Positions 1 through 64,000 of a DNA stretch of 64,000 nt are shown piece by piece. Position numbers and translations under genes: made by a program. The notes beneath the pieces are model-generated. The model saw only the letters and a program-made list of their open reading frames with translations. It made no database searches and was not told the origin of the DNA. How positions within the stretch are numbered: position 1 is the first letter of the stretch; the number at the start of each line of letters is the position of its first letter. The DNA is from Cellulosimicrobium protaetiae (lineage in GTDB: Bacteria; Actinomycetota; Actinomycetes; Actinomycetales; Cellulomonadaceae), in the NCBI RefSeq assembly GCF_009708005.2, contig NZ_CP052757.1, forward strand, positions 310,001 to 374,000. The letters are read 5' to 3'.

Positions 1-1684
1 ACAGGTCGGCCGACGTCGCGGCGTCGGTGTCGCGGTTCTCCAGCTCGCGCACGACGTCGCGGCGCACGCGGGCGACGACGTCGCCGTCGTACGTGCTCCC
101 GTCGGGCCGCCGCAGGTCGGGCGCGTCGATGACGGCCACGGCGGCGGCGTCGAGCTCGACGCGGACCGCGCCGCGGTCCTCGTCGGCCCGGGACGACCCG
201 CCGGCCAGCCCCAGCCGGCGCACGACCCACGGCAGCGTGCCGCCCTGGACCACGAGCGTGCCCGCGGCGACGCCGAACGCGACGAGCACGAGGAACGACC
301 GCTGCGGGGTGTCGGTGGGCAGGGTCTGCGCCGCGGCCAGCGTCACGACGCCGCGCATGCCGGCCCAGACGAGGAGCGCGCCCTCGCGCCACCCCAACGG
401 CTCCGCCGTGAGGTAGTCGATGTCGGCCGCGCGTCGGCGCAGCGACGACCGCAGTCGGCCGACTCGCTCCGGGGGCGCCTTGGCGACCATCGCGGCACCA
501 CGGCGCTCCGGGGTCCCGGGCGCCGGCTTCTCTCCCACGACGGGCGCGACGGGCGTCCCGTCGGCCGCGAAGCGCGCGTCGAGCTTCTCCTGCATCCCCT
601 CGATGACCCCGCGCATCGACTCGCCGCGGCGCGCACGGCGGGCGAGCGAGCGCAGGAGCGTCGCGACGTACGCCGAGCGCACCACCAGGATGACGACCGC
701 CGCGAGCGCCGCGATGCCGACGGCCCGCCACAGGCTCCCGTGCGCCTCCTGCACGTCGGTGACGAGCGCGAACAGCTCGAGCCCCATGAGGAGGAAGACC
801 GTGCCCTCGAGAAGCAGCTCGACGGTGCGCCAGTTCGACTCCTCGGCGAGCCGGTGCTGCGGCCGCAGGTACTTGGCGGCGCCGTTGCCGGTGACGAGCC
901 CGGCGGTCACGACCGCGACGAGGCCCGACGCGCCGAGCTCCTCCGTGGGGAGGTACGCGATGAAGGGGACGACGAACGAGACGGCGGTGCTCAGCGCCGG
1001 GTTGGCGAGCCTGCGCCGGACGGTGAGGCCGAGGAACCCGACGAGGGACCCCACGAGCACGGCGACGACGACGGCGAAGACGAAGTCGCCCGCGACCGCC
1101 CACAGCGAGAACGCGGGGGCGACCCCGTCGCTGGCCACCGTGAGCGCGATGGCAGCGATCGCCGAGCGCAGGAGCACGAGCGCGGAGGCGTCGTTGAGCA
1201 GGCTCTCGCCCTCCAGCAGCGTCACGACGCGCGGCGACGCCCCGAGCCGTTTGACGATCGACGTCGCGACGGCGTCCGTCGGGCTGACGATGGCGCCGAG
1301 CGCGAAGCCCGCCGCGAGCGGGATGCCGGGGATCAGCCACGTGAAGAGGTACCCGAGCAGCACCGTGCTGAGCAGGACGAGCACGACCGAGAGCCCGCTG
1401 ATCGCGGTGAAGTCGCGCCGGAAGTCCATCGTCGGCAGACCTACCGCGGCCGAGTAGAGGAGCGGCGGCAGGATGCCCGCGAGGATCCACTCGGGCTCGA
1501 ACTCGATCTCCGGTACCGCGGGGACGAAGCTCACCGCGACGCCCACCGCGACGAGGACCAGCGGCGCCGCCACCCCGGCCTTGGGCGCGAGGATGTTCAC
1601 GCCGACGATCGCGACGACCGCGAGCGTGCCCACGACGATCAGCGAGAGGATCTGCTCCTCGGTCAGGTTGAACGGGAACTCCAT
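1..1684 (-). CDS. Na+/H+ antiporter, CPA1 family (C-terminus outside window)
   Basis: Integral membrane antiporter that should exchange Na+ (or K+) for protons across the cytoplasmic membrane. The frame begins at an ATG and stays open to the left edge, so 561 codons are visible and the C-terminus is missing. About a dozen hydrophobic helices fill the first 400 residues. Family marks are PPLLYSAA at 73-80, the ion-binding stretch GAIVSPTDAVA at 130-140 and EGESLLND at 158-165. A hydrophilic cytosolic tail follows the last helix, as in NhaP-type proteins. It stands alone, with the next gene on the same strand 60 bases upstream. Family assignment is firm; ion preference cannot be read from sequence. 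Confidence 0.9.
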   Translation of the reverse strand, partial: MEFPFNLTEEQILSLIVVGTLAVVAIVGVNILAPKAGVAAPLVLVAVGVAVSFVPAVPEIEFEPEWILAGILPPLLYSAAVGLPTMDFRRDFTAISGLSVVLVLLSTVLLGYLFTWLIPGIPLAAGFALGAIVSPTDAVATSIVKRLGASPRVVTLLEGESLLNDASALVLLRSAIAAIALTVASDGVAPAFSLWAVAGDFVFAVVVAVLVGSLVGFLGLTVRRRLANPALSTAVSFVVPFIAYLPTEELGASGLVAVVTAGLVTGNGAAKYLRPQHRLAEESNWRTVELLLEGTVFLLMGLELFALVTDVQEAHGSLWRAVGIAALAAVVILVVRSAYVATLLRSLARRARRGESMRGVIEGMQEKLDARFAADGTPVAPVVGEKPAPGTPERRGAAMVAKAPPERVGRLRSSLRRRAADIDYLTAEPLGWREGALLVWAGMRGVVTLAAAQTLPTDTPQRSFLVLVAFGVAAGTLVVQGGTLPWVVRRLGLAGGSSRADEDRGAVRVELDAAAVAVIDAPDLRRPDGSTYDGDVVARVRRDVVRELENRDTDAATSADL

Positions 1685-1744
1685 CGCCACCTCCGGCCAC
1701 CGCGGCGCGGCGCCCGGGTCGGCGCGCGCAGGGACGGGACCACG

Positions 1745-2461
1745 CTAGCCGTCGAGCCGCCGCGGGGCCGCCCGCCGCCGGACGAGCAGCTCGGCGACGA
1801 CGAGGTTGGGCACCCAGGAGAGGAACGGCGCGAGCGCGTACGCGCGGTCGAAGGCGACGTCGGGGTCGACCGTGTCGCCGAGGGCGAGCGCCTGGGCGAC
1901 GACGAGCACCGTCGTCCACAGCCGCAGCGTCACGCCGGCATAGGTGAGCGCGAAGCTGCGCGTCATCCAGTCCTGGTGCGTGGCGACGTCGCCGCCGCGG
2001 ACGGCACGGTAGCCGCGCCACGTCGTCCACAGCCACAGGACGGCGAGCGCCCCGAAGCCGAGCGTGCCGACGAGCCCGGCCTGGTTGACTGGCACGAGGA
2101 CGAGCCCGGCGGCACCGCCGACCGCGACCGCCGCGACGTAGACGCGGCCCGTCCAGCGGTGCACGCCCGGGCGCCGGCGGCGCAGTCCCGCCCAGAGCTG
2201 GAGCGGGGCGCACACGAGCGCGACCCCGCCCGCGACGACGTGGGCGTAGAACGCGCCGAGGACGAACCCCGGCGCCCCGGCGTACGCGGCGGCGAGCCCG
2301 ACGTCGTCGCGGGCCAGCGCGGGGAGGGACGCCGTGAGGTAGGGCAGGACGGCGAACGCGACGACGGCGAGCGAGGTGAGCGTCAGCGTCGCGACGACAG
2401 CACGAGCGCCGCGGGCGCGACGGGCGACGGGCGCGGGGCGGACGAGCCGGGTGGTGGTCAT
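1745..2461 (-). CDS. DUF2306 family membrane protein
   Basis: A 238-residue multi-pass membrane protein of unknown function. Six to seven hydrophobic segments are visible, with the DUF2306 signature region YAHVVAGGVALVCAPLQLW followed by HRWTGRVYV near residues 85-125. The chosen ATG starts MTTTRLVR, just before the first helix; the frame stays open upstream but that part has arginine-rich, low-complexity composition typical of unselected frames. No partner gene is evident, so no role beyond the membrane is suggested. Confidence 0.8.
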   Translation of the reverse strand: MTTTRLVRPAPVARRARGARAVVATLTLTSLAVVAFAVLPYLTASLPALARDDVGLAAAYAGAPGFVLGAFYAHVVAGGVALVCAPLQLWAGLRRRRPGVHRWTGRVYVAAVAVGGAAGLVLVPVNQAGLVGTLGFGALAVLWLWTTWRGYRAVRGGDVATHQDWMTRSFALTYAGVTLRLWTTVLVVAQALALGDTVDPDVAFDRAYALAPFLSWVPNLVVAELLVRRRAAPRRLDG

Positions 2462-2534
2462 GACGGCACCGAACCACGGTGGCTCCCCCGACGGATCCGG
2501 GATCGCCCTGGTCGTGGCCCTGACCGCTCCCTGA

Positions 2535-2717
2535 GCGGCGCGGCGCGGCGCGGACCCAGAGGACCGTACGCGCGCCACCCAGGCGCTCGCGCTCGGGTCG
2601 TCCGGCGCGCTGCGCGCGGTCGTCGACCACGAGTACCCGCTCGACCGGATCTCTGACGCGCACCGCCACGTCGAGCGCGGGCACAAGGCCGGGACCGTCG
2701 TCGTCACCCTCGGCTGA
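2535..2717 (+). pseudogene. C-terminal stub of a zinc-type alcohol dehydrogenase/quinone oxidoreductase
   Basis: This stretch has a stop directly before it and no plausible start or ribosome site, yet its last 50 codons read like the C-terminus of MDR-family NADPH:quinone oxidoreductases: ALRAVVDHEYPLDRISDAHR, then a glycine-lysine turn and VVVTLG. The rest of the enzyme (about 280 residues) is absent. I interpret it as a deletion remnant. The remainder of the 330-base gap between the flanking genes shows nothing recognisable apart from the ribosome site of the next gene. Confidence 0.6.
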
Positions 2718-2794
2718 GGCATCGTTCGGGTCGCGCCCGCGCACAGGTCGTCGGAGGCTGCTGAGGACGGTGCCCGACGACGAGAGGGAGACAC

Positions 2795-3310
2795 GTGGAC
2801 GCGCGCACGGTGCTGGAGGACCTGTTCGGCCGGATCGGACCGACGACGACCCGCGCCGTCGACGGGCTCGCGGAGGACATGCTGACCGCGCGCCTCGACC
2901 CGGGCGCCAACACGATCGCGTGGCTCGCGTGGCACCTCGCGCGCGGCCAGGACGCGCAGGTCGCCGCCGCCGTCGGGCGGGAGCAGGTCTGGACGCGCGA
3001 CGGCTGGGCACGCCGGTTCGACCTGCCGTTCGGCGACGGCGCGACGGGCTACGGGCAGTCGGCCCAGGACGTCGCCCGCGTGCGCGCGAGCGACGACCTC
3101 CTGCTCGGCTACGTGCTCGCCGTCCAGGTCGAGTCCCACGACGTGCTCGCCGCGCTGACCGACGACGACCTCGACCGCGTCGTCGACGAGGCGTGGGACC
3201 CGCCCGTCACGCTCGGCGTCCGGCTCGTGAGCATCGCCGTGGACAGCCTCCAGCACGCGGGCCAGGCCGCCTACCTGCGCGGCGTCCTCGAGCGCACGGG
3301 TCGCGCCTGA
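2795..3310 (+). CDS. DinB-like four-helix protein (mycothiol-dependent maleylpyruvate isomerase-like / DUF664)
   Basis: A 171-residue protein of the DinB/YfiT fold. The N-terminal helices carry TIAWLAWHLARGQDAQ and the C-terminal helix carries DSLQHAGQAAYLRG; the two His-containing helices are where this family binds a divalent metal. Actinobacterial members are thiol-dependent transferases using mycothiol, but the substrate of this one is unknown. The start is a GTG preceded by GAGAGGGAG at good spacing; an overlapping alternative frame is a shadow. It stands alone between the dehydrogenase remnant and a convergent gene. Confidence 0.8.
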   Translation: MDARTVLEDLFGRIGPTTTRAVDGLAEDMLTARLDPGANTIAWLAWHLARGQDAQVAAAVGREQVWTRDGWARRFDLPFGDGATGYGQSAQDVARVRASDDLLLGYVLAVQVESHDVLAALTDDDLDRVVDEAWDPPVTLGVRLVSIAVDSLQHAGQAAYLRGVLERTGRA

Positions 3311-3344
3311 CGCGTCCGGTCGACGCACGTCCGCACGGTCCCGC

Positions 3345-4403
3345 TCACGACCGTTGCTCGAGCTCGTCCGCGACCACCGCCTGGAGCTCCGCCACGCTCG
3401 GCAGGGCGCCGCGCGCCTCGTCGGGGAGCCCCTGGAGGTCCGCGACGGCGACGGGCGCGTTCGTGCTGGCCAGCGAGTAGCGCACGACGGCGCCGCTCCG
3501 GCCCGTGCACAGGAGGATCCCGACGGTCGGGGCGTGGATCTCGTGCCGGCGGTACTGGTCGTCGACGATCGCGACGTAGGTACCGAGCTGACCGAGATGG
3601 GCGGGCTCGAACTTCCCGATCTTCAGCTCGACGACGACGTAGCGCAGCTGCTCGACGTGGAAGAACAGCAGGTCGACGAAGAACTCGTCGACGGCGTGGC
3701 TCTCGTCGTCGTGGACCGTGAGCCGGACCTGCCGCCCGACGAACGCCATCCCCCGCCCGAGCTCGAGCAACGTGTCCTGGAGCCTGTCCATGAGCGCCTG
3801 CTCGACCTCACGCTCAGCGCGCTTCTTGACGAGGCCGAGGTGCTCGAAGACGTACGGATCCTTGACCATTGCCTGTGCCAGCTCAGAATCCGCGGCGTCG
3901 AGCGCCGCGGTGAAGTTCGTCGGCGCGGCCCCGAGAACATGGCGCCGGCGGAACTTGATCTGGTACTCGAGCACGGGTCGGGTCCAGCCGTTCTCCGCGG
4001 CCTCCGCGGCGTACCAGTCACGCTCGTCACGGGTGGTGAGCCGCTCGAGGAGGGTGATCACGTGCCCCCAGGGCAATCGGCCAACGGGACGTTGGCCGAA
4101 CTCCTCGAGCGTCGGCCAGACCTCGGCGACCCTGCGCATGTTCTTCAGGTTCGAGGGCGACCAGCCGCGCTGTTCCGGGAACTCCCGCTGCAGGTCAGCG
4201 GCAAGTCGGGTCACGACCTTTGCGCCCCAGCCCGCGGTGCGCTGGCGCTCGAGGATGTCGTGGCCGATCGACCAGTACAGCCGCAGCACCTCGGTGTTCG
4301 CGGCACGTGCGGCGCGGAACTGCGTCGCGCGCACGCGCGCCTTGAGGTCAGTCAGCAGCTCGGCGTACCCCGCCGGCTCGAGGTCGTCGTGCGGTGATGC
4401 CAT
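3345..4403 (-). CDS. YhcG/DUF1016 family PD-(D/E)XK nuclease-domain protein
   Basis: A 352-residue protein. The N-terminal half matches the DUF1016 N domain (RLYWSIGHDILERQ, GWSPSNLKNMRRVAEVWP, QRPVGRLPWGHVITLLERL). The C-terminal half is a PD-(D/E)XK nuclease domain with VDLLFFH followed by VVVELKIG, which supplies the Asp and E-x-K residues. Family members are often found near restriction systems or mobile elements, and their cellular role is poorly defined. Here it stands alone. The ATG follows AGGGGGACACG. Its composition is slightly less GC-rich than its neighbours, which could hint at acquisition, but no mobility gene is present. Confidence 0.85.
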   Translation of the reverse strand: MASPHDDLEPAGYAELLTDLKARVRATQFRAARAANTEVLRLYWSIGHDILERQRTAGWGAKVVTRLAADLQREFPEQRGWSPSNLKNMRRVAEVWPTLEEFGQRPVGRLPWGHVITLLERLTTRDERDWYAAEAAENGWTRPVLEYQIKFRRRHVLGAAPTNFTAALDAADSELAQAMVKDPYVFEHLGLVKKRAEREVEQALMDRLQDTLLELGRGMAFVGRQVRLTVHDDESHAVDEFFVDLLFFHVEQLRYVVVELKIGKFEPAHLGQLGTYVAIVDDQYRRHEIHAPTVGILLCTGRSGAVVRYSLASTNAPVAVADLQGLPDEARGALPSVAELQAVVADELEQRS

Positions 4404-4452
4404 GTCGTGTCCCCCTGACGGCTCGTCGCGCCTGCCCGGCGCGTTGCGCCAG

Positions 4453-4483
4453 ACCGTAGGGCATCGCGACTTTGCACTGTCAA
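4453..4483 (-). promoter_or_regulatory. candidate promoter of the YhcG-family gene
   Basis: Read on the minus strand, a perfect TTGACA is followed after 19 bases by TACGGT, about 50 bases before the ATG of the YhcG-family gene. The spacer is two bases longer than ideal and has no obvious dyad. It makes independent transcription of that gene likely despite the same-strand nan genes upstream. Confidence 0.4.
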
Positions 4484-4501
4484 GGGGTCGTGCGGACGAG
4501 T

Positions 4502-5218
4502 TCAGCCGGGCGTCGGGAACGCGTCCACGAACCACGACGTGAGGGTCGTGGGATGAGTGATCGCCGTGCCGACGCAGACGCTGAACGCACCCCGTGCCAT
4601 CGCCTCGGCCGCCTGCGCGGGCGTGTGGACACGCCCTTCGACGACGACGGGCAGCGAGCACGCCGCGACCACCTCGTCGACGAGCTCGAGGTCCGGTCCG
4701 GGTGTCTTCGGCCGCTCGCCCGTGTACCCGGCGAGCGTCGTGCCGAGCAGGTCGACGCCCGCGTCCTGTGCGGCGAGCGCATCGTGGAGCGACCCGCAGT
4801 CCGCCATGACCAGTGCGTCCGTCGTCTCGCGCAGGCGCGCCACGGTCTCGGCGAGCGTGAGCCCGTCCGGGCGGGGCCGGCGCGTGCCGTCGAGCGCGAC
4901 GACGTGCGCGCCCGCGTCGGCGACGGCGCGCGCGTGGCGCAGCGTCGGCGTGATGAAGACCCCGCCGTCGCCGTCCTTCCACAGCCCGACGACCGGGACG
5001 TCCACCGCGGCGACGACCGCCGCGACGTCGTCCAGGCCCTGCGCCCGCACGGCCGCCGCTCCTCCGGCGACGACGGCGCGCGCCATCTGGGCCGTCGTGC
5101 GCGGGTCGCGCAGCGGCTCGCCCGGGTAGGCCTGGCACGACACGGTGAGCCGGCCGCGCATCGCGTCGAGCACGCGTTCGCGCGTCCAGGTCGTCCGCGT
5201 CTCCTGCGGTCCGGTCAT
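4502..5218 (-). CDS. nanE: N-acetylmannosamine-6-phosphate 2-epimerase
   Basis: Cytosolic TIM-barrel enzyme converting ManNAc-6-phosphate to GlcNAc-6-phosphate in sialic acid catabolism. The 238 residues carry the NanE pattern: LTVSCQAYPGEPLRDP near the N-terminus, VVGLWK(D) at about 77, VMADCGSLHDALAAQDAGVD in the middle and VVVEGRVHTPAQAAEAMARGA before a C-terminal VGTAITHP. The length is normal for the family. Its ATG overlaps the stop of nanK in ATGA, so it is the last gene of the nanA-nanK-nanE set and of the long importer operon. Confidence 0.88.
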   Translation of the reverse strand: MTGPQETRTTWTRERVLDAMRGRLTVSCQAYPGEPLRDPRTTAQMARAVVAGGAAAVRAQGLDDVAAVVAAVDVPVVGLWKDGDGGVFITPTLRHARAVADAGAHVVALDGTRRPRPDGLTLAETVARLRETTDALVMADCGSLHDALAAQDAGVDLLGTTLAGYTGERPKTPGPDLELVDEVVAACSLPVVVEGRVHTPAQAAEAMARGAFSVCVGTAITHPTTLTSWFVDAFPTPG

Positions 5219-6279
5219 GTCGTCGTCCTCTCTCGGTGGGTCTCCTCGCCCAGCCCGCCGGGTCGCGTCCCAGGTTGGTCACCGGAGGGGCCGACGAGGC
5301 TCCACGCTCCGCGGGCCGCCCCGACGATCGCCGCCTCGTTGCCGAGCGCCGCACGGCGCAGGGGCAGGTCGGCGAGGACGTCGACGACCTCCGCACGCAG
5401 CGCGCCCTCGAGCGCCGACCACCAGAGGTCGCCCGCGCCCGCCAGTCCTCCGCCGACCACGACGACCTCCGGGTCGAGCACGGTCACGACGCCCGCCACG
5501 GCACGGCCCACGGCCTGCGCCGCGTCCCGCACGACCGTCGCCGCGAGCTCGTCGCCCGCACCTGCTCGTGCGACGACGTCGCGCGTGTCCGGGCTCGCCG
5601 CGTCGCCGCCGAGCGCGAGGTAGCGACGATGGATCGCCGGCCCCGCACCGATCGCCTCGAGGTGACCGGTGCGCCCGCACGGGCAGCGCAGGAGTTCCGC
5701 CCCGGGGACCGGCATGTGGCCCAGCTCCCCGGCGACGTGGTGGGCCCCGCGCAGGGGACGACCGTCGAGCACGACGGCGGCACCCACGCCCGTCCCGACC
5801 GCGACGAGCAGCGCGCTGCGCGCCCCGGCCGCCGCGCCGAGCCAGACCTCGCCGGCGGCGTGCGCGTCGACGTCGTTCTCGACGAACACCGGCACCGCGG
5901 GCGCGTCCCCGGACGGCCCGTCGGACGCGAGGTCGGCGAGCCGACGGCGCAGGCCGCCGGCGACGTCGGTCCCGGGCCAGCCGGGCAGGGTGTCGGTGGC
6001 CGAGACGATCACGCCGCGACCGACGTCGACGACCCCGGCCGTGCCCACGCCGAGCCCACGCAGCCGTGCCCCGCCCGGCAGCGCGGCGACGACCTCGCGC
6101 ACGAGCCCCGCGACGGCGTCGAGCACCGCGTCGGGGCCGGCCGCGGCCGGGGTCGGCACGGCGCGCACGGGACCGAGGGTCCCGTCGGCCGCGACCGTCG
6201 CCGCGGCGATCTTGGTGCCACCGAGGTCGACCCCGACGACGACCGACCGTGCCGCGGCGTCCGGGGAGGCCTCAGCCAC
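5215..6279 (-). CDS. nanK: ROK-family N-acetylmannosamine kinase
   Basis: ATP-dependent sugar kinase of the ROK family, expected to phosphorylate ManNAc to ManNAc-6-phosphate. The nucleotide-binding DLGGTK lies near the N-terminus (VVVGVDLGGTKIAAATV). The catalytic region VENDVDAHAAGE and the ROK zinc site CPCGRTGHLE are intact. The chosen GTG start gives VAEASPDAA and 354 residues, overlapping the end of nanA by 8 bases; the frame is open further upstream but is arginine/serine-rich shadow sequence. Gene context (nanA before, nanE after) supports the substrate; ROK substrate choice cannot be proven from sequence. Confidence 0.87.
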   Translation of the reverse strand: MAEASPDAAARSVVVGVDLGGTKIAAATVAADGTLGPVRAVPTPAAAGPDAVLDAVAGLVREVVAALPGGARLRGLGVGTAGVVDVGRGVIVSATDTLPGWPGTDVAGGLRRRLADLASDGPSGDAPAVPVFVENDVDAHAAGEVWLGAAAGARSALLVAVGTGVGAAVVLDGRPLRGAHHVAGELGHMPVPGAELLRCPCGRTGHLEAIGAGPAIHRRYLALGGDAASPDTRDVVARAGAGDELAATVVRDAAQAVGRAVAGVVTVLDPEVVVVGGGLAGAGDLWWSALEGALRAEVVDVLADLPLRRAALGNEAAIVGAARGAWSLVGPSGDQPGTRPGGLGEETHRERTTT

Positions 6280-7198
6280 GCAGGAGCCCTGCCGCGCGCG
6301 TGAGCTTCTCGACGCGGTCGGCGACCTCGCCGTCGAGCGCCTCGACGGGGAACGCCATGGTCGCGGTGTCGATGAGGCCCTGGCGCTGCGCGGCGACCTT
6401 GAACGCGCCGACGCCCGCGGCGTCGCCCGAGCGTCCGCGCGCCTGGAAGACGATCTCGAAGAGTGCGGCGATGCGGTCCTGCTCCACCCGGGCATCGTCC
6501 CACTTGCCCGCCTGCGCGAGGTCCCACAGGCGCACGTAGCCGCCGGCGTCGACGTTCGCGAGGCCCGGGACCACGCCGTCGGCCCCGAGCAGGAGCATCC
6601 CGTCGACCACGACCTCGTGACCCGTGAACAGCGCGAGGGGCGAGCCGGCAGCCGCGTTGGCGGCGACGAGGCGGCGGAACGCGACGTCGTCGCCCGACGA
6701 GTCCTTGACGCCCGCGAGCACGCCCTCCGTGCCGAGGCGCACGAGCAGGTCGGCCGGGAGCTTGGTGCGCACGCGCACCGGGATGTCGTAGGCGAAGAGC
6801 GGGACGTCCACGGCGGCCGCGACGGTGCGCAGGTGACGCTCGATCTCGTCGAGGTCGTTGAGCGCGTAGACGGGCGCGGTCGCGACGACCGCGTCCGCCC
6901 CGGCGGCCACGAGGGCCTTCGCCTGCTCGACGACGCGCGGCGTCGTCAGGTCGATCGCTCCGCCCATGACGGGCACCCGGCCGGCCGCCGCGCGCACGAC
7001 CGTGCGCACCACGAGGTCCCGCTGCGCGTCGGTGAGGTAGGCGACCTCGCCGGTCGACCCGAGCACGAAGACGCCGTGCACGCCCTCGGTGACGAGGTGG
7101 TCCACGAGGCGCTCGAGCGACGCGACGTCGACCTCGCCGTCGGTCGTGAAGGGGGTGAGGACGGGCGGGACGATCCCGTGGAAGGAGGGGGTGGTCAC
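6272..7198 (-). CDS. nanA: N-acetylneuraminate lyase (DapA/NanA family)
   Basis: Class I aldolase of 308 residues expected to split N-acetylneuraminate into ManNAc and pyruvate. The family marks are GSTGEVAYLT (pyruvate carboxylate loop), the catalytic-Tyr region AYDIPVRV and the Schiff-base lysine in VLAGVKDSSGD. Sequence alone does not separate NanA from dihydrodipicolinate synthase relatives; the location between a sialic acid-type importer and nanK-nanE decides it. The start is a GTG with GGAGCACCTC in front. It lies 82 bases after the importer ATPase gene on the same strand and is probably cotranscribed. Confidence 0.83.
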   Translation of the reverse strand: MTTPSFHGIVPPVLTPFTTDGEVDVASLERLVDHLVTEGVHGVFVLGSTGEVAYLTDAQRDLVVRTVVRAAAGRVPVMGGAIDLTTPRVVEQAKALVAAGADAVVATAPVYALNDLDEIERHLRTVAAAVDVPLFAYDIPVRVRTKLPADLLVRLGTEGVLAGVKDSSGDDVAFRRLVAANAAAGSPLALFTGHEVVVDGMLLLGADGVVPGLANVDAGGYVRLWDLAQAGKWDDARVEQDRIAALFEIVFQARGRSGDAAGVGAFKVAAQRQGLIDTATMAFPVEALDGEVADRVEKLTRAAGLLRG

Positions 7199-7280
7199 GA
7201 GGTGCTCCGGTTCTGGTTCAGCGGTGGTTCGGTCTGGGTGGTCGACGGCGCGGCCACGGCGGGGCGCGGCTCCGCACCGC

Positions 7281-8123
7281 TCACAGCAGCGCGGGCGCCG
7301 CGGCGAGCAGGGTGCGGGTGTAGTCGTCCTGGGGGTCGTCGAGCACGCGTGCCGCAGGGCCCGACTCGACGATGCGGCCGCCCTGCATGACGACGATCTC
7401 GTCGGAGACGTGGCGGACGGTCTGGATGTCGTGCGAGATGAAGACCATCCCCAGGTCGAGCTCGGCCTTGAGGTCGGCGAGCAGGTTGAGGATCTGGGCG
7501 CGCACGGACACGTCGAGGGCCGACGTCGGCTCGTCGGCGACGATGACGTCCGGCGCGAGCGCGAGGGCGCGCGCGATGGCGACGCGCTGGCGCTGCCCGC
7601 CCGAGAGCTGGCCGGGCAGCGCGTCCAGCGCCGACTCCGGCAGGCCCACGAGGTGCACGAGCTCGCGCACCCGCGCCTCGCGGGAAACGGCGTCGCCCAC
7701 GCGGTGCACGTCGAGCGGGTCGCGCAGCGCGTCCCGGACCCGCATCCGCGCGTTGAGCGCGGTCGCGGGGTCCTGGAAGACGACGGACACGACCCGGCCG
7801 ACGTCGCGCCGCACGCGCGTCGTGTAGCTCTGCACGGGCTGCCCGCGGAAGCGGATCTCGCCCGACGTCGGCGCCTGGAGCCCGACGAGCACCTTCGCCA
7901 TGGTCGACTTGCCCGAGCCGGACTCGCCGACGATCCCGAGCGTGCTGCCGCGGCGGACCGCGACGCTCACGTCGTTCACGGCGTGCACCCGCTGGGCCTT
8001 GAACAGCGTGCCCGTGCGGGCCTTGAAGACGACGTGCACGCCGCGCAGCTCGACGACGGGCGTGTCGCGGTCGGTCGCGGACACCCGCTCCGCGGCGGGC
8101 GGGGTCTGGTCGGTGGCGCTCAT
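7281..8123 (-). CDS. ABC transporter ATP-binding protein (OppF/DppF-like)
   Basis: Peripheral ATPase of 280 residues powering the importer encoded by this operon. It carries Walker A GESGSGKS, the signature LSGGQRQR, Walker B VIVADEPT and a switch His in FISHDIQTV. The absence of a long oligopeptide C-terminal extension and the position before nanA fit the last gene of a peptide-family sialic acid importer, like SiaI of the Corynebacterium glutamicum SiaEFGI system (recalled, not compared here). Its ATG overlaps the stop of the fused permease-ATPase gene in ATGA. Confidence 0.88.
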   Translation of the reverse strand: MSATDQTPPAAERVSATDRDTPVVELRGVHVVFKARTGTLFKAQRVHAVNDVSVAVRRGSTLGIVGESGSGKSTMAKVLVGLQAPTSGEIRFRGQPVQSYTTRVRRDVGRVVSVVFQDPATALNARMRVRDALRDPLDVHRVGDAVSREARVRELVHLVGLPESALDALPGQLSGGQRQRVAIARALALAPDVIVADEPTSALDVSVRAQILNLLADLKAELDLGMVFISHDIQTVRHVSDEIVVMQGGRIVESGPAARVLDDPQDDYTRTLLAAAPALL

Positions 8124-10222
8124 CGCGTCCCTCCGGTCGTGATCGGGGCGGCGGTGCGGCCGCCCGCGGCGGCGCCGACCGGCTCGTCCGGCGGCATCGC
8201 GACGAGGTGCTGCCCGTCGGCGTCCACGGCGCGCAGCACGGGACGCACGTCCAGGCCGCGCTCGGGGCGCGACGAGCGCGGCGCGAACCGGTCGCCCTTC
8301 GGGAAGTCACGCGGCGACGGGACGGTGCCGGGGATCTGGTGCAGGCGCGTGGAGCGCTGCTCGATCGAGAGCACCGCGCCGAGCAGGCCCTGCGTGTACT
8401 CGTGGCGCGGGTCGGCGAGGAGCTCGCTCGTCGGCGCCTGCTCCACGACCTGCCCCGCGTACATGACCGTGATGCGGTGCGCGATCTCGGCGACGAGCGC
8501 GAGGTCGTGGCTGACGAACACCATCGCGAAGCCGAGCTTCTGGCGCAGCTCGTCGAGCAGCGCCACGACCTGGGCCTGGACCGTGACGTCGAGCGCCGTG
8601 GTCGGCTCGTCGGCGATGACCAGCTTCGGGTCGCGCGTGAGCGCCATGGCGATGAGCACGCGCTGGCGCTGCCCGCCGGACAGCTCGTGCGGGTAGCTCT
8701 TGAGCGTGCGCTGCGGGTCGAGGCCCACGAGCTCGAGGAGCTCCTCGGCCGTGCGGGTCCCGCCGCGGCGCGTGAGCTGCTTCATCTGCGACCGGATGAG
8801 CATCGACGGGTTGAGCGAGCTCAGCGCGTCCTGGTAGATCATCGCGATGTCCCTGCCGCGCAGGGAGGCGCGCTCGCGGTTGCCCATCGCGAGCAGGTCC
8901 TTGCCGTCGTAGCGGATCTCCCCGCTGATCTCGGCGGACGCGTCGAGCAGGCCCATGACGGCGAGCGACGTGATCGACTTGCCGCAGCCGGACTCGCCGA
9001 CGAGGGCCATCGTCTCGCCCGGGCGGACCGAGAACGAGACGTCGTCGACGACCGCGACGTCGCCGTGGCGCGGGAACCGGATGGACAGGTTCCGCACCTC
9101 GAGCAGGGGCGCGGCGTCGCCGTCGTAGACGGGGCGGTCGGTGCGCGCGGCCTCGGCCGTGCGGAGCGTCGCGAGGCGCGCGGCGAGCGGGACCTCGCGG
9201 CCGACGTGCCGGACCTCCGGCTCGACGTCCTGCACGACCGGCTCCGACTCGACGAGGCGGTCCTCGTCCGCGGTCTCGACCGGCTCGTCGGCGTCCATCG
9301 CCGTGAGCTCGGCGGCGACTGCCGCGTCGTCCGAGTCCGTCGCGACGGCCTTGGCCGGGGTGGCGCGGGTCGCCCGCGGGGCCGCCACCATCGCGTCGGT
9401 CATGCCCTCGGACAGGATGTTGAGGCACAGGACCGTGAGCATGATCGCGAGGCCGGGGAAGAACGTCGCCCACCAGTACCCGCCCATGACGAGGTCGCGG
9501 CCCGCGGCGATGATGTTGCCCCACGAGGGCTCCGGATCGGGCACGCCCGCCTGGATGAACGACAGCGACGCCTCGAAGACGATCGCGTCGGCCACGAGCA
9601 CCGTGGTGAACACGAGCACGGGCGCCGCGCAGTTGCGCGCGACGTGCTTGGCGAGGATCCAGGCCGTGCGCGCGCCCATGACGCGGGTCGCGGCCACGTA
9701 GTCCTCGCCGTACTGGTCGAGGATGTTGGCGCGCACCACGCGCGTGAGCTGCGGCGTGTAGAGGAACGCGATCGTCAGGACGAGCACCGGCAGCGAGCGG
9801 CCGAAGACGGACACGAACACGGCGGCGAGCGCGATGCCCGGGAACGACATGATGATGTCGAGGACGCGCATGAGGGTCTCGGAGACGCTCTTGCGCGCGG
9901 TCGCCGCGACCGAGCCGAGCACGGCCGCCGCGGCGAGCGCGATCGCCGTCGCCCCGAGGCCGATGACGAGCGAGTACCGCGCGCCGTAGACGACGCGGGA
10001 GAAGATGTCGCGCCCCTGGCGGTCGGTGCCGAACCAGTTCTCCGCGCTCGGCGGCTGGACCGGCGTACCGGTAGCGAGCGGGTCGTGGCTCGCGACGAGC
10101 GGCGCGAAGACCGCTGCGAGCGCCACGAGGAGCACGAACGCGAGGGAGATCTTGGACCCGAGGGGCAGCGCGCGCAGGCGCAGCCCGGGGGTCGAGAGTC
10201 GTTCGGTGAGCTGTCGGCGCAC
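8120..10222 (-). CDS. fused ABC permease-ATPase (OppC-OppD type)
   Basis: A single 700-residue protein joining an OppC-like permease (about 1-290, six helices, coupling region GEDYVAATRVMGARTAWILAKHV) to an OppD-like ATPase (about 350-700) through an acidic linker rich in D, E and V. The ATPase half has GESGCGKS, LSGGQRQR and LVIADEPT, and ends with an oligopeptide-ATPase tail region. Neither domain is frameshifted, so the fusion is genuine. Fusions of this kind are known in corynebacterial sialic acid importers. The GTG start follows AGGACGG and sits one base after the stop of the permease gene; its end overlaps the second ATPase. Confidence 0.88.
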   Translation of the reverse strand: MRRQLTERLSTPGLRLRALPLGSKISLAFVLLVALAAVFAPLVASHDPLATGTPVQPPSAENWFGTDRQGRDIFSRVVYGARYSLVIGLGATAIALAAAAVLGSVAATARKSVSETLMRVLDIIMSFPGIALAAVFVSVFGRSLPVLVLTIAFLYTPQLTRVVRANILDQYGEDYVAATRVMGARTAWILAKHVARNCAAPVLVFTTVLVADAIVFEASLSFIQAGVPDPEPSWGNIIAAGRDLVMGGYWWATFFPGLAIMLTVLCLNILSEGMTDAMVAAPRATRATPAKAVATDSDDAAVAAELTAMDADEPVETADEDRLVESEPVVQDVEPEVRHVGREVPLAARLATLRTAEAARTDRPVYDGDAAPLLEVRNLSIRFPRHGDVAVVDDVSFSVRPGETMALVGESGCGKSITSLAVMGLLDASAEISGEIRYDGKDLLAMGNRERASLRGRDIAMIYQDALSSLNPSMLIRSQMKQLTRRGGTRTAEELLELVGLDPQRTLKSYPHELSGGQRQRVLIAMALTRDPKLVIADEPTTALDVTVQAQVVALLDELRQKLGFAMVFVSHDLALVAEIAHRITVMYAGQVVEQAPTSELLADPRHEYTQGLLGAVLSIEQRSTRLHQIPGTVPSPRDFPKGDRFAPRSSRPERGLDVRPVLRAVDADGQHLVAMPPDEPVGAAAGGRTAAPITTGGTR

Positions 10223-10223
10223 G

Positions 10224-11180
10224 TCACACCGTCCTGATCCGCGGGTTGACGAGCACGTAGAGCATGTCGACCACGATGTTGATGAGCACGAAGGCGAGCG
10301 CCACGGTGAGGGTCACGCCCTGCACGAGGTTGGGCTCGTTGTTGGTGACGCCGTTGAGGATGAGCGTGCCCATGCCGGGCAGCGCGAAGATGATCTCGAT
10401 GACGACGGCGCCGCCGATGAGGTAGCCGACGCGCAGGCCGAGCACCGTGATGGGCGTGATGAGCGCGTTGCGCAGCACGTTGCGCCCGACGACGACGTGG
10501 CGCGGGATGCCGGCGCCGATCGCGGTGCGGACGTAGTCCTTGTCGAGCTCCTCGACGACGGACGTGCGCACGACGCGCGTGAGCTGGCCGACGACGGGGA
10601 TCGCGAGCGCGATCGCGGGCAGCGCCATGCGGGCGAGGTAGCCGCCGAGGTCCTCGGACGGGTCGGGCAGCGGCCCGCTCGCAGGGAGCCAGCCGGCCCC
10701 GAGGGTGACGACCTGGATGAGCAGCACGGCGAGCCAGAACGACGGCGTCGCGAGCGACGCGACGGACACGACGCGGATCGCCTTGTCGGGCCAGCGGTCG
10801 CGGTAGAGCGCCGCGAGGATGCCCATGACGAGGGCGAGCACGACGGCGATGACGAGGCCCATGAGCGTGAGCTGGAGCGTGATGGGCAGGGCGCGCGCGA
10901 CCTCGTCGGCGACGGGCACCTGGCGCGCGCTGAACGTGCCGAGGTCGCCGTGCAGCAGACCGCCGAGGAACGCGACGTACCGGACGAGGAGCGGGTCGTT
11001 CAGGCCGTTGGCCTCGCGGTACGCCTCGCGCGCCTCGACGGACGCGCCCTCGCCGAGGGCCTGGATCGCCGGGTCGACCTGCGAGAACGACATCACGAGG
11101 AACACGAGGAACGTGATGCCGAGGATCATGATCGGCAGCTGCAGGAGGCGGCGTCCGACGAGTCGCAGCAGTGCGCTCAC
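10224..11180 (-). CDS. ABC transporter permease (OppB/DppB-like)
   Basis: Inner-membrane channel subunit of 318 residues. The start is a GTG (VSALLRLVGRRLLQLPIMIL). Six hydrophobic segments are visible with the OppB-type EAA coupling loop around DKDYVRTAIGAGIPRHVVVGRNVLRNA and a C-terminal ALPGMGTLILNGV region. It pairs with the permease half of the fused protein next to it to form the translocation pathway. A strong hairpin separates it from the binding-protein gene upstream, so it should be made in smaller amounts than the binding protein. Confidence 0.88.
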   Translation of the reverse strand: MSALLRLVGRRLLQLPIMILGITFLVFLVMSFSQVDPAIQALGEGASVEAREAYREANGLNDPLLVRYVAFLGGLLHGDLGTFSARQVPVADEVARALPITLQLTLMGLVIAVVLALVMGILAALYRDRWPDKAIRVVSVASLATPSFWLAVLLIQVVTLGAGWLPASGPLPDPSEDLGGYLARMALPAIALAIPVVGQLTRVVRTSVVEELDKDYVRTAIGAGIPRHVVVGRNVLRNALITPITVLGLRVGYLIGGAVVIEIIFALPGMGTLILNGVTNNEPNLVQGVTLTVALAFVLINIVVDMLYVLVNPRIRTV

Positions 11181-11245
11181 GGTCGGCCTCCCGGTGCGTC
11201 GGGGGTGCGGTGCATGGTCTGTCCGTTCTGGGTGCCGGGCGGGTA

Positions 11246-11283
11246 CCGGGCCTCTCGCCCGAGGGGGCGGGCGAGAGGCCCGG
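11246..11283 (-). terminator. intercistronic hairpin between binding protein and permease genes
   Basis: A perfect 16-base-pair stem (arms CCGGGCCTCTCGCCCG and its complement) with a 6-base loop lies in the 137-base gap inside the importer operon. It has no T-run. Such hairpins after a binding-protein gene usually cause partial termination or protect the upstream mRNA, raising binding protein over permease. Confidence 0.75.
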
Positions 11284-11317
11284 TGGTCGGTCGGCGCCGA
11301 GGGCTACGAGCCCGCGG

Positions 11318-12922
11318 CTACTTGACGAGGCCGGCGTCGAGGAACGACAGGCCGGTGATCGGCAGGGGCGAGAATCCGGAGAGCGTGGTGCCGTCCCACG
11401 CGGTCGGGAGCTGACGGTGCAGCAGCGGGTAGAGCGGCACCTCGTCGGAGATCAGGTCGAACGCCTGGTCCCACAGCTCCTGCTGCTCGTCGCCGGACGT
11501 GCGCACGGCGGCGTCAAGGATCGTCTGGAGCTCGGCGAACTTCGGGTCGTCGTTCCAGCGGTAGCGCGACTGGGACCACACGTTGTCGCCGTACCACCAG
11601 CGCATGAGCAGGTCGGGGTCGTTGCCGAAGACCGACGGGTCGCCGGGGGCGACCATGACCTGCAGGTCGCCGTTGTCGACCTTGGTGTACTGGCCGCCGG
11701 ACTGGCCGATGTCGAGCGTCGTGTCGACGCCGATCGCGTCGAGGTTCTCCTTGAGGAGCGGCGCGATGTCCGCGACCCAGCCGGTGTCGGTCGTCATGAG
11801 CGTGATCGACAGGTCGCTCACGCCGGCCTCGGCGAGCAGGTCCTTCGCCTTCTCCGGGTCGTACGAGTAGACGGTCGACGCCTCGTGGTAGTTCGGGTGG
11901 CTCTGCGGCAGGAAGCTCGTGGCCGGCGCGCCGTTGCCGAGCAGCCCGTTGTCGATGATCTTGTCCATGTCGAGCGCGTAGAAGAACGCCTGGCGCACGC
12001 GGACGTCGTCGAACGGGGGCATGTCCGTGTTGAACATCATGAAGAGCGTCCCGAACGACTGGACGGACTCGACGTCCACGGCGCCCTCGAGGGTCGGGAC
12101 GTCGATGTAGGGGACGTCCTCGATCGCGCTGACCGTGCCGGAGCTCATCGCGGTGACGCGCGCGGCGGGGTCGGAGAGGAGGTTCCACACGAGGCCCGCG
12201 GCGAGCGCGGGACGGGTGCCGCTGTAGTCGTCGAAGCGCTCGAACGTGATCTTGTCGTCCGGCGTGGCCTGGGTCATCTTGAACGGGCCGGTGCCGACGG
12301 GCAGCGCGTTGAACGCCTCGTAGTCGGACTCGACGAGCGCCTTCGGCACGACCTTGACGACCGACAGACGCTCGGGCACGAGGCTGAACGGGTACTTGAG
12401 GTTGATCGAGACCGTGTCGTCGTCGACAGGGGTGACGGACTCGAGGAAGTCGATGAAGCCGGCGTAGAGCGACTCGCTCGCCGGGTCGAGCACGCGGTCG
12501 AAGCTGAACACGACGTCGTCGACGGTGACGGGGGTGCCGTCGTGGAAGACCGCGCCCTCGCGGAGGTCCACCTCGTAGTGCGTGTCGTCGACCTGCTTCG
12601 GCAGCTCGGTGCCGAGCGCGGGGTACACCTCGCGCGTCGCGGGGTCGAGCTCGGTGAGCCCCTCGAACACGTGCCAGTTCGCCGCTACTGTCACGGCACC
12701 GGTGGTGATCATCGGGTCGAAGCCACCGGAGAGGGAGTACGAGATGCCTGCCTCGATCACGGCGTCCGGGTCGATCTCCCCCTGGGCGGCGCTGCCCTCG
12801 GTCGGGTCGTCCTGCGCAGCGCCGCCCCCGGAGCACGCCGCGAGGCCGAGCGCGAGCACGACGCCCGCGGCGACCGCAGCGACTCCCCGGCGACGGGGAG
12901 GTGAGCTGACGTGAAGCTTCAT
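11318..12922 (-). CDS. ABC transporter substrate-binding lipoprotein, family 5
   Basis: Extracytoplasmic solute receptor of 534 residues, anchored as a lipoprotein: a basic N-terminus, a hydrophobic stretch and the lipobox LAAC at about residues 28-31, then a Gly/Asp linker. The body is SBP family 5 (oligopeptide type) with GTGPFKM and a long two-lobe fold. The start ATG (MKLHVSS) has AGGAG six bases upstream; an upstream in-frame ATG lacks this. As first gene of an operon ending in nanA-nanK-nanE it most likely binds free sialic acid, like the peptide-family Sat or SiaEFGI systems, rather than peptides. The ligand is inferred from context. Confidence 0.87.
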   Translation of the reverse strand: MKLHVSSPPRRRGVAAVAAGVVLALGLAACSGGGAAQDDPTEGSAAQGEIDPDAVIEAGISYSLSGGFDPMITTGAVTVAANWHVFEGLTELDPATREVYPALGTELPKQVDDTHYEVDLREGAVFHDGTPVTVDDVVFSFDRVLDPASESLYAGFIDFLESVTPVDDDTVSINLKYPFSLVPERLSVVKVVPKALVESDYEAFNALPVGTGPFKMTQATPDDKITFERFDDYSGTRPALAAGLVWNLLSDPAARVTAMSSGTVSAIEDVPYIDVPTLEGAVDVESVQSFGTLFMMFNTDMPPFDDVRVRQAFFYALDMDKIIDNGLLGNGAPATSFLPQSHPNYHEASTVYSYDPEKAKDLLAEAGVSDLSITLMTTDTGWVADIAPLLKENLDAIGVDTTLDIGQSGGQYTKVDNGDLQVMVAPGDPSVFGNDPDLLMRWWYGDNVWSQSRYRWNDDPKFAELQTILDAAVRTSGDEQQELWDQAFDLISDEVPLYPLLHRQLPTAWDGTTLSGFSPLPITGLSFLDAGLVK

Positions 12923-12962
12923 TGGTTCTCCTGACATGAGACCGACATCGTCCCGGAGAGAA

Positions 12963-12983
12963 GATGTCTGATGTCTGACGTTG
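12963..12983 (-). promoter_or_regulatory. operator for the GntR/FadR sialic-acid repressor (importer copy)
   Basis: Read on the minus strand the site is AACGTCAGACATCAGACATC (plus one leading C). It contains a repeated CAGACATC half-site and matches the site at the sialidase promoter at 20 of 21 positions. It begins nine bases after the -10 box of the importer promoter, over the expected transcription start, where a bound repressor would block initiation. It lies between the divergent repressor and importer operons and can serve both. Confidence 0.72.
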
Positions 12984-12992
12984 TGTAGCATG

Positions 12993-13021
12993 ACACTAGG
13001 ACCAGAAACCGAAGGGGTCAA
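12993..13021 (-). promoter_or_regulatory. promoter of the sialic acid importer-nan operon
   Basis: Minus-strand TTGACC and TAGTGT hexamers separated by exactly 17 bases, about 70 bases before the lipoprotein ATG. The sialidase promoter has the same architecture, including an identical -35 box. Confidence 0.65.
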
Positions 13022-13022
13022 G

Positions 13023-13778
13023 ATGGCGACACCACGGCGCAGGAGCTTCACCACGCTCGACGCGTCCCGCGACGGCGGAACCGGCGCGACCGCTCCGCGG
13101 CGCACCACCACCGCCGACCGGATCAAGGAGTTCATCCTCGGCGAGGGGCTGCGCCCCGGGGACCCGCTCCCCACCGAGGCGGAGCTCTGCGAGCACCTGG
13201 GCGTGTCCCGGTCGAGCGTGCGCGAGGCGATCCGCACCCTGTCGACGCTCGACATCGTCGAGGTGCGCCACGGGCACGGCACGTTCGTCGGCAACATGTC
13301 CCTGGACGCGCTCGTCGAGGCGCTCGTGTTCCGCGGCGTCCTCTCCCCCGGCGACGACCTGCGGGCGCTGCGCGACGTCGTCGAGATCCGCCAGGCCCTC
13401 GACCTCGCCATGGCCGACGTCATCGTCGCGAGCCTGGCCGGGACCTCGAACCCCGACCTGCACGGCCTCGTGGAGGAGATGGTGGCCGCCGCGGCCGACG
13501 GCCTGAGCTTCCCCAAGCAGGACCGTGCGTTCCACACCGGCCTGCTCGCGCGCCTCGACAACTCCCTCGTCGGCCAGCTCGTCGCCGCGTTCTGGGACGT
13601 GCACACCGCCGTCGTGCCGAAGCTCGGCATCTCCGTCGCGGCCGACCTCGACCAGACCGCCCGCGCGCACGGCGAGATGCTCGACGCCGCCGAGGCGGGC
13701 GACGTCGCGGCGTTCCGCGCCGCCGTCGTCTCGCACTACGAGCCGATCGACCGCGCCCTCGGGGTGACCACCGCGTGA
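13023..13778 (+). CDS. GntR-family (FadR subfamily) regulator, NanR-like
   Basis: DNA-binding repressor of 251 residues. The winged helix at about 30-95 reads TADRIKEFILGEGLRPGDPLPTEAELCEHLGVSRSSVREAIRTL in overlapping pieces, and the C-terminal FCD domain carries the metal/ligand-binding Asp and His residues (for example RAFHTGLLARLDN and VVSHYEP). The ATG at MATPRR has GAAGGGG upstream; the ATG 33 bases earlier lacks a site. It is divergent from the importer and starts an operon with two oxidoreductases and nagB. Repression released by an amino-sugar phosphate is expected by analogy to actinobacterial NanR. The operator described nearby is its likely target. Confidence 0.85.
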   Translation: MATPRRRSFTTLDASRDGGTGATAPRRTTTADRIKEFILGEGLRPGDPLPTEAELCEHLGVSRSSVREAIRTLSTLDIVEVRHGHGTFVGNMSLDALVEALVFRGVLSPGDDLRALRDVVEIRQALDLAMADVIVASLAGTSNPDLHGLVEEMVAAAADGLSFPKQDRAFHTGLLARLDNSLVGQLVAAFWDVHTAVVPKLGISVAADLDQTARAHGEMLDAAEAGDVAAFRAAVVSHYEPIDRALGVTTA

Positions 13779-14884
13779 GACCCGCCCTGCCGCCCGACCT
13801 TCCCCGCACCCGGGACTCCGCCCGGACGCCCGTCGGCATCGCCGTCGTCGGCATCGGCGCGTTCGCGCGCGAGCACCTCGTCGCGCTCGCCGGCCTGCCC
13901 GGCGCCGACGTGCGGTGGGTCGTCGGGCACGACCTCGCCCGCGCCCGCGCGCTCGCCGCGCTCGTGCCCGGCGCCCGCGCGACGACCTCGCTCGACGACG
14001 CGCTCGCGGACGACGCGGTCCACGCGGTCGACGTCGTCACCGCGACGCCCGCCCACGCGCGCGACACGATCGCGGCCGGCGAGGCGGGCAAGCACGTCCA
14101 GGTCGAGAAGCCGGCCGCTCTGTCGCTCGCGCAGCTCGACGCGATGGTCGCGGCGACGGAGGGACGGGGCACGACCCTCGTCGTCGGGCAGACCGTGCGG
14201 TTCCAGCCCGCCGTGACCGCGCTCGCCGCGGCGGCCCGGCGCGGCGAGATCGGGGTACCGCGCCTCGCGCACGTCTCCTGGTACACGGGCCACGCGTGGC
14301 CCGGGGGGTGGCGCGGCTGGCAGCTCGACCCCGAGCTCTCGGGCGGACACCCCGTGCACAACGGCACGCACATCATGGACGTCGCGACGTGGCTGCTCGA
14401 CGACGAGCCCGTCGAGGTCTTCGCGCGCGGCTTCCGCACGTTCTCGCCCGAGATGGAGTCGCCCGACTCGTTCCACGTGCAGCTCCGCACGGCGACCGGC
14501 GCGCTCGCGACGCTCGAGCTCTGCTACGCCCTGCGGCGCCGCGGGGAGCTCGTGCGGCGCCTCGTGCTCGTCGGCACCGAGGGCACGCTCGCGCACTCGA
14601 CCACCGAGGAGGACGGCCTGCACTCCGACGCGACGAGCGCGCCACCCGTGTCCGTCGAGGGCGCGCTGAGCCTCCAGCTCGCGCACTGGCTCGACGTCGT
14701 GTGCGGCGACGCGGCGCCGGTCGTCACCACGCCGCAGGTCCGCGCGGCGCTCGCGACCGCGCTCGCCGCGCAGCGCTCGCTCGTCTCCGGCCGCCGGGAG
14801 CGCGTCGCCGACGTGCCCGGGTACGCGCCCGACGGCGGCACGCACCCCGGTGCGCCGGCCCACCGCGCGGGGGCGGTCGCATGA
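13775..14884 (+). CDS. Gfo/Idh/MocA-family oxidoreductase (sialic acid locus, first copy)
   Basis: NAD(P)-dependent sugar oxidoreductase of 369 residues. The Rossmann start IAVVGIGAFAREHLVAL and the EKP motif (VQVEKPAALSL) are intact, followed by the C-terminal alpha/beta sheet domain with GGHPVHNGTHIMDVATWLLD, where His and Asp of the active site lie. Its GTG overlaps the regulator's stop (GTGA). In sialic acid clusters, enzymes of this family interconvert 2,7-anhydro- or 2-deoxy-2,3-didehydro-Neu5Ac with Neu5Ac; that role is plausible here but inferred only from position. Confidence 0.85.
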   Translation: MRPALPPDLPRTRDSARTPVGIAVVGIGAFAREHLVALAGLPGADVRWVVGHDLARARALAALVPGARATTSLDDALADDAVHAVDVVTATPAHARDTIAAGEAGKHVQVEKPAALSLAQLDAMVAATEGRGTTLVVGQTVRFQPAVTALAAAARRGEIGVPRLAHVSWYTGHAWPGGWRGWQLDPELSGGHPVHNGTHIMDVATWLLDDEPVEVFARGFRTFSPEMESPDSFHVQLRTATGALATLELCYALRRRGELVRRLVLVGTEGTLAHSTTEEDGLHSDATSAPPVSVEGALSLQLAHWLDVVCGDAAPVVTTPQVRAALATALAAQRSLVSGRRERVADVPGYAPDGGTHPGAPAHRAGAVA

Positions 14885-15963
14885 GCGGCGTCCTGCGCGT
14901 CGCGCTCGCGTCGGCGGTGCGCCATGCGGCCGACTACCTGCGCGTCCTCGGCGCGGACGAGCGCGTCGAGCTCGTCGGCGTCGTCGAGGAGGCGGACGCG
15001 CCCGGCTGGGTGCGCGAGGACTCGCGCGCCGTCGCCGAGCGGGCGCACGTGCCGTACGCGGAGGTCGCCGACGTGGCGTCGGTCGCCGACGCCCTGGGTG
15101 CGCCCGTGGACCTCGTCGTCGTGTGCGCCGAGCCGACCCGGCACGCGCGCCTCGCCGTCACGCTCCTGGAGGCGGGCCACGACGTGCTCGTCGACAAGCC
15201 CGTCGCGACGACGCTCGCCGACGCCGACCGCCTCGCCGAGGTGGCCGCGCGCACGGGCCGCACGTGCGCCGTCGTCAACCGCACGCACGCGCCCGCCCTG
15301 CGCCGCCTGCGGGGCTGGGTCGACGCCGGGCACGTGGGTCTGCCGCGCCACCTCGACCTCGAGTTCTTCGCGTCCGGCGCGCACTTCGCGACCTCGGTCG
15401 AGCGGCCCGCGCTCGTCGTCGACCGCGCGCTGTCCGGCGGCGGGGAGCTGCTCAACTTCCTCGGCTACTGCGCCGACGCGGCCCACCACCTCACCGGGCT
15501 GCGGACGGTCGAGGTGCACGCGTTCACCGGCTCGCTCTTCCTCGAGCCCCACCGCGAGGCCGGGGTCGAGGACACGGCCGTCGTCACGCTCGGGCTCGAG
15601 CGCGGCGTGACCGCGACGGTCACCCTCGGGCGCGTCCCGTTCGCGCCCGGCGGGACGCCGACCACGTCGTCGGTGCGGCTGCTCGGGTCGCACGGCCACG
15701 CCGTCGCCGACGACGACGCCCCCGCGGTCGCGCGGTTCGGCGCGGACGGGCGCACGACGCTCGCCGCCGACGCCGGGCAGGTGGCCGCCGCGGCGTACCT
15801 GCGGCACGTCGTCGGGGCGGTCCTGGCGGGCGAGCGACCGGACTACGGCATCGACGAGGCGCGCGCGACGCTCGCCGTGATCGACGCGGCGTACCGCTCG
15901 GTCGAGGCGGGCGACGTCGTCGCGGTGGAGCACCGGACGGTGCACGAGGAGACGAGGGTCTGA
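14881..15963 (+). CDS. Gfo/Idh/MocA-family oxidoreductase (sialic acid locus, second copy)
   Basis: A 360-residue relative of the preceding gene. The N-terminal Rossmann glycine motif is poorly conserved (LRVALASAVRHAADYLRVLG instead of GxGxxA), but VDKPVATTLADADRL supplies the EKP-like lysine and SGGGELLNFLGYCADAAHHL the active-site helix. It overlaps both neighbours by start/stop fusion (ATGA each side) and is translationally coupled to nagB. It may be the partner or a diverged paralogue of the first copy acting on another sialic acid derivative or amino sugar. The weak dinucleotide motif leaves cofactor use uncertain. Confidence 0.8.
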   Translation: MSGVLRVALASAVRHAADYLRVLGADERVELVGVVEEADAPGWVREDSRAVAERAHVPYAEVADVASVADALGAPVDLVVVCAEPTRHARLAVTLLEAGHDVLVDKPVATTLADADRLAEVAARTGRTCAVVNRTHAPALRRLRGWVDAGHVGLPRHLDLEFFASGAHFATSVERPALVVDRALSGGGELLNFLGYCADAAHHLTGLRTVEVHAFTGSLFLEPHREAGVEDTAVVTLGLERGVTATVTLGRVPFAPGGTPTTSSVRLLGSHGHAVADDDAPAVARFGADGRTTLAADAGQVAAAAYLRHVVGAVLAGERPDYGIDEARATLAVIDAAYRSVEAGDVVAVEHRTVHEETRV

Positions 15964-16745
15964 TGGAGGTCGTGATCGCTCCTGCGGAGCGGTTGGCGGT
16001 GCTGGCTGCGGACGCGATCGAGGCGGTGGTGCGGTCGCGGCCTCGGGCGGTGCTGGGGCTGGCGACGGGCTCGTCGCCGTTGAAGGTGTACGACGAGCTG
16101 GCGCGCCGGCACCGTGAGGACGGGTTGTCGTTCGCCCGGGTGAAGGCGTTCACGCTCGACGAGTACGTGGGCCTGCCCGCGGAGCACCCCGAGCGGTACC
16201 GGAACGTGATCGAGACCGAGATCGCGTCGCGGGTGGACTTCGCCGAGGGCGCGGTCCAGGGCCCGGACGGCAACGCGGCGGACCTGGTGGCGGCGTGCGC
16301 GGCGTACGAGGAGTCGATCGCGGCCGCGGGGGGTGTGGACGTGCAGATCCTGGGGATCGGCACCGACGGGCACATCGCGTTCAACGAGCCGGGGTCGTCG
16401 CTGGCGTCGCGGACGCGGATCAAGACGTTGACGGCGCAGACGCGGGTGGACAACGCGCGGTTCTTCGGGGACGACGTGGACCGGGTGCCGCGGCACTGCC
16501 TGACGCAGGGGCTGGCGACGATCATGTCGGCGCGGCACCTGGTGCTGCTGGCCACGGGCAGGGGCAAGGCGGAGGCGGTGCACCAGCTCGTGGAGGGCCC
16601 GGTCAGCGCGTTGTGGCCCGCGACGATCATGCAGATGCACCCGCACGCGACGGTGCTGGTCGACGACGCGGCGGCCTCGCGCCTGCAGCTCGGGGACTAC
16701 TACCGCCAGACCTACGCGTCCAAGCCCGACTGGCAGGGCCTGTAG
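15963..16745 (+). CDS. nagB: glucosamine-6-phosphate deaminase
   Basis: Cytosolic enzyme of 260 residues converting GlcN-6-phosphate to fructose-6-phosphate and ammonia, the exit from amino-sugar catabolism into glycolysis. Conserved blocks are GLATGSSPLKVYDEL (phosphate loop), FTLDEYVGL (catalytic Asp), LGIGTDGHIAFNEPGSSL (active-site His and Glu) and the C-terminal LWPATIMQMHPHATVLVDDAAAS region. It is last in the repressor operon. nagA, the GlcNAc-6-phosphate deacetylase needed between NanE and NagB, is not in this window. Its codon choice (GTG, GTT, TTG now and then) is slightly less biased than its neighbours. Confidence 0.93.
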   Translation: MEVVIAPAERLAVLAADAIEAVVRSRPRAVLGLATGSSPLKVYDELARRHREDGLSFARVKAFTLDEYVGLPAEHPERYRNVIETEIASRVDFAEGAVQGPDGNAADLVAACAAYEESIAAAGGVDVQILGIGTDGHIAFNEPGSSLASRTRIKTLTAQTRVDNARFFGDDVDRVPRHCLTQGLATIMSARHLVLLATGRGKAEAVHQLVEGPVSALWPATIMQMHPHATVLVDDAAASRLQLGDYYRQTYASKPDWQGL

Positions 16746-16750
16746 GGGCA

Positions 16751-16789
16751 CGGTGGTGCCGTGAGGACGCGATCCTCACGGCACCACCG
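16751..16789. terminator. bidirectional terminator between nagB and the GH84 gene
   Basis: A 17-base-pair stem without mismatch (core GGTGGTGCCGTGAGGA) with a five-base loop CGCGA, lying 6 bases after the nagB stop and 22 bases after the convergent GH84 gene. No T-run, as is usual in this GC range. Confidence 0.85.
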
Positions 16790-16811
16790 GCATCGGCACG
16801 ACCTCGACGGG

Positions 16812-19800
16812 TCAGGGCAGGTCGAGGTCCACGACCTCGGTGGTCGTGCGGGTCAGCCCGTCCACCTCGACGCTCGCGACGACCGTCACCCGGGACGGTG
16901 TCGCGGGCCCGCGGACCTTGAACGCCACGTAGGCGGACGCGCCCGACGCGACCGACTCGAACGCCTTCGACCCGAACGGGCTCTCGACCTCGACGCGCAT
17001 CGGCACGTCCTCGCCGTTCACGGCGCGCACCACGACGTAGGGCGCGCCGCCCATCGGTCGCACCTCGGCCGTGACGTCGACGGCGACGTCACCGCCGACG
17101 AGCGGGTCGTCGCCGACCGGACCGCCGGGCCGCACGACGAGCTCGTGCACGACCGGGGCGGGGCTCCCGGGCGCGAAGAGGATCCGCACGCCCGACACCT
17201 CGTCCGCGACCGCCGCTTCCTGGAAGGTGCGCTCCGGGTCGAGCGGCCCGAGGGAGCGCCAGCCGTCAGCGGTCCGCACCTGGAGCTCGCCCGCGACCGA
17301 GCCGACCACCGCGACGGAGCCGACCTCCTCGTCCGGGCCCACCTCGCGGGTGAGGTGCGACGCCTCGACGGGCGCGGCCGCGCTGACGAACGCCGTCGTG
17401 ACGTCGGCGTCGACGGCGTTCGCCGGTGCCGACCCGGTGGCTGCGGCAAGGTCGGTCGTGAGGCCGCCCTCGGGAGCGAAGACCTGCAGCTCGCGGACCT
17501 TGACCCACTTGCCGCCCGGGTTCGTCGCCGAGGCCGCGAGCCGGACGTACCGCGCGTCCACGGGCGCGGCGGGTGCGGCGTCGATCCGGGGAGCGGTGTC
17601 GTACGTGCCGAGCTCCGTCCACGTCGACCCGTCCACGGAGACCTCGAGACGCGCGTGGTACAGCATGTCGCCCGACGTCGCCGTGTCGGAGTCGGACTGG
17701 TGGACGCGGACCGCCCCGACGGGCACGACCGCGCCGAGGTCGACCGTGACGGCGCTGCCCACGGCGGGCGCCTGGTTCGACCAGTACAGCGTGCCGAGGT
17801 CGCCGTCGGTCATGCGCGCCGGCGTGTTGCTGCCGTACGTCCCCATGGTCGTGGCCGCCGTGGCCGGGTACGGCGCGGTCCCCGCGAGCGGGACCGCCGC
17901 GAGCCAGTCGTCGTAGCGCGTTCCCGCCTCGTCGAGGAACGTCTGGAACACGCCGTCCCCCACCGTGGGAGTGATGACGTCGTCGGTGACGACGCCGCCC
18001 ACGAGGTCCGGGACCGCCGGCGCCAGCGCGGCGGCGCGCTCGGTCGCGGCGGCGAGCACCGCGTCCGTCGCGACCTCGCCGCGACGCTCGCGGACCGCGG
18101 TCAGCGCGTCGACCTGGTGGCTCGCCGCGCGCGCCCAGGCGGCGGCGGCCTCCAGCCACGGGAGCGCGTCGGCGTGGAAGCCCGGCTCGGCCATGGCCGC
18201 GAGGGTCTGCGGCAGGTCCTCGATCGTCGCGAGGCGGTCGAGGAGCGGCTGGCCCGCCACGTCCTCGCCCGCGTCGTACGCCTGCCAGAAAGCCGCGACG
18301 TCAGCGGCGAGGTCGGGCGCGGACTCCGAGCTCGGACGGTACGGCTTCCACCCCTGGTTGAGGTCGACGAAGACGTCGAGGGCGTCCCGGACCCGCGGGT
18401 CGGGGCCCGCGAGCTCGAGGACCGCCGCGTCCATCGACGTGGCCGGGTCGTAGGCCGGGCCGTTCCACGTGTAGTCGCCGTACCCCGCGAGCGCGAGCAT
18501 CGACGCGTAGGGCTCGATCATCGGGTTCGCCGTGAACCCGTCGATCAGCTGGTGCAGGTTCGGGTCCCGGCCGTCGAGCGGGTTGAGGAACAGCCGACCA
18601 CGCTGGCCGTCGTTCACCGGGAAGTTGTCCCAGATGTAGAGGTGGTCGGTCCGGTAGCTCTGGGTCGCGCGCTGCACCGACTCGTAGGTGATCCGGTCCG
18701 AGAAGACGCCCTCGCCCGTCCACTGGATGCGCACGGAGGGGTCCACCTGCTCGCCGAACTGCGCCTTGTAGGGGTCCTCGCCCGACCCGGAGTAGTTCGT
18801 CGGGACCGTCTGCAGCGGCTCGAGCCCGAGCGGCTCGACGTACTCGTCGACGATCCGGTTGAGGTAGAACGCCTGCGCGTCGGCGAGGTAGCGGTAGCTG
18901 CCCGCCGTGAACCGCTCGCGGTCCGAGGCGCAGCGCAGCTCGAGCGGGATGTCGTCGAGGGCGACGTAGAACGACGTCACGCCGATGGAGCGCAGCTGGT
19001 CGAACTTCGCCGTCGTGGCGTCGAGGTCCGCGTCCGACGAGTAGCAGACGTCGTTGCCCGGGGAGAGCGCGAACGTGAAGTTCACGTGGTGGGCGTTCGC
19101 CTGGTCGACGAGCTCGGCGAGCTTCTCGAGCTCGGCCTGCGGGTAGGGGTCACGCCACCGGCCGCGCAGGTAGTCGTCGTCCTTGGGCGTGTACACGTAC
19201 GTGTTCATCTTGTGGTCGCCGTAGAACGCGAGCTGGTCGAGGCGGGCCTGGTGCGACCACGGGATCCCGTAGAAGCCTTCGATCGCGCCGCGGACCGGCA
19301 TGAGCGGCCAGTCGCGCACGTGCACGGCAGGGACGGTCCCGTCGGCTGCGAGCGCGCGCAGGGTCTGCGCCGCGTAGTAGGTCCCCCGCGCGTCGACGCC
19401 CTGGAGGACGAGCGCGGCGGCGCCGGCGACCCGGCCGCTCGCGAGGACGTAGCCCTCGGCGTCGAGACCCTCGGCGCCGCTCACCCCGAACCCGGCGAGG
19501 ACTGCGGCCGAGGCGGGGTTGTCCTGCGCGGTCCCGAGGTACAGCGTCGCGGCACCGGGCCGCGCCTCGGCGGAGAAGCGGACGGTCCCGCCGGAGGCCT
19601 CGACCACCTCAGCCACGAGCCGTCGCGCCGCGGCGTCCGTCCCCTCGCCGACGACGACGTCCACGTCGCCGGTGAGCGCGAACGGGACGCCCGCCTCGCT
19701 CATCTCCTGCGGGGGCGGGAGCAGCTCGGGGTCGGCGGCGGCGGGGACGACGGGCGCCGCCGCGGGTGGAGCCGGGGGGGCTGCGGTGGCCACGGACGGC

Positions 19801-19868
19801 GCGAGGAGCCCGGCTCCCGCGAGGGCGGCGACGACGCCGGCGGCGACGTGTGGACGGAACAGGCGCAT
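16812..19868 (-). CDS. secreted GH84 beta-N-acetylglucosaminidase (NagJ/hyaluronidase-like)
   Basis: Exported glycosidase of 1018 residues releasing terminal GlcNAc from glycoconjugates. A signal peptide ends near ATAAPP (about residue 32). A GH20b-like domain (45-165) leads into the GH84 barrel with EGFYGIPW at 197-204 and the catalytic Asp pair in YVALDDIP at 305-306. A helical region follows, then an F5/8-type (CBM32-like) domain at about 650-790, and a C-terminal domain of about 90 residues shared with the neighbouring sialidase. The ATG (MRLFRPH) has AGAGGTG upstream. It should act outside the cell together with the sialidase on host or mucin-type glycans. Confidence 0.9.
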   Translation of the reverse strand: MRLFRPHVAAGVVAALAGAGLLAPSVATAAPPAPPAAAPVVPAAADPELLPPPQEMSEAGVPFALTGDVDVVVGEGTDAAARRLVAEVVEASGGTVRFSAEARPGAATLYLGTAQDNPASAAVLAGFGVSGAEGLDAEGYVLASGRVAGAAALVLQGVDARGTYYAAQTLRALAADGTVPAVHVRDWPLMPVRGAIEGFYGIPWSHQARLDQLAFYGDHKMNTYVYTPKDDDYLRGRWRDPYPQAELEKLAELVDQANAHHVNFTFALSPGNDVCYSSDADLDATTAKFDQLRSIGVTSFYVALDDIPLELRCASDRERFTAGSYRYLADAQAFYLNRIVDEYVEPLGLEPLQTVPTNYSGSGEDPYKAQFGEQVDPSVRIQWTGEGVFSDRITYESVQRATQSYRTDHLYIWDNFPVNDGQRGRLFLNPLDGRDPNLHQLIDGFTANPMIEPYASMLALAGYGDYTWNGPAYDPATSMDAAVLELAGPDPRVRDALDVFVDLNQGWKPYRPSSESAPDLAADVAAFWQAYDAGEDVAGQPLLDRLATIEDLPQTLAAMAEPGFHADALPWLEAAAAWARAASHQVDALTAVRERRGEVATDAVLAAATERAAALAPAVPDLVGGVVTDDVITPTVGDGVFQTFLDEAGTRYDDWLAAVPLAGTAPYPATAATTMGTYGSNTPARMTDGDLGTLYWSNQAPAVGSAVTVDLGAVVPVGAVRVHQSDSDTATSGDMLYHARLEVSVDGSTWTELGTYDTAPRIDAAPAAPVDARYVRLAASATNPGGKWVKVRELQVFAPEGGLTTDLAAATGSAPANAVDADVTTAFVSAAAPVEASHLTREVGPDEEVGSVAVVGSVAGELQVRTADGWRSLGPLDPERTFQEAAVADEVSGVRILFAPGSPAPVVHELVVRPGGPVGDDPLVGGDVAVDVTAEVRPMGGAPYVVVRAVNGEDVPMRVEVESPFGSKAFESVASGASAYVAFKVRGPATPSRVTVVASVEVDGLTRTTTEVVDLDLP

Positions 19869-19988
19869 GCGTTCACCTCTCGTGATCCGCGAGCGGGTGC
19901 CCGCGGACGTGGTGGGCCGGCCGGGGACCGGCGGCAGCCGCGACCTGGAGGAGTCGCCGTCCACCACGACATCGACATTGATGACTCT

Positions 19989-20014
19989 TGCGTGAATCAG
20001 TGCTGTATCACGCA
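19989..20014. promoter_or_regulatory. 26-base dyad, candidate operator
   Basis: Perfect 7-base arms TGCGTGA and TCACGCA, with inner symmetric CAG and CTG at matching distances, centred about 130 bases before the GH84 start and 200 before the sialidase start. The symmetry and AT-rich setting suggest a second regulator acting on the GH84 gene; it is unlike the GntR-type operator nearby. Confidence 0.45.
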
Positions 20015-20067
20015 GATTGCATCATCGCTCGGGAGTATGCAAGGGCTGCGGCGCAACCGGCTCACCC

Positions 20068-20096
20068 TTGACCCCGCCCACGCCGCCCGCTACCGT
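20068..20096 (+). promoter_or_regulatory. sialidase promoter
   Basis: TTGACC and TACCGT spaced by 17 bases, followed three bases later by the repressor operator. The architecture mirrors the importer promoter. Confidence 0.65.
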
Positions 20097-20099
20097 CAC

Positions 20100-20120
20100 C
20101 AACGTCAGACATCTGACATC
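20100..20120 (+). promoter_or_regulatory. operator for the GntR/FadR sialic-acid repressor (sialidase copy)
   Basis: AACGTCAGACATCTGACATC preceded by C, differing at one base from the importer site. It covers the expected transcription start, so the repressor should hold the sialidase off until an intermediate of sialic acid catabolism accumulates. Confidence 0.72.
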
Positions 20121-20204
20121 ATCTGTCCAACTCGGCAGCGTCGCCGCGTTCCACCCTGGGACCCGTCCCGCCCGCGCCGAGTGCACACGACCGGAAGGAA
20201 CGGC

Positions 20205-22418
20205 ATGATCGGACACCTCCGCAGACCCGCGCACCGCGCGCTGACCCTCGCCACCGCGCTCGCGCTCGGCGTGGGCGGCGCGGTCGTCCCCGTCACGACG
20301 GCGGCCGCGCACCACGCCACCCTCGCGCCGGACCACGACCTCGCTCCCGCGACCGGCGGCCCGGGCACGTACACCGAGCAGCAGCTCGCGACCAACGGCC
20401 AGGGCGGCTTCCCCAACTACCGCATCCCGGCGCTCACGGTCGCGCCCAACGGCGACGTCCTCGCGTCCTACGACGGACGCCCCACCGCGGCCGACTCCCC
20501 CGGGCCGAACTCGATCCTCCAGCGCCGCTCCACCGACGCGGGCGTCACGTGGGGACCGCAGGAGGTCGTCGCGGCCGGGAAGGCCTCGGCACCGATCGAG
20601 GGTTACTCGGACCCGAGCTACGTCGTCGACCGCGAGACCGGCACGATCTTCAACTTTCACGTGAAGTCGTACGACCAGGGCTTCGGCGGCTCCCAGCCCG
20701 GCGTCGACCCGACCGCACGCAACGTCATCCACGCGAACGTCTCCACCTCGACCGACGACGGGCGCACGTGGACGCACCGCACCATCACCGCGGACGTCAC
20801 GGCCGACCTGGGGTGGCGCTCGCGCTTCGCCGCGTCGGGCCAGGGCATCCAGCTCCGCTACGGCGAGCACGCCGGCCGCCTGGTGCAGCAGTACACGATC
20901 ATCAACGGCTCGGGGCAGTTCCAGGCCGTGTCCGTGTACTCCGACGACCACGGCGCGACGTGGCAGGTCGGGACGCCCGTCGGCACGGGCATGGACGAGA
21001 ACAAGACCGTCGAGCTCTCGGACGGGCGGGTCATGCTCAACTCGCGCGACTCGGCGCGCTCGGGCTTCCGCAAGGTGGCCTACTCGACCGACGGCGGTGT
21101 CACGTACGGTGCCGTGACCCTCGACCGCGACCTGCCGGACCCGACGAACAACGCCGCGATCGTGCGCGCGTACCCGAACGCTCCGCAGGGCTCCGCCGAG
21201 GCCAAGGTGCTGCTCTTCTCGAACGCCGCGTCGCAGTCCGGCCGCGTCAACGGCACCGTCCGCGTCAGCTACGACGACGGCGAGACGTGGCCCGTCGCAC
21301 GCGTGTTCCAGCCGGGAGGCATGGCGTACTCGACGCTCGCGACGCTCCCCGACGGGACCGTCGGCCTGCTCTACGAGCCCGACGGCGGGAACGGCGGCAT
21401 CCGGTTCGCCAAGCTGGACCACGACTGGCTCCTCGCCGCGCCGAGCGGCACGCCGGGCGACATCGAGGTCACGCGTGCGAGCGTGACGAGCACGGCCCCC
21501 GCGGGCGGGTACGGCGTCGGCGACGTCGTCACGTACTCGTTCACCGTGACGAACCTGTCCGACGCCGTCACGACGGTCTCCCCGACAGGGGACCTCGAGC
21601 GGTTCGACCCGGCCCAGGGCGCGCCGAACTGCCGCTTCCGCGACCTCGCGGCGCGCGCGGCGTACACGTGCACGTCGGCGCGGCACACGGTCACGCAGGC
21701 CGACCTCGACGCCGGGTTCTTCGCGCCGAGCACGACCTGGACCTCGACCTCCGGCGCGACCGTCACGACGGTCGAGCACGAGGGTCCCGGCGTCTACTTC
21801 GGGGCGCCCGGGAACATCTCGGTGCAGGGCGCGCACGCGAACCCGCAGGACACGTACGCCGTCGGCGACGTCCTGCGCTTCACGTACACGGTCCGCAACC
21901 TGTCCACGGCGGCGACGTCGGTGGTCCCGACCGGGAACCTCGCCGGCCTCGACCCCGCGAACGCGGCCCAGAACTGCCGCTACCGCACGCTGCCGGCCGA
22001 GGGGTCGTACACGTGCACGTTCGCGCACCACGTGGTGACGCAGGCCGACCTGGACCGCGGGTCGTTCACGCCGGACACGACGTGGACCTCGACGTCGGGG
22101 TCGAGCGTGACCGTCGTCGAGCTCGACGGTCCGACGGTCGAGCTCGGCCGCGCCGTCTCGCTCGACGTGCAGGCGGCGAGCCGCTGCCTCGCAGGCCGTG
22201 CGTACGTCGCCGTCACCGCGCGCAACACCGGGGACGCCCCCGCCGACGTCACGCTGCGCACGCCGTACGGCGAGCGCACGGTCGCGGGCGTGGCTCCCGG
22301 GAGCTCGGCCTACCAGTCGTTCGCGGTGCGCACGACGTCGGTCGACGCCGGGACGGCGAGCGCCGCGTCCGGGTCCGGGTCGGTCGACGCGGGCTACGTG
22401 GCAGCGACCTGCGCCTGA
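20205..22418 (+). CDS. nanH: secreted sialidase, GH33
   Basis: Exported exo-sialidase of 737 residues. After a signal peptide (ends near TTAAAHH, about 35) comes the six-bladed propeller with YRIP at 72-75 (arginine of the triad) and repeated Asp boxes such as STDAGVTWG, STDDGRTWT, SDDHGATWQ, STDGGVTYG and SYDDGETWP. GGMAYSTLATLPDG holds the catalytic tyrosine region. After the propeller (about 415) come two tandem repeats of about 115 residues (each with VTQADLDxG and TTWTSTSG), resembling DUF11-like spacer domains, then a C-terminal domain shared with the GH84 enzyme. The ATG follows GGAAGGA. Whether it is hydrolytic or an intramolecular trans-sialidase cannot be told. Confidence 0.92.
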   Translation: MIGHLRRPAHRALTLATALALGVGGAVVPVTTAAAHHATLAPDHDLAPATGGPGTYTEQQLATNGQGGFPNYRIPALTVAPNGDVLASYDGRPTAADSPGPNSILQRRSTDAGVTWGPQEVVAAGKASAPIEGYSDPSYVVDRETGTIFNFHVKSYDQGFGGSQPGVDPTARNVIHANVSTSTDDGRTWTHRTITADVTADLGWRSRFAASGQGIQLRYGEHAGRLVQQYTIINGSGQFQAVSVYSDDHGATWQVGTPVGTGMDENKTVELSDGRVMLNSRDSARSGFRKVAYSTDGGVTYGAVTLDRDLPDPTNNAAIVRAYPNAPQGSAEAKVLLFSNAASQSGRVNGTVRVSYDDGETWPVARVFQPGGMAYSTLATLPDGTVGLLYEPDGGNGGIRFAKLDHDWLLAAPSGTPGDIEVTRASVTSTAPAGGYGVGDVVTYSFTVTNLSDAVTTVSPTGDLERFDPAQGAPNCRFRDLAARAAYTCTSARHTVTQADLDAGFFAPSTTWTSTSGATVTTVEHEGPGVYFGAPGNISVQGAHANPQDTYAVGDVLRFTYTVRNLSTAATSVVPTGNLAGLDPANAAQNCRYRTLPAEGSYTCTFAHHVVTQADLDRGSFTPDTTWTSTSGSSVTVVELDGPTVELGRAVSLDVQAASRCLAGRAYVAVTARNTGDAPADVTLRTPYGERTVAGVAPGSSAYQSFAVRTTSVDAGTASAASGSGSVDAGYVAATCA

Positions 22419-22435
22419 TCCCCGAGCGCCGGACC

Positions 22436-22471
22436 CCCGGCCGGGCGACGCACCCGCGTCACCCGGCCGGG
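22436..22471. terminator. terminator between sialidase and YrhK-like gene
   Basis: Arms of 16 bases (CCCGGCCGGGCGACGC and its complement with one mismatch) around a four-base loop, just after the sialidase stop and overlapping the last codons of the convergent gene. Confidence 0.75.
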
Positions 22472-23112
22472 AGCGTCGTGCCCGGCACGGGCACGGCGAC
22501 CGACCGCCGCGAGAGCAGCGCCGCCACGAGGAAGCACACCGCCCCGACGAGCGTGCCGGCGTCGTCCCACCACGCGCTCACGTACGTGCCGGTGGCGGGC
22601 GAGACGTACGCCCCGACCGCCGACGCGCCGAACGCGACGGACCCGACCAGGTTGAGCCACGTGCCGTGCCAGGTGCGGGCGTCCGTGTCCCACAGGTGCC
22701 CGCGGTCGCGCGTCGCGACGACGGCGAACGCGGACGACACGAGGAACGCGACGGAGCCGTACGCGTCCGGCTTCCAGCCCGCACCGAGCGCCGTCGGGTC
22801 GTCGACCGCGGCGAGGAGCGCCGCCGTCGTGCTCACGTTGAAGCACAACGTCCCGACGAGCTGGACGGCCGCCGCCCACCAGTCCCACCGGTCGGCCGGG
22901 TGCGTCCCGGCGCGCGGCGGACGCCTCCCGCTCAGGCCGAGCTGCACGAACGCCGCGGCGGTGAAGAACACGGCGCCGACGACGAACGTCACGTTCGTCG
23001 CGACCGCGCCGACGGCGTCGGCGTACGGCGGGAGCGCCCCGACGAGGAAGCACAGGGAGCCGACGGCGAACCCACAGGCCTCGCGCCGCAGCCGGCGCGC
23101 GCTCCCGTCCAC
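22459..23112 (-). CDS. YrhK-like multi-pass membrane protein
   Basis: A 217-residue protein with about six hydrophobic helices arranged as repeated blocks (FAVGSLCFLVGALPPY, VQLVGTLCFNVSTTAALL, GTLVGAVCFLVAALL), the pattern of the YrhK domain. Function unknown. A GTG start (VDGSARRL) lies five bases after the gadB stop, so it is the last gene of the sulfatase-gadB operon; the frame continues upstream only as a shadow of gadB. Association with glutamate decarboxylase suggests a role in envelope or acid stress, but nothing in the sequence shows a transport motif. Confidence 0.68.
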   Translation of the reverse strand: MDGSARRLRREACGFAVGSLCFLVGALPPYADAVGAVATNVTFVVGAVFFTAAAFVQLGLSGRRPPRAGTHPADRWDWWAAAVQLVGTLCFNVSTTAALLAAVDDPTALGAGWKPDAYGSVAFLVSSAFAVVATRDRGHLWDTDARTWHGTWLNLVGSVAFGASAVGAYVSPATGTYVSAWWDDAGTLVGAVCFLVAALLSRRSVAVPVPGTTLPAG

Positions 23113-23117
23113 GACCG

Positions 23118-24488
23118 TCAGTGGTGGAAGCCCGAGCGCTTGCCCTCGGCGGGCATGGGGGACGTGAGGCCGTCGAGCCACTCCGTCTCGACCCGGATGT
23201 CCTCCAGCAGGTCGTCGGCGAGGTCCCGGCTCACCCCGTTGCGCACGACGATCCGCTGGACGGTGAGGTCCGCGAGGTCGTCGGGCATGGGGTAGGCCGG
23301 GACCAGCCAGCCCTTCATGCGCAGCCGGTCCGAGAGGTGGTACAGGTCCCAGTTCTCGGTGTGTCCGGGCTTGAGGCGCCACGCGAACACCGGGATGTCG
23401 GACCCGTCGTTCCACAGGTCGAACGCGCCGATGTCCTCGATGCCGTGCGCGAGGTACTTCGCGACGTCCTGGCACTCCTGCTGGATCGCGGTGTAGCCCT
23501 CCCGGCCCAGCCGCAGGAACTGGTAGTACTGCAGCAGCACCTGGGCGCCCGGCCGGGAGAAGTTGAGCGCGAGCGTCGGCATGTCCCCACCGAGGTAGCT
23601 CACCCGGAAGATCAGCTCCTCGGGCAGGGCGTCGAGCGTGCGCCACACGACCCAGCCGACCCCGGGGTACACGAGCCCGTACTTGTGGCCCGACGTGCTG
23701 ATCGAGTGGACGCGCTCCAGGCGGAAGTCCCACTCGACCTCCGGCTGGAGGAACGGCGCGATCATGGCGCCGGACGCGCCGTCGACGTGGATCGGGACGT
23801 CGTGGCCGGTGCGCTCCTGGAGCGCGTCGAGCGCCGCGGCGATCTCCTTCACCGGCTCGTACATGCCCGTGTACGTGACACCCATGATCGCGACGACGCC
23901 GATCGTGTTCTCGTCGACGTACTTCTCCAGGTCGCTGGCGTCGAGGCACGGGTGCTCCTCGGTGATGGGCACGTAGCGCGCCTCGACCTCGAAGTAGTTG
24001 CAGAACTTCTCCCAGCACACCTGCACGGCCGAGCTCATGACGAGGTTCGGCCGGTCGGCCGGCCTGCCCGCCGCGCGGCGCGCGAGCTGCCACCGCCGCT
24101 TGAGCGCGAGGCCCCCGAGCATGCACGCCTCGGACGACCCGATGGTCGAGGTGCCGATGCACGCCTTCACGTCAGGCACGTTCCACAGCGACGCGAGGAT
24201 GCGCCAGCAGTTCTCCTCGACCGCCGCGGTGCGCGGGTACTCGTCCTTGTCGACCATGTTCTTGTCGTAGACCTCGGCGTAGAGCCGGTCGGCCTCGTCG
24301 CCCATCCACGTCGCGACGAACGTCGCGAGGTTGAGGCGCGAGTTGCCGTCGAGCATCACCTCGTCGTGGACGACCTGGTACGCGGACGTCGGCTCCATCT
24401 CGGCGTCCGGCATCGTGAACCGCGGGGCGACCGCCCGGACACCCGCCCGGGTGTAGGTCGGTCGGAGGACGTGCTGCTCGTCGGTCAT
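23118..24488 (-). CDS. gadB: glutamate decarboxylase
   Basis: PLP enzyme of 456 residues turning glutamate into GABA and CO2, consuming a proton. The PLP lysine is K269 in SISTSGHKYG; HVDGASGAMIAPF supplies the Asp that contacts the pyridine nitrogen. The C-terminus ends GFHH, like the autoinhibitory C-terminal His of pH-gated bacterial GadB. It is fourth in an operon starting with a sulfatase, 25 bases after the SHOCT gene. No glutamate/GABA antiporter of the GadC type is adjacent, so the role may be GABA supply or proton consumption with another transporter. Confidence 0.93.
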   Translation of the reverse strand: MTDEQHVLRPTYTRAGVRAVAPRFTMPDAEMEPTSAYQVVHDEVMLDGNSRLNLATFVATWMGDEADRLYAEVYDKNMVDKDEYPRTAAVEENCWRILASLWNVPDVKACIGTSTIGSSEACMLGGLALKRRWQLARRAAGRPADRPNLVMSSAVQVCWEKFCNYFEVEARYVPITEEHPCLDASDLEKYVDENTIGVVAIMGVTYTGMYEPVKEIAAALDALQERTGHDVPIHVDGASGAMIAPFLQPEVEWDFRLERVHSISTSGHKYGLVYPGVGWVVWRTLDALPEELIFRVSYLGGDMPTLALNFSRPGAQVLLQYYQFLRLGREGYTAIQQECQDVAKYLAHGIEDIGAFDLWNDGSDIPVFAWRLKPGHTENWDLYHLSDRLRMKGWLVPAYPMPDDLADLTVQRIVVRNGVSRDLADDLLEDIRVETEWLDGLTSPMPAEGKRSGFHH

Positions 24489-24513
24489 GCTGGTCCCTTT
24501 CCGCGCACGCCGG

Positions 24514-24834
24514 TCAGCCGGCGAGGATGCGCGCCTTCTGTGCCTCGAACTCCTCGGGGCTGAGCACCCCCTGGTCGCGCAGCGCGCCGAGCTGCGTGAG
24601 CTGCGCGATGCGCGCGTCCATGTCCGGCGCCGCGGGAGCGGGCGCCGGGGGCGGCGAGTAGGTCGGCTGCGGGGCCGCGTACTGCTGGGGGGGCGGGGCG
24701 TACTGCGGCGCCGGCTCCGGAGCCTCCTGTGCGGCCCAGCGCCCCGCCTGGCGGCGGGACACGCGGTTGGACACGGCGGTCGCGGTTCCGGCGACGACGG
24801 CGGTGCGGGCGACGCCGCGGAGCAGTCCTGGCAC
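24514..24834 (-). CDS. small SHOCT-domain protein
   Basis: A 106-residue protein. A short N-terminal segment (VPGLLRGVARTAVVAGTATAV) is moderately hydrophobic, followed by a proline/alanine/tyrosine-rich linker with repeated PPP and QYA motifs, and a C-terminal SHOCT domain (LTQLGALRDQGVLSPEEFEAQKARILAG, given here in context of its normal 30 residues). SHOCT domains are oligomerisation or localisation modules. The GTG start has GGAGAAC in front. It sits between DUF6325 and gadB with 25-base gaps on both sides. Confidence 0.8.
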   Translation of the reverse strand: MPGLLRGVARTAVVAGTATAVSNRVSRRQAGRWAAQEAPEPAPQYAPPPQQYAAPQPTYSPPPAPAPAAPDMDARIAQLTQLGALRDQGVLSPEEFEAQKARILAG

Positions 24835-24859
24835 GGTGTTCTCCTCTCCGAGAGCCGGC

Positions 24860-25336
24860 TCAGTCGACCGGCTCGGTGGCGTCCAGGGACGCGAGCAGCG
24901 CCTGGACCGGGATGCGCCCGCTCGCGACGAGCTGGGCGCCGTTGCGGCGCAGGGCGGTCGCGAACGGCGCCGCCCAGACGTTCTCGTAGACCAGCACGAC
25001 CGCGGTCGTGCCGGGCTCGACGGCGCTCGCCGCCTCGTCGAGGTCGTCGCCGTCGAGCAGGCCCGACCGGGCGCCCGCGAACACGGCGAGCTCGGTCGAC
25101 CCGTCGTCGAGCTCCTCGAGACCCAGGCCGACGACGCTGCCGTCGTCCTCGCGGCGCACGACCACGAGGTCGAGCACCCGGATGATCCCGCGGTCCACGA
25201 GGTCGACGAGGTGCGGGAAGGCCTTGTCGCCCGTCGCTCGGTCGGTCGGCAGCTCGATGACCAGGAAGTCGATCGGTCCGCTCTCCTGGAGGTCACCGAG
25301 CTCGTCCGCGAGCCGGTCGTCGGTCCCTTGCGTCAT
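24860..25336 (-). CDS. DUF6325 family protein
   Basis: A 158-residue soluble protein with the pattern of DUF6325 (formerly DUF1269-like): GPIDFLVIELP at the start, RGIIRVLDLVVVRREDDGS in the first third and AVVLVYENVWAAPFATALRRNGAQLVASGRIP toward the end. Such proteins are commonly encoded beside SHOCT proteins, as here. Function unknown. Its ATG overlaps the sulfatase stop (ATGA), indicating translational coupling. Confidence 0.8.
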   Translation of the reverse strand: MTQGTDDRLADELGDLQESGPIDFLVIELPTDRATGDKAFPHLVDLVDRGIIRVLDLVVVRREDDGSVVGLGLEELDDGSTELAVFAGARSGLLDGDDLDEAASAVEPGTTAVVLVYENVWAAPFATALRRNGAQLVASGRIPVQALLASLDATEPVD

Positions 25337-27807
25337 CGTCTCGTCCTCTCGCCCCTGCCCGCGTGGTCCGCGGGCCAGTCCTCAGGTTTGCCTCCGTGTC
25401 CCGACGCGTCCTCACCCCGTGGGTGTGAGATCGCGCGGTGCGCCTCTCGTCCGGCGCTGCCCGCGGGCGGCAGGTACTCCACGTGCACGGCGTCGATGCG
25501 CCCGTCGAGCGCGAACGGCATGCGGTCCGCGTAGGCGCGCGAGACCGGTCCGCCGTACGCCCGCCCGACGTCGAGGCAGTCGTTCGCGGAGAACAGCAGC
25601 GCCGCGCTCACGGGTACCGTCCCCGTCCCGACCTCCTCGCCGTCGACCCGCAGCACGACCCGGAGCGGGCCTCCCGGCCGGGGCTCCACGTACGTCGTCT
25701 CGATCTCCACGACGTGGTCCCCCGCCGCGAGCGGTGAGGCCGACCGGACGACGGTCCGCTGGATCAGGAAGAGGTTGTACTCGTAGGTGAGGACGCCGTC
25801 GAGCAGGAAGCACGTGAGACCACCTCCCGAGCCGCCGAGCTTGTAGAGCACGCCGTCCGCGGCATCGGGCACGGTGAGGCGGATCTCGACCAGGTTGGGC
25901 CGGTTGCCGAGCGCCGGGGCGCAGAACTCCGGGACGCGCACCGTGTCTCCCGCGAAGTCCCACGCCGTGTACGGCGGGCTGATCCGGTCCTCGGGGTGCA
26001 TGGCGACCACCCAGAGGCCGCCGCCGACGGGCAGCACGTCGTTGCGCGCCGCCTCGATCGCGAAGAGCTCCCTGAGCTCGGCGAGCTTCTCCGGGTGCTC
26101 GGCGGCGAGGTCGTGCGCCTGGCTCCAGTCCTCGTCGAGGTGGTACAGCTCCCACGGGTCGTGGTCCGGGGTCCAGGTGTGGATCCCGGGCGGCATCCCC
26201 TGCACCCACGGAAGCCGTGGGCCGGTCGCCGAGGCCATCCAGCCGTCGGCGTAGATCGAGCGGCTGCCCATGATCTCGAAGTACTGCGTCCGACGGCGGC
26301 CCTCGGCCCCGGCGTCGTCGATCGAGTAGGCGAAGCTCGTCCCGTCGATCGGGTCCTGCGGGACGCCGTTCACCGTCTCGGGGTGGGAGATGCCGAGGAT
26401 CTCGTAGAGCGTCGGCACGAGGTCGACGACGTGGTGGAACTGCGTGCGCGGCACCGGGTCGGGCTCGATGCGCCCCGGCCAGCTCACGAACATCGGGTTC
26501 CGCGTGCCCCCGAGGTGGGACGCGAGGAGCTTCATGCCCTGGTAGGGCGACGACCCGGCCCACGCCCACGCCGCGTGGTACTGGTTGTCCGTCGCGGGCG
26601 TGCCGAGCGCGTCGAGCCCGCCGAGCTCCTCGAGCGCCGCGATGTGCTGCTCGACGGTCGACGGGATCCCGTTCTGGGCGAGCAGCTCGCTGATCGTCCC
26701 GTTCTGCCCCTCGCCCGACGAGCCGTTGTCGCCCCAGACGTAGACGACGATCGTGTCGTCGCCGTAGCCGAGCCGCTCGACCTCGTCGAGCAGGCGCCCG
26801 GCCTGCACGTCGGCGTGCTCGCCGAACCCCGCCGCGACCTCCATGAGCCGCGCCTGGAACGCCTTCTGGTCGTCGGGGATCTCGTCCCACCCGGCGAGGC
26901 TCTCGGGCCGGGGCGTGAGCTCGGCGTCCTCGGGCACCCAGCCCGCCGCCTTCGCGCCCGCGAGCGCCCGCTCCCGGTAGACGTCCCACCCGTCGTCGAA
27001 CGCCCCGGCGTACCTGTCCGCCCACTCCTTCATGACGTGGTGCGGCCCGTGCAGCGCGCCGGTCGCCCAGTAGACGAAGAACGGCTTGTCCGGCGCGTTC
27101 GCCTTGTGCTCGCGCAGCCAGCGCATCGCGTCGTCGGCGATGTCCTCGCTGAGGTGGTACCCCTCCTCCGGGGTCTTCGGCGGCAGCGTCGGGACCGTGT
27201 TGCGGACGAGGTGCGGCTCGTACTGCGACGCCTCGCCCGCGAGGAAGCCGTAGAAGTACTCGAACCCGTACCCGGTGGGCCACCGGTCGAACGGGCCGGA
27301 CGACGTCGTCTCCTCCGCCGGCGTGTTGTGCCACTTGCCCCACGCGCCCGTCGCGTAGCCGTACTGGCGCAGCACCTCGGCGATCGTCGCGCTGCTCTTC
27401 GGGATGTGGCCTGAGTACCCGTCCCAGTCGTTCGCGAGCTCGGCGATCTGCCCGTTGCCGACGCGGTGGTGGTTGCGCCCGGTGAGCAGGGAAGCGCGGG
27501 TCGGGGAGCACATCGCGGTCGTGTGGAACCGGTTGTACCCGATGCCGTTCGCACGGACCCGGTCGAGCGTCGGGGTGCGCACGGCGCCGCCGAGCGTCGT
27601 GGGGAGCGCGGGACCGGCGTCGTCGATGAGGATCACGACGATGTTCGGCGCGTCCGCCGGCAGGTGTCGCTCGGGTGGTCGCGGGGAGTACGTGGACTCC
27701 TGGATCGTCCGTCCGGCGACGCTCCCGGAGCGACGCGGCGGGAAGGGCAGGGACCGCTCTGCGGGCAGCGGCGGTCCGACGACCGTCCGTCGGGGCTCGT
27801 CACTCAT
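25333..27807 (-). CDS. arylsulfatase-type sulfatase
   Basis: Large sulfatase of 824 residues. The active-site sequence CSPTRASLLTGR begins at residue 100, and its Cys is the one converted to formylglycine by the formylglycine-generating enzyme. IVVILIDDAG (metal ligands) precedes it and FVYWATGALHGPHH and YVWGDNGSSGEG carry later metal and sulfate ligands. A long C-terminal region (beyond about 560) adds a beta-rich domain. No signal peptide is evident at the chosen ATG (MSDEPRR, after AGGAGAGG), so it appears cytosolic. It opens the five-gene operon. The substrate is unknown. Confidence 0.88.
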   Translation of the reverse strand: MSDEPRRTVVGPPLPAERSLPFPPRRSGSVAGRTIQESTYSPRPPERHLPADAPNIVVILIDDAGPALPTTLGGAVRTPTLDRVRANGIGYNRFHTTAMCSPTRASLLTGRNHHRVGNGQIAELANDWDGYSGHIPKSSATIAEVLRQYGYATGAWGKWHNTPAEETTSSGPFDRWPTGYGFEYFYGFLAGEASQYEPHLVRNTVPTLPPKTPEEGYHLSEDIADDAMRWLREHKANAPDKPFFVYWATGALHGPHHVMKEWADRYAGAFDDGWDVYRERALAGAKAAGWVPEDAELTPRPESLAGWDEIPDDQKAFQARLMEVAAGFGEHADVQAGRLLDEVERLGYGDDTIVVYVWGDNGSSGEGQNGTISELLAQNGIPSTVEQHIAALEELGGLDALGTPATDNQYHAAWAWAGSSPYQGMKLLASHLGGTRNPMFVSWPGRIEPDPVPRTQFHHVVDLVPTLYEILGISHPETVNGVPQDPIDGTSFAYSIDDAGAEGRRRTQYFEIMGSRSIYADGWMASATGPRLPWVQGMPPGIHTWTPDHDPWELYHLDEDWSQAHDLAAEHPEKLAELRELFAIEAARNDVLPVGGGLWVVAMHPEDRISPPYTAWDFAGDTVRVPEFCAPALGNRPNLVEIRLTVPDAADGVLYKLGGSGGGLTCFLLDGVLTYEYNLFLIQRTVVRSASPLAAGDHVVEIETTYVEPRPGGPLRVVLRVDGEEVGTGTVPVSAALLFSANDCLDVGRAYGGPVSRAYADRMPFALDGRIDAVHVEYLPPAGSAGREAHRAISHPRGEDASGHGGKPEDWPADHAGRGERTRR

Positions 27808-27957
27808 CGTGCCTCTCCTGTCTGTCCAGGACCTCACGGGCGGCGCGGGCACGGCCTCGCCGACGACGCGTCGACCGTAGGTCCGCCGCCGCCGGGAGGG
27901 CATCACGCAGATCGCGCGAACGGCGCCGCGGTGGTTCGCCCCGGCACCGGGCGGCGG

Positions 27958-30192
27958 TCAGCTTCCGAGCAGACCGAGCGTGACGGCGCGCTCGACGGCG
28001 GCGCCGCGGGTCGTGGCGCCGAGCTTGCGGTAGATCGCGCCGACCTGCGTGCTCACGGTGTTCCGGGAGACGAAGAGCCGGCGGCCGATCTCCGCCATCG
28101 TGAGGTGGGTCTGCAGGTAGGGCAGCAGCCGGAGCTCGGCCGGGGTGAGCGGCGGGGCGCCGCGCGTCGCCGCGACGGTCTCGAGGCGGGCCCGGAAGGC
28201 TGTGACCTCGCCCGCCAGCAGCCCGACGCGCGGGCGGCGGCGCAGCACCTCGGCCGCCTCGGCGGCGAGGTGCGCCGCCGTCGTGCGGTCGCCGAGGGCG
28301 AGGCACGCGTAGCCGAGCTGGAGCCGGACGCGCAGCGCGAGGAACGGCATGACGTACGTGCAGGGCACCCGGGCGCGCATCCCGCGCGCGACGAACCGCT
28401 CCGCCGCCGTGCGCTCGCCGCGGTGGGCGGCGACGCGGGCGCGCACGGCCAGCGCGATGGCGGTCGTGGAGTAGCCCTCCATGTGGTGGTCGTCGACCGT
28501 GTCGACCGCGGCGCGCGCGTGGCTCTGCGCGTCGTCCCACCGCCCGTCGTCCAGCGCGAGGACGGCGAGCTCCGCCTCGCTGAGCAGCACCGAGTCCGGG
28601 TTCCCCGCCTCGGCGCCGCAGGCCACGGCCTCGACGAACGCCTCGCGCGCCGCGTCCCGGTCGCCCACCATCAGGTGGGCCGAGCCCAGGAGGTGGAGCG
28701 CCTGGTCGCGCCACGAGCTCCACACGGGCTCGTGCTCGACGGCGTAGGCCGCGCACGCGAGGGACGCCTCCGGGCCGTCGAGGCACATGGCCGCCCGCAC
28801 CTGGCACCGGGCGGACTCGAGCGCGACGCGGTCCTCCTCGGGGAAGAGGGAGGCGTCGAAACCCTCCAGGACGGCAGCCCACCGCTCGGCCGTCGAGGAC
28901 TCGCCGAGCAGCAGCGCGCGCCACGCGGCGACGACCGTGAGCTCGGGGAGCGCCTCGACCACGGCCTCGCCGAGGGTGTCGAGCCAGCGCGTCACGACGG
29001 CCACCCCGCCCTCCTGGTACGTCGGCAGCGCGAGGCGCCCGACGAGGACCGCCGCCTCCTCCACGTCGCCTGCCGCGAGCAGGTGCTCGACCGCCCGGGC
29101 CTCCAGCCCCTCCTCGACGTGCCAGGCGGCGGCGCGGCGGTGGAGCGGCGCGACGGCGGCGGGCTCGACCCGGTCGAGCTCCGCGAGCAGGAACTCGCGG
29201 AACAGCGCGTGGTAGCGGAACCAGCCGCGGTGGTGGTCGAGCGGGACGAGGAACAGGTTCGCGTCCTCCAGCTCGCGCAGCCGCTCCGCGGCGTCGGAGG
29301 TGCCGAGCACGGCGTCGCACGTCGCCGCCGAGAGCTGGTCGAGCACGGCCGTGGCGCGCAGGAAGTGCTGCGTCCGCGCGGGGAGGAGGGTCATGCACTC
29401 GCGGTACAGGTAGTCGGCGACGAACCGGTCGGTCCCCATGAGGGACGCCGGGTCCTCGCCGTCGCGCACGAGCAGCGCGCAGAGGAAGACGCCCGTCGGC
29501 CAGCCCTCGCACCGCTCGACCACGCGGTCCAGCGCCTCGCCCTGCTCGACCCCCGCGGCGCGGAAGATCTCGCGCGCGCCGGCCGCGTCGACCCGCAGGT
29601 CGTCGGGGCCGATCTCGACGAGGTCACCCTCCACGCGCCGCCGCGCGTCGTGCCCGGGCGCGCGACGGCTCGCGAGCACGACCTGCGACCCCGGCGGGAC
29701 GCCGCCGAGCACGATCTCGAGCGCGTCCCGGCAGGCCTCCGACCCCGCCTCGTGCAGGTCGTCGACGAACAGCACGAACGGCGTGCGCGTACGGGCCAGC
29801 GCCGACGCGAGCAGGGGTGCGGACCTCCCGAGCATCGCCGCGCCCGTGCCGCGCATCTCCGCCGCGACGGCCCCGACGTCGGACGAGAACGGGGTGCAGG
29901 CGAGCGCGAGGAGGGTGAGGAGGGCGCCGGGGTCGTCGTCGAGCCGATCGAGGCCGACCCACGCGACCGCGCGGTCCTCGACGCTCGCCCACTCCGCGAG
30001 CATGGTCGTCTTGCCGTAGCCCGGCGGAGCCGTCACCACGACGAGCCGCGCGCCGTCCCGCCGCGCCCGGTCGACGAGAGCGCGCCGGGAGACCGCGCCC
30101 CGGCGCGGCGCCGGCGGCTCGACCTTGCCCGCGAGCAGCGCCGTGCTGAGATCCGGTCGCGCGGTGACCGCCTGACGGCTCCCGTCGGACAC
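27958..30192 (-). CDS. MalT-like LuxR-family (LAL) transcriptional regulator
   Basis: A 744-residue ATP-dependent regulator. The N-terminal STAND NTPase has Walker A APPGYGKTTML near residue 55 and FVLFVDDLHEAG as Walker B. A long run of TPR-like helices follows, and the C-terminal LuxR helix-turn-helix reads LTPAELRLLPYLQTHLTMAE then RRLFVSRNTVSTQVGAIYRKL. The start is a GTG. It lies 150 bases upstream of the sulfatase operon on the same strand and is its most likely activator; ligand unknown. Confidence 0.87.
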   Translation of the reverse strand: MSDGSRQAVTARPDLSTALLAGKVEPPAPRRGAVSRRALVDRARRDGARLVVVTAPPGYGKTTMLAEWASVEDRAVAWVGLDRLDDDPGALLTLLALACTPFSSDVGAVAAEMRGTGAAMLGRSAPLLASALARTRTPFVLFVDDLHEAGSEACRDALEIVLGGVPPGSQVVLASRRAPGHDARRRVEGDLVEIGPDDLRVDAAGAREIFRAAGVEQGEALDRVVERCEGWPTGVFLCALLVRDGEDPASLMGTDRFVADYLYRECMTLLPARTQHFLRATAVLDQLSAATCDAVLGTSDAAERLRELEDANLFLVPLDHHRGWFRYHALFREFLLAELDRVEPAAVAPLHRRAAAWHVEEGLEARAVEHLLAAGDVEEAAVLVGRLALPTYQEGGVAVVTRWLDTLGEAVVEALPELTVVAAWRALLLGESSTAERWAAVLEGFDASLFPEEDRVALESARCQVRAAMCLDGPEASLACAAYAVEHEPVWSSWRDQALHLLGSAHLMVGDRDAAREAFVEAVACGAEAGNPDSVLLSEAELAVLALDDGRWDDAQSHARAAVDTVDDHHMEGYSTTAIALAVRARVAAHRGERTAAERFVARGMRARVPCTYVMPFLALRVRLQLGYACLALGDRTTAAHLAAEAAEVLRRRPRVGLLAGEVTAFRARLETVAATRGAPPLTPAELRLLPYLQTHLTMAEIGRRLFVSRNTVSTQVGAIYRKLGATTRGAAVERAVTLGLLGS

Positions 30193-30223
30193 TCCAGCAG
30201 ACTAGGAGCGGCCCGCCGGGCCC

Positions 30224-30619
30224 TCAACCGGGACCGGGGAAATCACCCGGTACGCCCGGCGTCGTCCGGGGGGTCCCGACGGGCATGCCGGACCCGGCAG
30301 GTTCGTCGTCCCATCCCTCGACGGGTTCGAGGCCGAGCGCGAGCGCGACCCGAGGTGCCGCCGCCACCACGCGCGGCAGCCCGACGAGGGGGACCACCGC
30401 CGCGAGCACCCCGACCACCTCGGCGGCGTCGACGCCGGCCTCGACCGCCGCGTCGATCTCGGCGCCGTACGTGGGGACCGGCGCCCCGACCGCGACGGTG
30501 GCCGCGATCCGCACGAGGGCGCGCTCCCGCCTGGAGAGCGCGTCGTCACCCAGCCCGGCGCCGTCGGCGAGGCGCTCCTCGTTGATCGTGAGCCGCCGGA
30601 GCACTTCCGCGTGGTCCAC
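30224..30619 (-). CDS. carboxymuconolactone decarboxylase-family protein (AhpD-like)
   Basis: A 131-residue CMD-fold protein: RRERALVRIAATVAVGAPVPTYGAEIDAAVEAGVDAAEVVGVLAAVVPLVG in overlapping helices is the family pattern. The Cys-x-x-Cys/His pair of peroxidase-active AhpD is not visible, so it is probably not a peroxidase. The GTG at VDHAEVL is chosen because AAGGTGG precedes it at ten bases; a longer frame begins with a basic, low-complexity stretch. It lies 31 bases before the LuxR gene and may be cotranscribed. Confidence 0.72.
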   Translation of the reverse strand: MDHAEVLRRLTINEERLADGAGLGDDALSRRERALVRIAATVAVGAPVPTYGAEIDAAVEAGVDAAEVVGVLAAVVPLVGLPRVVAAAPRVALALGLEPVEGWDDEPAGSGMPVGTPRTTPGVPGDFPGPG

Positions 30620-30799
30620 GCCGACCACCCCACCTTTCCGACGCGGGCCCGGTCCGGGCCGGCGGGCCCGGGCCTGTCCCCCTGCCCGATCGCCCTTCCC
30701 CGCCAGCATGACGACGGCACGGCGCGGGGTCGTCACACAGAACGCATGACGGCCACGAGGGGTGGGACCGGTCCTCGCCTCGCGGCGGTGTCGCGGTGG

Positions 30800-31309
30800 T
30801 CAGGCCGACGCGTAGTGCGCGGCGAGCAGGTCGTAGCCGTCCCAGACGTCGTCCCAGGATCGCCCGTCGGCGTAGCGGTCGAGCGTGTCGAGGATGACGT
30901 GCCAGCCGATCGTGAACTCGGTGGCCGGCTCGCGGAGCACCTCGCGGTGCGTGAGGTGCAGCCGCGTCCCGGACCCCGAGGGCTCGAGGTGCCAGGTGAC
31001 GGCCGAGACCGGCAGCCCTTCCCAGCGCCAGGTGTGCTCCAGCTCTGCGGTGGGGTCGGACGCGCTCGGGGCGCGCACCGAGGTCACCTCGCCCGTCGCG
31101 GACCCCTCCTCGCCGAAGTCGTAGCGGACCTCGCCCCCGACGCGCGGATCGATGCGGCTGCCGGGCATCCAGACCCCCAGCTTCTCCGGATCGGTCAGGG
31201 CGGCCCAGACGCGGTCCACCGGATGATCGAGGACACGGTCGAACCGGATGCGGAAGGTCCCGTCCGTGCCGATGCCGAGCGTCCCGGCACCCGTGGGTGT
31301 CGTCGTCAT
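30800..31309 (-). CDS. SRPBCC/AHSA1-family protein
   Basis: A 169-residue protein of the START/Bet v1-like fold (activator of Hsp90 ATPase homologue family): RFDRVLDHPVDRVWAALTDPEKLGVWMPG at the front and TIGWHVILDTLDRY near the end. It probably binds a hydrophobic ligand; function otherwise unknown. Its ATG overlaps the stop of the ArsR gene (ATGA), the standard ArsR-SRPBCC pair in actinobacteria. Confidence 0.85.
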   Translation of the reverse strand: MTTTPTGAGTLGIGTDGTFRIRFDRVLDHPVDRVWAALTDPEKLGVWMPGSRIDPRVGGEVRYDFGEEGSATGEVTSVRAPSASDPTAELEHTWRWEGLPVSAVTWHLEPSGSGTRLHLTHREVLREPATEFTIGWHVILDTLDRYADGRSWDDVWDGYDLLAAHYASA

Positions 31310-31611
31310 ATCTCTCCTTCGTCCAGTGCCGACTCCAGGGAGTCGAGCACGCGTTCCCAGCGCGATGCCTGGGCGGTGAGCCAGTCGCCGGCCTCGGTCA
31401 ACGCCTCCGGGCGCAGCGAGTAGATGCGGCGCGTCCCCGCCCGCCGCACGTCGAGCACCCCGCCGCCGACGAGGATGCCGAGGTGCTGGGAGACGGCGGG
31501 TCTGCTCGAGTCGAAGTGCACGGCGATCTCGCCCGCGCTGAGCGGGCCCCCGGCCAGGAGCTCCACCACGCGGCGTCGGCTGGGATCTGCGAGGACGTCG
31601 AGCGCGGACAT
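31306..31611 (-). CDS. ArsR-family transcriptional regulator
   Basis: A 101-residue winged-helix repressor: ALDVLADPSRRRVVELLAGGPLSAGEIAVHFDSSRPAVSQHLGILV spans the helix-turn-helix. No Cys-rich metal site is seen, so the signal is probably not arsenite or zinc. The ATG (MSALDVL) is preceded six bases upstream by TACGCT, suggesting a leaderless transcript; an in-frame GTG six bases earlier is a less likely start. It is coupled to the SRPBCC gene. Confidence 0.87.
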   Translation of the reverse strand: MSALDVLADPSRRRVVELLAGGPLSAGEIAVHFDSSRPAVSQHLGILVGGGVLDVRRAGTRRIYSLRPEALTEAGDWLTAQASRWERVLDSLESALDEGEI

Positions 31612-31620
31612 GGCCACAGC

Positions 31621-31636
31621 GTAAGCGGATGCTTAC
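31621..31636. promoter_or_regulatory. inverted repeat over the ArsR promoter
   Basis: GTAAGC-GGAT-GCTTAC, a perfect 6-base inverted repeat that overlaps the likely -10 box (TACGCT on the minus strand) of the ArsR-SRPBCC operon. This is the usual place for an autoregulatory ArsR site. Confidence 0.6.
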
Positions 31637-31768
31637 AGATGTGCCACCCCTCGCGTCCGCGCTGGTTGCGAGCGAGCCGCCGACGGCCCAGCCTGGAGAA
31701 GGTCCGGGACCGGGCCGACGGCGGCCCAGCCGGGAGCGGGCCGTCGCGACGTCGACCGAGGAGGCCGC

Positions 31769-32926
31769 ATGACCAGCACCCGCCCTGCTCCCGAGGCGGA
31801 GCCGTCACCCGGTGACCGTCCCGCGCCCGACGCCGACGTCAAGCCCGGCTCCCCCACCGACCTGCACCGGCCGTCGTGGGGGTTCGCCCTCAAGGGCGCG
31901 GTGCGCGAGTTCATGGACGACCAGTGCACCGACCTCGCGGCGGCGCTGACGTACTACGCCGTGCTCGCGGCGGCGCCCGCGCTCCTCGCGCTCGTGTCGA
32001 TCCTCGGGCTCGTCGGCGACGGCGAGAAGGCGGTCGACTCGGTCCTCACGAGCGTCGAGGGCGTGGTGCCCTCGACGACCCTCGACATGATCCGGCCGCT
32101 CGTCGAGCAGGCCGCGAACACCGACCGCGCGGGGTTCGCGCTCGTCATCGGTGTCGTGCTGGCCCTGTGGTCCGCGTCGGGGTACGTGGGGGCGTTCAGC
32201 CGGTCCATGAACCGCATCTACGAGGTCGAGGAGGGCCGCCCGATCTGGAAGCTGCGGCCGGTGATGCTCGGCGTGACGGTCGTCGTGGTGGTCCTCGCGG
32301 CGCTCGTCGTCGCGAGCCTCGTGCTCTCGGGCCCGATCGCCCGGCAGGTCGGCGAGCTCGTCGGGCTCGGGGACACGGCGATCGCCGTCTGGCAGGTCGC
32401 CAAGTGGCCGGTCGCGATCCTGCTCGTGGTGGTCCTCGTGGCACTGCTGTTCCACCTCACGCCCAACGTGAAGCAGCCACGGTTTCGGTGGGTCAGCCCG
32501 GGCGCGCTCCTCGCGATCCTCGTGTGGGCGCTCGCCTCCGCGGCGTTCGGGCTCTACCTGGGCAGCGGCCTCAGCAGCTACGGCGCGACGTACGGGACCC
32601 TGGCCGGCGTCATCATCTTCCTGCTGTGGCTGTGGATCACGAACCTCGCCCTGCTGCTCGGCGCCGAGCTCGACGCGGAGGTCGAGCGCAGCCGCGAGCT
32701 CCAGGGCGGGATCCCCGCGGAGGAACGCCTCCAGCTCCCGCCGCGCGACACGAGCGCGAGCGACAAGAAGGCGGCCAAGCGCGAGGAGGCCGTCGCCCAG
32801 GCGCGCGCCCTGCGCGAGAGCCGGGGCCGCTCGGCCGACTCGGACGGCTCCGACGACACGGACGGCTCCGACGGCACGGGCTCGGGGACCGGGACGGGAC
32901 GACGCACGCGCGACGACGCGTCGTGA
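31769..32926 (+). CDS. YihY/BrkB-family inner membrane protein
   Basis: A 385-residue membrane protein of the YihY family (once called ribonuclease BN). Six helices lie between about 45 and 310, with AAALTYYAVLAAAPALLALVS and LWSASGYVGAFSRSMNRIYEVEEGRP as family marks. A charged C-terminal tail with DGSDDTDGSDGTGSGTGTG repeats follows. Function is unsettled in the family. ATG after GAGGAGG. It is convergent with the MFS gene, 15 bases apart. Confidence 0.88.
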   Translation: MTSTRPAPEAEPSPGDRPAPDADVKPGSPTDLHRPSWGFALKGAVREFMDDQCTDLAAALTYYAVLAAAPALLALVSILGLVGDGEKAVDSVLTSVEGVVPSTTLDMIRPLVEQAANTDRAGFALVIGVVLALWSASGYVGAFSRSMNRIYEVEEGRPIWKLRPVMLGVTVVVVVLAALVVASLVLSGPIARQVGELVGLGDTAIAVWQVAKWPVAILLVVVLVALLFHLTPNVKQPRFRWVSPGALLAILVWALASAAFGLYLGSGLSSYGATYGTLAGVIIFLLWLWITNLALLLGAELDAEVERSRELQGGIPAEERLQLPPRDTSASDKKAAKREEAVAQARALRESRGRSADSDGSDDTDGSDGTGSGTGTGRRTRDDAS

Positions 32927-32941
32927 CCCCGGCGCCCTGGG

Positions 32942-34582
32942 CTACCGGGCGGGTGCCGGGTCGGGGATCTCGTCGGGCCGGTACCGGGGCAGCCGGCTCG
33001 CGGGCAGGATCGCCGTCGCGCTGACCCCGGCCAGGACGAGCAGCCCGATCTTCAGGGTGCCCAGGCGCGCCTCCTCGTTGAGCGCGACGGCGGCGTCCAC
33101 CTGGGCAGGCGTGGCGTCGGTGCCCGCGAGGACCGAGCGCAGGTCGTCGTTGCTCACGAAGTTCACCGTGTCGAGGTCGACCTGGGCGACGAGAGCGGGC
33201 GGCAGCTCGGGGTGCTCGACGACGGCGCGCCCGACGCTGAACGACAGGATCGTCACGAGCAGCGCCCCCGCGAGCGCGGTGCCGACCGCCGAGGCGAGGT
33301 TCTGCGTCGTGCCGCGGATCGAGCCGACGTCGCCGGCGAGCGTCTTGGGCGCAGCCGTGACGAGCACGTTGAACACGAGCGTCACCAGGGCGCCCTGCCC
33401 GACCCCGAAGACGACGAGGCCGAGGATCGTGGGCAGCGTCTCCCAGTTGTTCGTCACGACGAACGACAGCCAGAGCAGCGCGACGGTCGTCAGCGTGAAG
33501 CCGAAGACGCCGATCGTGCGCGGCGGGTAGCGCGTGTAGAAGCGCACGACGAGCGTCGCGGTGACGAACACGGTGAGGTTGAACGGCATCATCGCGAGCG
33601 CGGTGTCGAACGGCGTCCGACCCTGCACGATCTGGATGTACAGCGGGACGGTGAAGTTCAGCGCGGCCTCGAGCGCCACGACGACGAACATCGCGTAGAC
33701 CGCCGCGCGCTCGCTGGGGCGAGCGAGGACGGACAGGTCCACGAGCGGCACCTTGCCCGCCGCGGTGCGTCGCCTGGTCCACCAGAAGAACGTCTGCCCG
33801 AGCACGACGCCGAGCAGCACGAGCACCGGCGCGGGCGAGACCCCGACGAGGTCGAACGGCGCGCCCGGCGAGGCGAAGAACAGCCCCCAGGCGTTGAGGT
33901 TGTTGAACCCGAGGGTGAGCGCGACGACCGCCGCACCGATGAGCACCGCGGCGACGAGGTCGATCCTGATGCCGGGGTCGCCGCCGTCGGACCGCAGCCG
34001 GAAGCTGAGGACGAAGACGGCGACGGCGAGCGCCAGCACGATGACGAAGGTGGGTCGCCAGCCGATGAGCGTCCCGAGCGCGCCGCCGATGAAGAACGCG
34101 CTCATGCCCGACACCGCGCGGGCCGACCCGAGCGACCCGATCGCCGTCGCCTGCTGGGCTCCGCGGTAGTTCTCCGCGATGAGCGCGACCAGCGCCGGCA
34201 CGATGATCGCGGCCGAGGCCCCGGCGACGGCCTGGCCCGTGATCGCCCACCCCACGCTCGGGGAGAAGATCATGAGGAGCGCCGACCCGGCGAACGTCGC
34301 CACGACGACGCGGAAGATCGCGACCCACCCGACCCGCTGCCCGAGCTTCGCGCCGGTCATGACGAGCGCCGCGACCGCGAGGCCGTAGACGACGATCGTC
34401 GAGCTCGCGACGGTCGGCGGGACACCGAAGTCCTCGACCATCCCGCCCAGCGACACGGGCAGCGCCGCGACGTTGAACGACATGAGGACCTGGGCGAGGA
34501 AGAGCCCGACCATCGGGACCCACGACGTGCGGTCCTCGGTCGCCGGTGCGGCGGCGTCGTCGACGGCGTCACGAGTGCTCAT
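32942..34582 (-). CDS. MFS transporter (DHA2-like, about 14 helices)
   Basis: Major facilitator of 546 residues, with 12-14 hydrophobic segments. ALVMTGAKLGQRVGWVAIFR is the conserved loop between helices 2 and 3 (motif A region), and GASAAIIVPALVALIAENYRGAQQATAIG corresponds to motif C of drug:H+ antiporters. Its ATG overlaps the glutaminase stop (ATGA), so the two are made together. Export of an amine, amino acid or drug is possible; the coupling with glutaminase suggests a nitrogen compound, but this is inference. Confidence 0.85.
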   Translation of the reverse strand: MSTRDAVDDAAAPATEDRTSWVPMVGLFLAQVLMSFNVAALPVSLGGMVEDFGVPPTVASSTIVVYGLAVAALVMTGAKLGQRVGWVAIFRVVVATFAGSALLMIFSPSVGWAITGQAVAGASAAIIVPALVALIAENYRGAQQATAIGSLGSARAVSGMSAFFIGGALGTLIGWRPTFVIVLALAVAVFVLSFRLRSDGGDPGIRIDLVAAVLIGAAVVALTLGFNNLNAWGLFFASPGAPFDLVGVSPAPVLVLLGVVLGQTFFWWTRRRTAAGKVPLVDLSVLARPSERAAVYAMFVVVALEAALNFTVPLYIQIVQGRTPFDTALAMMPFNLTVFVTATLVVRFYTRYPPRTIGVFGFTLTTVALLWLSFVVTNNWETLPTILGLVVFGVGQGALVTLVFNVLVTAAPKTLAGDVGSIRGTTQNLASAVGTALAGALLVTILSFSVGRAVVEHPELPPALVAQVDLDTVNFVSNDDLRSVLAGTDATPAQVDAAVALNEEARLGTLKIGLLVLAGVSATAILPASRLPRYRPDEIPDPAPAR

Positions 34583-35616
34583 GAGGTGGGGTCCTTTCTC
34601 CCGGTCGGGCGGGCGGTGGTCTCGGGGACGTGCGGGGACGACGCGAAGAGGTTGAGCCCGAGCGTCCGCGACAGGTACGCGGTCGCGCGCTGCCCGCGCA
34701 CGCTGTTCCCGGCCGGGTCGAGGGGCGGTGAGTACGTACCGATCGCCCCCTTGCCGGGGGCGACGGCGACGATGCCTCCTGCCACGCCGGACTTGGCAGG
34801 CAGGCCGATCTCGAACAGCCACTCCCCGGAGCGCTCATACATCCCGGTCGAGGCGAGCACGGCGAGCGTGTCCCGGCACACCTGCGCGGAGACCACGCGC
34901 TCTCCGGTGACCGGGTTGACCCCGCCGTCCGCGAGCGTCGCCCCCATGACCGCGAGGTCGCGCGCGCTCACCCGCAGCGCGCACTGCTTGGTGTAGACGT
35001 CGACGACCTCCAGCGGGTCGACCTCGATCCGGCCATAGCTCTCCAGGAGCCGCGCGATCGCCTTGTTGCGCATGTTCGTCGCGGACTCCGACCGGTACAC
35101 GACCCCGTCGAGCTCGAGCGACCGCCCGGCGAACCGGGACAGGCCGGTGCGCACGTTCTCCCACTTCTCGGCGAACGACGCACCCGGCACGAGGGCCGTC
35201 GTCGCGAGGGCGCCCGCGTTGACCATGGGGTTGCGCGGGTGGCCGTCGTGGAGCTCGACCGCCATCACCGAGTTGAAGGCGAGCCCCGTGCTGTCCACAC
35301 CGACCCGTTCGAGCACGTCCTCGTGGCCGTAGGCCTCGCACACCAGCGCGTACACGAACGCCTTGGAGATGGACTGCACGGAGAACTCGACGTCGGCGTC
35401 GCCCACGGCGTGGACCGCGCCCCCCGACTCGGCGACGCACACCCCGAACAGCGACCGGTCGGCCTCGGCGAGCACGGGGATGTAGTCGGCGACCGCGCCG
35501 TCGTCGTTCCCGCGGTAGCGCTCGTGGGCCGCACGGACGTGCTCCTCGACGCGGTCCCAGCCCGGGAGCGAGCCGGTCGCGACCTCCTGCTCGACATCGT
35601 CGACGCCCAGTCCCAT
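34579..35616 (-). CDS. glsA: glutaminase
   Basis: Serine-dependent beta-lactamase-fold enzyme of 345 residues hydrolysing glutamine to glutamate and ammonia. The catalytic S-x-x-K is in FSVQSISKAF; GNPMVNAGA-type sequence appears as HPRNPMVNAGALA, and the Tyr loop as LLESYGRIE. The ATG (MGLGVDDV) follows GGAGAGGACG. Ammonia release and the glutamate produced could feed the GadB encoded 11 kb away, but the two are not in one operon. It is coupled to a downstream MFS gene. Confidence 0.92.
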   Translation of the reverse strand: MGLGVDDVEQEVATGSLPGWDRVEEHVRAAHERYRGNDDGAVADYIPVLAEADRSLFGVCVAESGGAVHAVGDADVEFSVQSISKAFVYALVCEAYGHEDVLERVGVDSTGLAFNSVMAVELHDGHPRNPMVNAGALATTALVPGASFAEKWENVRTGLSRFAGRSLELDGVVYRSESATNMRNKAIARLLESYGRIEVDPLEVVDVYTKQCALRVSARDLAVMGATLADGGVNPVTGERVVSAQVCRDTLAVLASTGMYERSGEWLFEIGLPAKSGVAGGIVAVAPGKGAIGTYSPPLDPAGNSVRGQRATAYLSRTLGLNLFASSPHVPETTARPTGRKDPTS

Positions 35617-35786
35617 CGCGTCCTCTCCGTCCGGATCGTCCGTGCCGACCACGCGCGATGCTGCCACGTCGGTCGGGGTGGCGCAGGGCGAGGCGCGAGG
35701 TGGCCGACCCGTCGACCTCTCGCGGTCGACCGCGTCCGCGCCCGGGCGAACGGTCCCGGTCTCCGGGAATCAGGGCTCGTGGCCGC

Positions 35787-36275
35787 TCAGGAGCGGTAGG
35801 ACGCCGCGTGCCAGTCGTGGTAGAGCGAGACGTGGGTGTGCTCGGCGCCCGTCTGACGCAGCACCATGTACACGTCCCACCGGAGCTGCTCCTGGCCGAA
35901 CCTGTCGTCCGTGACCTGGATCCGGGCCAGGTGCTCGTCCGGCATCCCGAGCGCGGTGCCGACGCACTCGACGTCGTCCCAGGTCGGCCCGACCCCCGTC
36001 CCGACGGCGTCGAAGTCGATCGACCCGTTGTCGGCGTCGAGGGTCGCCCACGTGCGGGCGAGGCCGCACTCGTCGTAGGCGACCGCCACCGCGTCGATGT
36101 TCGGCTGCCGCTCGAGACGTGGCCGCTGGTCGAGGTACGCGAAGACCGCGACCACGCCGACGAGGACGAGCACGAGGACGGCGACGACGAGGAGGACCAC
36201 GCGGCGTCGTCGTCGGTCCGGGCTCGGGGCGACCGCGACGGGCGCGGTCGGGGACGGGTCGGGCGGCTGCGTCAC
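35787..36275 (-). CDS. hypothetical single-pass membrane protein
   Basis: A 162-residue protein I do not recognise. A proline-rich N-terminus is followed by five arginines and one strong helix (about residues 28-48, VVLLVVAVLVLVLVGVVAVFAYL), then an extracytoplasmic domain with two Cys (in DECGLAR and DVECVGT) that may form a disulfide. The topology is N-in. It lies downstream of the LacI-type gene on the same strand, 117 bases away. Confidence 0.7.
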   Translation of the reverse strand: MTQPPDPSPTAPVAVAPSPDRRRRRVVLLVVAVLVLVLVGVVAVFAYLDQRPRLERQPNIDAVAVAYDECGLARTWATLDADNGSIDFDAVGTGVGPTWDDVECVGTALGMPDEHLARIQVTDDRFGQEQLRWDVYMVLRQTGAEHTHVSLYHDWHAASYRS

Positions 36276-36392
36276 GGTTCCCCCTGAGGCTCGGTAGCAC
36301 CGCCGGTCGGCACCGAGCGCCGACCCTATCGCTCCCCCGAGCCTCGCCGTCGGTGGGTCTCGCGCGGGATCTCGCGCACGGGACGGCGCACC

Positions 36393-37367
36393 TCAGGCGC
36401 TCGTGCGGCGGACGACGACGGACGGGAACGTGCGCTCGTCGTCCCGGCGGCGACGGTCCAGGAGCGCCGCCGTGGCGGCGGCCGCGATCCGCTCCACGGG
36501 GTGGGTCGCGGTCGTCAGGCCCGGGCCGGCCTGCTCCGCGAACGGCTGGTCGTCGAACCCGGTGACGGCGACGTCGTCGGGCACACGGACGCCGTCCTCC
36601 GCGAGCGCGCGCATCGCGCCGACGGCGAGCGTGTCGCTCATCGCGACGAGCGCGTCGACGCCGGGCCAGCGGCGACGAGCCTCGCGCGCCGCCTCCGCGC
36701 CCGCGAGGGCCGTGAGGTCGGCGGCCACGACGCGGCGCGGGACGCCGGCGGCGCGCACGACCGCGTCGTACGCCTCGACGGCCCGCTGTGCGCCGGGGAG
36801 CCAGCCGGGCCCGGTGAGCATGACGACGTCGCGGCGCCCGTCGGCGAGCACGTGCTCGACGAGCGCGGCGATCCCGGCCGCGGCGTCGACGTCGTACGAG
36901 GGCACGCGGCCGTCGGCGGGACCGATCGCCGCCACGCGGGAGAGCAGCGTGCGGGGCACGCTCGCGAGCACCTCGGCCGAGTAGTCGACGAGGAGCACGC
37001 CGCCCACGCCCGGGTCGCGCGCGAGCCGGGCCAGCTCGTCGCGCGGGTCGCGCCCGAGCCAGCGCAGGGCGACGCCGACGCCCTGCGTGTCGGCCGCGCG
37101 GCTGGCCGCCGCGACGACGCGCGCGACGTAGGGGTCGCCCAGCAGGTCGGCGGACGGCGACCCGACCGCGACCACGACCCGCTCGCCCCGCCCGCTCGCG
37201 AGGGACCGCGCGCCGGGGTGCGGCACGTACCCGAGCTCCTCGACGGCGGTGAGGACCGCGCGGCGCGCCGCGTCGGACACGGGACCGGTGCCGCGCACGA
37301 CGCGCGAGGCCGTGGACCGCGAGACGCGGGCCGCCGCGGCGACGTCGTCGAGCGTGGTGGGCGGCAT
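36393..37367 (-). CDS. LacI-family transcriptional regulator
   Basis: A 324-residue repressor: the N-terminal helix-turn-helix and hinge read TLDDVAAAARVSRSTASRVVRGTGPVS and GYVPHPGARSLA; the rest is a periplasmic-binding-protein-like sensor (DALVAMSDTLAVGAMRALAEDGVRVPDDVAVTGFDDQPFA). The ATG follows AGGAGATCGCC. No sugar utilisation gene is adjacent, so its target is unknown. Confidence 0.9.
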   Translation of the reverse strand: MPPTTLDDVAAAARVSRSTASRVVRGTGPVSDAARRAVLTAVEELGYVPHPGARSLASGRGERVVVAVGSPSADLLGDPYVARVVAAASRAADTQGVGVALRWLGRDPRDELARLARDPGVGGVLLVDYSAEVLASVPRTLLSRVAAIGPADGRVPSYDVDAAAGIAALVEHVLADGRRDVVMLTGPGWLPGAQRAVEAYDAVVRAAGVPRRVVAADLTALAGAEAAREARRRWPGVDALVAMSDTLAVGAMRALAEDGVRVPDDVAVTGFDDQPFAEQAGPGLTTATHPVERIAAAATAALLDRRRRDDERTFPSVVVRRTSA

Positions 37368-37486
37368 GGCGATCTCCTGAGCAGGTCCTGTCGGCGGTGA
37401 CGGGCGGCGCCCGGAGCACCACGCTAACCCGCAGAGGGCGGTCGGTGGAAGCGTTCCCACGCCGGTGTCGGCGCAGGGGTCGTCGC

Positions 37487-37542
37487 CGAACCCGGGATCG
37501 CTCCTCAGGACCACCGAGAGCTGGGGACCGAGCCCGGGTTCG
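37487..37542. repeat. REP-like palindromic element, copy 1
   Basis: Two 22-base arms (left CGAACCCGGGATCGCTCCTC plus AG) match as inverted repeats at 19 of 22 positions around a 12-base loop. A second element with the same core, CCGAACCCGGGRTCGCTCC, lies 8.5 kb away. This copy covers the last codons and stop of the VanZ gene, giving it the tail TNPGSVPSS. Confidence 0.65.
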
Positions 37543-38023
37543 TCGCGCGGTCCCGGCGAGCCGCGAGCCGCAGCGCCACCACGGCGAGGCCCGCGCCGAG
37601 CAGCGCGCCGATCGAGTTGGAGAGCCAGTCGTTCGTGTCGCACGACCGCCCGAGCGCCGGGACCAGCGCCTGGAACACCTCGATGAGCGCGGAGGCGACG
37701 ACGCCGCCGAGGAGCGCGACGAGCGGCCTGCCCAGCGCGACCGCGGCGAGCAGCACCGGCGGCACGAACAGCACGACGTTCGCCAGGAGCTCCACGCGTC
37801 CCGGTGTCGGCAGCGACCAGCTCACGGTGCAGACGGCGAAGAGCTCGCGGTCGACCGGCACGAGCGTGAGCAGGAGCACCGGGAGCAGGGAGACGCCGAA
37901 CAGCACCCACGCGAGCGGACGGCGGCCCGCCAGCCATGCGCCCACGAGCGGTCCGGCGACGGCGAGGACGAGGAGGGCGAGCGGCGACAGCCAGGGGTGC
38001 GCGACGAGGAGCGTGGAGATCAT
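37505..38023 (-). CDS. VanZ-family membrane protein
   Basis: A 172-residue membrane protein with four to five helices and the VanZ-like pattern LLTLVPVDRE, LLANVVLFVPPVLL and SALIEVFQALVPALGRSCDTNDWLSNSIGALLG. Members are linked to teicoplanin resistance or cell-surface functions, but this is a general domain and no van genes are near. Its C-terminus is formed by a palindromic repeat. It is divergent from the MBL-fold gene. Confidence 0.85.
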   Translation of the reverse strand: MISTLLVAHPWLSPLALLVLAVAGPLVGAWLAGRRPLAWVLFGVSLLPVLLLTLVPVDRELFAVCTVSWSLPTPGRVELLANVVLFVPPVLLAAVALGRPLVALLGGVVASALIEVFQALVPALGRSCDTNDWLSNSIGALLGAGLAVVALRLAARRDRATNPGSVPSSRWS

Positions 38024-38093
38024 GGGGGCGCCAGTCTCGCAGGTCGACGGGTGCGGCTACCGCGTGTCGGCGGGGCACGGTAGACCTGTGCCC

Positions 38094-38963
38094 ATGACGA
38101 CGACGCCGTCCCCCGAGCCCCTCGCGCCCGACGCCGCTGCCTCCCCCGAGGAATGGTGGATCTGCCGCACGTGCGCGGTCGAGCACGCCGAGCGACCCGA
38201 CGTGTGCGCCATCTGCGCCGACGAGCGCCAGTGGGTCCCCGCGAGCGGGCAGGCGTGGACCACGCTCGCCGAGCTCGCCGCGGCCGGCGAGCGCCTCGTG
38301 CTGGAGGAGCTCGAGCCCGACCTGTTCGGCCTGTCGAGCGAGCCGAGCGTCGGCATCGGGCAGCAGGCCAAGATCGTGCGCACCCCCGCGGGCAACCTGC
38401 TCTGGGACCCGCCCGGCTACGTGGACGACGACGCCGTCGCTCGGGTGCGCGCGCTCGGCCCGGTCGTCGCGATCGCCGCGAGCCACCCGCACATGTTCGG
38501 CGTCCAGGTCGCGTGGAGCCGCGCCCTCGGCGACGTCCCCGTGCTCGTCGCCGAGGCCGACGCGCACTGGGTCGCGCGCCCCGACCCAGTCATCGAGACC
38601 TGGACCGGCGAGCGCGAGGTGCTGCCCGGCGTCGTCCTGTCACAACCAGGCGGCCACTTCCCCGGCAGCGCCGTCGTGCACTGGGCGGCCGGCGCCGAGG
38701 GCCGGGGCGTGCTCCTGTCCGGGGACACGATCTTCGCCAACCCCGACCGCACGTCCGTGAGCTTCATGCGCTCCTACCCCAACCGCATCCCGCTGTCCGC
38801 CGCCGTCGTGCTGCGCGTCGCCGAGCACGTCGCGCGGCGCCCGTTCGAGCGGCTCTACAACAACTTCGAGGGCGTCGTCCCCGCCGACGCACGGGAGGTC
38901 GTGCTTCGCTCCGCGCAGCGCCACGCCGCCTGGGTCCGCGGCGACTTCGACCACCTCACCTGA
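38094..38963 (+). CDS. MBL-fold hydrolase with N-terminal zinc ribbon
   Basis: A 289-residue protein. Near residues 21-45 a rubredoxin-like zinc ribbon is formed by CRTC and CAIC. The remainder is a metallo-beta-lactamase-type fold with the metal motif reduced to ASHPHMFG (instead of HxHxDH), then QPGGHFPGSAVVHW and LLSGDTIFANPDRTSVSFMRSYPN. Enzymatic activity is therefore uncertain. TAGACC ends seven bases before the ATG, so the mRNA may be leaderless; a GTG six bases upstream is an alternative start. Confidence 0.78.
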   Translation: MTTTPSPEPLAPDAAASPEEWWICRTCAVEHAERPDVCAICADERQWVPASGQAWTTLAELAAAGERLVLEELEPDLFGLSSEPSVGIGQQAKIVRTPAGNLLWDPPGYVDDDAVARVRALGPVVAIAASHPHMFGVQVAWSRALGDVPVLVAEADAHWVARPDPVIETWTGEREVLPGVVLSQPGGHFPGSAVVHWAAGAEGRGVLLSGDTIFANPDRTSVSFMRSYPNRIPLSAAVVLRVAEHVARRPFERLYNNFEGVVPADAREVVLRSAQRHAAWVRGDFDHLT

Positions 38964-38994
38964 CCGGTCGCCACGAGCATGTCCGCCGTACAGG

Positions 38995-39036
38995 GTCATG
39001 GCACCGTGACAGGGAGGAACGTCATGGCACCGTGAC
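38995..39036. repeat. 16-base near-palindromic direct repeat
   Basis: GTCATGGCACCGTGAC occurs twice, 26 bases apart start to start. Each copy is itself nearly symmetric (12 of 16 positions), as expected of a tandem operator. The second copy abuts the hipA remnant. Either an old toxin-antitoxin operator or a duplication at a deletion junction would explain it. Confidence 0.5.
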
Positions 39037-39272
39037 TTCTCGAGCGCTGGGCCAGGAAGGCGGGCGTACGCCCGGGCAACACCCTCGGTCTGATCGCCCA
39101 TGTCGGCATGGACGTGTCCGGCGGTGCGATCTTCGCACCTGAGGGCGAGATCGTCGACGCGATGTCCCGTCCCGGGACGCTCGTGCCGGCGAGCGAGGCC
39201 GACATCGCCGAGCGCCTGCGCCGCGTCCGTCAGGACGAGGCCGCCTGGCAGGACGACGAGGGCGGAGAATCG
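39036..39272 (+). pseudogene. hipA-like toxin gene fragment
   Basis: About 78 codons starting LLERWARKAGVRPGNTLGL and continuing IAHVGMDVSGGAIFAPEGE up to DEAAWQDDEGGE resemble the N-terminal part of actinobacterial HipA kinases. A stop lies just before, there is no ribosome site, and after GGE the expected catalytic domain (HWSLAGAQ...) is lost. The antitoxin hipB and the kinase core are absent. The rest of the 430-base gap before the VOC gene holds only short frames; one ends EPYFASDTLFVVVTDR and could be another stub. Confidence 0.6.
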
Positions 39273-39395
39273 CCGGATGGCGGACATCGTCGAGCACGAC
39301 CGAGCCGTACTTCGCCTCGGACACCCTGTTCGTTGTGGTCACCGACCGCTGACCGAGGGCGCGTCCCTGTGGGTGGCCCGCGCGACGATGATGGT

Positions 39396-39776
39396 ATGAG
39401 CAGCCACGCGCACGGCATCCACCACTCGATCGACTACGTCGAGCTCCCCGTGACCGACCTCGCGGCGGCGCAGGCGTTCTACGGCGCGGCGTTCGGCTGG
39501 GAGTTCGTCCCCTACGGCCCCGGGTACGCGGGCATCCGCACGTCCGCGGAGTCGGGCGCCGACGAGGCGGGCGGTCTGCGGCTCGCCGAGGCGGGCGACG
39601 TGTCGCGCGGCGGGCCGTTCGTCCTGATGTTCTCCGCGGACCTCGACGCGACCCTCGCCGCCGTGCAGGGCGCGGGCGGCCGGGTGGTCGAGGGGCCGTA
39701 CGAGTTCCCCGGCGGTCGGCGCTTCCACTTCCTCGACCCGAGCGGCAACGAGCTGGGGGTCTGGGCGACGGCCTGA
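39396..39776 (+). CDS. VOC-family (glyoxalase/bleomycin-resistance) protein
   Basis: A 126-residue single VOC unit: SIDYVELPVTDLAAAQAFYGAAFGWEF at the start and GRRFHFLDPSGNELGVWA at the end, giving the two-fold beta-alpha-beta-beta-beta fold with likely metal ligands His and Glu. Substrate unknown. The ATG (MSSHAHG) is the first in-frame start consistent with the domain; the frame upstream belongs to the hipA remnant. Confidence 0.85.
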   Translation: MSSHAHGIHHSIDYVELPVTDLAAAQAFYGAAFGWEFVPYGPGYAGIRTSAESGADEAGGLRLAEAGDVSRGGPFVLMFSADLDATLAAVQGAGGRVVEGPYEFPGGRRFHFLDPSGNELGVWATA

Positions 39777-39786
39777 GGGCGCCGCC

Positions 39787-40452
39787 TCACCCGCCGAGCA
39801 GGAGCGACACCCCGATCGTCGCCATGACGGCGGCGATCACGCCGTCGAGCACGCGCCACGCGCCGGGACGCGCGAACACGGGTGCGAGCAGGCGTGCCCC
39901 GAAGCCGAGCGCGGTGAACCACACGAGGCTCGCGACCATCGCGCCCGCCCCGAAGAGCCATCGCGCGGTGTCGGGGTCGCCCGCTCCGGCGTAGGCGGCG
40001 GTTCCCCCGGCGTGCGCGGCGGCGTAGCCCGCCGCGAGCGACCCGAGGAGCAGCACGGTGTCGAGGTAGACGTGCGGGTTGAGCCACGTGAGGGCGAGCG
40101 ACGTCCCGACGGCGGAGCGCGCGCTCGTCGCGCCGGCGCCCGACGCCGGGTCGAGCCCGCCGGGCCGCAGTGCGCGCCGGGCGGCGAGCGCCCCGAGCGT
40201 GAGGAGGAACGCGGCGCCGCCCCAGCGCACCACGGTGAGGAGCGTCGGCGCACCGGTCACGAGCGCGCCGAGCCCCGCCGTCCCCGCGGCGATGAGGACG
40301 AGGTCGGAGAGCGCGCAGACGAGCACGACCGGCAGGACGTGCTCGCGGCGCAGCCCCTGGCGCAGCACGAACGCGTTCTGCGCACCGATCGCGACGATGA
40401 GGGACAACCCGGCGGCGAGACCGGCGGCGAGGGGCGAGAGAGCGGCGAGCAC
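39787..40452 (-). CDS. LysE/ArgO-family amino acid exporter
   Basis: A 221-residue exporter of basic amino acids with six helices: [30 protein letters not shown] is the signature start, and [16 protein letters not shown] the conserved central loop. The GTG start (VLAALSPL) lies six bases after TACCGT, compatible with a leaderless transcript. Divergent from a LysG/ArgP-type regulator, the classical lysE-lysG arrangement, which supports lysine or arginine export. Confidence 0.9.
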
Positions 40453-40521
40453 GTCTCGACGGTAGGGATTCGCCCTGATGAAGGCCAGCGAAAGATTCTG
40501 CACTTCCCTAAGATCTACTTC
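40453..40521. promoter_or_regulatory. divergent lysE-lysG control region
   Basis: In 69 bases the region carries TAAGAT seven bases before the regulator ATG (plus strand) and TACCGT six bases before the exporter GTG (minus strand), so both transcripts may be leaderless. AGAT and ATCT ends flank the segment next to the regulator and may be part of its binding site. Confidence 0.5.
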
Positions 40522-41481
40522 ATGGTGGACCTTCAGCCCGACCAGCTCCGCACGCTCGCCACGATCGCCGCCGCCGGGACGTTCGAGGCCGCCGCCCACC
40601 GGCTCGGGGTCACCCCGTCCGCCGTGAGCCAGCGCGTGCGCGCGCTCGAGTCCGCGGTGGGTCAGGTGCTCGTGCGGCGCGGGAAGCCCGCCGAGCTGAC
40701 AGGGCCGGGCGAGGTGCTCGTGCGGCACGCGCGCCACCTCGCGCTCCAGCAGGCCGACGTGCTCGCGGAGCTGGGGATCGGGGCAACGGAGCCGGCGCGC
40801 GACCCGTCGACGGACGACGACGGTGCGCCGCTGCCCGAGATCACGCTCGTCGTCTCCGGCGACGCCCTCACGACCTGGGCGCTGCCCGCACTCGTCGAGG
40901 CGTCGGGGTGGGCCCGGCTCGAGATCCTGCGAGAGGACGAGGAGCACTCCATCGGCCTGCTGCGTGACGGGACCGCGGTCGCCGCGGTGACGTCGGTCGC
41001 GGAGGCCGTCCCCGGCTGCCGCTCGACCCTGCTCGGCCGGATGCGCTACCGCCCCATGGCGAGCCCCGCGTTCGCGGCGCGCTGGTTCCCGGACGGCCCG
41101 ACCCCCGCCGCGCTCTCCCGTGCGCCCGTCCTCGCGTTCGACCGCAAGGACGACCTGCAGGAGCGCTACCTGCGCGTGCGCGCCCAGGGAGCGGGGGCCT
41201 CGGCCGGGACGGCGGCCGGGGTGGCGTTCGACCCGCCCCGCCACCACGTCCCCGCGTCGAACGAGTTCCGCCGCGCGATCGAGCTCGGCATGGGCTGGGG
41301 CATGCTCCCCGACCTCCAGAGCGCGCGGGCCGAGCGCGCGGGACGCCTCGTGGGCTTCGACGACGCCCGGGCGGTGGACGTGCCGCAGCACTGGCAGCAG
41401 TGGCGGCTGCACTCGACGTCGCTCGACCGCCTCGCGACCGCCGTCGCCCGCGCGGCCCGCGCCGCGCTCGGCGCTCCCTGA
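40522..41481 (+). CDS. LysR-family regulator, LysG/ArgP type
   Basis: A 319-residue LysR-type activator: [52 protein letters not shown] is read across the helix-turn-helix, close to ArgP/IciA/LysG. The co-inducer domain contains [20 protein letters not shown]. By analogy it senses lysine, arginine or histidine and switches on the divergent exporter. Confidence 0.9.
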
Positions 41482-41570
41482 CGCCGCGACGCCCCGATCG
41501 GGCACACTCGTGCCGGTCCCGCTCGTCCTCGGACGAGCGAGCACCCAGCACCCAGCACCTGAGGGGCATG

Positions 41571-42374
41571 ATGGCGTACTTCTTCCGCACGGGCACGACG
41601 ACGTTCCGCGCGACCGCGCACGTCGGCGGGGCGTGGCGCACCGACGAGCAGCACGTCGCACCGGCCCTCGGCCTGCTCGCGCACGTCGTCGAGACCGACC
41701 GGGCGGCCCGCGGGCGCGACGGCCTCGCGGTGTCACGCCTGTCCTACGACGTCTGGGGCGTCTTCCCGATCGGCGAGGTGGAGACGCAGGTCCGCGTGCT
41801 CCGCCCCGGGCGGGGCGTCGAGCTCGTCGAGGCGACGCTCTGGTGCGCGGGCCGCTGCGCCGTCTCCCTCCGAGCCTGGCTCGCGCGGGTCGGGGACACC
41901 GCCGACCTCGCCGGCGGTGCGCCGGGACCTGTGCCCGGACCGGACCGGACGCCGCCATGGGACCCCGCGAACGTCTGGCCCGGCGGCTTCATCGACTCCA
42001 TCGAGGTCCGCCGCAGCGCGGTCGAGCCCGGTCGCGCGACGGTCTGGGTGCGCAGCGACGTCCCGCTCGTCGCCGACGAGGAGGTCGGACCGCTCGCCCG
42101 TACGGCCGGGCTGCTCGACGCCGCCAACGGCATGGCCGTCCGCGCCGACCCGCGGGAGGTCGCGTTCCCCAACGTCGACCTCACCGCCCACCTCTTCCGG
42201 GCACCGCTCGGCGGCTGGGTCGGCCTCGACACCACCGTCGTGTTCGGTGCGTCGGGGACGGGCGTCACGCACGCGACGCTCCACGACGAGGACGGCCCGT
42301 TCGGGACGCTCGCGCAGTCGCTCGTCGTCCGCTCGCTGGTCCCGCGCGATGGCGCGGCACCTACCGACGCGTGA
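41571..42374 (+). CDS. thioesterase-superfamily protein (TesB-like double hot-dog)
   Basis: A 267-residue protein of the acyl-CoA thioesterase-like family: an N-terminal hot-dog ([39 protein letters not shown], read in parts) and a C-terminal one ([42 protein letters not shown]). It should hydrolyse or bind acyl thioesters. Two adjacent ATGs follow GAGGGG; the second is used here. Its end overlaps by 14 bases, tail to tail, with the biosynthetic cluster, so it may serve that cluster as an editing or release enzyme. Confidence 0.8.
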
Positions 42375-43713
42375 CCGCCTCGCCGGGGCTCGTCCCGGCA
42401 CGCGAAGCGTCCAGGACGCAGCGCTCGACCTCCCGCACGACCCGCTCCGCCGTCGTGTCGTCCAGGCGTGACGTGTCCGCGGTGAGGACGACGTCGATGC
42501 CGCCGCCCGGCGCGTCGACCAGGTGCAGCGTGAGGGTGACACCCCCCTGCTCGTCGGACGCGTCGGCGCGCGCGAGCCGTCGCGACCGCGTGGGGCGGGC
42601 GCGCAGGGTCCGGTCGGGGCCGGTGCCGCGACGGTCGTTGTACCAGCACGTGCCGTCGTGGGCGGTCGACGGGTCGGCGGCCGCGTCCGCCTGGAGCCGG
42701 TCCTTGTCGTAGTACGCCGACCGGTACGCCGTCATCGCGGCGCGCCAGACCCGCGTACCCACCTCGTCGAACGGCGCGTCGAGGCCGTCCACGTGCACCA
42801 GGCCCTCCATCGCCGTCGTCACGACGGCCTCGCCGAGCTCCCGGCGGAAGCGGTTGCTCACCATGACCTGGAGCGCGAGGTCGTCGCGACCGGCGGCGGC
42901 GGCGAGCGCCCGGCACGACGCCGCGAGCAGGACCCCCGACGTGCTCGTGCGCCACCGCGCGGCCACGCGCTCCGCCGCCGGGCCCAGTCGTCGCGAGCGC
43001 AGGACCGTCTGCCGGTAGCGCGCGGCCTCCGGCGGCGCCGGGTCGTGCGCGACGTCCAGGCGGGTCGGGAAGATCTCGACCGGGGCGGCACGCATCGTGC
43101 GCACCGTCCGCGCCCGCGCGGCGGCGTCGTGCCGCCGCCCCTCGTCGGACGTCTGCCACGCCGCCTCGTCGAGCGGCGTCCACGCGTCGGGCGCGGGGAG
43201 GGTCGTGCCCGCCGCGAGGGCCGTGAGGTCCGCGTCGACGACCGGCAGTCCCCACCCGTCGAGCGCGGTGTGCGCGAGCACGACCACGGTGTGGTGCACC
43301 GCGCCGTCCACCGTGACGAGACCCGCCCGCACGGGCAGCTCGCGACGGTAGTCGAACGCCCGGCCCCACAGCTCGTCGCGCAGCCGGGCGCCGTGCGCGG
43401 CGACCTCCGCCACGTCGGTCACGCGCTCCTCGACGACCTCGACCGTCCCCTCCCCGCACAGCTCCTGGACGAAGCCGTCGCCGAGCGGGTGGACCCGGGT
43501 CCGCAAGGAGTCGTGCCGCTCGACGAGCGCCCGCACGACGGCGGTCGCGGCGTCGGCCGGCACGGGCTCGTCGAGCGGTCCGCCCCACACGAGGTTGAAC
43601 TGGTGGTCCAGCGGCTCCAGGGCGGCGAGCGCCCGCCGGATGGCGGTCTGGCCCCACGTCGCGGGCCCCTCGCCCGCGCGCCCGCCGACCTCGACGCGGT
43701 GCACGACCCTCAC
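42361..43713 (-). CDS. stand-alone condensation-domain protein
   Basis: A 450-residue protein of the CoA/NRPS condensation acyltransferase fold. The usual HHxxxDG active site appears as LAHTALDGWGLP (second His and Asp-Gly present, first His replaced by Ala). Later motifs include NDRRGTGPDR-like and a C-terminal LTLHLVDAPGGGIDVVLTADTSRLD. It is last in the minus-strand cluster, its GTG overlapping the phosphopantetheinyl transferase stop. A free condensation domain would join an acyl thioester to an amine on a separate carrier protein, matching the absence of modular NRPS here. Confidence 0.8.
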   Translation of the reverse strand: MRVVHRVEVGGRAGEGPATWGQTAIRRALAALEPLDHQFNLVWGGPLDEPVPADAATAVVRALVERHDSLRTRVHPLGDGFVQELCGEGTVEVVEERVTDVAEVAAHGARLRDELWGRAFDYRRELPVRAGLVTVDGAVHHTVVVLAHTALDGWGLPVVDADLTALAAGTTLPAPDAWTPLDEAAWQTSDEGRRHDAAARARTVRTMRAAPVEIFPTRLDVAHDPAPPEAARYRQTVLRSRRLGPAAERVAARWRTSTSGVLLAASCRALAAAAGRDDLALQVMVSNRFRRELGEAVVTTAMEGLVHVDGLDAPFDEVGTRVWRAAMTAYRSAYYDKDRLQADAAADPSTAHDGTCWYNDRRGTGPDRTLRARPTRSRRLARADASDEQGGVTLTLHLVDAPGGGIDVVLTADTSRLDDTTAERVVREVERCVLDASRAGTSPGEAVTRR

Positions 43714-44495
43714 CGCGCACCCCCCGCGGCGCCCCGCACGGAGACGGGCGACGGGGTGTCCGCGCCCCAGACGTGGGTGCGGTGCGCGTGCGCTCGCGGC
43801 CCGGGCGTCGCGCACGCCGCGACGGCGCCGGCCGGTGCGGCCACGTCGCTCACCCACCACTCCTGCCCGTGCCACGGGCCGCCGTCGGCTCGCACGAGAC
43901 CGGGGGCCCCGACGTCGAGCCCGAGCACGTCGAGCAGCCGACCGCCGACCGCCTTCGCGCACGCCTCCAGCCGCGAGAGGCAGCGCCACAGGTCGGGGTC
44001 CGCGCCCGACCGCGCGACCGCCGGGGCGAGGAACCGCGCGGCGAGGCGGTGGACGTCGACGCGCGGGTCGCGCACCTGCACGTCGACGCCCACGTCCGTC
44101 TCCGCGAGCGCCACGAGCGCGTGGTCACCGCTGCGGCTGAGGTTCCACCGCTGCCCGACGACGGGCCCCGGCTTCCCGTGCGGCCCCACCTCCCAGCGCA
44201 CGTCGGCGGGCGACAGGCCGGTGCGCGCCGCGAGGACCTCGTGCGCCGCGACGTGCGCGCGGACGTAGCGCGCGGCGTCGGCGGGCGAGGCGAGGCGGCG
44301 GGCACGGTCACGCTCCGCCGCACCCAGCACCGCCGCGCCCAGCACCTCGGTCCCCAGCACGTCGCCACCCGCCGTCGAGCACGACCTGACGGTCGGGACG
44401 GGGCTCAGAACGACTCTCATGTCGCGCTCGGCGGGGGGTGGGGTCGTGTCGACGAACCACAGCTCGACCTCGGTCTCCGGGTCGACGACGCTCAT
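43710..44495 (-). CDS. 4'-phosphopantetheinyl transferase (Sfp type)
   Basis: A 261-residue enzyme that attaches phosphopantetheine from CoA to carrier proteins. The magnesium motif VGVDVQVRDP and the downstream helix LSRLEACAKAVG (W/F-x-x-K-E-A-x-x-K type) are both visible, as is the CoA-binding RWNLSRSGDHALVAL. The presence of a dedicated transferase fits the two carrier proteins of this cluster. Overlaps both neighbours by 4 bases. Confidence 0.9.
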   Translation of the reverse strand: MSVVDPETEVELWFVDTTPPPAERDMRVVLSPVPTVRSCSTAGGDVLGTEVLGAAVLGAAERDRARRLASPADAARYVRAHVAAHEVLAARTGLSPADVRWEVGPHGKPGPVVGQRWNLSRSGDHALVALAETDVGVDVQVRDPRVDVHRLAARFLAPAVARSGADPDLWRCLSRLEACAKAVGGRLLDVLGLDVGAPGLVRADGGPWHGQEWWVSDVAAPAGAVAACATPGPRAHAHRTHVWGADTPSPVSVRGAAGGAR

Positions 44496-45223
44496 GCGAC
44501 GAACTCCGGCAGGTCGTCGACGGGGGCCTTCAGCGGGGCGGCGGCGCGCGTCGTCACGACGACCTCCACCTCGCGGCCGACGGCGCGGGCCACCACCGGG
44601 CGCAGGTCCGCCACGGCGTGGTGCGCGCCGGGGACGTCGTCGGGGCCGACCGCGAGCACGGTCGCCGTCGCGTCCCGGCCTGCGGCGACGCCCGCGGCGG
44701 AGTCCTCCAGGACGAGGCAGCGTCGCGGGTCGACGCCGAGTAGTCGCGCCCCGGCGAGGAACCCCTCCGGGTCGGGCTTGCCGCGGGCCACGTCCTCCGC
44801 GCACACGAACCGCGCCGGCACCGGCAGCCCTGCCGCCGTCAGCCGCGCGAGCGCGACCTCGCGCGCCGCCGACGTCACGACGGTCCAGGCCCGCGGGTCC
44901 AGGTCGTCCAGGAGCTCCGCCGCGCCGGGCACCGCGACGACCCCCTCGGTGTCGTCGCACGAGATGCGGTGCAGCCACTCGACCTCACGTGCGACGTCGG
45001 CGCCCGGCGCAACGAGGCGGACCACCTCGACGTCGCGGCGGCCGTGCGACGCCGCGACGACCGCGTCGCCGTCGAGCCCGAGCCGTGCCGCCCAGGCGAG
45101 CGTGTGGCGGTCGATCGCCGCCGTCGAGTCGACGAGCGTGCCGTCGAGGTCGAGCAGCAGCGCCGCGCCACGCCACGCCCAGGTGTCGGGCGCGGTCACG
45201 GGGCCGGTCGGGGTCACGTTCAC
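44492..45223 (-). CDS. HAD-family hydrolase (beta-phosphoglucomutase-like)
   Basis: A 243-residue haloacid dehalogenase-type phosphatase or mutase: nucleophile motif LLLDLDGTLVDST, motif II VTSAA, motif III lysine in ARGKPDPEGFL and motif IV VLEDSAAGVAAG. The cap is the small helical type of sugar-phosphate phosphatases. In the cluster it could supply a sugar for the glycosyltransferase-like protein or dephosphorylate an intermediate. Start and stop overlap neighbours by 4 bases. Confidence 0.85.
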   Translation of the reverse strand: MNVTPTGPVTAPDTWAWRGAALLLDLDGTLVDSTAAIDRHTLAWAARLGLDGDAVVAASHGRRDVEVVRLVAPGADVAREVEWLHRISCDDTEGVVAVPGAAELLDDLDPRAWTVVTSAAREVALARLTAAGLPVPARFVCAEDVARGKPDPEGFLAGARLLGVDPRRCLVLEDSAAGVAAGRDATATVLAVGPDDVPGAHHAVADLRPVVARAVGREVEVVVTTRAAAPLKAPVDDLPEFVA

Positions 45224-47292
45224 AGCAGCTCCCTCGCCCGCGCGGTCCGCGCCTCCGCGTGAAGGTCTACGTACTGCCGCACCGGTCCGGTCACGTGCTG
45301 GAGCCCCAGCGCGGCCGGGCTCGGACGGCCGGGCGCGTCACCGACCGCGCGTGCCACGACCGGGAGGGCGTCCGCGGCGCCCGCGAGCGCGACCAGGAGG
45401 TCCGCGGCGGAGGGCTCGGGCGCGTCGGGTGCGGTCGCCCGGCGCGGCTCGGACGTCGTCGGGCTCCCCGGCGTGAGCGCCGTCGCACGCGACACCCACA
45501 GGCCGCGCGAGACGTACCGGCCGCCCGGCTCGACGCCGAGCAGCCCGCGCCTCTCGACCTGCTCGCACGCGAGGACCTCGACGGTCGCCCGGGAACGAGG
45601 ACCGCCGGTCTCCGCGGGCAGGTCGCCCGTGGAGGGCGCGTCGGGACGGCCGGACAGCGAGGGCAGGTCGGACGCCTCGGGACGGCCGGACAGCGAGGGC
45701 AGGTCGGACGCCTCGGGACGGCCAGACGGAGCGGGAAGGTCGGACCGGTCGGGACACCCGGACCGACCGGTGCGCGTCCCGCCCGAGGCCGCAGCGTCGT
45801 CGGCCCCGGCGACCCGGTGCTCGGCGGCACCGTCGAGGTCGACCTGCGCCGCGAGACGCCGCACCGCGTCGTCGGCGCGCGCACCGCACGCCGGGCAGTC
45901 GTGCACGACGACGCGCACCGGCGCCGCGGGACCCGCCGCCTGGCACACGACCTCGGCGTCGCGCTCCGCAAGGCGTCCCACAGCCGCCAGCACGGCAGGG
46001 TCGAGCTCCGCGTCAGCTTCGGCGTCGCTCGCCGAACCCGGGGTCACTCCCCACGCGGCAGTCGAGGTAGGGAGCGACCCCGGGTTCGGCGCGGTGCGGG
46101 TCACCGTCTCGCCCGCGCGGAGCGCGTCGAGGCCGAACGCGACGAGCTCGTCGACGAGGGCCTCCGGGCGGTCCGCCGGGAGCAGCCCCGAGAGCACCCA
46201 GGTCCGGACGGCGGCCGCGCGGTGAGCCGTGCCGCCCGGCCCGGCGGGCGGCCAGTCCTGGTGCGCGACGTCGTGCCCGAGCAGCCAGCACGCGGCACCG
46301 AGCTCGACGAGCGCCTCGCACGGCACGCGCCCGAGCTCCGGGGACGCCCCCGCGACGAGGACCGCGACGTCGTGCGCGACGACCGCCGGGTCGACGCCGA
46401 GCCACCACGACCAGTCGTCCCAGCCCCAGCCGAACGGGTGCTCGAGCGGCTCGCCCGCGTCGGGGCGGAGCAGGCGCAGCGTGCAGCGCGACCGTTCGAG
46501 CATGACCGCGACCGGCCGCGGCGTGGCGGGTGAGCGGGCCGGCTCGCGGTCGAGCCCGGGGAGGTCCCACGCGTCCGGGTCGACGGCGTCGCCCGCGGGG
46601 ACGGTCGCGTGCCGGGCGCCGTGCGCGTCGTTGCCCGCGAGGCTCGGGCCGTCACCGTGCTCCAGCAGGTGCGGCAGCGTCGCGACGACCGGGTAGCCCT
46701 CGCGGGCGCAGAACGTCACGACGGCCTCGTCGTCGTCGCGCTCGTCGTCGGGCAGGGTCGCGAGGTGCGCGGCGAGGCGCAGCGCGCCGTCGGCCGGGAG
46801 CACGAGGCCGAGCGTGGGCACCCACTCGTCGTGCCCGAGTGGCGCCCACGCCTGCCCGGCGGCGGCCGCGGCACGCACGAGGTACGCGTTGCGCGGGCTG
46901 TTCCAGTTCGAGTAGAGCGCGACGGCGTGCCGGTCCCGTGCACGCACCGCGCGCAGGACGAGCTCCGCGAACCCGGGGACCGGCGTGACGTCGTCCTGCA
47001 GCACGAGGTGGTGCGTCGCCCCCGGAGCCACGGCCGCCCACGCACGCTTCGCGGTGCGCAGCGGGCTCGGCGGGCCGTCCGGGTCCGGGTCCTCGACGAC
47101 CCGGACGTCGAGCGGCGCGCACGCGCGGACCAGCTCCGAGACGTCACCCCGCGCCGGGTGGTGCATGACGACGACACTGAGCACGGGCCCGGGAGCGTCC
47201 GGGCCGGGACCGGCCGTCGCCACCGGGACCACGTCCACCGCACCACGAACCGGCAGGTCCTCGACCTCGGGCGTCGCACCCCGCGCGGTCAC
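45220..47292 (-). CDS. large glycosyltransferase-like protein with low-complexity insert
   Basis: A 690-residue protein. The first 250 residues resemble a GT-A-type glycosyltransferase: LSVVVMHHPARGDVSELV, HHLVLQDDVTPVPGF (acidic metal motif) and SNWNSPRNAYLVRAAAA. The middle part has WGWDDWSWWLGVDP of unknown meaning. A CPAC (zinc-like) site follows at about 515-518, then a 36-base tandem repeat region encoding SGRPEASDLPSL units. A palindromic repeat lies within the gene without breaking the frame. The GTG start overlaps the MATE stop. Sugar transfer onto the product is a reasonable guess, not shown. Confidence 0.62.
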   Translation of the reverse strand: MTARGATPEVEDLPVRGAVDVVPVATAGPGPDAPGPVLSVVVMHHPARGDVSELVRACAPLDVRVVEDPDPDGPPSPLRTAKRAWAAVAPGATHHLVLQDDVTPVPGFAELVLRAVRARDRHAVALYSNWNSPRNAYLVRAAAAAGQAWAPLGHDEWVPTLGLVLPADGALRLAAHLATLPDDERDDDEAVVTFCAREGYPVVATLPHLLEHGDGPSLAGNDAHGARHATVPAGDAVDPDAWDLPGLDREPARSPATPRPVAVMLERSRCTLRLLRPDAGEPLEHPFGWGWDDWSWWLGVDPAVVAHDVAVLVAGASPELGRVPCEALVELGAACWLLGHDVAHQDWPPAGPGGTAHRAAAVRTWVLSGLLPADRPEALVDELVAFGLDALRAGETVTRTAPNPGSLPTSTAAWGVTPGSASDAEADAELDPAVLAAVGRLAERDAEVVCQAAGPAAPVRVVVHDCPACGARADDAVRRLAAQVDLDGAAEHRVAGADDAAASGGTRTGRSGCPDRSDLPAPSGRPEASDLPSLSGRPEASDLPSLSGRPDAPSTGDLPAETGGPRSRATVEVLACEQVERRGLLGVEPGGRYVSRGLWVSRATALTPGSPTTSEPRRATAPDAPEPSAADLLVALAGAADALPVVARAVGDAPGRPSPAALGLQHVTGPVRQYVDLHAEARTARARELL
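45645..45735 (-). repeat. in-frame 36-base tandem repeat
   Basis: Two full copies and a degenerate third copy of a 36-base unit, coding for SGRPEASDLPSL repeats in the glycosyltransferase-like protein. The two full copies look identical, so expansion is recent. Confidence 0.8.
46030..46091. repeat. REP-like palindromic element, copy 2 (inside a gene)
   Basis: Arms of 22 bases match as inverted repeats at 21 of 22 positions around an 18-base spacer, with the same core CCGAACCCGGGRTCGCTCC as copy 1. It is read through in frame as APNPGSLPTSTAAWGVTPGS, a proline/serine/glycine loop in the encoded protein. Confidence 0.72.
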
Positions 47293-49106
47293 CGCGCGAC
47301 CTCCGCGACCGTGTCCGCCGGCTCGACCGGCTCGGCCGGCTCGGCCGTGGCACGCCGTCGGACGAGGCGGACGGCGACGGGCAGCATGACGGCGAGACCG
47401 ACGACGTTCGTCACGGCGATCGTCGTGTACAGCGCGACCGGTCCCCCGCCCGTGCGCGCGAGGACGCCGCCGACGCCGAGCGAGACGGCGTGGTAGAGCA
47501 CGTTGAGCGTCACGGCGACGCGCCCGTACCCGAGCTGCTCCAGCAGGGTCAGCAGGTACAGCACGAGCCCGACGCCCGCGTACGACGGGCCGACCACCCG
47601 CAGGTACAGAGCCGCCTGCGCGGCGACATCGGGGTCGGCGGAGAGCCGACCCGCGACGAGCGGCGCCGTGAGCAGGACGAGCACCCCCACGACGACGTAC
47701 ACGCCCGCGACGACGACCGTGCCCGCGCGCAGCGTGCGCGGCAGGAGGGAGAGCCCGCCCGCGCCCCACTGCTGGTTCATGACGATGCTCACGGCCGCGG
47801 CGAGCCCGATCGCGGGCACGATGACGAGCGTCTGGACCGTCGCGGCGCCGCCGTAGCCGGCGACCACGTCGGTGCCCGACGGCCCGAGCACCCAGACCAT
47901 GACGAGGTTCGTCACGGTGAGCAGCAGGTAGGACAGGCCGACCGGCAGGCCGACGCCGAGCAGCAGCGCGCGCACGTCGACGCGCTCGTCGACATCGCCC
48001 GCGGCAGGCGCGGCCGACGCCGACGGGGCCTGCACGGAGGACGCCGCACCGCCCGGTGGCGGCGGCACGGGGTCGGCAGCCGGACGGGACGACGGCGGCG
48101 GCGGGGGAGGCGGCGGTGGCGGCGGGACCGGCGGCTGCGCGGTCGGCGTCGTCCACGACCCGGCGGGCAGCGCGCGGAGGGCCCTGCGCCACCAGGCGGC
48201 GAGGCGCTGCGGTGCCGGGTGACGACGCAGCGCGAGCAGCCGCCGCAGCCCCGGGACGTGCCCGGGCCGCGGGAGGAGGCGGGCGCGGACGAGGAGCGCC
48301 CAGGCGACGCCCGCGCCGACGAGCGTGGAGCCCGTGATCGCGACGGGGACCGCGAGCACGCCGAACCCGCCCACGAGCCCGACGACCCACACGACGAGCA
48401 CCTGCAGACCCGCGACGAGCAGCGCCACGGTCGCCGACGCGCCCGTGCGCGCCCACCCCCGCAGCGCTGCAGCGGCGACCGCCGTCGGGACGGAGAGCAC
48501 GCTCGCGACGACGGTCCACCGGGCGAACGCGACGAACTCCGCGACGAGCGGCTCCGGCACGGACAGCACGTCGGCGAGCGCCGGCGCGACCAGGACCACG
48601 AGCAGCGCGACCCCGCCGAGCACCGCCGCGCCCGCCGCGACGAACCGTCCCAGCAGTGCCGTGGTGGCCGACGTCGGGACGGTCGCGCCGTCGTCGCCCG
48701 CGTCACCCCCGGCGCCCTCCCCCGCGTCGCCACCCGAGCCGTCTCCCGCGCTCCGGGCACGGGACCCGTGCAGGCGCGCGAATCCGACCTGGGTCGAGAC
48801 GTCGAGCCCCTCCTGGACCGCGAGGACGAGGAACGTCACGGGGATGAAGAGGGAGCGCACGTAGAGCGCGTCGTCGCCCATGTGCCCGAGCAGCGCCGCG
48901 ATGACGAGCTGCGCGAGCGCCCCCACGACGAGCGCCGCGCAGATCGGGGCGGCGAGCCGGACGACCCGACGGCGCAGCGCCCCGACCGTCGGGCCGGGGT
49001 CCGTCGTGCCCGCGCCGGGCGGCGGGGGGACGGGCGGCAGGTCGCCAGCCGCCGGCGAGGCCGTCGCGACCGAGGTCGCGCCCGCCTCCTCAGACGAGCT
49101 CGGCAT
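47289..49106 (-). CDS. MATE-family exporter with proline-rich insertion
   Basis: A 605-residue efflux protein with about twelve helices in two bundles. The first bundle starts RLAAPICAALVVGALAQLVIAALLGHMG and the second RALLLGVGLPVGLSYLLLTVTNLVMVWVLG. Between them lies a long hydrophilic insertion containing a run of eleven prolines and Ala/Pro-rich sequence. MATE proteins export cationic drugs or flip lipid-linked products using H+ or Na+; here it would export the cluster product. It overlaps the dehydrogenase gene by 17 bases. Confidence 0.82.
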   Translation of the reverse strand: MPSSSEEAGATSVATASPAAGDLPPVPPPPGAGTTDPGPTVGALRRRVVRLAAPICAALVVGALAQLVIAALLGHMGDDALYVRSLFIPVTFLVLAVQEGLDVSTQVGFARLHGSRARSAGDGSGGDAGEGAGGDAGDDGATVPTSATTALLGRFVAAGAAVLGGVALLVVLVAPALADVLSVPEPLVAEFVAFARWTVVASVLSVPTAVAAAALRGWARTGASATVALLVAGLQVLVVWVVGLVGGFGVLAVPVAITGSTLVGAGVAWALLVRARLLPRPGHVPGLRRLLALRRHPAPQRLAAWWRRALRALPAGSWTTPTAQPPVPPPPPPPPPPPSSRPAADPVPPPPGGAASSVQAPSASAAPAAGDVDERVDVRALLLGVGLPVGLSYLLLTVTNLVMVWVLGPSGTDVVAGYGGAATVQTLVIVPAIGLAAAVSIVMNQQWGAGGLSLLPRTLRAGTVVVAGVYVVVGVLVLLTAPLVAGRLSADPDVAAQAALYLRVVGPSYAGVGLVLYLLTLLEQLGYGRVAVTLNVLYHAVSLGVGGVLARTGGGPVALYTTIAVTNVVGLAVMLPVAVRLVRRRATAEPAEPVEPADTVAEVAR

Positions 49107-50286
49107 GCCGTGCCCTGCCCTGCAGCCAGCCCTGCGCGAGGGTGAGCCGCTGCACGGTCCGCGTGCCCTCCATCATCTCGAGGCCGGGCACGTCACGGAC
49201 GAGCTTGTCGAGGTACGGGTGCTCCCAGCGCGCGCCGGGGCCGAGCAGCGGCGGCACCGCGTGGGTGACCTCCTCCGCGAGGTCGAGCGCGGCGGCCTTC
49301 GCCGCCGCGGGCAGCGTCCCGTCGGCCGGGTCGTCGTCGGCGGCGCGCGCCGCCTGCAGCACGAGGGCGCGCGCGGCGTGGAGCCGGTCGTCGAACGTCT
49401 CCAGGCGCCACCGCTCGTCGGCGGTGAACGACGACCGCTCGGCGCGCACGTAGTCGAGCGCGGCCTGCGTGACGCCCACGGCGAGCGACGCGACGACCGG
49501 ACGCAGCCGGTTGAACGTGCGCACGGCGCCCAGGAGCCCGCGGCGCGACGGCGACAGGTGCCGCCCGAGCGTGTCCTCGGGGCGCAGCGGGACGTCGCGC
49601 AGCCGCACCTCGCCGAGCTGGATCGAGCGCATGCCCGTGAGGACGAGCGGCGCGGCGTCGAAGCCCGGCCGGTCGGTGTCGACGAGGTAGACCCCGACGC
49701 CCAGCGGGCCCGGGCGGTGCCGCGCGAAGACGACGCCGAGGCTCGCGCGCGCGACGTTCCCCACGTACTTCTTGTGGCCGCGCAGGACCGTCCGGGGGCT
49801 GCCGTGCCCGGGCGCGGACCCGTCGTCGGGCCCGCCCGGGAGCTCCACGACGGCGGTCTCCAGCGCCGCCGCGTCCGAGCCGCGGTCCGGCTCGGTGAGG
49901 CCGAAGAACGTCCACGTGCGCGGCTCGGCGACCCTCCGGTAGAAGCGGTCGCGCTGCTCGTCGTCGGCGAGGTCGTCCACGACGATCCCGGACATCGACG
50001 GCCCCGGCGCCCCGACGACGACGGACGCGTCGCCCCACGCGAGCGTCTCCGCGACGACGGCACGCTCCACGCACGTGCGCACGTGCACCGGGACGCCCCG
50101 CACGCGCAGCGGGTCGTCGAGGTACCCGGGCGGGAAGCCGCCGAGCTGCCGGTACGGCAGGACGCCGGAGTCGAGGAGCGTGTGCAGCGCGCCCGGGTCG
50201 GCGTCGATCGCGAGGGCGTGCTCACGGAGCGCCGCGCCGACGGGACGCAGGTGGTCGCGCAGCGCGACGAGGTCGACGGTGGTCAT
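49090..50286 (-). CDS. acyl-CoA dehydrogenase-like flavoprotein
   Basis: A 398-residue member of the acyl-CoA dehydrogenase family: FFGLTEPDRGSDAAALETAV is the FAD/substrate region (normally xTEPxxGSD), HKKYVGNVARA the central beta domain, and the C-terminal helices end with LEMMEGTRTVQRLTLAQGW, where the conserved E(G/A)T interacts with FAD. In biosynthetic clusters such enzymes desaturate acyl or aminoacyl groups on carrier proteins. It is encoded next to a shorter relative with which it may form a heteromer. Confidence 0.85.
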   Translation of the reverse strand: MTTVDLVALRDHLRPVGAALREHALAIDADPGALHTLLDSGVLPYRQLGGFPPGYLDDPLRVRGVPVHVRTCVERAVVAETLAWGDASVVVGAPGPSMSGIVVDDLADDEQRDRFYRRVAEPRTWTFFGLTEPDRGSDAAALETAVVELPGGPDDGSAPGHGSPRTVLRGHKKYVGNVARASLGVVFARHRPGPLGVGVYLVDTDRPGFDAAPLVLTGMRSIQLGEVRLRDVPLRPEDTLGRHLSPSRRGLLGAVRTFNRLRPVVASLAVGVTQAALDYVRAERSSFTADERWRLETFDDRLHAARALVLQAARAADDDPADGTLPAAAKAAALDLAEEVTHAVPPLLGPGARWEHPYLDKLVRDVPGLEMMEGTRTVQRLTLAQGWLQGRARHAELV

Positions 50287-51131
50287 GCGTCGTGTCCTTC
50301 CCGGCCGGCGGTCCCGCCCGGCAGCGTCCCGCCGGCGTGGCCGAGCAGGTCGATCGTGCGGGCGAGGCGCGCGGGCTCGCCGTCGACGAACCCCGACGCG
50401 CCGAACAGGTTGTGGACGGCGCGCGACGACCGGTCGAGCACCGCGGTGACGCGAGCGAGCGACACCCCGGAGATCGACGCCCCGCCGTCCGGTGCCGCGT
50501 CCCGTGCGGCGGCCCCGCCCAGGAGCGCCTGCGCCTCGAGGTGGGCGAGCGCCGCGTCCGCGAGCACCAGGCGGACCGGCGGCAGGTTCACGGTCGCCGT
50601 GCCGCCGAGCGTGCGTCCGCGCAGCCGCTCGACGGCCCGGTCGGTCAGGCGCTCGCACAGGCCGGCCCGGACCCACGCGACGCCGATGCGCCAGGCGGCG
50701 TCGGCCGCCCTGGTCGCCGCGGTCTCCCCCGCGACGGGCGCGGCGTCGGCCGCACCGGTCGCGGCCTCCCCTGCGGCGGGCGCGGCGTCCGCCACGGCGG
50801 GCGCCGCAGCGTCGTGTGCCTCGGCCACCTGCCGTGCCGCGCCGGCTCGCGGCGCCCGCCACACGAGCAGCGGGCCGGTGTCCGACGCCACCTCGCCGAC
50901 CTGCGCCCAGTCACCCGGGGGCGGGACGTCGTCGGGCAGCAGGACGTACTCGCCGGGCAGCGCCGCGACGGGCAGCAGCCCCGCGAGCGCGGTGAGCGCC
51001 GCGACCGGGCCGAGCTCGCGCGCGACGGCGCGAAGGCCGGCCGGGCCGTCCGCGCGGACAGGCGCGCCGCCCTCCTCGGGCGACACCTCGACGGCCTCGG
51101 CGGGGGCAGGCGCGACGACGTCCGTGCTCAT
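50283..51131 (-). CDS. degenerate acyl-CoA dehydrogenase-like partner
   Basis: A 282-residue protein with an alanine-rich middle (repeats of ADAAPAAGEAATGAADAAP kind at about 110-145). The C-terminal half (DAAWRIGVAWVRAGLCERL, VNLPPVRLVLADAALAHLEAQ, ARVTAVLDRSSRAVHNLFGASGFVDGEPARL) resembles the helical domain of acyl-CoA dehydrogenases, but the FAD-binding middle domain is missing or worn down. It probably acts as a non-catalytic partner of the adjacent full-length enzyme. Assignment rests on weak similarity and position. Confidence 0.6.
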   Translation of the reverse strand: MSTDVVAPAPAEAVEVSPEEGGAPVRADGPAGLRAVARELGPVAALTALAGLLPVAALPGEYVLLPDDVPPPGDWAQVGEVASDTGPLLVWRAPRAGAARQVAEAHDAAAPAVADAAPAAGEAATGAADAAPVAGETAATRAADAAWRIGVAWVRAGLCERLTDRAVERLRGRTLGGTATVNLPPVRLVLADAALAHLEAQALLGGAAARDAAPDGGASISGVSLARVTAVLDRSSRAVHNLFGASGFVDGEPARLARTIDLLGHAGGTLPGGTAGREGHDA

Positions 51132-52084
51132 GCGAGGACCGCCTCTCGGGTCAGGTCGTCGACGTCCGGGGACGTCGCCGCGACGGAGCGTGGGCCGAGG
51201 ACGAGCGAGCAGCGGTAGCCCAGCTCGAGGCACCGCTCGTGCAGGACGACCGGCGCGTCCGGCACGGCGTCGCACGCGGCGAGCACCTCCCAGACGCCCG
51301 TCGCCGCCGCGCCCGGGTCGGCGTGCAGCACGACGCCGCCGAGGTCGGGCGCCTCGCCCGGGTCCACGTCCACGCCGAGGACGACGCGCCGGGCGTCCGG
51401 TCCCGGAGCCACGGCCGGTGCCGTCGAGGGAGCGCCGTCGCGCGGGGGCGCCGCCTGGTCCGGACGAGGGCCGCGCGGGGCGCGTGCGACCGACAGCGCC
51501 TCGACCGGTCGGCCCGCTCCGTCGTGCCCGACGACGAGCGCGACGACCCGGTCGCGGGCGGGGACGCGCGTCGCCGTCGGCGGCAGCGTGCACTGCTCCA
51601 GGACGAGGACGAGGGCGTCGCCCCCGAGCCCGACACCCTGCGGGCCGCCGTGGGCGAGCTCCTCGTGCGCGAGGCGCAGCGCCGTGAACGGGCCCGCGAG
51701 GCCCTGCTCGGTCACGCAGAAGGTGTACGGCCGGTCGTCGAACAGGTCGGCGACGAACCCGCCGAGCAGGCGCTCGTGCTGGAGGTCGGGGGTCGTGACG
51801 ACGAGGACGACGAGGCGCACGTCGTCGAGCAGACCCCGCTCCGCGAGCGCGGAGCGCGCCGCACGGATCATCGTCGGGTAGTCACGACCCGGCCCGGTCT
51901 CGAGCCAGTCCGTCGGCTGGCCCTCCCCGTACACGTACCGCAGGTCCTCGGCGACCGACCGGCGCGTCCCGTCCCCGACGGGGACGAGGTCGTCGACCGG
52001 GACGTCGACGACGCCCCGCACGCGCAGGACGGCGCCGCCCGGCCCCGCCCAGGACGCCGCCTGGCTCCCGCCCCCGAGCGCCAC
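51128..52084 (-). CDS. thiolase-fold (KAS III-like) protein lacking the catalytic cysteine
   Basis: A 318-residue protein whose first half reads as a ketosynthase-like core: YPTMIRAARSALAERGLLDDV, LVVLVVTTPDLQHERLLGG and then VTEQGLAGPFTALRLA, which corresponds to the nucleophile elbow but has Leu where Cys belongs. LGGDALVLVLEQ follows as the usual strand. The second half is less conserved. It is probably a structural or specificity partner for the active KAS III-like enzyme of the cluster. The GTG start lies one base after the carrier protein gene. Confidence 0.65.
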   Translation of the reverse strand: MALGGGSQAASWAGPGGAVLRVRGVVDVPVDDLVPVGDGTRRSVAEDLRYVYGEGQPTDWLETGPGRDYPTMIRAARSALAERGLLDDVRLVVLVVTTPDLQHERLLGGFVADLFDDRPYTFCVTEQGLAGPFTALRLAHEELAHGGPQGVGLGGDALVLVLEQCTLPPTATRVPARDRVVALVVGHDGAGRPVEALSVARAPRGPRPDQAAPPRDGAPSTAPAVAPGPDARRVVLGVDVDPGEAPDLGGVVLHADPGAAATGVWEVLAACDAVPDAPVVLHERCLELGYRCSLVLGPRSVAATSPDVDDLTREAVLA

Positions 52085-52085
52085 G

Positions 52086-52382
52086 TCAGTTCCGGGTCGA
52101 GTGCTCGACGACGAAGTCCGTCAGCGAGCCCACGCTCTCGAGGTGGTGCTGCTCGAGCGACTCCGGGTCGACCTCCATGTCGAGCGAGTCCTCCAGGGCC
52201 ATGAGGAGGCCGAGGACGCTCGTCGAGTCGAGGTCGAGGTCGTCGAACAGGCGGGTCGCGTCGGTGACGTCGGGCAGCGGGCGCCCGAGGACGCTCGACA
52301 GCGCCTCGACGACGGCGCCGACGACGCGCTCGCGCCCGAGGGCCTCCTGGGACTCGGTGTTCGTGGGGGTGCCGATGCTCAC
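52086..52382 (-). CDS. acyl carrier protein (first of two)
   Basis: A 98-residue carrier protein with the phosphopantetheine serine at position 53 in DLDLDSTSVLGLLMALEDSL, acidic helix II and a hydrophobic C-terminal helix. The DSTS form resembles carrier proteins that receive amino acids from ATP-grasp ligases. It is encoded directly after the BtrK-like decarboxylase and BtrJ-like ligase genes, so it is their likely carrier. Confidence 0.9.
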   Translation of the reverse strand: MSIGTPTNTESQEALGRERVVGAVVEALSSVLGRPLPDVTDATRLFDDLDLDSTSVLGLLMALEDSLDMEVDPESLEQHHLESVGSLTDFVVEHSTRN

Positions 52383-52454
52383 GGTGTTCCTCCGGGGTGG
52401 TGGGTCGGGCGCCCGCGGTGCGGGCGGCGGCTGGGTGGCGGCTTCCGCCGTCGG

Positions 52455-53765
52455 TCAGGGGGCGGCGACGACGGGCTGGACGCGCGCGCCGAGGTCGTGG
52501 AAGACCTGGCGGGACAGGAGGTCGTCGGGCGTGTCGGCGTGCCGCACGAGGAACGTGTCCGCACCCAGGGTCAGGACCTCGGCGGGGTACCCGTGGCTGA
52601 GGAAGTGCACGGGCGACGCCGTCGCGCCGTACGCCCCCGACCGGTCCACGGCGACGAGGTCGCCCGGCGCCAGGTCGGCGGGGAGCGGGACGGCCTTGCC
52701 GATCGTGTCGTTGGGCGTGCACAGCGGGCCGGTGACGTTCCACGGCACGACCTCGGCGCCGGGCGCGGCGCCCACCTTGCGCATCGGGAAGTTGCGCTTG
52801 ACGAACGACCCGATGCCGACGGCCGCCATGTGGTGGTTCGTGCCGCCGTCGGCGACGGCGAAGCGCTCGCCCATCGACTCCTTGACGTAGCGCACGCGCG
52901 CGACGTAGGTGCCGCACAGCGCCACGAGGTAGCGGCCGAGCTCCATGACGAGGTCGGTCGCGGGGTGCCGCTCGACGAACGCCTCGATCACGGGGTTGAG
53001 CGCCGTGGTGAGGACGTCGACGTCCAGGTCGCGCTCCCGCTCGAAGTACGCGACGCCCAGCCCGCCGCCGACGTCGACGAGCTCGAGCGGGAAGCCCAGC
53101 CGCTCCGCGAGCCGCTCCGCGAGCTCGAAGATGCGCGTCGTGTTCTCGACGATCGTGCTCTCGTCGAGGATGCGCGTGCCCATGTACACCTGGACCCCGA
53201 CCACACGGGCCGTCGTGAGCCCGGCGCACAGGTCCGGCGCGTCGAGGAGCTGCTGCTCGTCGATGCCGAACTGGCGCGGCTTGCCGCCCATCGTCAGGCC
53301 GGAGCCCTTGACGGAGAACGACGGGTTGACGCGCAGCACGACGCGCGCCGGGCGCCCGGTCGCGCGCGCGAGCTCGTCCACGAGGGCCAGCTCCGGGAGC
53401 GACTCGACGATGATCGCCCGCACCCCCGAGTTGAGGCACGCCATGAGCTCGTCGCGGCTCTTGCCCGGGCCGAGGAACAGGATGTCCTGGGGCTCCACGC
53501 CCGCCGCGAGCGCGGTGCGCAGCTCCGTCAGCGACGACACCTCGGCGTTCGCGCCGAGCGAGTGCAGCAGCCCGCAGACGCTGACGTTGGGGTTCGCCTT
53601 GAGCGAGTAGAAGATCCCCAGCGCGGGGTGCAGGCGGTCGCGCAGGGCGCGGTAGTTCGCGGCGAGCACGTCGCCGTCGTAGACGTACACGGGCGTCCCG
53701 TACTCCTGCGCGACCGCGGCGAGGTCCGCGCTCCCGGGCGTCGTCGGGCTCGGAGTCGGGGTCAT
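52455..53765 (-). CDS. fold-III PLP decarboxylase, BtrK-like (carrier-bound amino acid decarboxylase)
   Basis: A 436-residue alanine-racemase-fold decarboxylase. The PLP lysine is K56 in FYSLKANPN; GPGKSRDEL, MGGKPRQFGIDE, ELVDVGGGLGV (phosphate loop), GPLCTPNDTIGKAV (catalytic Cys) and SGAYGATASPVHFLSHG follow. Blocks such as MGGKPRQFG and SPVHFL are typical of BtrK, which decarboxylates gamma-glutamyl bound to the carrier protein BtrI, more than of free-diaminopimelate LysA. With the ATP-grasp ligase and carrier next to it, it should make an amino-acyl (for example gamma-aminobutyryl) carrier thioester. Its ATG overlaps the ligase stop. Confidence 0.82.
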   Translation of the reverse strand: MTPTPSPTTPGSADLAAVAQEYGTPVYVYDGDVLAANYRALRDRLHPALGIFYSLKANPNVSVCGLLHSLGANAEVSSLTELRTALAAGVEPQDILFLGPGKSRDELMACLNSGVRAIIVESLPELALVDELARATGRPARVVLRVNPSFSVKGSGLTMGGKPRQFGIDEQQLLDAPDLCAGLTTARVVGVQVYMGTRILDESTIVENTTRIFELAERLAERLGFPLELVDVGGGLGVAYFERERDLDVDVLTTALNPVIEAFVERHPATDLVMELGRYLVALCGTYVARVRYVKESMGERFAVADGGTNHHMAAVGIGSFVKRNFPMRKVGAAPGAEVVPWNVTGPLCTPNDTIGKAVPLPADLAPGDLVAVDRSGAYGATASPVHFLSHGYPAEVLTLGADTFLVRHADTPDDLLSRQVFHDLGARVQPVVAAP

Positions 53766-55249
53766 CGGGGATCTCCTTCGATCGGGGTCGCGGCCGCCGG
53801 CGCCGTCGTGCGCCGGGCGGGCCGTTCCGTCAGCCGCTCCGTCACGGCGCGGTCGAGGCGGGCGAGGGCGTCGTCGTCGGGCGCGACGAGGAGGCCGTGG
53901 AGCCGGCCGGCGAACGTGCCGCCCGGTGTCGCGGACGACGCGCCGGCGTTGACCGTGCCCGTCCCCTGGACGACGAGCCCCGCCTCCCCGACGGCGCCGG
54001 GGAGCAGGTCGCCGAGGACGTCGTGGAGCGCCGCGAACGACAGCGGGGCGTCGAGCACGAGCGGGTACTGGCGCGCGAGCGCGACCCACCCCTCCGGCTG
54101 GAACCGCTCCTGCAGCGGCACGGTGTACGTGGACATGTTGCTGCGCGCGTTGATCTCCAGGACCGGCAGCAGCGAGCCGTCCGTGCGCACGAGCGCGTCG
54201 ACCCCGACGAGGCCGTGGAAGCCGTCGGCGGCGAGCCGCGCACCGAGGCGACCCGACAGCTCGGCCAGCGTGTCGACCTGCACCGCGGGCAGTCGCGACG
54301 GGATGCGGTGGCCCTTGTGGACGCCGCCCTCGGTGATCGCCTCCTTGACGAAGTCGAACGCGACCGAGCCGTCCTGGCCCACGGTGAAGTGGTAGTTGAG
54401 GTCGGCCGCCTTGTCGGCCCAGACCTCCACGACCACGGCGAGGCGGTCGTCGCCCGAGCGCGCGGCGCGGCGCGTCACCATGCGCACGAGCTGGTCGAGC
54501 CGGCGCGGGTCCTCGACGACGAGGATCCCCTTGCCGGAGACGCCGTACGCGTCCTTGACGCCCACGGTCGCGCCGTCCGCGACGAGCCGGGCCGCCTCGG
54601 CGCACGCGCGCTCGAAGTCCTCGACGGTCCGGCACGCCCAGCCGCGCGCCTGCTCGATCCCGAGCTCGTCGCACAGCCCGCGGCTGTAGACCTTGCTGTT
54701 GACGGCCTTCGTCGTCGCGGCGTCCGTGAGCACCGAGCGCAGCCCGGTCGCGGTCGCGAGGTCCTCCTCCGCCGACGACGTCCCGTGCGCGAGGAGCCGC
54801 ACGCCGTCCGTCGCGAGGTCGCGCAGGCGAGCGAGCAGCACGGGCGAGTCGAGCGCGTCGAGCGTGACGGTGCGCAGGGGGTCGCTCGACTCGGCGACGT
54901 GCACGGTCGGGAGCCCGACGCCGAGCGCGTCCAGGTGGGCGAGGTGGTCCGGGTCGGGCTCCGCCTTGAGCACCACGTGGTCGTCGGGGCCCGCGAGGAG
55001 CAGCGCGAGCTCGTCCATGCGGTTGACGAGCGCGGCCGTCGCGGACGCGCCCCCGACCGAGGGCAGGCCGACCTCCCCGACCGCCCACGCGTCCTCGACC
55101 TCGAAGTTCCCGAGCAGCACCAGCGGCGCGTCGGGCGCGCCCGCGAGCGCGCGCTTGGTCCGTGCGAGGAACGGCTCGGCGCCGGCTGCCGTCACGGCAT
55201 CCGGGGCAGCGTCCGGGGCGGCGGCCTCCGCCACCTGCTCGACCGTCAT
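53762..55249 (-). CDS. ATP-grasp ligase (BtrJ-like, pre-ATP-grasp type)
   Basis: A 495-residue ATP-grasp enzyme with an N-terminal pre-ATP-grasp domain (VLLGNFEVEDAWAVGEVG). The ATP lysine loop is VKDAYGVSGKGILVV and the metal-binding end VLEINARSNMSTYTVP. VKEAITEGGVHKGHRIPSRL lies between them. Relatives activate a carboxylate as acyl phosphate and join it to an amine or a carrier thiol. Overlap with the PLP decarboxylase suggests it loads an amino acid such as glutamate on the first carrier protein, as BtrJ does. Ligation of an amino acid to form a peptide is the alternative. Confidence 0.8.
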   Translation of the reverse strand: MTVEQVAEAAAPDAAPDAVTAAGAEPFLARTKRALAGAPDAPLVLLGNFEVEDAWAVGEVGLPSVGGASATAALVNRMDELALLLAGPDDHVVLKAEPDPDHLAHLDALGVGLPTVHVAESSDPLRTVTLDALDSPVLLARLRDLATDGVRLLAHGTSSAEEDLATATGLRSVLTDAATTKAVNSKVYSRGLCDELGIEQARGWACRTVEDFERACAEAARLVADGATVGVKDAYGVSGKGILVVEDPRRLDQLVRMVTRRAARSGDDRLAVVVEVWADKAADLNYHFTVGQDGSVAFDFVKEAITEGGVHKGHRIPSRLPAVQVDTLAELSGRLGARLAADGFHGLVGVDALVRTDGSLLPVLEINARSNMSTYTVPLQERFQPEGWVALARQYPLVLDAPLSFAALHDVLGDLLPGAVGEAGLVVQGTGTVNAGASSATPGGTFAGRLHGLLVAPDDDALARLDRAVTERLTERPARRTTAPAAATPIEGDPR

Positions 55250-56250
55250 GCGGGCTCCTCCGTCTCGTGGGGCGCGTAGCGCAGGACCATGGCGGAGAAC
55301 GTGGCACCCAGCCCGACCGCCACCATGAGGAACGGGTCGCCGGGACGCAGCCGGCCCTCGGCGCGCGCGGCGGCGTACCCGATGAACGAGTCGGCGCCGA
55401 AGCAGTGCCCGGTGACGGGGACGTCGTCGAGGCGGACGCGCGCGATCGGCAGCCCGAGGCGCGAGCACAGGCGCCGCCACGACACCCGGTTCACGTTGTG
55501 CGGCAGGACGAGCGCGAGGTCGTCCAGCGTCAGGCCCGCCCGCTCGACGGCCTCGACCACGACCTCCGCGAGCACCTCGGTGTACGCGACGCCGAACGGT
55601 CCGGCCAGGTCCTCCGGGAGCGGGACCTGGTGGTACTCGCCGAGCGTGCGCGTCGCGTAGGAGAGCACCGGGCTGCCGGCCGCGCGCGCGGGCCCGGCGG
55701 CGGACGTGCCCGTCGGTGCGGCCGCCAGGACTGAGGCCGCCACGAGGACGGCGGCCGTGCCCTCGCCCATGATCGTCGTGCCCTCGATGAGGCGGGAGCC
55801 CGGGCTGAACGCCTTCTCGCCCGTGAGGACGAGCGCGAGCGCGTCGGGGTCGCCGTCCGCGGCGAGCAGGCGCCCGGCGACGTCGACCGCGAGCAGCGCG
55901 GACGCGCACGCGTGCTGGGTGAGGGTCCACACGACCGCGTGGTCCAGCCCGAGGCGGTCCGCGGCGTCGTGCAGGGGGTTCACGCCGACCGGGGCGACCG
56001 TCGCGATGGTCCGCGCGCCCAGCACGTAGCGGACGCGGTGCTCGTTGCCGGCGAGGCCGGGCACGGCGCGGGCCGCGGCGACGAGGAGGTCCGTGAGGCT
56101 CTCGCCCGGCGCGGTGCAGACCTCGCGCAGCCCGAAGAATCGCTCGAACACGCCGAGCTCGAGGTGGTCGAGGCCCAGCTCGTCCGCGAGGTCGCGGATG
56201 GGCACGCGCGTCGCGGGGACGTGCGCGCCGACGTCGACGAGGGTCGTCAT
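55246..56250 (-). CDS. beta-ketoacyl synthase III-like enzyme
   Basis: A 334-residue thiolase-fold enzyme. The nucleophile C115 is in LTQHACASALL, and the histidine region reads LVLPHNVNRVSW. The place of the third residue (Asn in FabH) reads VTGHCFGADSF, with His instead of Asn, so it may be an acyltransferase or a condensing enzyme with altered decarboxylation. It is flanked by a carrier protein and the ATP-grasp ligase, with 4-base overlaps on both sides. The Cys-less relative encoded 3 kb downstream may pair with it. Confidence 0.82.
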   Translation of the reverse strand: MTTLVDVGAHVPATRVPIRDLADELGLDHLELGVFERFFGLREVCTAPGESLTDLLVAAARAVPGLAGNEHRVRYVLGARTIATVAPVGVNPLHDAADRLGLDHAVVWTLTQHACASALLAVDVAGRLLAADGDPDALALVLTGEKAFSPGSRLIEGTTIMGEGTAAVLVAASVLAAAPTGTSAAGPARAAGSPVLSYATRTLGEYHQVPLPEDLAGPFGVAYTEVLAEVVVEAVERAGLTLDDLALVLPHNVNRVSWRRLCSRLGLPIARVRLDDVPVTGHCFGADSFIGYAAARAEGRLRPGDPFLMVAVGLGATFSAMVLRYAPHETEEPA

Positions 56251-56513
56251 GCCGCGGTCCCGGGGACGTCCACGACGCCGCGCAGGTGCTCGGCGAGCGC
56301 GCGGGGCGTCGGGTTGTCGACGACCGCCTCCGGGTCCAGGTCCACGCCGAGCGCGTCCTCCAGGTCGCCCAGCAGGGCCAGCACCTGGACCGAACCGAGG
56401 CCGAGCCCGGCGAGGTCGCCCTCAGGGTCGACGTCCGCCGGGGCGACCCCCAGGGCGGCGGCGACGTGGCGCAGCACGAGGTCGTCGAGAGTTCCGGGAA
56501 GCGGTGAGGTCAT
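56247..56513 (-). CDS. acyl carrier protein (second of two)
   Basis: An 88-residue carrier protein. The serine for phosphopantetheine is S41 in GDLAGLGLGSVQVLALLGDLEDAL, where Gly replaces the usual Asp of DSL. Coupled by 4-base overlap to the fatty acyl-AMP ligase gene, so it is probably the acceptor of the fatty acyl group. Confidence 0.87.
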   Translation of the reverse strand: MTSPLPGTLDDLVLRHVAAALGVAPADVDPEGDLAGLGLGSVQVLALLGDLEDALGVDLDPEAVVDNPTPRALAEHLRGVVDVPGTAA

Positions 56514-58354
56514 GAGCGGGTCCCTGCGAGCTCGGTGCGCGCGCGGTCCCGGGACGCGCGCAGGGAGTGGAGCGCGGCGAGCTCGCCGCGGCCGTGCAGT
56601 TCGCGCGCCCGACCGCGCTGGATCTTGCCGCTCGTGGTCCGCGGCACCTGGCCGGGCCGCACGAGGACGACGTCGTGCACCGCGGCACCCGAGACGGAGG
56701 CCAGGTGGGCGGCCATCTGCCGCACCACCTCGTCGAGCTCGTCCTCGGCGCTCGCGCCGTCGAGCCGGGCGCCCGGCGTGGGACGGAACTCCTGGACCGC
56801 GCACAGCGTGCCCGGCAGGCCGTCGGCCTCGAACACCGCGCCCGGACGGCCCTCGGCCCCGGGGTGCAGACGGCGCAGCTCGCGCTCGAGGTCGTAGGGG
56901 TAGAGGTTGCGCCCCGCGACGATGAGGAGCTCCTTGATCCGGCCCGTGACGACGAGCTGGCCGCCGTGCAGAGCCCCCAGGTCCCCGGTCCGCAACCACG
57001 GGCCGGTGCCGTCGGCGGCGACGGCACCGAACGTCTCGGCGGTCGCGGCCGCCGCGGCGTCGCCCCAGTACCCGGCCGCGACCGTGCCGCCGCGCAGCCA
57101 GACCTCCCCGACCGCGCCGTCGGGCACCTCGGCACCCTCGGAGTCCACGAGGCGCAGCTCCACCCCGCTCGGCAGTCCGCAGCACACGAGGCGCGCGCCC
57201 GGGACGCTGCCCTGACCTCGCGCCGCGGCGTCCGGGAGGGCGGACAGGAACGACGCCTCCTCGAGCACCACGAGCCGGCCGTCGGCGAGCGCCGCGTCGT
57301 CCGCCGTGATGACGAGCGGGAGACGGCGGTCCGGGTACGTGGCCGTGAGCGTCGCCTCCGCGAGCCCGTACCCCGGGCCGTGCGCCGACCCGCGGAAGCC
57401 CACGGGCTCGAACCTGCGCGTGAAGGCGTCGACGACGGCGGGGTCCACCGGCTCGGCCCCGCCGAGAGCCCAGCGCAGGCGCGAGAGGTCGAGATCGGCG
57501 AGCTGGTCGTCACGCACGCGCCGCGCGCACTGGTCGTAGCCGAAGTTCGGCGACGCCGTGACGGTGGCCCCGGTCTCGGTGATCGCGGAGAGCCAGCGAA
57601 CCGGACGCTTGAGGAACGCCGTGGACGGGACGATGACGGCCGTCGCGCCGAGGCCCAGCGGGACGAGCAGCATCCCGACGAGACCGAAGTCGTGGTACCC
57701 CGGCAGCCAGCTGCAGAAGACGTCCTCCGGGACGAGGCCGAGGGTCGTCGAGAACGCGTCGTGGTGGTGCAGCACGTTCGCGTGCGTGACGACGACGCCC
57801 TTGGGGCTGCTCGTCGACCCGGAGGTGTACTGGAGGAACGCGACGTCCCGCGGGCCGGGGCGGTCGCGCCGGGCCGGGCCGTCCGTGGCGCCGTCGACCA
57901 CGGTCACGACGACGGGTCCGCCGGCGGCGCGCCGCAGCGGCTCCGCCCACTCCGCGGTCTCGGCTGCCGCGGTCGGGTCGACGAGCACGACGGCGGCGTC
58001 GCAGTCCGCGAGCATGCCGCGCACGCGCTCGCGCTGGTAGGCCTGACCGCCCGGGAGCGGGGACGGGACCGGGATCAGGCGTGCGTAGAAGCAGGCCAGG
58101 AGACCGACGACGAACGACGCGGTCGCCGAGTAGAGCACCAGGGCGCGGTCGCCGGGCTCGTGGTGCTCGGCGAGGTCGGCCGCGAGCGCGGCCGCCTGCG
58201 CGTCGAGCTCGGCGTAGGTGAGCGTGCGCCGCTCCCCCACCTCCGGCACGACCACCACCGCGGCGTGGTCCGGCCGCTCGTGCACGTGCTCGCGGACGAG
58301 GTCCACGAGGGTCAGGTCGTCCGGCTGCGCGCCCAACGTGGCCCCCTCCGTCAC
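56510..58354 (-). CDS. fatty acyl-AMP ligase (FAAL)
   Basis: An adenylating enzyme of 614 residues that activates a fatty acid as acyl-AMP and hands it to a carrier protein. AMP-binding motifs are FLQYTSGSTSSPKGVVVTHANV (split here), SWLPGYHDFGLVGMLL and GRIKELLIVAGRNLYPYDLE. The sequence LPGYHDFGL is characteristic of FAALs as opposed to CoA ligases. The GTG at VTEGATL is chosen because the domain begins soon after; the ribosome site is weak (GGGAGGG, 14 bases away). First gene of the minus-strand cluster. Confidence 0.9.
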   Translation of the reverse strand: MTEGATLGAQPDDLTLVDLVREHVHERPDHAAVVVVPEVGERRTLTYAELDAQAAALAADLAEHHEPGDRALVLYSATASFVVGLLACFYARLIPVPSPLPGGQAYQRERVRGMLADCDAAVVLVDPTAAAETAEWAEPLRRAAGGPVVVTVVDGATDGPARRDRPGPRDVAFLQYTSGSTSSPKGVVVTHANVLHHHDAFSTTLGLVPEDVFCSWLPGYHDFGLVGMLLVPLGLGATAVIVPSTAFLKRPVRWLSAITETGATVTASPNFGYDQCARRVRDDQLADLDLSRLRWALGGAEPVDPAVVDAFTRRFEPVGFRGSAHGPGYGLAEATLTATYPDRRLPLVITADDAALADGRLVVLEEASFLSALPDAAARGQGSVPGARLVCCGLPSGVELRLVDSEGAEVPDGAVGEVWLRGGTVAAGYWGDAAAAATAETFGAVAADGTGPWLRTGDLGALHGGQLVVTGRIKELLIVAGRNLYPYDLERELRRLHPGAEGRPGAVFEADGLPGTLCAVQEFRPTPGARLDGASAEDELDEVVRQMAAHLASVSGAAVHDVVLVRPGQVPRTTSGKIQRGRARELHGRGELAALHSLRASRDRARTELAGTRS

Positions 58355-58430
58355 CGGCGCCGGGACCCTCCCGGCGCGGAGACACCGGGCAGCACGAAGC
58401 CCCACCCGGCGGTCCGGGGGAAGCCTCGCA

Positions 58431-58467
58431 GCGGATGTCCGCGGTGTAAACAAATCGGACGTGTCCG
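58431..58467. promoter_or_regulatory. tandem dyads in the cluster's divergent promoter region
   Basis: GCGGA-TG-TCCGC is followed 13 bases later by CGGAC-GT-GTCCG; both are perfect 5-base inverted repeats with a two-base centre. They lie in the only AT-rich patch of the 213-base gap between the FAAL gene and the LuxR-type gene, and a related GTCC...GGAC pair follows. They are candidate binding sites of that regulator. Confidence 0.55.
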
Positions 58468-58567
58468 GAAGAGGACAAATACCCGCTGACCTCCCCGTTC
58501 GTCACATCGGTCCGGTCGTCGGGACTCCCCGGGAGGGCCTCGGAGGGGTCGGCTAGAGTCACACCGC

Positions 58568-59260
58568 GTGACGTCGTCGGAGCGGGACCCGGTGCTCGGC
58601 GCCCGGCGCTCCGCGCGGGCCGTCGCGCTGCGTCGCGCGCACGACGTGCTCGTCCTCGACGGCGGGGACGGGTCCGCCGAGCCGCTGTGGGTGCGCGTGC
58701 GGGACCGGGCGCGGCCCGACGCCCGCGTCCGGGTCGTGACGGTCGAGCCCCCGAGGGCCGCCGACGAGGAGGCACCCGAGCCGTTCGACGCGGACGCACC
58801 GGCGTACGCGGACGGCACCGGCGACGCGGGCGCACCCGTCACCGCGGCCGGCCCGGGCCCCGGAGGTCCCGAGGGACCCCCCGCCGTCGACCGCCGGGTC
58901 GCACCGACGCTGCGGCTGTCGCTCGTCGCGCTCGACGACACGGTCGTCCTCGTCGCCCGTCCCGCGCGGACGCGGGCCGTGACGGACCGGGACGCGGTCC
59001 TCGCGCTCCGGGCGCTCGCCGAGTCGCAGTGGGACCACGCCCGCCCGCTGGGCGACGCGCTCGGCCCGCGGGAGGACACGCTGCTGCGGCTCCTCGCGGA
59101 GGGCAAGACGGACACGGCCGTCGCCGCACGGCTCGGGGTGTCGCCCCGCACCGTCCGGCGGCACGCCGCGGGCCTCATGGGCCGGCTCGGTGCGACCAGC
59201 CGGTTCGAGGCCGGCGTCCGGGCCGCCCAGCGGGGCTGGATCCGGATGACGAACCGCTAG
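58568..59260 (+). CDS. LuxR-type helix-turn-helix regulator of the cluster
   Basis: A 230-residue protein without receiver domain. The C-terminal LuxR helix-turn-helix reads LGPREDTLLRLLAEGKTDTA then VAARLGVSPRTVRRHAAGLM and GRLGATSRFEAGVRAA. The N-terminal two thirds has an acidic, Gly/Pro-rich loop (DADAPAYADGTGDAGAPVTA) and resembles no sensor I know. The GTG follows TAGAGT by eight bases, so a leaderless transcript is likely. Divergent from the FAAL gene and probably controls the whole cluster. Its stop overlaps that of the next, convergent gene. Confidence 0.82.
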   Translation: MTSSERDPVLGARRSARAVALRRAHDVLVLDGGDGSAEPLWVRVRDRARPDARVRVVTVEPPRAADEEAPEPFDADAPAYADGTGDAGAPVTAAGPGPGGPEGPPAVDRRVAPTLRLSLVALDDTVVLVARPARTRAVTDRDAVLALRALAESQWDHARPLGDALGPREDTLLRLLAEGKTDTAVAARLGVSPRTVRRHAAGLMGRLGATSRFEAGVRAAQRGWIRMTNR

Positions 59261-59673
59261 CGCGCAGCCGCCGCGAGCTCGGCGTCGCTGCGCAGGACGC
59301 AGAACTCGTTGCCCTCCGGGTCGGCGAGCACGACCCAGCCCCCGCCGTCGGGCGTGCGTCGGTCCGCGACCTGCGTCGCCCCGAGCGCGAGCACGCGCTC
59401 GACCTCCTCCTCGCGCGTGCGGTCGGTGGGCCGCAGGTCGAGGTGGACGCGGTTCTTGAGCTCCTTGTCGTCGGGCACCTCGACGAAGAGGACGTGGCCG
59501 CGGCTCTCCGCGGGCGTCGTCGCGTCGGCGGGCGGGACGATCATGCACTCCTCGTGGCCGGGGAGGTTGGGGTCGCCGGGCACGTCGGTGTACCCGAGGA
59601 CCTGGGCCCAGAAGACGGACTGCGCGTAGGAGTCGCGCGCGTCGAACGTGGTGTGGGAGATGCGAGAGGTCAT
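59257..59673 (-). CDS. VOC-family protein (glyoxalase-like)
   Basis: A 138-residue VOC protein: SHTTFDARDSYAQSVFWAQVLGYTD at the start, HLDLRPTDRTREEEVERVLALGA in the middle and WVVLADPEGNEFCVL at the end. Function unknown; may be a resistance or binding protein. The ATG at MTSRISH is chosen over an upstream in-frame start because the domain starts there. Tail-to-tail overlap with the LuxR-type gene. Confidence 0.83.
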   Translation of the reverse strand: MTSRISHTTFDARDSYAQSVFWAQVLGYTDVPGDPNLPGHEECMIVPPADATTPAESRGHVLFVEVPDDKELKNRVHLDLRPTDRTREEEVERVLALGATQVADRRTPDGGGWVVLADPEGNEFCVLRSDAELAAAAR

Positions 59674-59735
59674 GGGCGCGACCCTGCCACGCCCCCGCCG
59701 CGCGAGCACCGACTTTTCGACCCACACTGGCGGGC

Positions 59736-60365
59736 GTGAGCGCACGGACGCGGCACGTCTCCTGGACCGGCTGGGACGACGACCCGGACCGCCTCGAGGC
59801 GGCGACCGTCACCGTGCGCGGCGACCGGCTGGCGGCGCTGGGCACGTCGCGGGCGACGGCGTACGCGACCGCGTGGGCGCTGCGCACCGGTCCCGGCTGG
59901 GTCACCGAGCACCTCGACGTCTCGGTGCGCGGGCTCGGGTGGTCGCGCCACCTCGACCTCGTCCGGACCCCCGACGGTGCCTGGCGCGCCGACGTGCGCG
60001 AGTCGGGGACGCCGCCGTCGGGCCTCGCCGCGCCGGGGATCGCCGACCCGGCCTCGCTCGACGACGCGCTCGACTGCGACGTCGCGCTGTGCCCGGTCAC
60101 CAACACCATGCCGATCCTGCGGCTCGGGCTGCTCGGCGAGAGCCCGGCGGCGCGCGAGACGGCGCTCGTCATGGCGTGGGTCGACCTGCCGTCCCTGGCG
60201 GTCCTGCGCAGCGACCAGGTCTACGCCGCACGCGAGCCGCTCGACCCCGCGACCGGGCAGGGTGTCGTCACGTACACGAGCGCGACGCGCGACTTCACCG
60301 CCGACCTCACGGTCGACGCCGACGGCCTCGTCGTGGACTACCCGCACCTCGCCCGCCGCCTCTGA
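59736..60365 (+). CDS. putative glycolipid-binding family protein
   Basis: A 209-residue protein of the PF06475 fold (PA1994-like, related to LolA/LppX-type lipid-binding barrels): HVSWTGWDDDPDRLEAATVTV, WRADVRESG, DCDVALCPVTNTMPILRLGLL and VVDYPHLARRL are the conserved parts. No signal peptide, so it acts in the cytosol if at all; ligand unknown. Starts at a GTG with no ribosome site, suggesting a leaderless transcript. Confidence 0.78.
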   Translation: MSARTRHVSWTGWDDDPDRLEAATVTVRGDRLAALGTSRATAYATAWALRTGPGWVTEHLDVSVRGLGWSRHLDLVRTPDGAWRADVRESGTPPSGLAAPGIADPASLDDALDCDVALCPVTNTMPILRLGLLGESPAARETALVMAWVDLPSLAVLRSDQVYAAREPLDPATGQGVVTYTSATRDFTADLTVDADGLVVDYPHLARRL

Positions 60366-60367
60366 CC

Positions 60368-60435
60368 CCCGCCGAGCACGACATGTGGGTCGCTACCCGG
60401 CCCTCTCCGTCCGTCAGGTCGTGCTCGACGGCGGG
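60368..60435. terminator. stem-loop after the glycolipid-binding-family gene
   Basis: Arms CCCGCCGAGCACGAC and GTCGTGCTCGACGGCGGG pair except for a three-base bulge, around a loop that begins ATGTGGGTCGCTACCCGG. It lies between convergent genes. The left arm and loop resemble the hairpin after sodA (18 of 21 positions). Confidence 0.6.
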
Positions 60436-60451
60436 TGACGACGTGCTCGGG

Positions 60452-60898
60452 TCAGTCCTGCGGCGGGCGGCGCAGACGCTTGACCTCGGTGCGCCGCTTC
60501 TTCGCACCGATCCGACGCTCGACCGAGCCCCGCGTGGGCCGGGTCGCGCGGCGCGGCGGCCCGGGCGGCGCGACGGCGTCGGCCACCAGCGCGGCGAGGC
60601 GCGTCCGCGCGGCGTCCCGGTTGCGCCGCTGCTCCCGGTGCTCCGATGCCGCGACCGTGACGACGCCGTCCACGACCCGCCGGCCCAGACGGTCCAGCAC
60701 GCGTGCACGCTGGGACTCGGTGAGGACCGCCGACCGGGCGACGTCCCACGACAGCTCGACGCGCGAGTCCGTCGTGTTGACGCCCTGCCCGCCCGGGCCG
60801 GACGAGCGCGAGAACCGCCACGACAGCTCCGCCTCGGGGACGACCAGGGTGGTCGTCACGCGCAGGCCGGGGCGGGCGTCGTCGGGCATCCCTCCCAT
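60452..60898 (-). CDS. arfB: ArfB/YaeJ-type peptidyl-tRNA hydrolase (RF-1 domain)
   Basis: A 148-residue ribosome-rescue factor. The catalytic GGQ is at 36-38 in SRSSGPGGQGVNTTDSRVEL, and the C-terminal tail is highly basic (RRIGAKKRRTEVKRLRRP), as needed for insertion in the empty mRNA channel of stalled ribosomes. It lacks the codon-recognition domain of release factors, so it releases peptides without a stop codon. Alternative starts exist nine bases downstream (ATG) and at a GTG close to the domain. Confidence 0.9.
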   Translation of the reverse strand: MGGMPDDARPGLRVTTTLVVPEAELSWRFSRSSGPGGQGVNTTDSRVELSWDVARSAVLTESQRARVLDRLGRRVVDGVVTVAASEHREQRRNRDAARTRLAALVADAVAPPGPPRRATRPTRGSVERRIGAKKRRTEVKRLRRPPQD

Positions 60899-60967
60899 CG
60901 TGCCCGACGGCGCCCGCGCGGCCCAGGCGATTCGCGCACCCTCCGCGCGCTGCGGCGAGCGACGCCG

Positions 60968-61324
60968 TCAGCGGTCGAGCTGCGCGTCGATCTGCGCGAC
61001 CCGGGTCGCGACGAGGTCGCGGACGACGTCGTCCGGCAGCGGGTGCTCGGTCGAGAAGCGGACGGTCCCCTTCGCGTGGGAGAACCCGTCGAGCCGCGGC
61101 TCGACCGCGGTCACCGCGGCCGGGCTGAACGGGTAGACGGCGAGGTGCTGCGCCGACGCCATGGCGCTGAGCAGCGCCTTGCCGCGGTAGAGCAGCGCGG
61201 GCATGCCGTAGCTCGTCCCCTCGGTGGCGTCGGGCACGACGTCACGGGCGACGTCCACGACGTGCGCGAGCGTCGTCCGGTCCGGCTCGTCGACGCCGGC
61301 CAGGTAGTCCGCGACGGTCCCCAT
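60968..61324 (-). CDS. DUF1801 family protein
   Basis: A 118-residue protein of the DUF1801/YdhG type: DVVPDATEGTSYGMPALLYRGKALLSAM and GFSHAKGTVRFSTEHPLPDDVVRDLVATRV. Members resemble frataxin-like iron chaperones (Bacillus YdhG/Fra) in fold, which could match the neighbouring superoxide dismutase and metal-dependent regulator. That link is an inference. Divergent from sodA. Confidence 0.82.
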   Translation of the reverse strand: MGTVADYLAGVDEPDRTTLAHVVDVARDVVPDATEGTSYGMPALLYRGKALLSAMASAQHLAVYPFSPAAVTAVEPRLDGFSHAKGTVRFSTEHPLPDDVVRDLVATRVAQIDAQLDR

Positions 61325-61427
61325 CGCCCCATCGTCGCGCGACGGGCCGGGGGCCGCCCGTCGACCGGGATCGGCCCCCGGGCGGGCGTGGGACGCGTCC
61401 GGCCTGCAAGATCACAGTGTGCCCACC

Positions 61428-61458
61428 TTGACCTCAACCGTGGTCGAGGTCCTAGCGT
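61428..61458 (+). promoter_or_regulatory. sodA promoter with SoxR/MerR-type operator in a 19-base spacer
   Basis: TTGACC and TAGCGT are separated by 19 bases, too long for normal polymerase. Overlapping the -35 box and filling the spacer is a 22-base dyad with arms GACCTC and GAGGTC and inner ACC/GGT symmetry. This is the layout of promoters activated by MerR-family proteins, and the sequence resembles SoxR boxes (CCTCAA...TTGAGG type). Confidence 0.7.
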
Positions 61459-61491
61459 GGCTGCATACCGACGGAAGGAACCTGAGGAACC

Positions 61492-62115
61492 ATGCCTGTC
61501 TACACTCTCCCCGAGCTGTCCTACGACTACGGTGCGCTCGAGCCGCACATCTCCGGGCGGATCATGGAGCTGCACCACTCCAAGCACCACCAGGCCTACG
61601 TCACGGGCGCGAACACCGCCCTGGAGAAGCTCGCCGAGGCCCGCGAGACCGGCGACTTCGCCGCGATCAACCTGCACGAGAAGAACCTCGCGTTCAACCT
61701 CGGCGGCCACGTCAACCACTCCGCCTTCTGGACCAACCTCTCCCCCGAGGGCGGCGGCGAGCCCACCGGTGAGATCGGCGCCGCGATCGACGAGCACTTC
61801 GGCTCCTTCGACGCGTTCAAGAAGCAGTTCGCCGCCGTCGCGGCCGGCGTCCAGGGCTCGGGCTGGGCCATCCTCGCCTGGGACTCCATCGGCTCCAAGC
61901 TCGTCACCGTCCAGCTCTACGACCAGCAGGGCAACCTCACCCTCGGCCTGACGCCGATCGTGCTGCTCGACGTCTGGGAGCACGCCTACTACCTCGACTA
62001 CCAGAACGTGCGCGCCGACTACGTCACCGCCTGGTGGAACCTCGTCAACTGGTCCGACGCCGAGGCCCGCCTCCAGCGCGCCAAGACCCAGACGGCCGGG
62101 CTCATCGTCCCCTGA
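61492..62115 (+). CDS. sodA: superoxide dismutase (Mn/Fe)
   Basis: A 207-residue cytosolic dismutase. Metal ligands are H28 in [13 protein letters not shown], the His in [10 protein letters not shown], and Asp and His in [20 protein letters not shown]-type residues appear as [12 protein letters not shown]. Mn or Fe cannot be told with confidence. ATG after TGAGGAAC. It has its own SoxR-like promoter and terminator, so it is a single-gene unit. Codon use is highly optimised, as expected for a strongly expressed gene. Confidence 0.96.
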
Positions 62116-62134
62116 CGACCCCGCCCGCCCGCAA

Positions 62135-62183
62135 GAACGACATGAGGGCCGCTATCCACCGGATAGCGGCCCTCCTGTCGTTC
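62135..62183. terminator. strong terminator between sodA and the DtxR-family gene
   Basis: A 13-base-pair stem AGGGCCGCTATCC/GGATAGCGGCCCT with a three-base loop, extended past a two-by-two internal loop by an 8-base-pair stem GAACGACA/TGTCGTTC. It serves both convergent genes. Confidence 0.9.
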
Positions 62184-62205
62184 TCGGCGCCCTGCCGGAC
62201 GTGAA

Positions 62206-62916
62206 TCAGTCCGCGGTCACGAAGAGGTGGCGCGCGACGTCGTCGGGCAGGTCCAGGACGGTCTCGGAGCCGTCGCCCGCGACCGTGACGACGCCGTCGT
62301 CCACCGTCACGACGAGGGTCCGGCGCGGGAGGACGCCCGCGTCGGCGAGGCGTGCGAGCAGCTCGACGTCGACCTGGACCGGCTCGGCGATGCGCTGGAG
62401 GACGACGCGCGCCTTTCCGCCCGCCCCGACGCCGTGGGCGGCGAGGTGCGCGGGCAGCGACACGACGCCGTCGAGGTACACGACCTCCGGCAGGTCCTCG
62501 CCCAGCTCGCGCAGACCCGGGATCGGGTTGCCGTAGGGGTCGTGCGCCGGGTGGTCGAGGAGCGCGACGAGGCGCTGCTCGACGAGGTCGCTCATCACGT
62601 GCTCCCAGCGGCAGGCCTCGGTGTGCACCTGCTCCCAGTCGAGCTTGATGACGTCGGTGAGGAGCCGCTCGGCGAGGCGGTGCTTGCGCATGACGCGCAC
62701 CGCGGTCTGCTGCCCGAGCGCCGTGAGCTCGAGCTGGCGGTCGCCGCCGACGACGACGAGGCCGTCCCGCTCCATGCGCGCGACGGTCTGGGAGACGGTC
62801 GGACCCGAGTGCCCGAGGCGCTCGGCGATCCGCGCGCGCAGCGGGGGGATCCCCTCCTCCTGCAGCTCGTAGATCGACTTCAGGTACATCTCGGTGGTGT
62901 CGATCAGGTCGGTCAC
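62206..62916 (-). CDS. DtxR/IdeR-family metal-dependent regulator
   Basis: A 236-residue repressor. The N-terminal winged helix (DTTEMYLKSIYELQEEGIPPLRARIAERLGHSGPTVSQTVARMERDGL in pieces) is followed by the dimerisation/metal domain with MRKHRLAERLLTDVIKLDWEQVHTEACRWEHVMSD, holding the His, Glu and Cys ligands seen in DtxR/IdeR, and a C-terminal SH3-like domain. It probably senses Fe2+ (or Mn2+). GTG start with GGGAGG at good distance. Convergent with sodA. Confidence 0.9.
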   Translation of the reverse strand: MTDLIDTTEMYLKSIYELQEEGIPPLRARIAERLGHSGPTVSQTVARMERDGLVVVGGDRQLELTALGQQTAVRVMRKHRLAERLLTDVIKLDWEQVHTEACRWEHVMSDLVEQRLVALLDHPAHDPYGNPIPGLRELGEDLPEVVYLDGVVSLPAHLAAHGVGAGGKARVVLQRIAEPVQVDVELLARLADAGVLPRRTLVVTVDDGVVTVAGDGSETVLDLPDDVARHLFVTAD

Positions 62917-62947
62917 TCGGCCTCCCGCGGCAGGTACGCACTCTTCT

Positions 62948-62962
62948 CTGGAACCGTTCCAG
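62948..62962. promoter_or_regulatory. perfect 15-base dyad upstream of the DtxR-family gene
   Basis: CTGGAAC-C-GTTCCAG, a perfect inverted repeat directly after a minus-strand TAGACT that could be the -10 box. It covers the likely transcription start, so it may be an operator for autoregulation or for another repressor; it does not look like a classical DtxR box. Confidence 0.5.
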
Positions 62963-62997
62963 TCTAGCGCCCTCGGGGCGACACGATGATGTGCCTC

Positions 62998-63027
62998 TTG
63001 CGCATACTGTGTGACGCACACTATGGT
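62998..63027 (+). promoter_or_regulatory. PadR promoter with operator in the spacer
   Basis: TTGCGC and TATGGT spaced by 18 bases, seven bases before the ATG (leaderless). The spacer holds a dyad with arms ATA-n-TGTG and CACA-n-TAT (63004-63024), close to the PadR consensus of ATGT...ACAT spaced repeats. Confidence 0.6.
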
Positions 63028-63034
63028 GTCAGTC

Positions 63035-63379
63035 ATGACCGATCCCGAGATCTTCGCCGGGCACAGCCAGGAGGTGCGACGCGGCTCCGTCGTCGTCGCG
63101 AGCCTCCTGCTGCTGCGCACCCCCGGCTACGGCTACGGGCTCCTCGAGGCGCTCGCCGCCGCGGGCGTCCCCGTCGACGCCAACACGCTCTACCCGCTCC
63201 TGCGCCGGCTCGAGAAGCAGGGCCTCCTCGGGAGCGAGTGGAACACCGACGAGGCGCGGCCTCGCAAGTTCTACCGGACCTCCCCCGCGGGCGAGCGCCT
63301 CGCCCGCGACCTGCTCGACGAGTGGCTCGCGATCGCGCGGAGCCTGCAGACCATCGACTCCCCGGAAGGCACGTCATGA
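63035..63379 (+). CDS. PadR-family transcriptional regulator
   Basis: A 114-residue regulator: GHSQEVRRGSVVVASLLLLRTPGYGYGLLEALAAAG, then VDANTLYPLLRRLEKQGLL (recognition helix and wing) and RKFYRTSPAGERLARDLLDEW (dimerisation helix). The ATG (MTDPEIF) is placed seven bases after a good -10 box; upstream in-frame starts would fall within the promoter. Its stop overlaps the ATG of the next gene, the normal PadR and membrane-partner arrangement. Confidence 0.9.
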   Translation: MTDPEIFAGHSQEVRRGSVVVASLLLLRTPGYGYGLLEALAAAGVPVDANTLYPLLRRLEKQGLLGSEWNTDEARPRKFYRTSPAGERLARDLLDEWLAIARSLQTIDSPEGTS

Positions 63380-64000
63380 CGCTCACCGACCGCTACGTCA
63401 GCGCCACGCTGCGCCGCGTCCCCGCCGACCAGCACCCCGACCTCGAGCAGGAGCTCCGCGCGTCCGTCGCCGACGCCGTCGAGGCCAAGGTCGAGGGCGG
63501 CACGGACCCGGCACGGGCCGAGACCGACGTCCTCAACGACCTCGGCGACCCCGACCGGCTCGCCGCCGACCTCGCCGGGCGCCCGCTCCACCTCATCGGC
63601 CCGGCGTACTACCTCGACTGGCTGCGTCTGCTCAAGGTGCTGCTGTGGATCAGCCTGATCCCCGGCGCCGTCGTCCTCACCGTCGACCTCGTCGACGGCG
63701 ACGCGGTGGGGTCGGCCATCTGGAGCGGCATCTGGACGACCGCCTCGGTCGCCCTCCAGATCGCGTTCTGGACGACGCTCGTCTTCGTCGCGCTCGAGCG
63801 CTACGGCTCCCCGCGGGACAAGGGCGACCTCACGGGTCCCTGGACGGTCGACCGCCTCCCGGCCGAGCGGCCCGCGCGCGAGGCATCGCTCGTCGACACC
63901 GTCGTCTCCGTGGGCCTCCTCGTGCTGGTCGCCGCCGTCCTCCTCCTCCAGAACGTCGCGACGTACCGGGCTCCCGACGGCACCGCGGTCCCCGTGCTGC
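63376..64000 (+). CDS. HAAS-domain (permease prefix/DUF1700-like) membrane protein, truncated by window end
   Basis: The first 208 codons are visible. The N-terminal helical HAAS domain (RYVSATLRRVPADQHPDLEQELRASVADAVEAKV and LNDLGDPDRLAADLAGRP) is followed by three membrane helices (LLKVLLWISLIPGAVVL, SVALQIAFWTTLVFVAL, LVDTVVSVGLLVLVAAVLLL). Genes of this type always follow a PadR regulator and are thought to act in membrane stress signalling. The C-terminus is outside the window. Confidence 0.85.
   Translation, partial: MTLTDRYVSATLRRVPADQHPDLEQELRASVADAVEAKVEGGTDPARAETDVLNDLGDPDRLAADLAGRPLHLIGPAYYLDWLRLLKVLLWISLIPGAVVLTVDLVDGDAVGSAIWSGIWTTASVALQIAFWTTLVFVALERYGSPRDKGDLTGPWTVDRLPAERPAREASLVDTVVSVGLLVLVAAVLLLQNVATYRAPDGTAVPVL

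Follow-up and report, generated by a model that had tools for sequence, protein, structure and literature searches.

A block of 14 minus-strand genes runs from position 58354 down to 42361 of a 64,000-nucleotide stretch of the Cellulosimicrobium protaetiae genome (contig NZ_CP052757.1, positions 310,001 to 374,000; the window), as delimited by codon-position gene calls, translations, and Pfam and NCBIfam scans. With the chosen start codons, 4-bp overlaps are found at 9 of the 13 junctions, whereas the initial annotation described sixteen minus-strand genes, nearly all of them overlapping in this way. The discrepancy in number partly concerns positions 58568..59260, which lie on the plus strand and encode a LuxR-type regulator (GerE, 43.5 bits) that is divergent from the operon, stands 213 bp from its first gene and recurs in 11 of the 13 operon-family loci that were fetched. 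The fourteen functions originally named are nevertheless all encoded between 42361 and 58354, with a weak match for the phosphopantetheinyl transferase and with no Pfam or NCBIfam family for the glycosyltransferase-like and Cys-less proteins. Since all 14 genes are kept in identical order in 11 of the 13 fetched loci, and dN/dS ranges from 0.00 to 0.47 across them in comparison with three relatives of the genus, the gene set reflects more than chance. No NRPS was found among the 14 genes or the 10 scanned neighbouring genes. At the far end, a plus-strand 4HBT_3 acyl-CoA thioesterase-like gene (41568..42374; 4HBT_3C, 70.8 bits) converges on the last gene, which it adjoins in 6 of the 13 loci, and it is possibly an accessory of the operon.

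Enzymes encoded by the operon

The first gene (56510..58354) encodes a fatty acyl-AMP ligase, FAAL (AMP-binding, 226 bits), and is the sole AMP-binding gene of the operon in the Pfam and NCBIfam scans; its score to the fatty-acid--AMP ligase model PRK05850 is 366 bits, below the model cut-off of 775. The gene overlaps that of ACP1 (56247..56513; PP-binding, 57.7 bits), a carrier protein whose start was placed at the shared ATGA and which is the proposed holder of the fatty acyl group. The second carrier protein, ACP2 (52086..52382; PP-binding, 36.8 bits), is the proposed amino-acyl holder; its Ser is conserved in 77 of 77 sequences and its gene adjoins that of the decarboxylase. A phosphopantetheinyl transferase-like protein, PPT (43710..44495), matches ACPS with 14.5 bits, below the Pfam cut-off, and NCBIfam HetI with 32 bits.

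The ATP-grasp ligase ATPg (53762..55249; PreAtp-grasp, 64 bits) is the proposed aspartate loader of ACP2. Its nearest solved relative in a profile search is PGM1 (E 5.5e-11), and no relative was detected in viral contigs among 13 pattern matches checked. The neighbouring gene (52455..53765) encodes a fold-III PLP decarboxylase, DC, which scores 331 bits to the BtrK structures compared to 174 bits to the best diaminopimelate decarboxylase, with residues 8-421 of 436 aligned; judged by sequence, its nearest solved relative is BtrK by a wide margin.

Two proteins are related to KAS III. KS3 (55246..56250; ACP_syn_III_C, 62.5 bits), the proposed amide-forming acyltransferase, carries Cys115, His251 and His282 in 80 of 80 aligned sequences, and a Cys and two His form the triad of elongating KAS I/II enzymes. 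THI (51128..52084) matched no family in Pfam or NCBIfam, and its KAS III-like fold was recognised by a 58-sequence profile compared to solved KAS III and by a structure model (VIA-align), which also resembles subunits of C-C bond forming enzymes such as PqsBC; an hhalign comparison limited to THI and KS3 gave no significant match (probability 2.3). In the alignment to solved KAS III the active-site column of THI is occupied by A130. A Cys is found in this column in 10 of 75 THI sequences (L039, L041, L044, L049, L050, L072, L073, L078, L079 and L095), none from Cellulosimicrobium and all from NRPS-side or related loci outside the operon's branch, which indicates that not every member of the THI family is inactive.

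The remaining genes encode candidate tailoring, export and release functions. ACAD1 (49090..50286; Acyl-CoA_dh_1, 58 bits; Acyl-CoA_dh_M, 52 bits) is an acyl-CoA dehydrogenase-like protein and proposed beta-alanyl desaturase, with the catalytic Glu373 present in 69 of 69 sequences, and ACAD2 (50283..51131; Acyl-CoA_dh_1, 26 bits) is a shortened relative. They are followed by a MATE-family exporter (47289..49106; MatE, 84 bits) and by GT (45220..47184), a transferase-like protein, perhaps of GT-A fold, which matched no family in Pfam or NCBIfam. Its N-terminal approximately 370 residues are conserved across 12 sequences, while the C-terminal part is poorly conserved; a weak profile match to the CofC guanylyltransferase (E 6e-4) suggests that GT could be a nucleotidyltransferase. 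An HAD phosphatase (44492..45223; Hydrolase, 63 bits) resembles sugar phosphatases (NCBIfam, 164 bits, below the cut-off of 282). Finally, C (42361..43713; Condensation, 47 bits) is a free-standing condensation protein and the proposed releasing and conjugating enzyme; among 21 aligned sequences, some of them NRPS condensation domains, the second His of its HHxxxDG motif is kept in 20 and the Asp in all.

Distribution of the core genes

Seven genes, KS3, ATPg, DC, ACP2, THI, ACAD1 and ACAD2, constitute a core that is not private to Cellulosimicrobium: of 71 named actinobacterial loci from other genera, 56 contain all of the first six, and ACAD2 was counted in relatives by BLAST family. In three loci (L051, L075 and L088) ACAD1 was not detected although KS3 to THI are present, so desaturation may not be universal among core loci. 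A PALP gene is found in 23 of the 71 loci, 16 of which have an OCD gene too, as for diaminopropionate supply. The Streptomyces rimosus locus adds a 4-module NRPS in which two neighbouring modules have, by eye, a near-identical A-domain context, a layout such as an enamidonin-like peptide would need. Glutamate mutase, a source of methyl-aspartate, is encoded in a branch close to the operon; no glutamate mutase match was found in the C. protaetiae genome.

Of 16 other genomes in the operon's own branch, 10 have the GT family, every one with a copy no more than 20 kb from an ATPg gene, and no match was found in the other 6. In the ten fetched GT-bearing regions we found IMPase-like (9), class III aminotransferase (7), GFO/IDH/MocA (7), NodB-like (4) and HAD (2) genes, one or a few members of each family having been scanned against Pfam and the remainder assigned by BLAST. 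None of the aminotransferase, NodB-like and GFO/IDH/MocA genes adjoins the C. protaetiae operon (the closest GFO match, at 30% identity, lies 28 kb away), and the case for an amino-sugar acceptor is therefore weakest here. The comparison suggests that such core machinery is common in actinobacteria and that its surroundings are of at least three kinds: some loci place it beside NRPS and diaminopropionate-type genes, others beside glutamate mutase, and a third kind has a FAAL and no NRPS, mostly accompanied by sugar-type genes.

Proposed pathway and alternatives

The initial annotation read the locus as a dissociated thiotemplate pathway, and the combination of a BtrK-like decarboxylase, a FAAL and a condensation domain bears this out. 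From the observed gene set, families, catalytic residues, conservation and co-occurrence, and by analogy with described systems for every catalytic step, substrate and acceptor, it appears reasonably likely that free-standing enzymes of the operon assemble an N-fatty-acyl-dehydro-beta-alanyl (enamide) thioester and hand it to a small acceptor. PPT would activate ACP1 and ACP2, ATPg would load L-aspartate onto ACP2 through the side-chain carboxyl, and DC would convert aspartyl-ACP2 to beta-alanyl-ACP2. FAAL would load a fatty acid onto ACP1, from which KS3, perhaps paired with the Cys-less THI, may take the acyl group on Cys115 and acylate the amine of beta-alanyl-ACP2 with it, forming an amide and not a C-C bond. 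ACAD1 and ACAD2 could then desaturate the product to N-acyl-dehydro-beta-alanyl-ACP2, and C may transfer this group to an acceptor with an amine or hydroxyl function, probably amino-sugar or amino-cyclitol-like and made or trimmed by GT and the HAD phosphatase, before presumptive export by the MATE protein. We thus infer an acyl-dehydro-beta-alanyl conjugate of such an acceptor as the product, and the lipoamide part of the previously suggested lipid-linked amine or small lipoamide was a fair guess.

The initial annotation had also invoked the BtrJ-BtrK-BtrI logic of butirosin, and of this the BtrK-like decarboxylase stands. The corresponding route, in which glutamate is loaded by its gamma-carboxyl, decarboxylated to gamma-aminobutyryl-ACP2 and N-acylated to a lipid-GABA amide, draws on the adjoining ATP-grasp ligase and on the resemblance of DC to BtrK, whose substrate is glutamyl-BtrI; however, GABA is less likely and an aspartate/beta-alanine unit is favoured by analogy, since described systems that pair such a decarboxylase with an ACAD decarboxylate an aspartyl-carrier, the glutamate mutase of the nearby branch points to methyl-aspartate, and both the gene neighbours and the phylogeny of relatives favour aspartate. 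In addition, an abstract on desertomycin mentions facile cyclisation of a gamma-aminobutanoyl starter, and overall we regard the glutamate route as unlikely.

Several aspartates might instead be added and decarboxylated to give an oligo-beta-alanyl (dehydro-beta-alanyl) chain before acylation, with the KAS III-like enzyme or C releasing the chain by transfer to an amino acid or amine and with GT and HAD only tailoring, as suggested by AFC-BC11. According to the accessible part of its report, this pathway is NRPS-free and comprises, besides a FAAL, a carrier, a decarboxylase and an ACAD, KAS III-like enzymes and a UDP-glycosyltransferase-type gene that production requires (PMC12186527). PGM1, the closest solved structure to ATPg, is moreover a peptide ligase by name. 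Such iteration is nevertheless improbable here: the loader fold differs, the same part of the AFC report describes one carrier, compared to two in the operon, and no condensation domain, and the olenamidonins hold a single dehydro-beta-alanine. A third reading, in which KS3 makes a C-C bond by KAS III-type Claisen condensation to yield an acyl-extended amino ketone or cyclised product while the ACADs act on the fatty chain, would suit the Cys and two His of KS3 and the PqsBC-like model of THI, but it is very unlikely given that the Pfam and NCBIfam scans revealed no malonyl-handling gene in the operon and that KAS III-like enzymes form amides in AFC and, as proposed, in the bolagladin and olenamidonin pathways.

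Returning to the enamide thioester pathway, the operon probably makes an undescribed lipid, because its core, which resembles the machinery for a rare fatty-acyl dehydro-beta-alanine unit of certain antibiotics, lacks the customary peptide assembly line and is accompanied by sugar-type genes. More tentatively, it may represent a so far undescribed class of NRPS-free lipids in actinobacteria, in which N-acyl-dehydro-beta-alanine is joined by a free C protein to an amino-sugar or amino-cyclitol and a Cys-His-His KAS III-like enzyme acts with a Cys-less KAS III-fold partner as amide synthase. Such a class would parallel the NodC/NodB/NodA or mycothiol logic in function. If the distribution of the core suggested above is true, it names genomes in which to seek an undescribed lipid class and offers a testable amide-forming KAS III-like pair.

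Comparison with described systems

Few natural products contain dehydro-beta-alanine; the bolagladin authors, writing in 2020, knew of it otherwise only in the enamidonins, and AFC-BC11 came later. The bolagladin cluster (bol) of Burkholderia gladioli shares with the operon a BtrK-like decarboxylase, a free ACP, a dehydro-beta-alanine-making ACAD and two KAS III homologues that lack the Cys, and differs in its VinN-type loader, NRPS and citrate-derived fatty acid. Deletion of bolN (BtrK-like) abolishes production, which beta-alanine feeding does not rescue, and deletion of bolQ (ACAD) leads to beta-alanine analogues; from these deletions it was proposed that the PLP decarboxylase converts aspartyl-carrier to beta-alanyl-carrier, which the ACAD then desaturates.

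The AFC-BC11 cluster (afc) of the Burkholderia cepacia complex similarly has NRPS-free FAAL, carrier, PLP decarboxylase, KAS III-like, dehydrogenase and glycosyltransferase-type genes, and differs, as far as the accessible text goes, in its VinN-type A domain loader, three dehydro-beta-alanines plus lysine, and citrate-synthase-type acyl chemistry (PMC12186527). In the operon, an ATP-grasp protein occupies the position of the VinN-type loader of bol and afc. In vitro, according to the same text, aspartate is loaded and decarboxylated on the carrier, and a KAS III-like enzyme serves as a store for peptidyl chains and hands them over to an amine (PMC12186527). Since the acyl group is attached there by FAAL itself and the chain is released by the KAS III-like enzyme, the roles of KS3 and C in C. 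protaetiae could be swapped.

In the Streptomyces products enamidonin, autucedine and olenamidonin, a fatty acid is likewise amide-linked to dehydro-beta-alanine, and for olenamidonin the attachment of acyl-CoA to this unit has been ascribed by its authors to a 3-oxoacyl-ACP synthase. These are NRPS tetrapeptides, in contrast to the operon, which lacks an NRPS and adds FAAL, GT, HAD and MATE; some loci with the same core do adjoin NRPS and diaminopropionate-type genes. The core is likened to that of autucedine and olenamidonin by parallel functions and neighbours, not by aut or ole gene sequences. Butirosin biosynthesis shares the BtrK-like decarboxylase, a dedicated carrier and an ATP-using ligase; it differs in using glutamate and acylating an aminoglycoside, and it is not known to involve a FAAL or ACAD. 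Two further candidates were set aside: the streptoaminal/5aTHQ cluster, which came into question through the presence of the core in S. nigrescens HEK616 (L098) and for which a review gives nine genes, two KS/CLF sets and an aminotransferase, and solanimycin, for which the available part of the paper argues for dehydro-alpha-alanine.

Neither the exact 14-gene set nor the operon's NRPS-free branch with FAAL and a free condensation protein was found described in the searched open-access literature, which leaves that part of the original claim of novelty in place; its core logic, however, is that described for the bolagladins, AFC-BC11 and autucedine/olenamidonin. The operon has the features of a starter module of the bolagladin, AFC and enamidonin kind, namely a BtrK-like decarboxylase beside a free carrier, an ACAD with the catalytic Glu and a KAS III-like acyltransferase.

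Gene content and conservation of the operon

In the Cellulosimicrobium protaetiae genome (4.78 Mb, 2 contigs; window at G000:C1:310001-374000), codon-position gene calling delimits 14 contiguous minus-strand genes, running from that of the fatty acyl-AMP ligase (FAAL, 58354) down to that of a free-standing condensation protein (42361), with a 4-bp overlap at 9 of the 13 junctions. The initial annotation had counted sixteen minus-strand genes; domain searches bear out the functions it assigned, with weak support for the phosphopantetheinyl transferase, but identify 58568-59260 as a LuxR-type regulator divergent from the operon, which therefore comprises 14 genes. Once corrected in this way its observation stands, while its interpretation proved half right. 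Two genes lie past the regulator, at 59257-60365, one glyoxalase-like and the other of the Glycolipid_bind family (PF06475), and each is present in 9 of 13 fetched loci. Elsewhere in the window, a beta-N-acetylglucosaminidase with an F5/8 type C domain adjoins a BNR-repeat (sialidase-like) protein (16812-22418), with oligopeptide-type ABC transporter and GFO/IDH/MocA genes nearby, and this group looks like one for glycan use.

Within the genus, the ATP-grasp ligase (ATPg) is present in 12 and the KAS III-like enzyme (KS3) in 13 of 17 genomes, and at the family level ATPg occurs in 14 of 200 sampled genomes and 3 of 25 genera. All 14 genes are found in the same order in 11 of the 13 fetched loci, the exceptions being L016, which stops at a contig end, and L021, a divergent core of six. 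Comparison of the operon with L013, L017 and L018 gives dN/dS values of 0.00-0.47 across the 14 genes. A Cellulosimicrobium-type operon copy is also carried by QAPD01000069.1, whose record title, Sphaerisporangium cinnabarinum ATCC 31213, is probably out of date. In L019, which matches C. terreum, KS3-ATPg (4070-6427) and ACAD2-ACAD1, the two ACAD-like proteins (9110-11017), each form a single open frame; these are possible gene fusions, and would fit a physical pairing of the products.

Spread and genomic settings of the core

A scan of genome contigs with an ATPg alignment found 100 relatives, of which 80 were kept. Nine of these are of Cellulosimicrobium type, and the remaining 71 (L031-L101) come from other actinobacteria; among named records, those of C. 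cellulans and C. funkei match best. By profile counts, the core is widespread among these 71 loci: KS3 and the BtrK-like decarboxylase (DC) each occur in 66, the carrier protein ACP2 in 63, the KAS III-fold paralogue THI in 62 and ACAD1 in 56, and all of these accompany ATPg in 56; the ACAD2 family occurs in 53. Six loci lack only ACAD1 (L031, L042, L051, L053, L075 and L088), some of which is explained by the record end, and four more lack two or three core genes. Five Amycolatopsis loci (L038, L045, L047, L048 and L070) hold ATPg without KS3, DC, ACP2, THI or ACAD1. Nearby are NRPS fragments and PALP/OCD genes, and we read these loci as the same ligase put to another use.

Three settings were assigned by neighbouring genes. 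Setting A holds FAAL in 15 of the 71 loci, plus L060, with PKS-type genes in its place. Setting B, on the NRPS side, has PALP in 23 loci and OCD in 16 of those, including the five with ATPg only; its S. rimosus locus encodes a four-module NRPS, two adjacent modules of which share near-identical A-domain context, and ACAD1 was not found in its flank. Setting C carries glutamate mutase and/or AsnA-like genes in 10 loci (L031-L037, L042, L046 and L053), with NRPS fragments in 6, and its product is perhaps an alpha-methyl version of dehydro-beta-alanine; L036 has a further Glu_synthase/FMN-type enzyme and a C-A-T-TE NRPS. Judged by neighbours within 10 kb, several other loci fall outside the three settings. 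In a KS3+ATPg+DC tree, the window pairs with Pseudoclavibacter L066 (0.999) and next with L060 and type C (1.0), the placement of L060 itself being weak (0.507); most type B loci fall elsewhere, and L088, L093, L094, L099 and L100 form an additional clade.

Substrate and acceptor

DC is closest to BtrK (331 bits vs 174 for the next). Papers on three related pathways offer parallels. In the bolagladin proposal, supported by bolN and bolQ deletions, Asp is loaded on a free ACP and decarboxylated by the BtrK-like BolN, after which a KAS III homologue N-acylates and the ACAD BolQ desaturates (PMC7756342). For AFC-BC11, L-Asp loading, carrier-bound decarboxylation and FAAL-catalysed acylation were shown, and a KAS III-like enzyme holds beta-alanyl peptides and passes them to an amine (PMC12186527). 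Olenamidonins contain dehydro-beta-alanine, with acylation assigned to a 3-oxoacyl-ACP synthase (PMC11204786). By analogy, the core is probably an N-acyl-dehydro-beta-alanine module. Because of these parallels, and because the glutamate mutase branch lies near the window operon in the tree, aspartate is favoured over the glutamate first proposed as the loaded substrate. Methyl-aspartate would be unlikely here, since the organism's own genome has no glutamate mutase match.

The condensation protein would attach the acyl unit to an acceptor of amino-sugar or amino-cyclitol type, the least certain step of the scheme. The transferase-like protein (GT) matches no Pfam or NCBIfam model. Its family occurs in 10 of 16 setting A genomes, in all ten with a copy less than 20 kb from an ATPg gene. 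In G614 this ATPg gene is the genome's second copy rather than the one at L087, and both G614 and G616 have weaker GT matches at other places. The ten fetched GT regions contain IMPase-like (9), class III aminotransferase (7) and GFO/IDH/MocA (7) genes, and more rarely sulfotransferase (5), NodB-like (4) and HAD (2) genes. By tblastn of flanks up to 10 kb, no such family was found in the seven setting A loci whose core has no GT nearby; the other 55 loci likewise had none except for 33% GFO matches in L039 and L049. In the window operon the phosphatase is the HAD protein adjoining GT, and no aminotransferase or NodB-like gene adjoins. Several setting A clusters (L109:957-5416, with counterparts in L110-L118) have a second unit made up of a condensation protein, a protein of ~200 aa that falls in no Pfam family, GT and a MATE exporter, as if two acyl transfers were made to a sugar.

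Relation to known pathways

The window operon belongs neither to the bol/afc clusters, because it has no VinN-type loader, nor to the NRPS clusters, because it has no NRPS, and its product class is plausibly new. By analogy, the system appears to work like the bolagladin/AFC/enamidonin starter pathway, but with an ATP-grasp loader where bol and afc use a VinN-type A domain.
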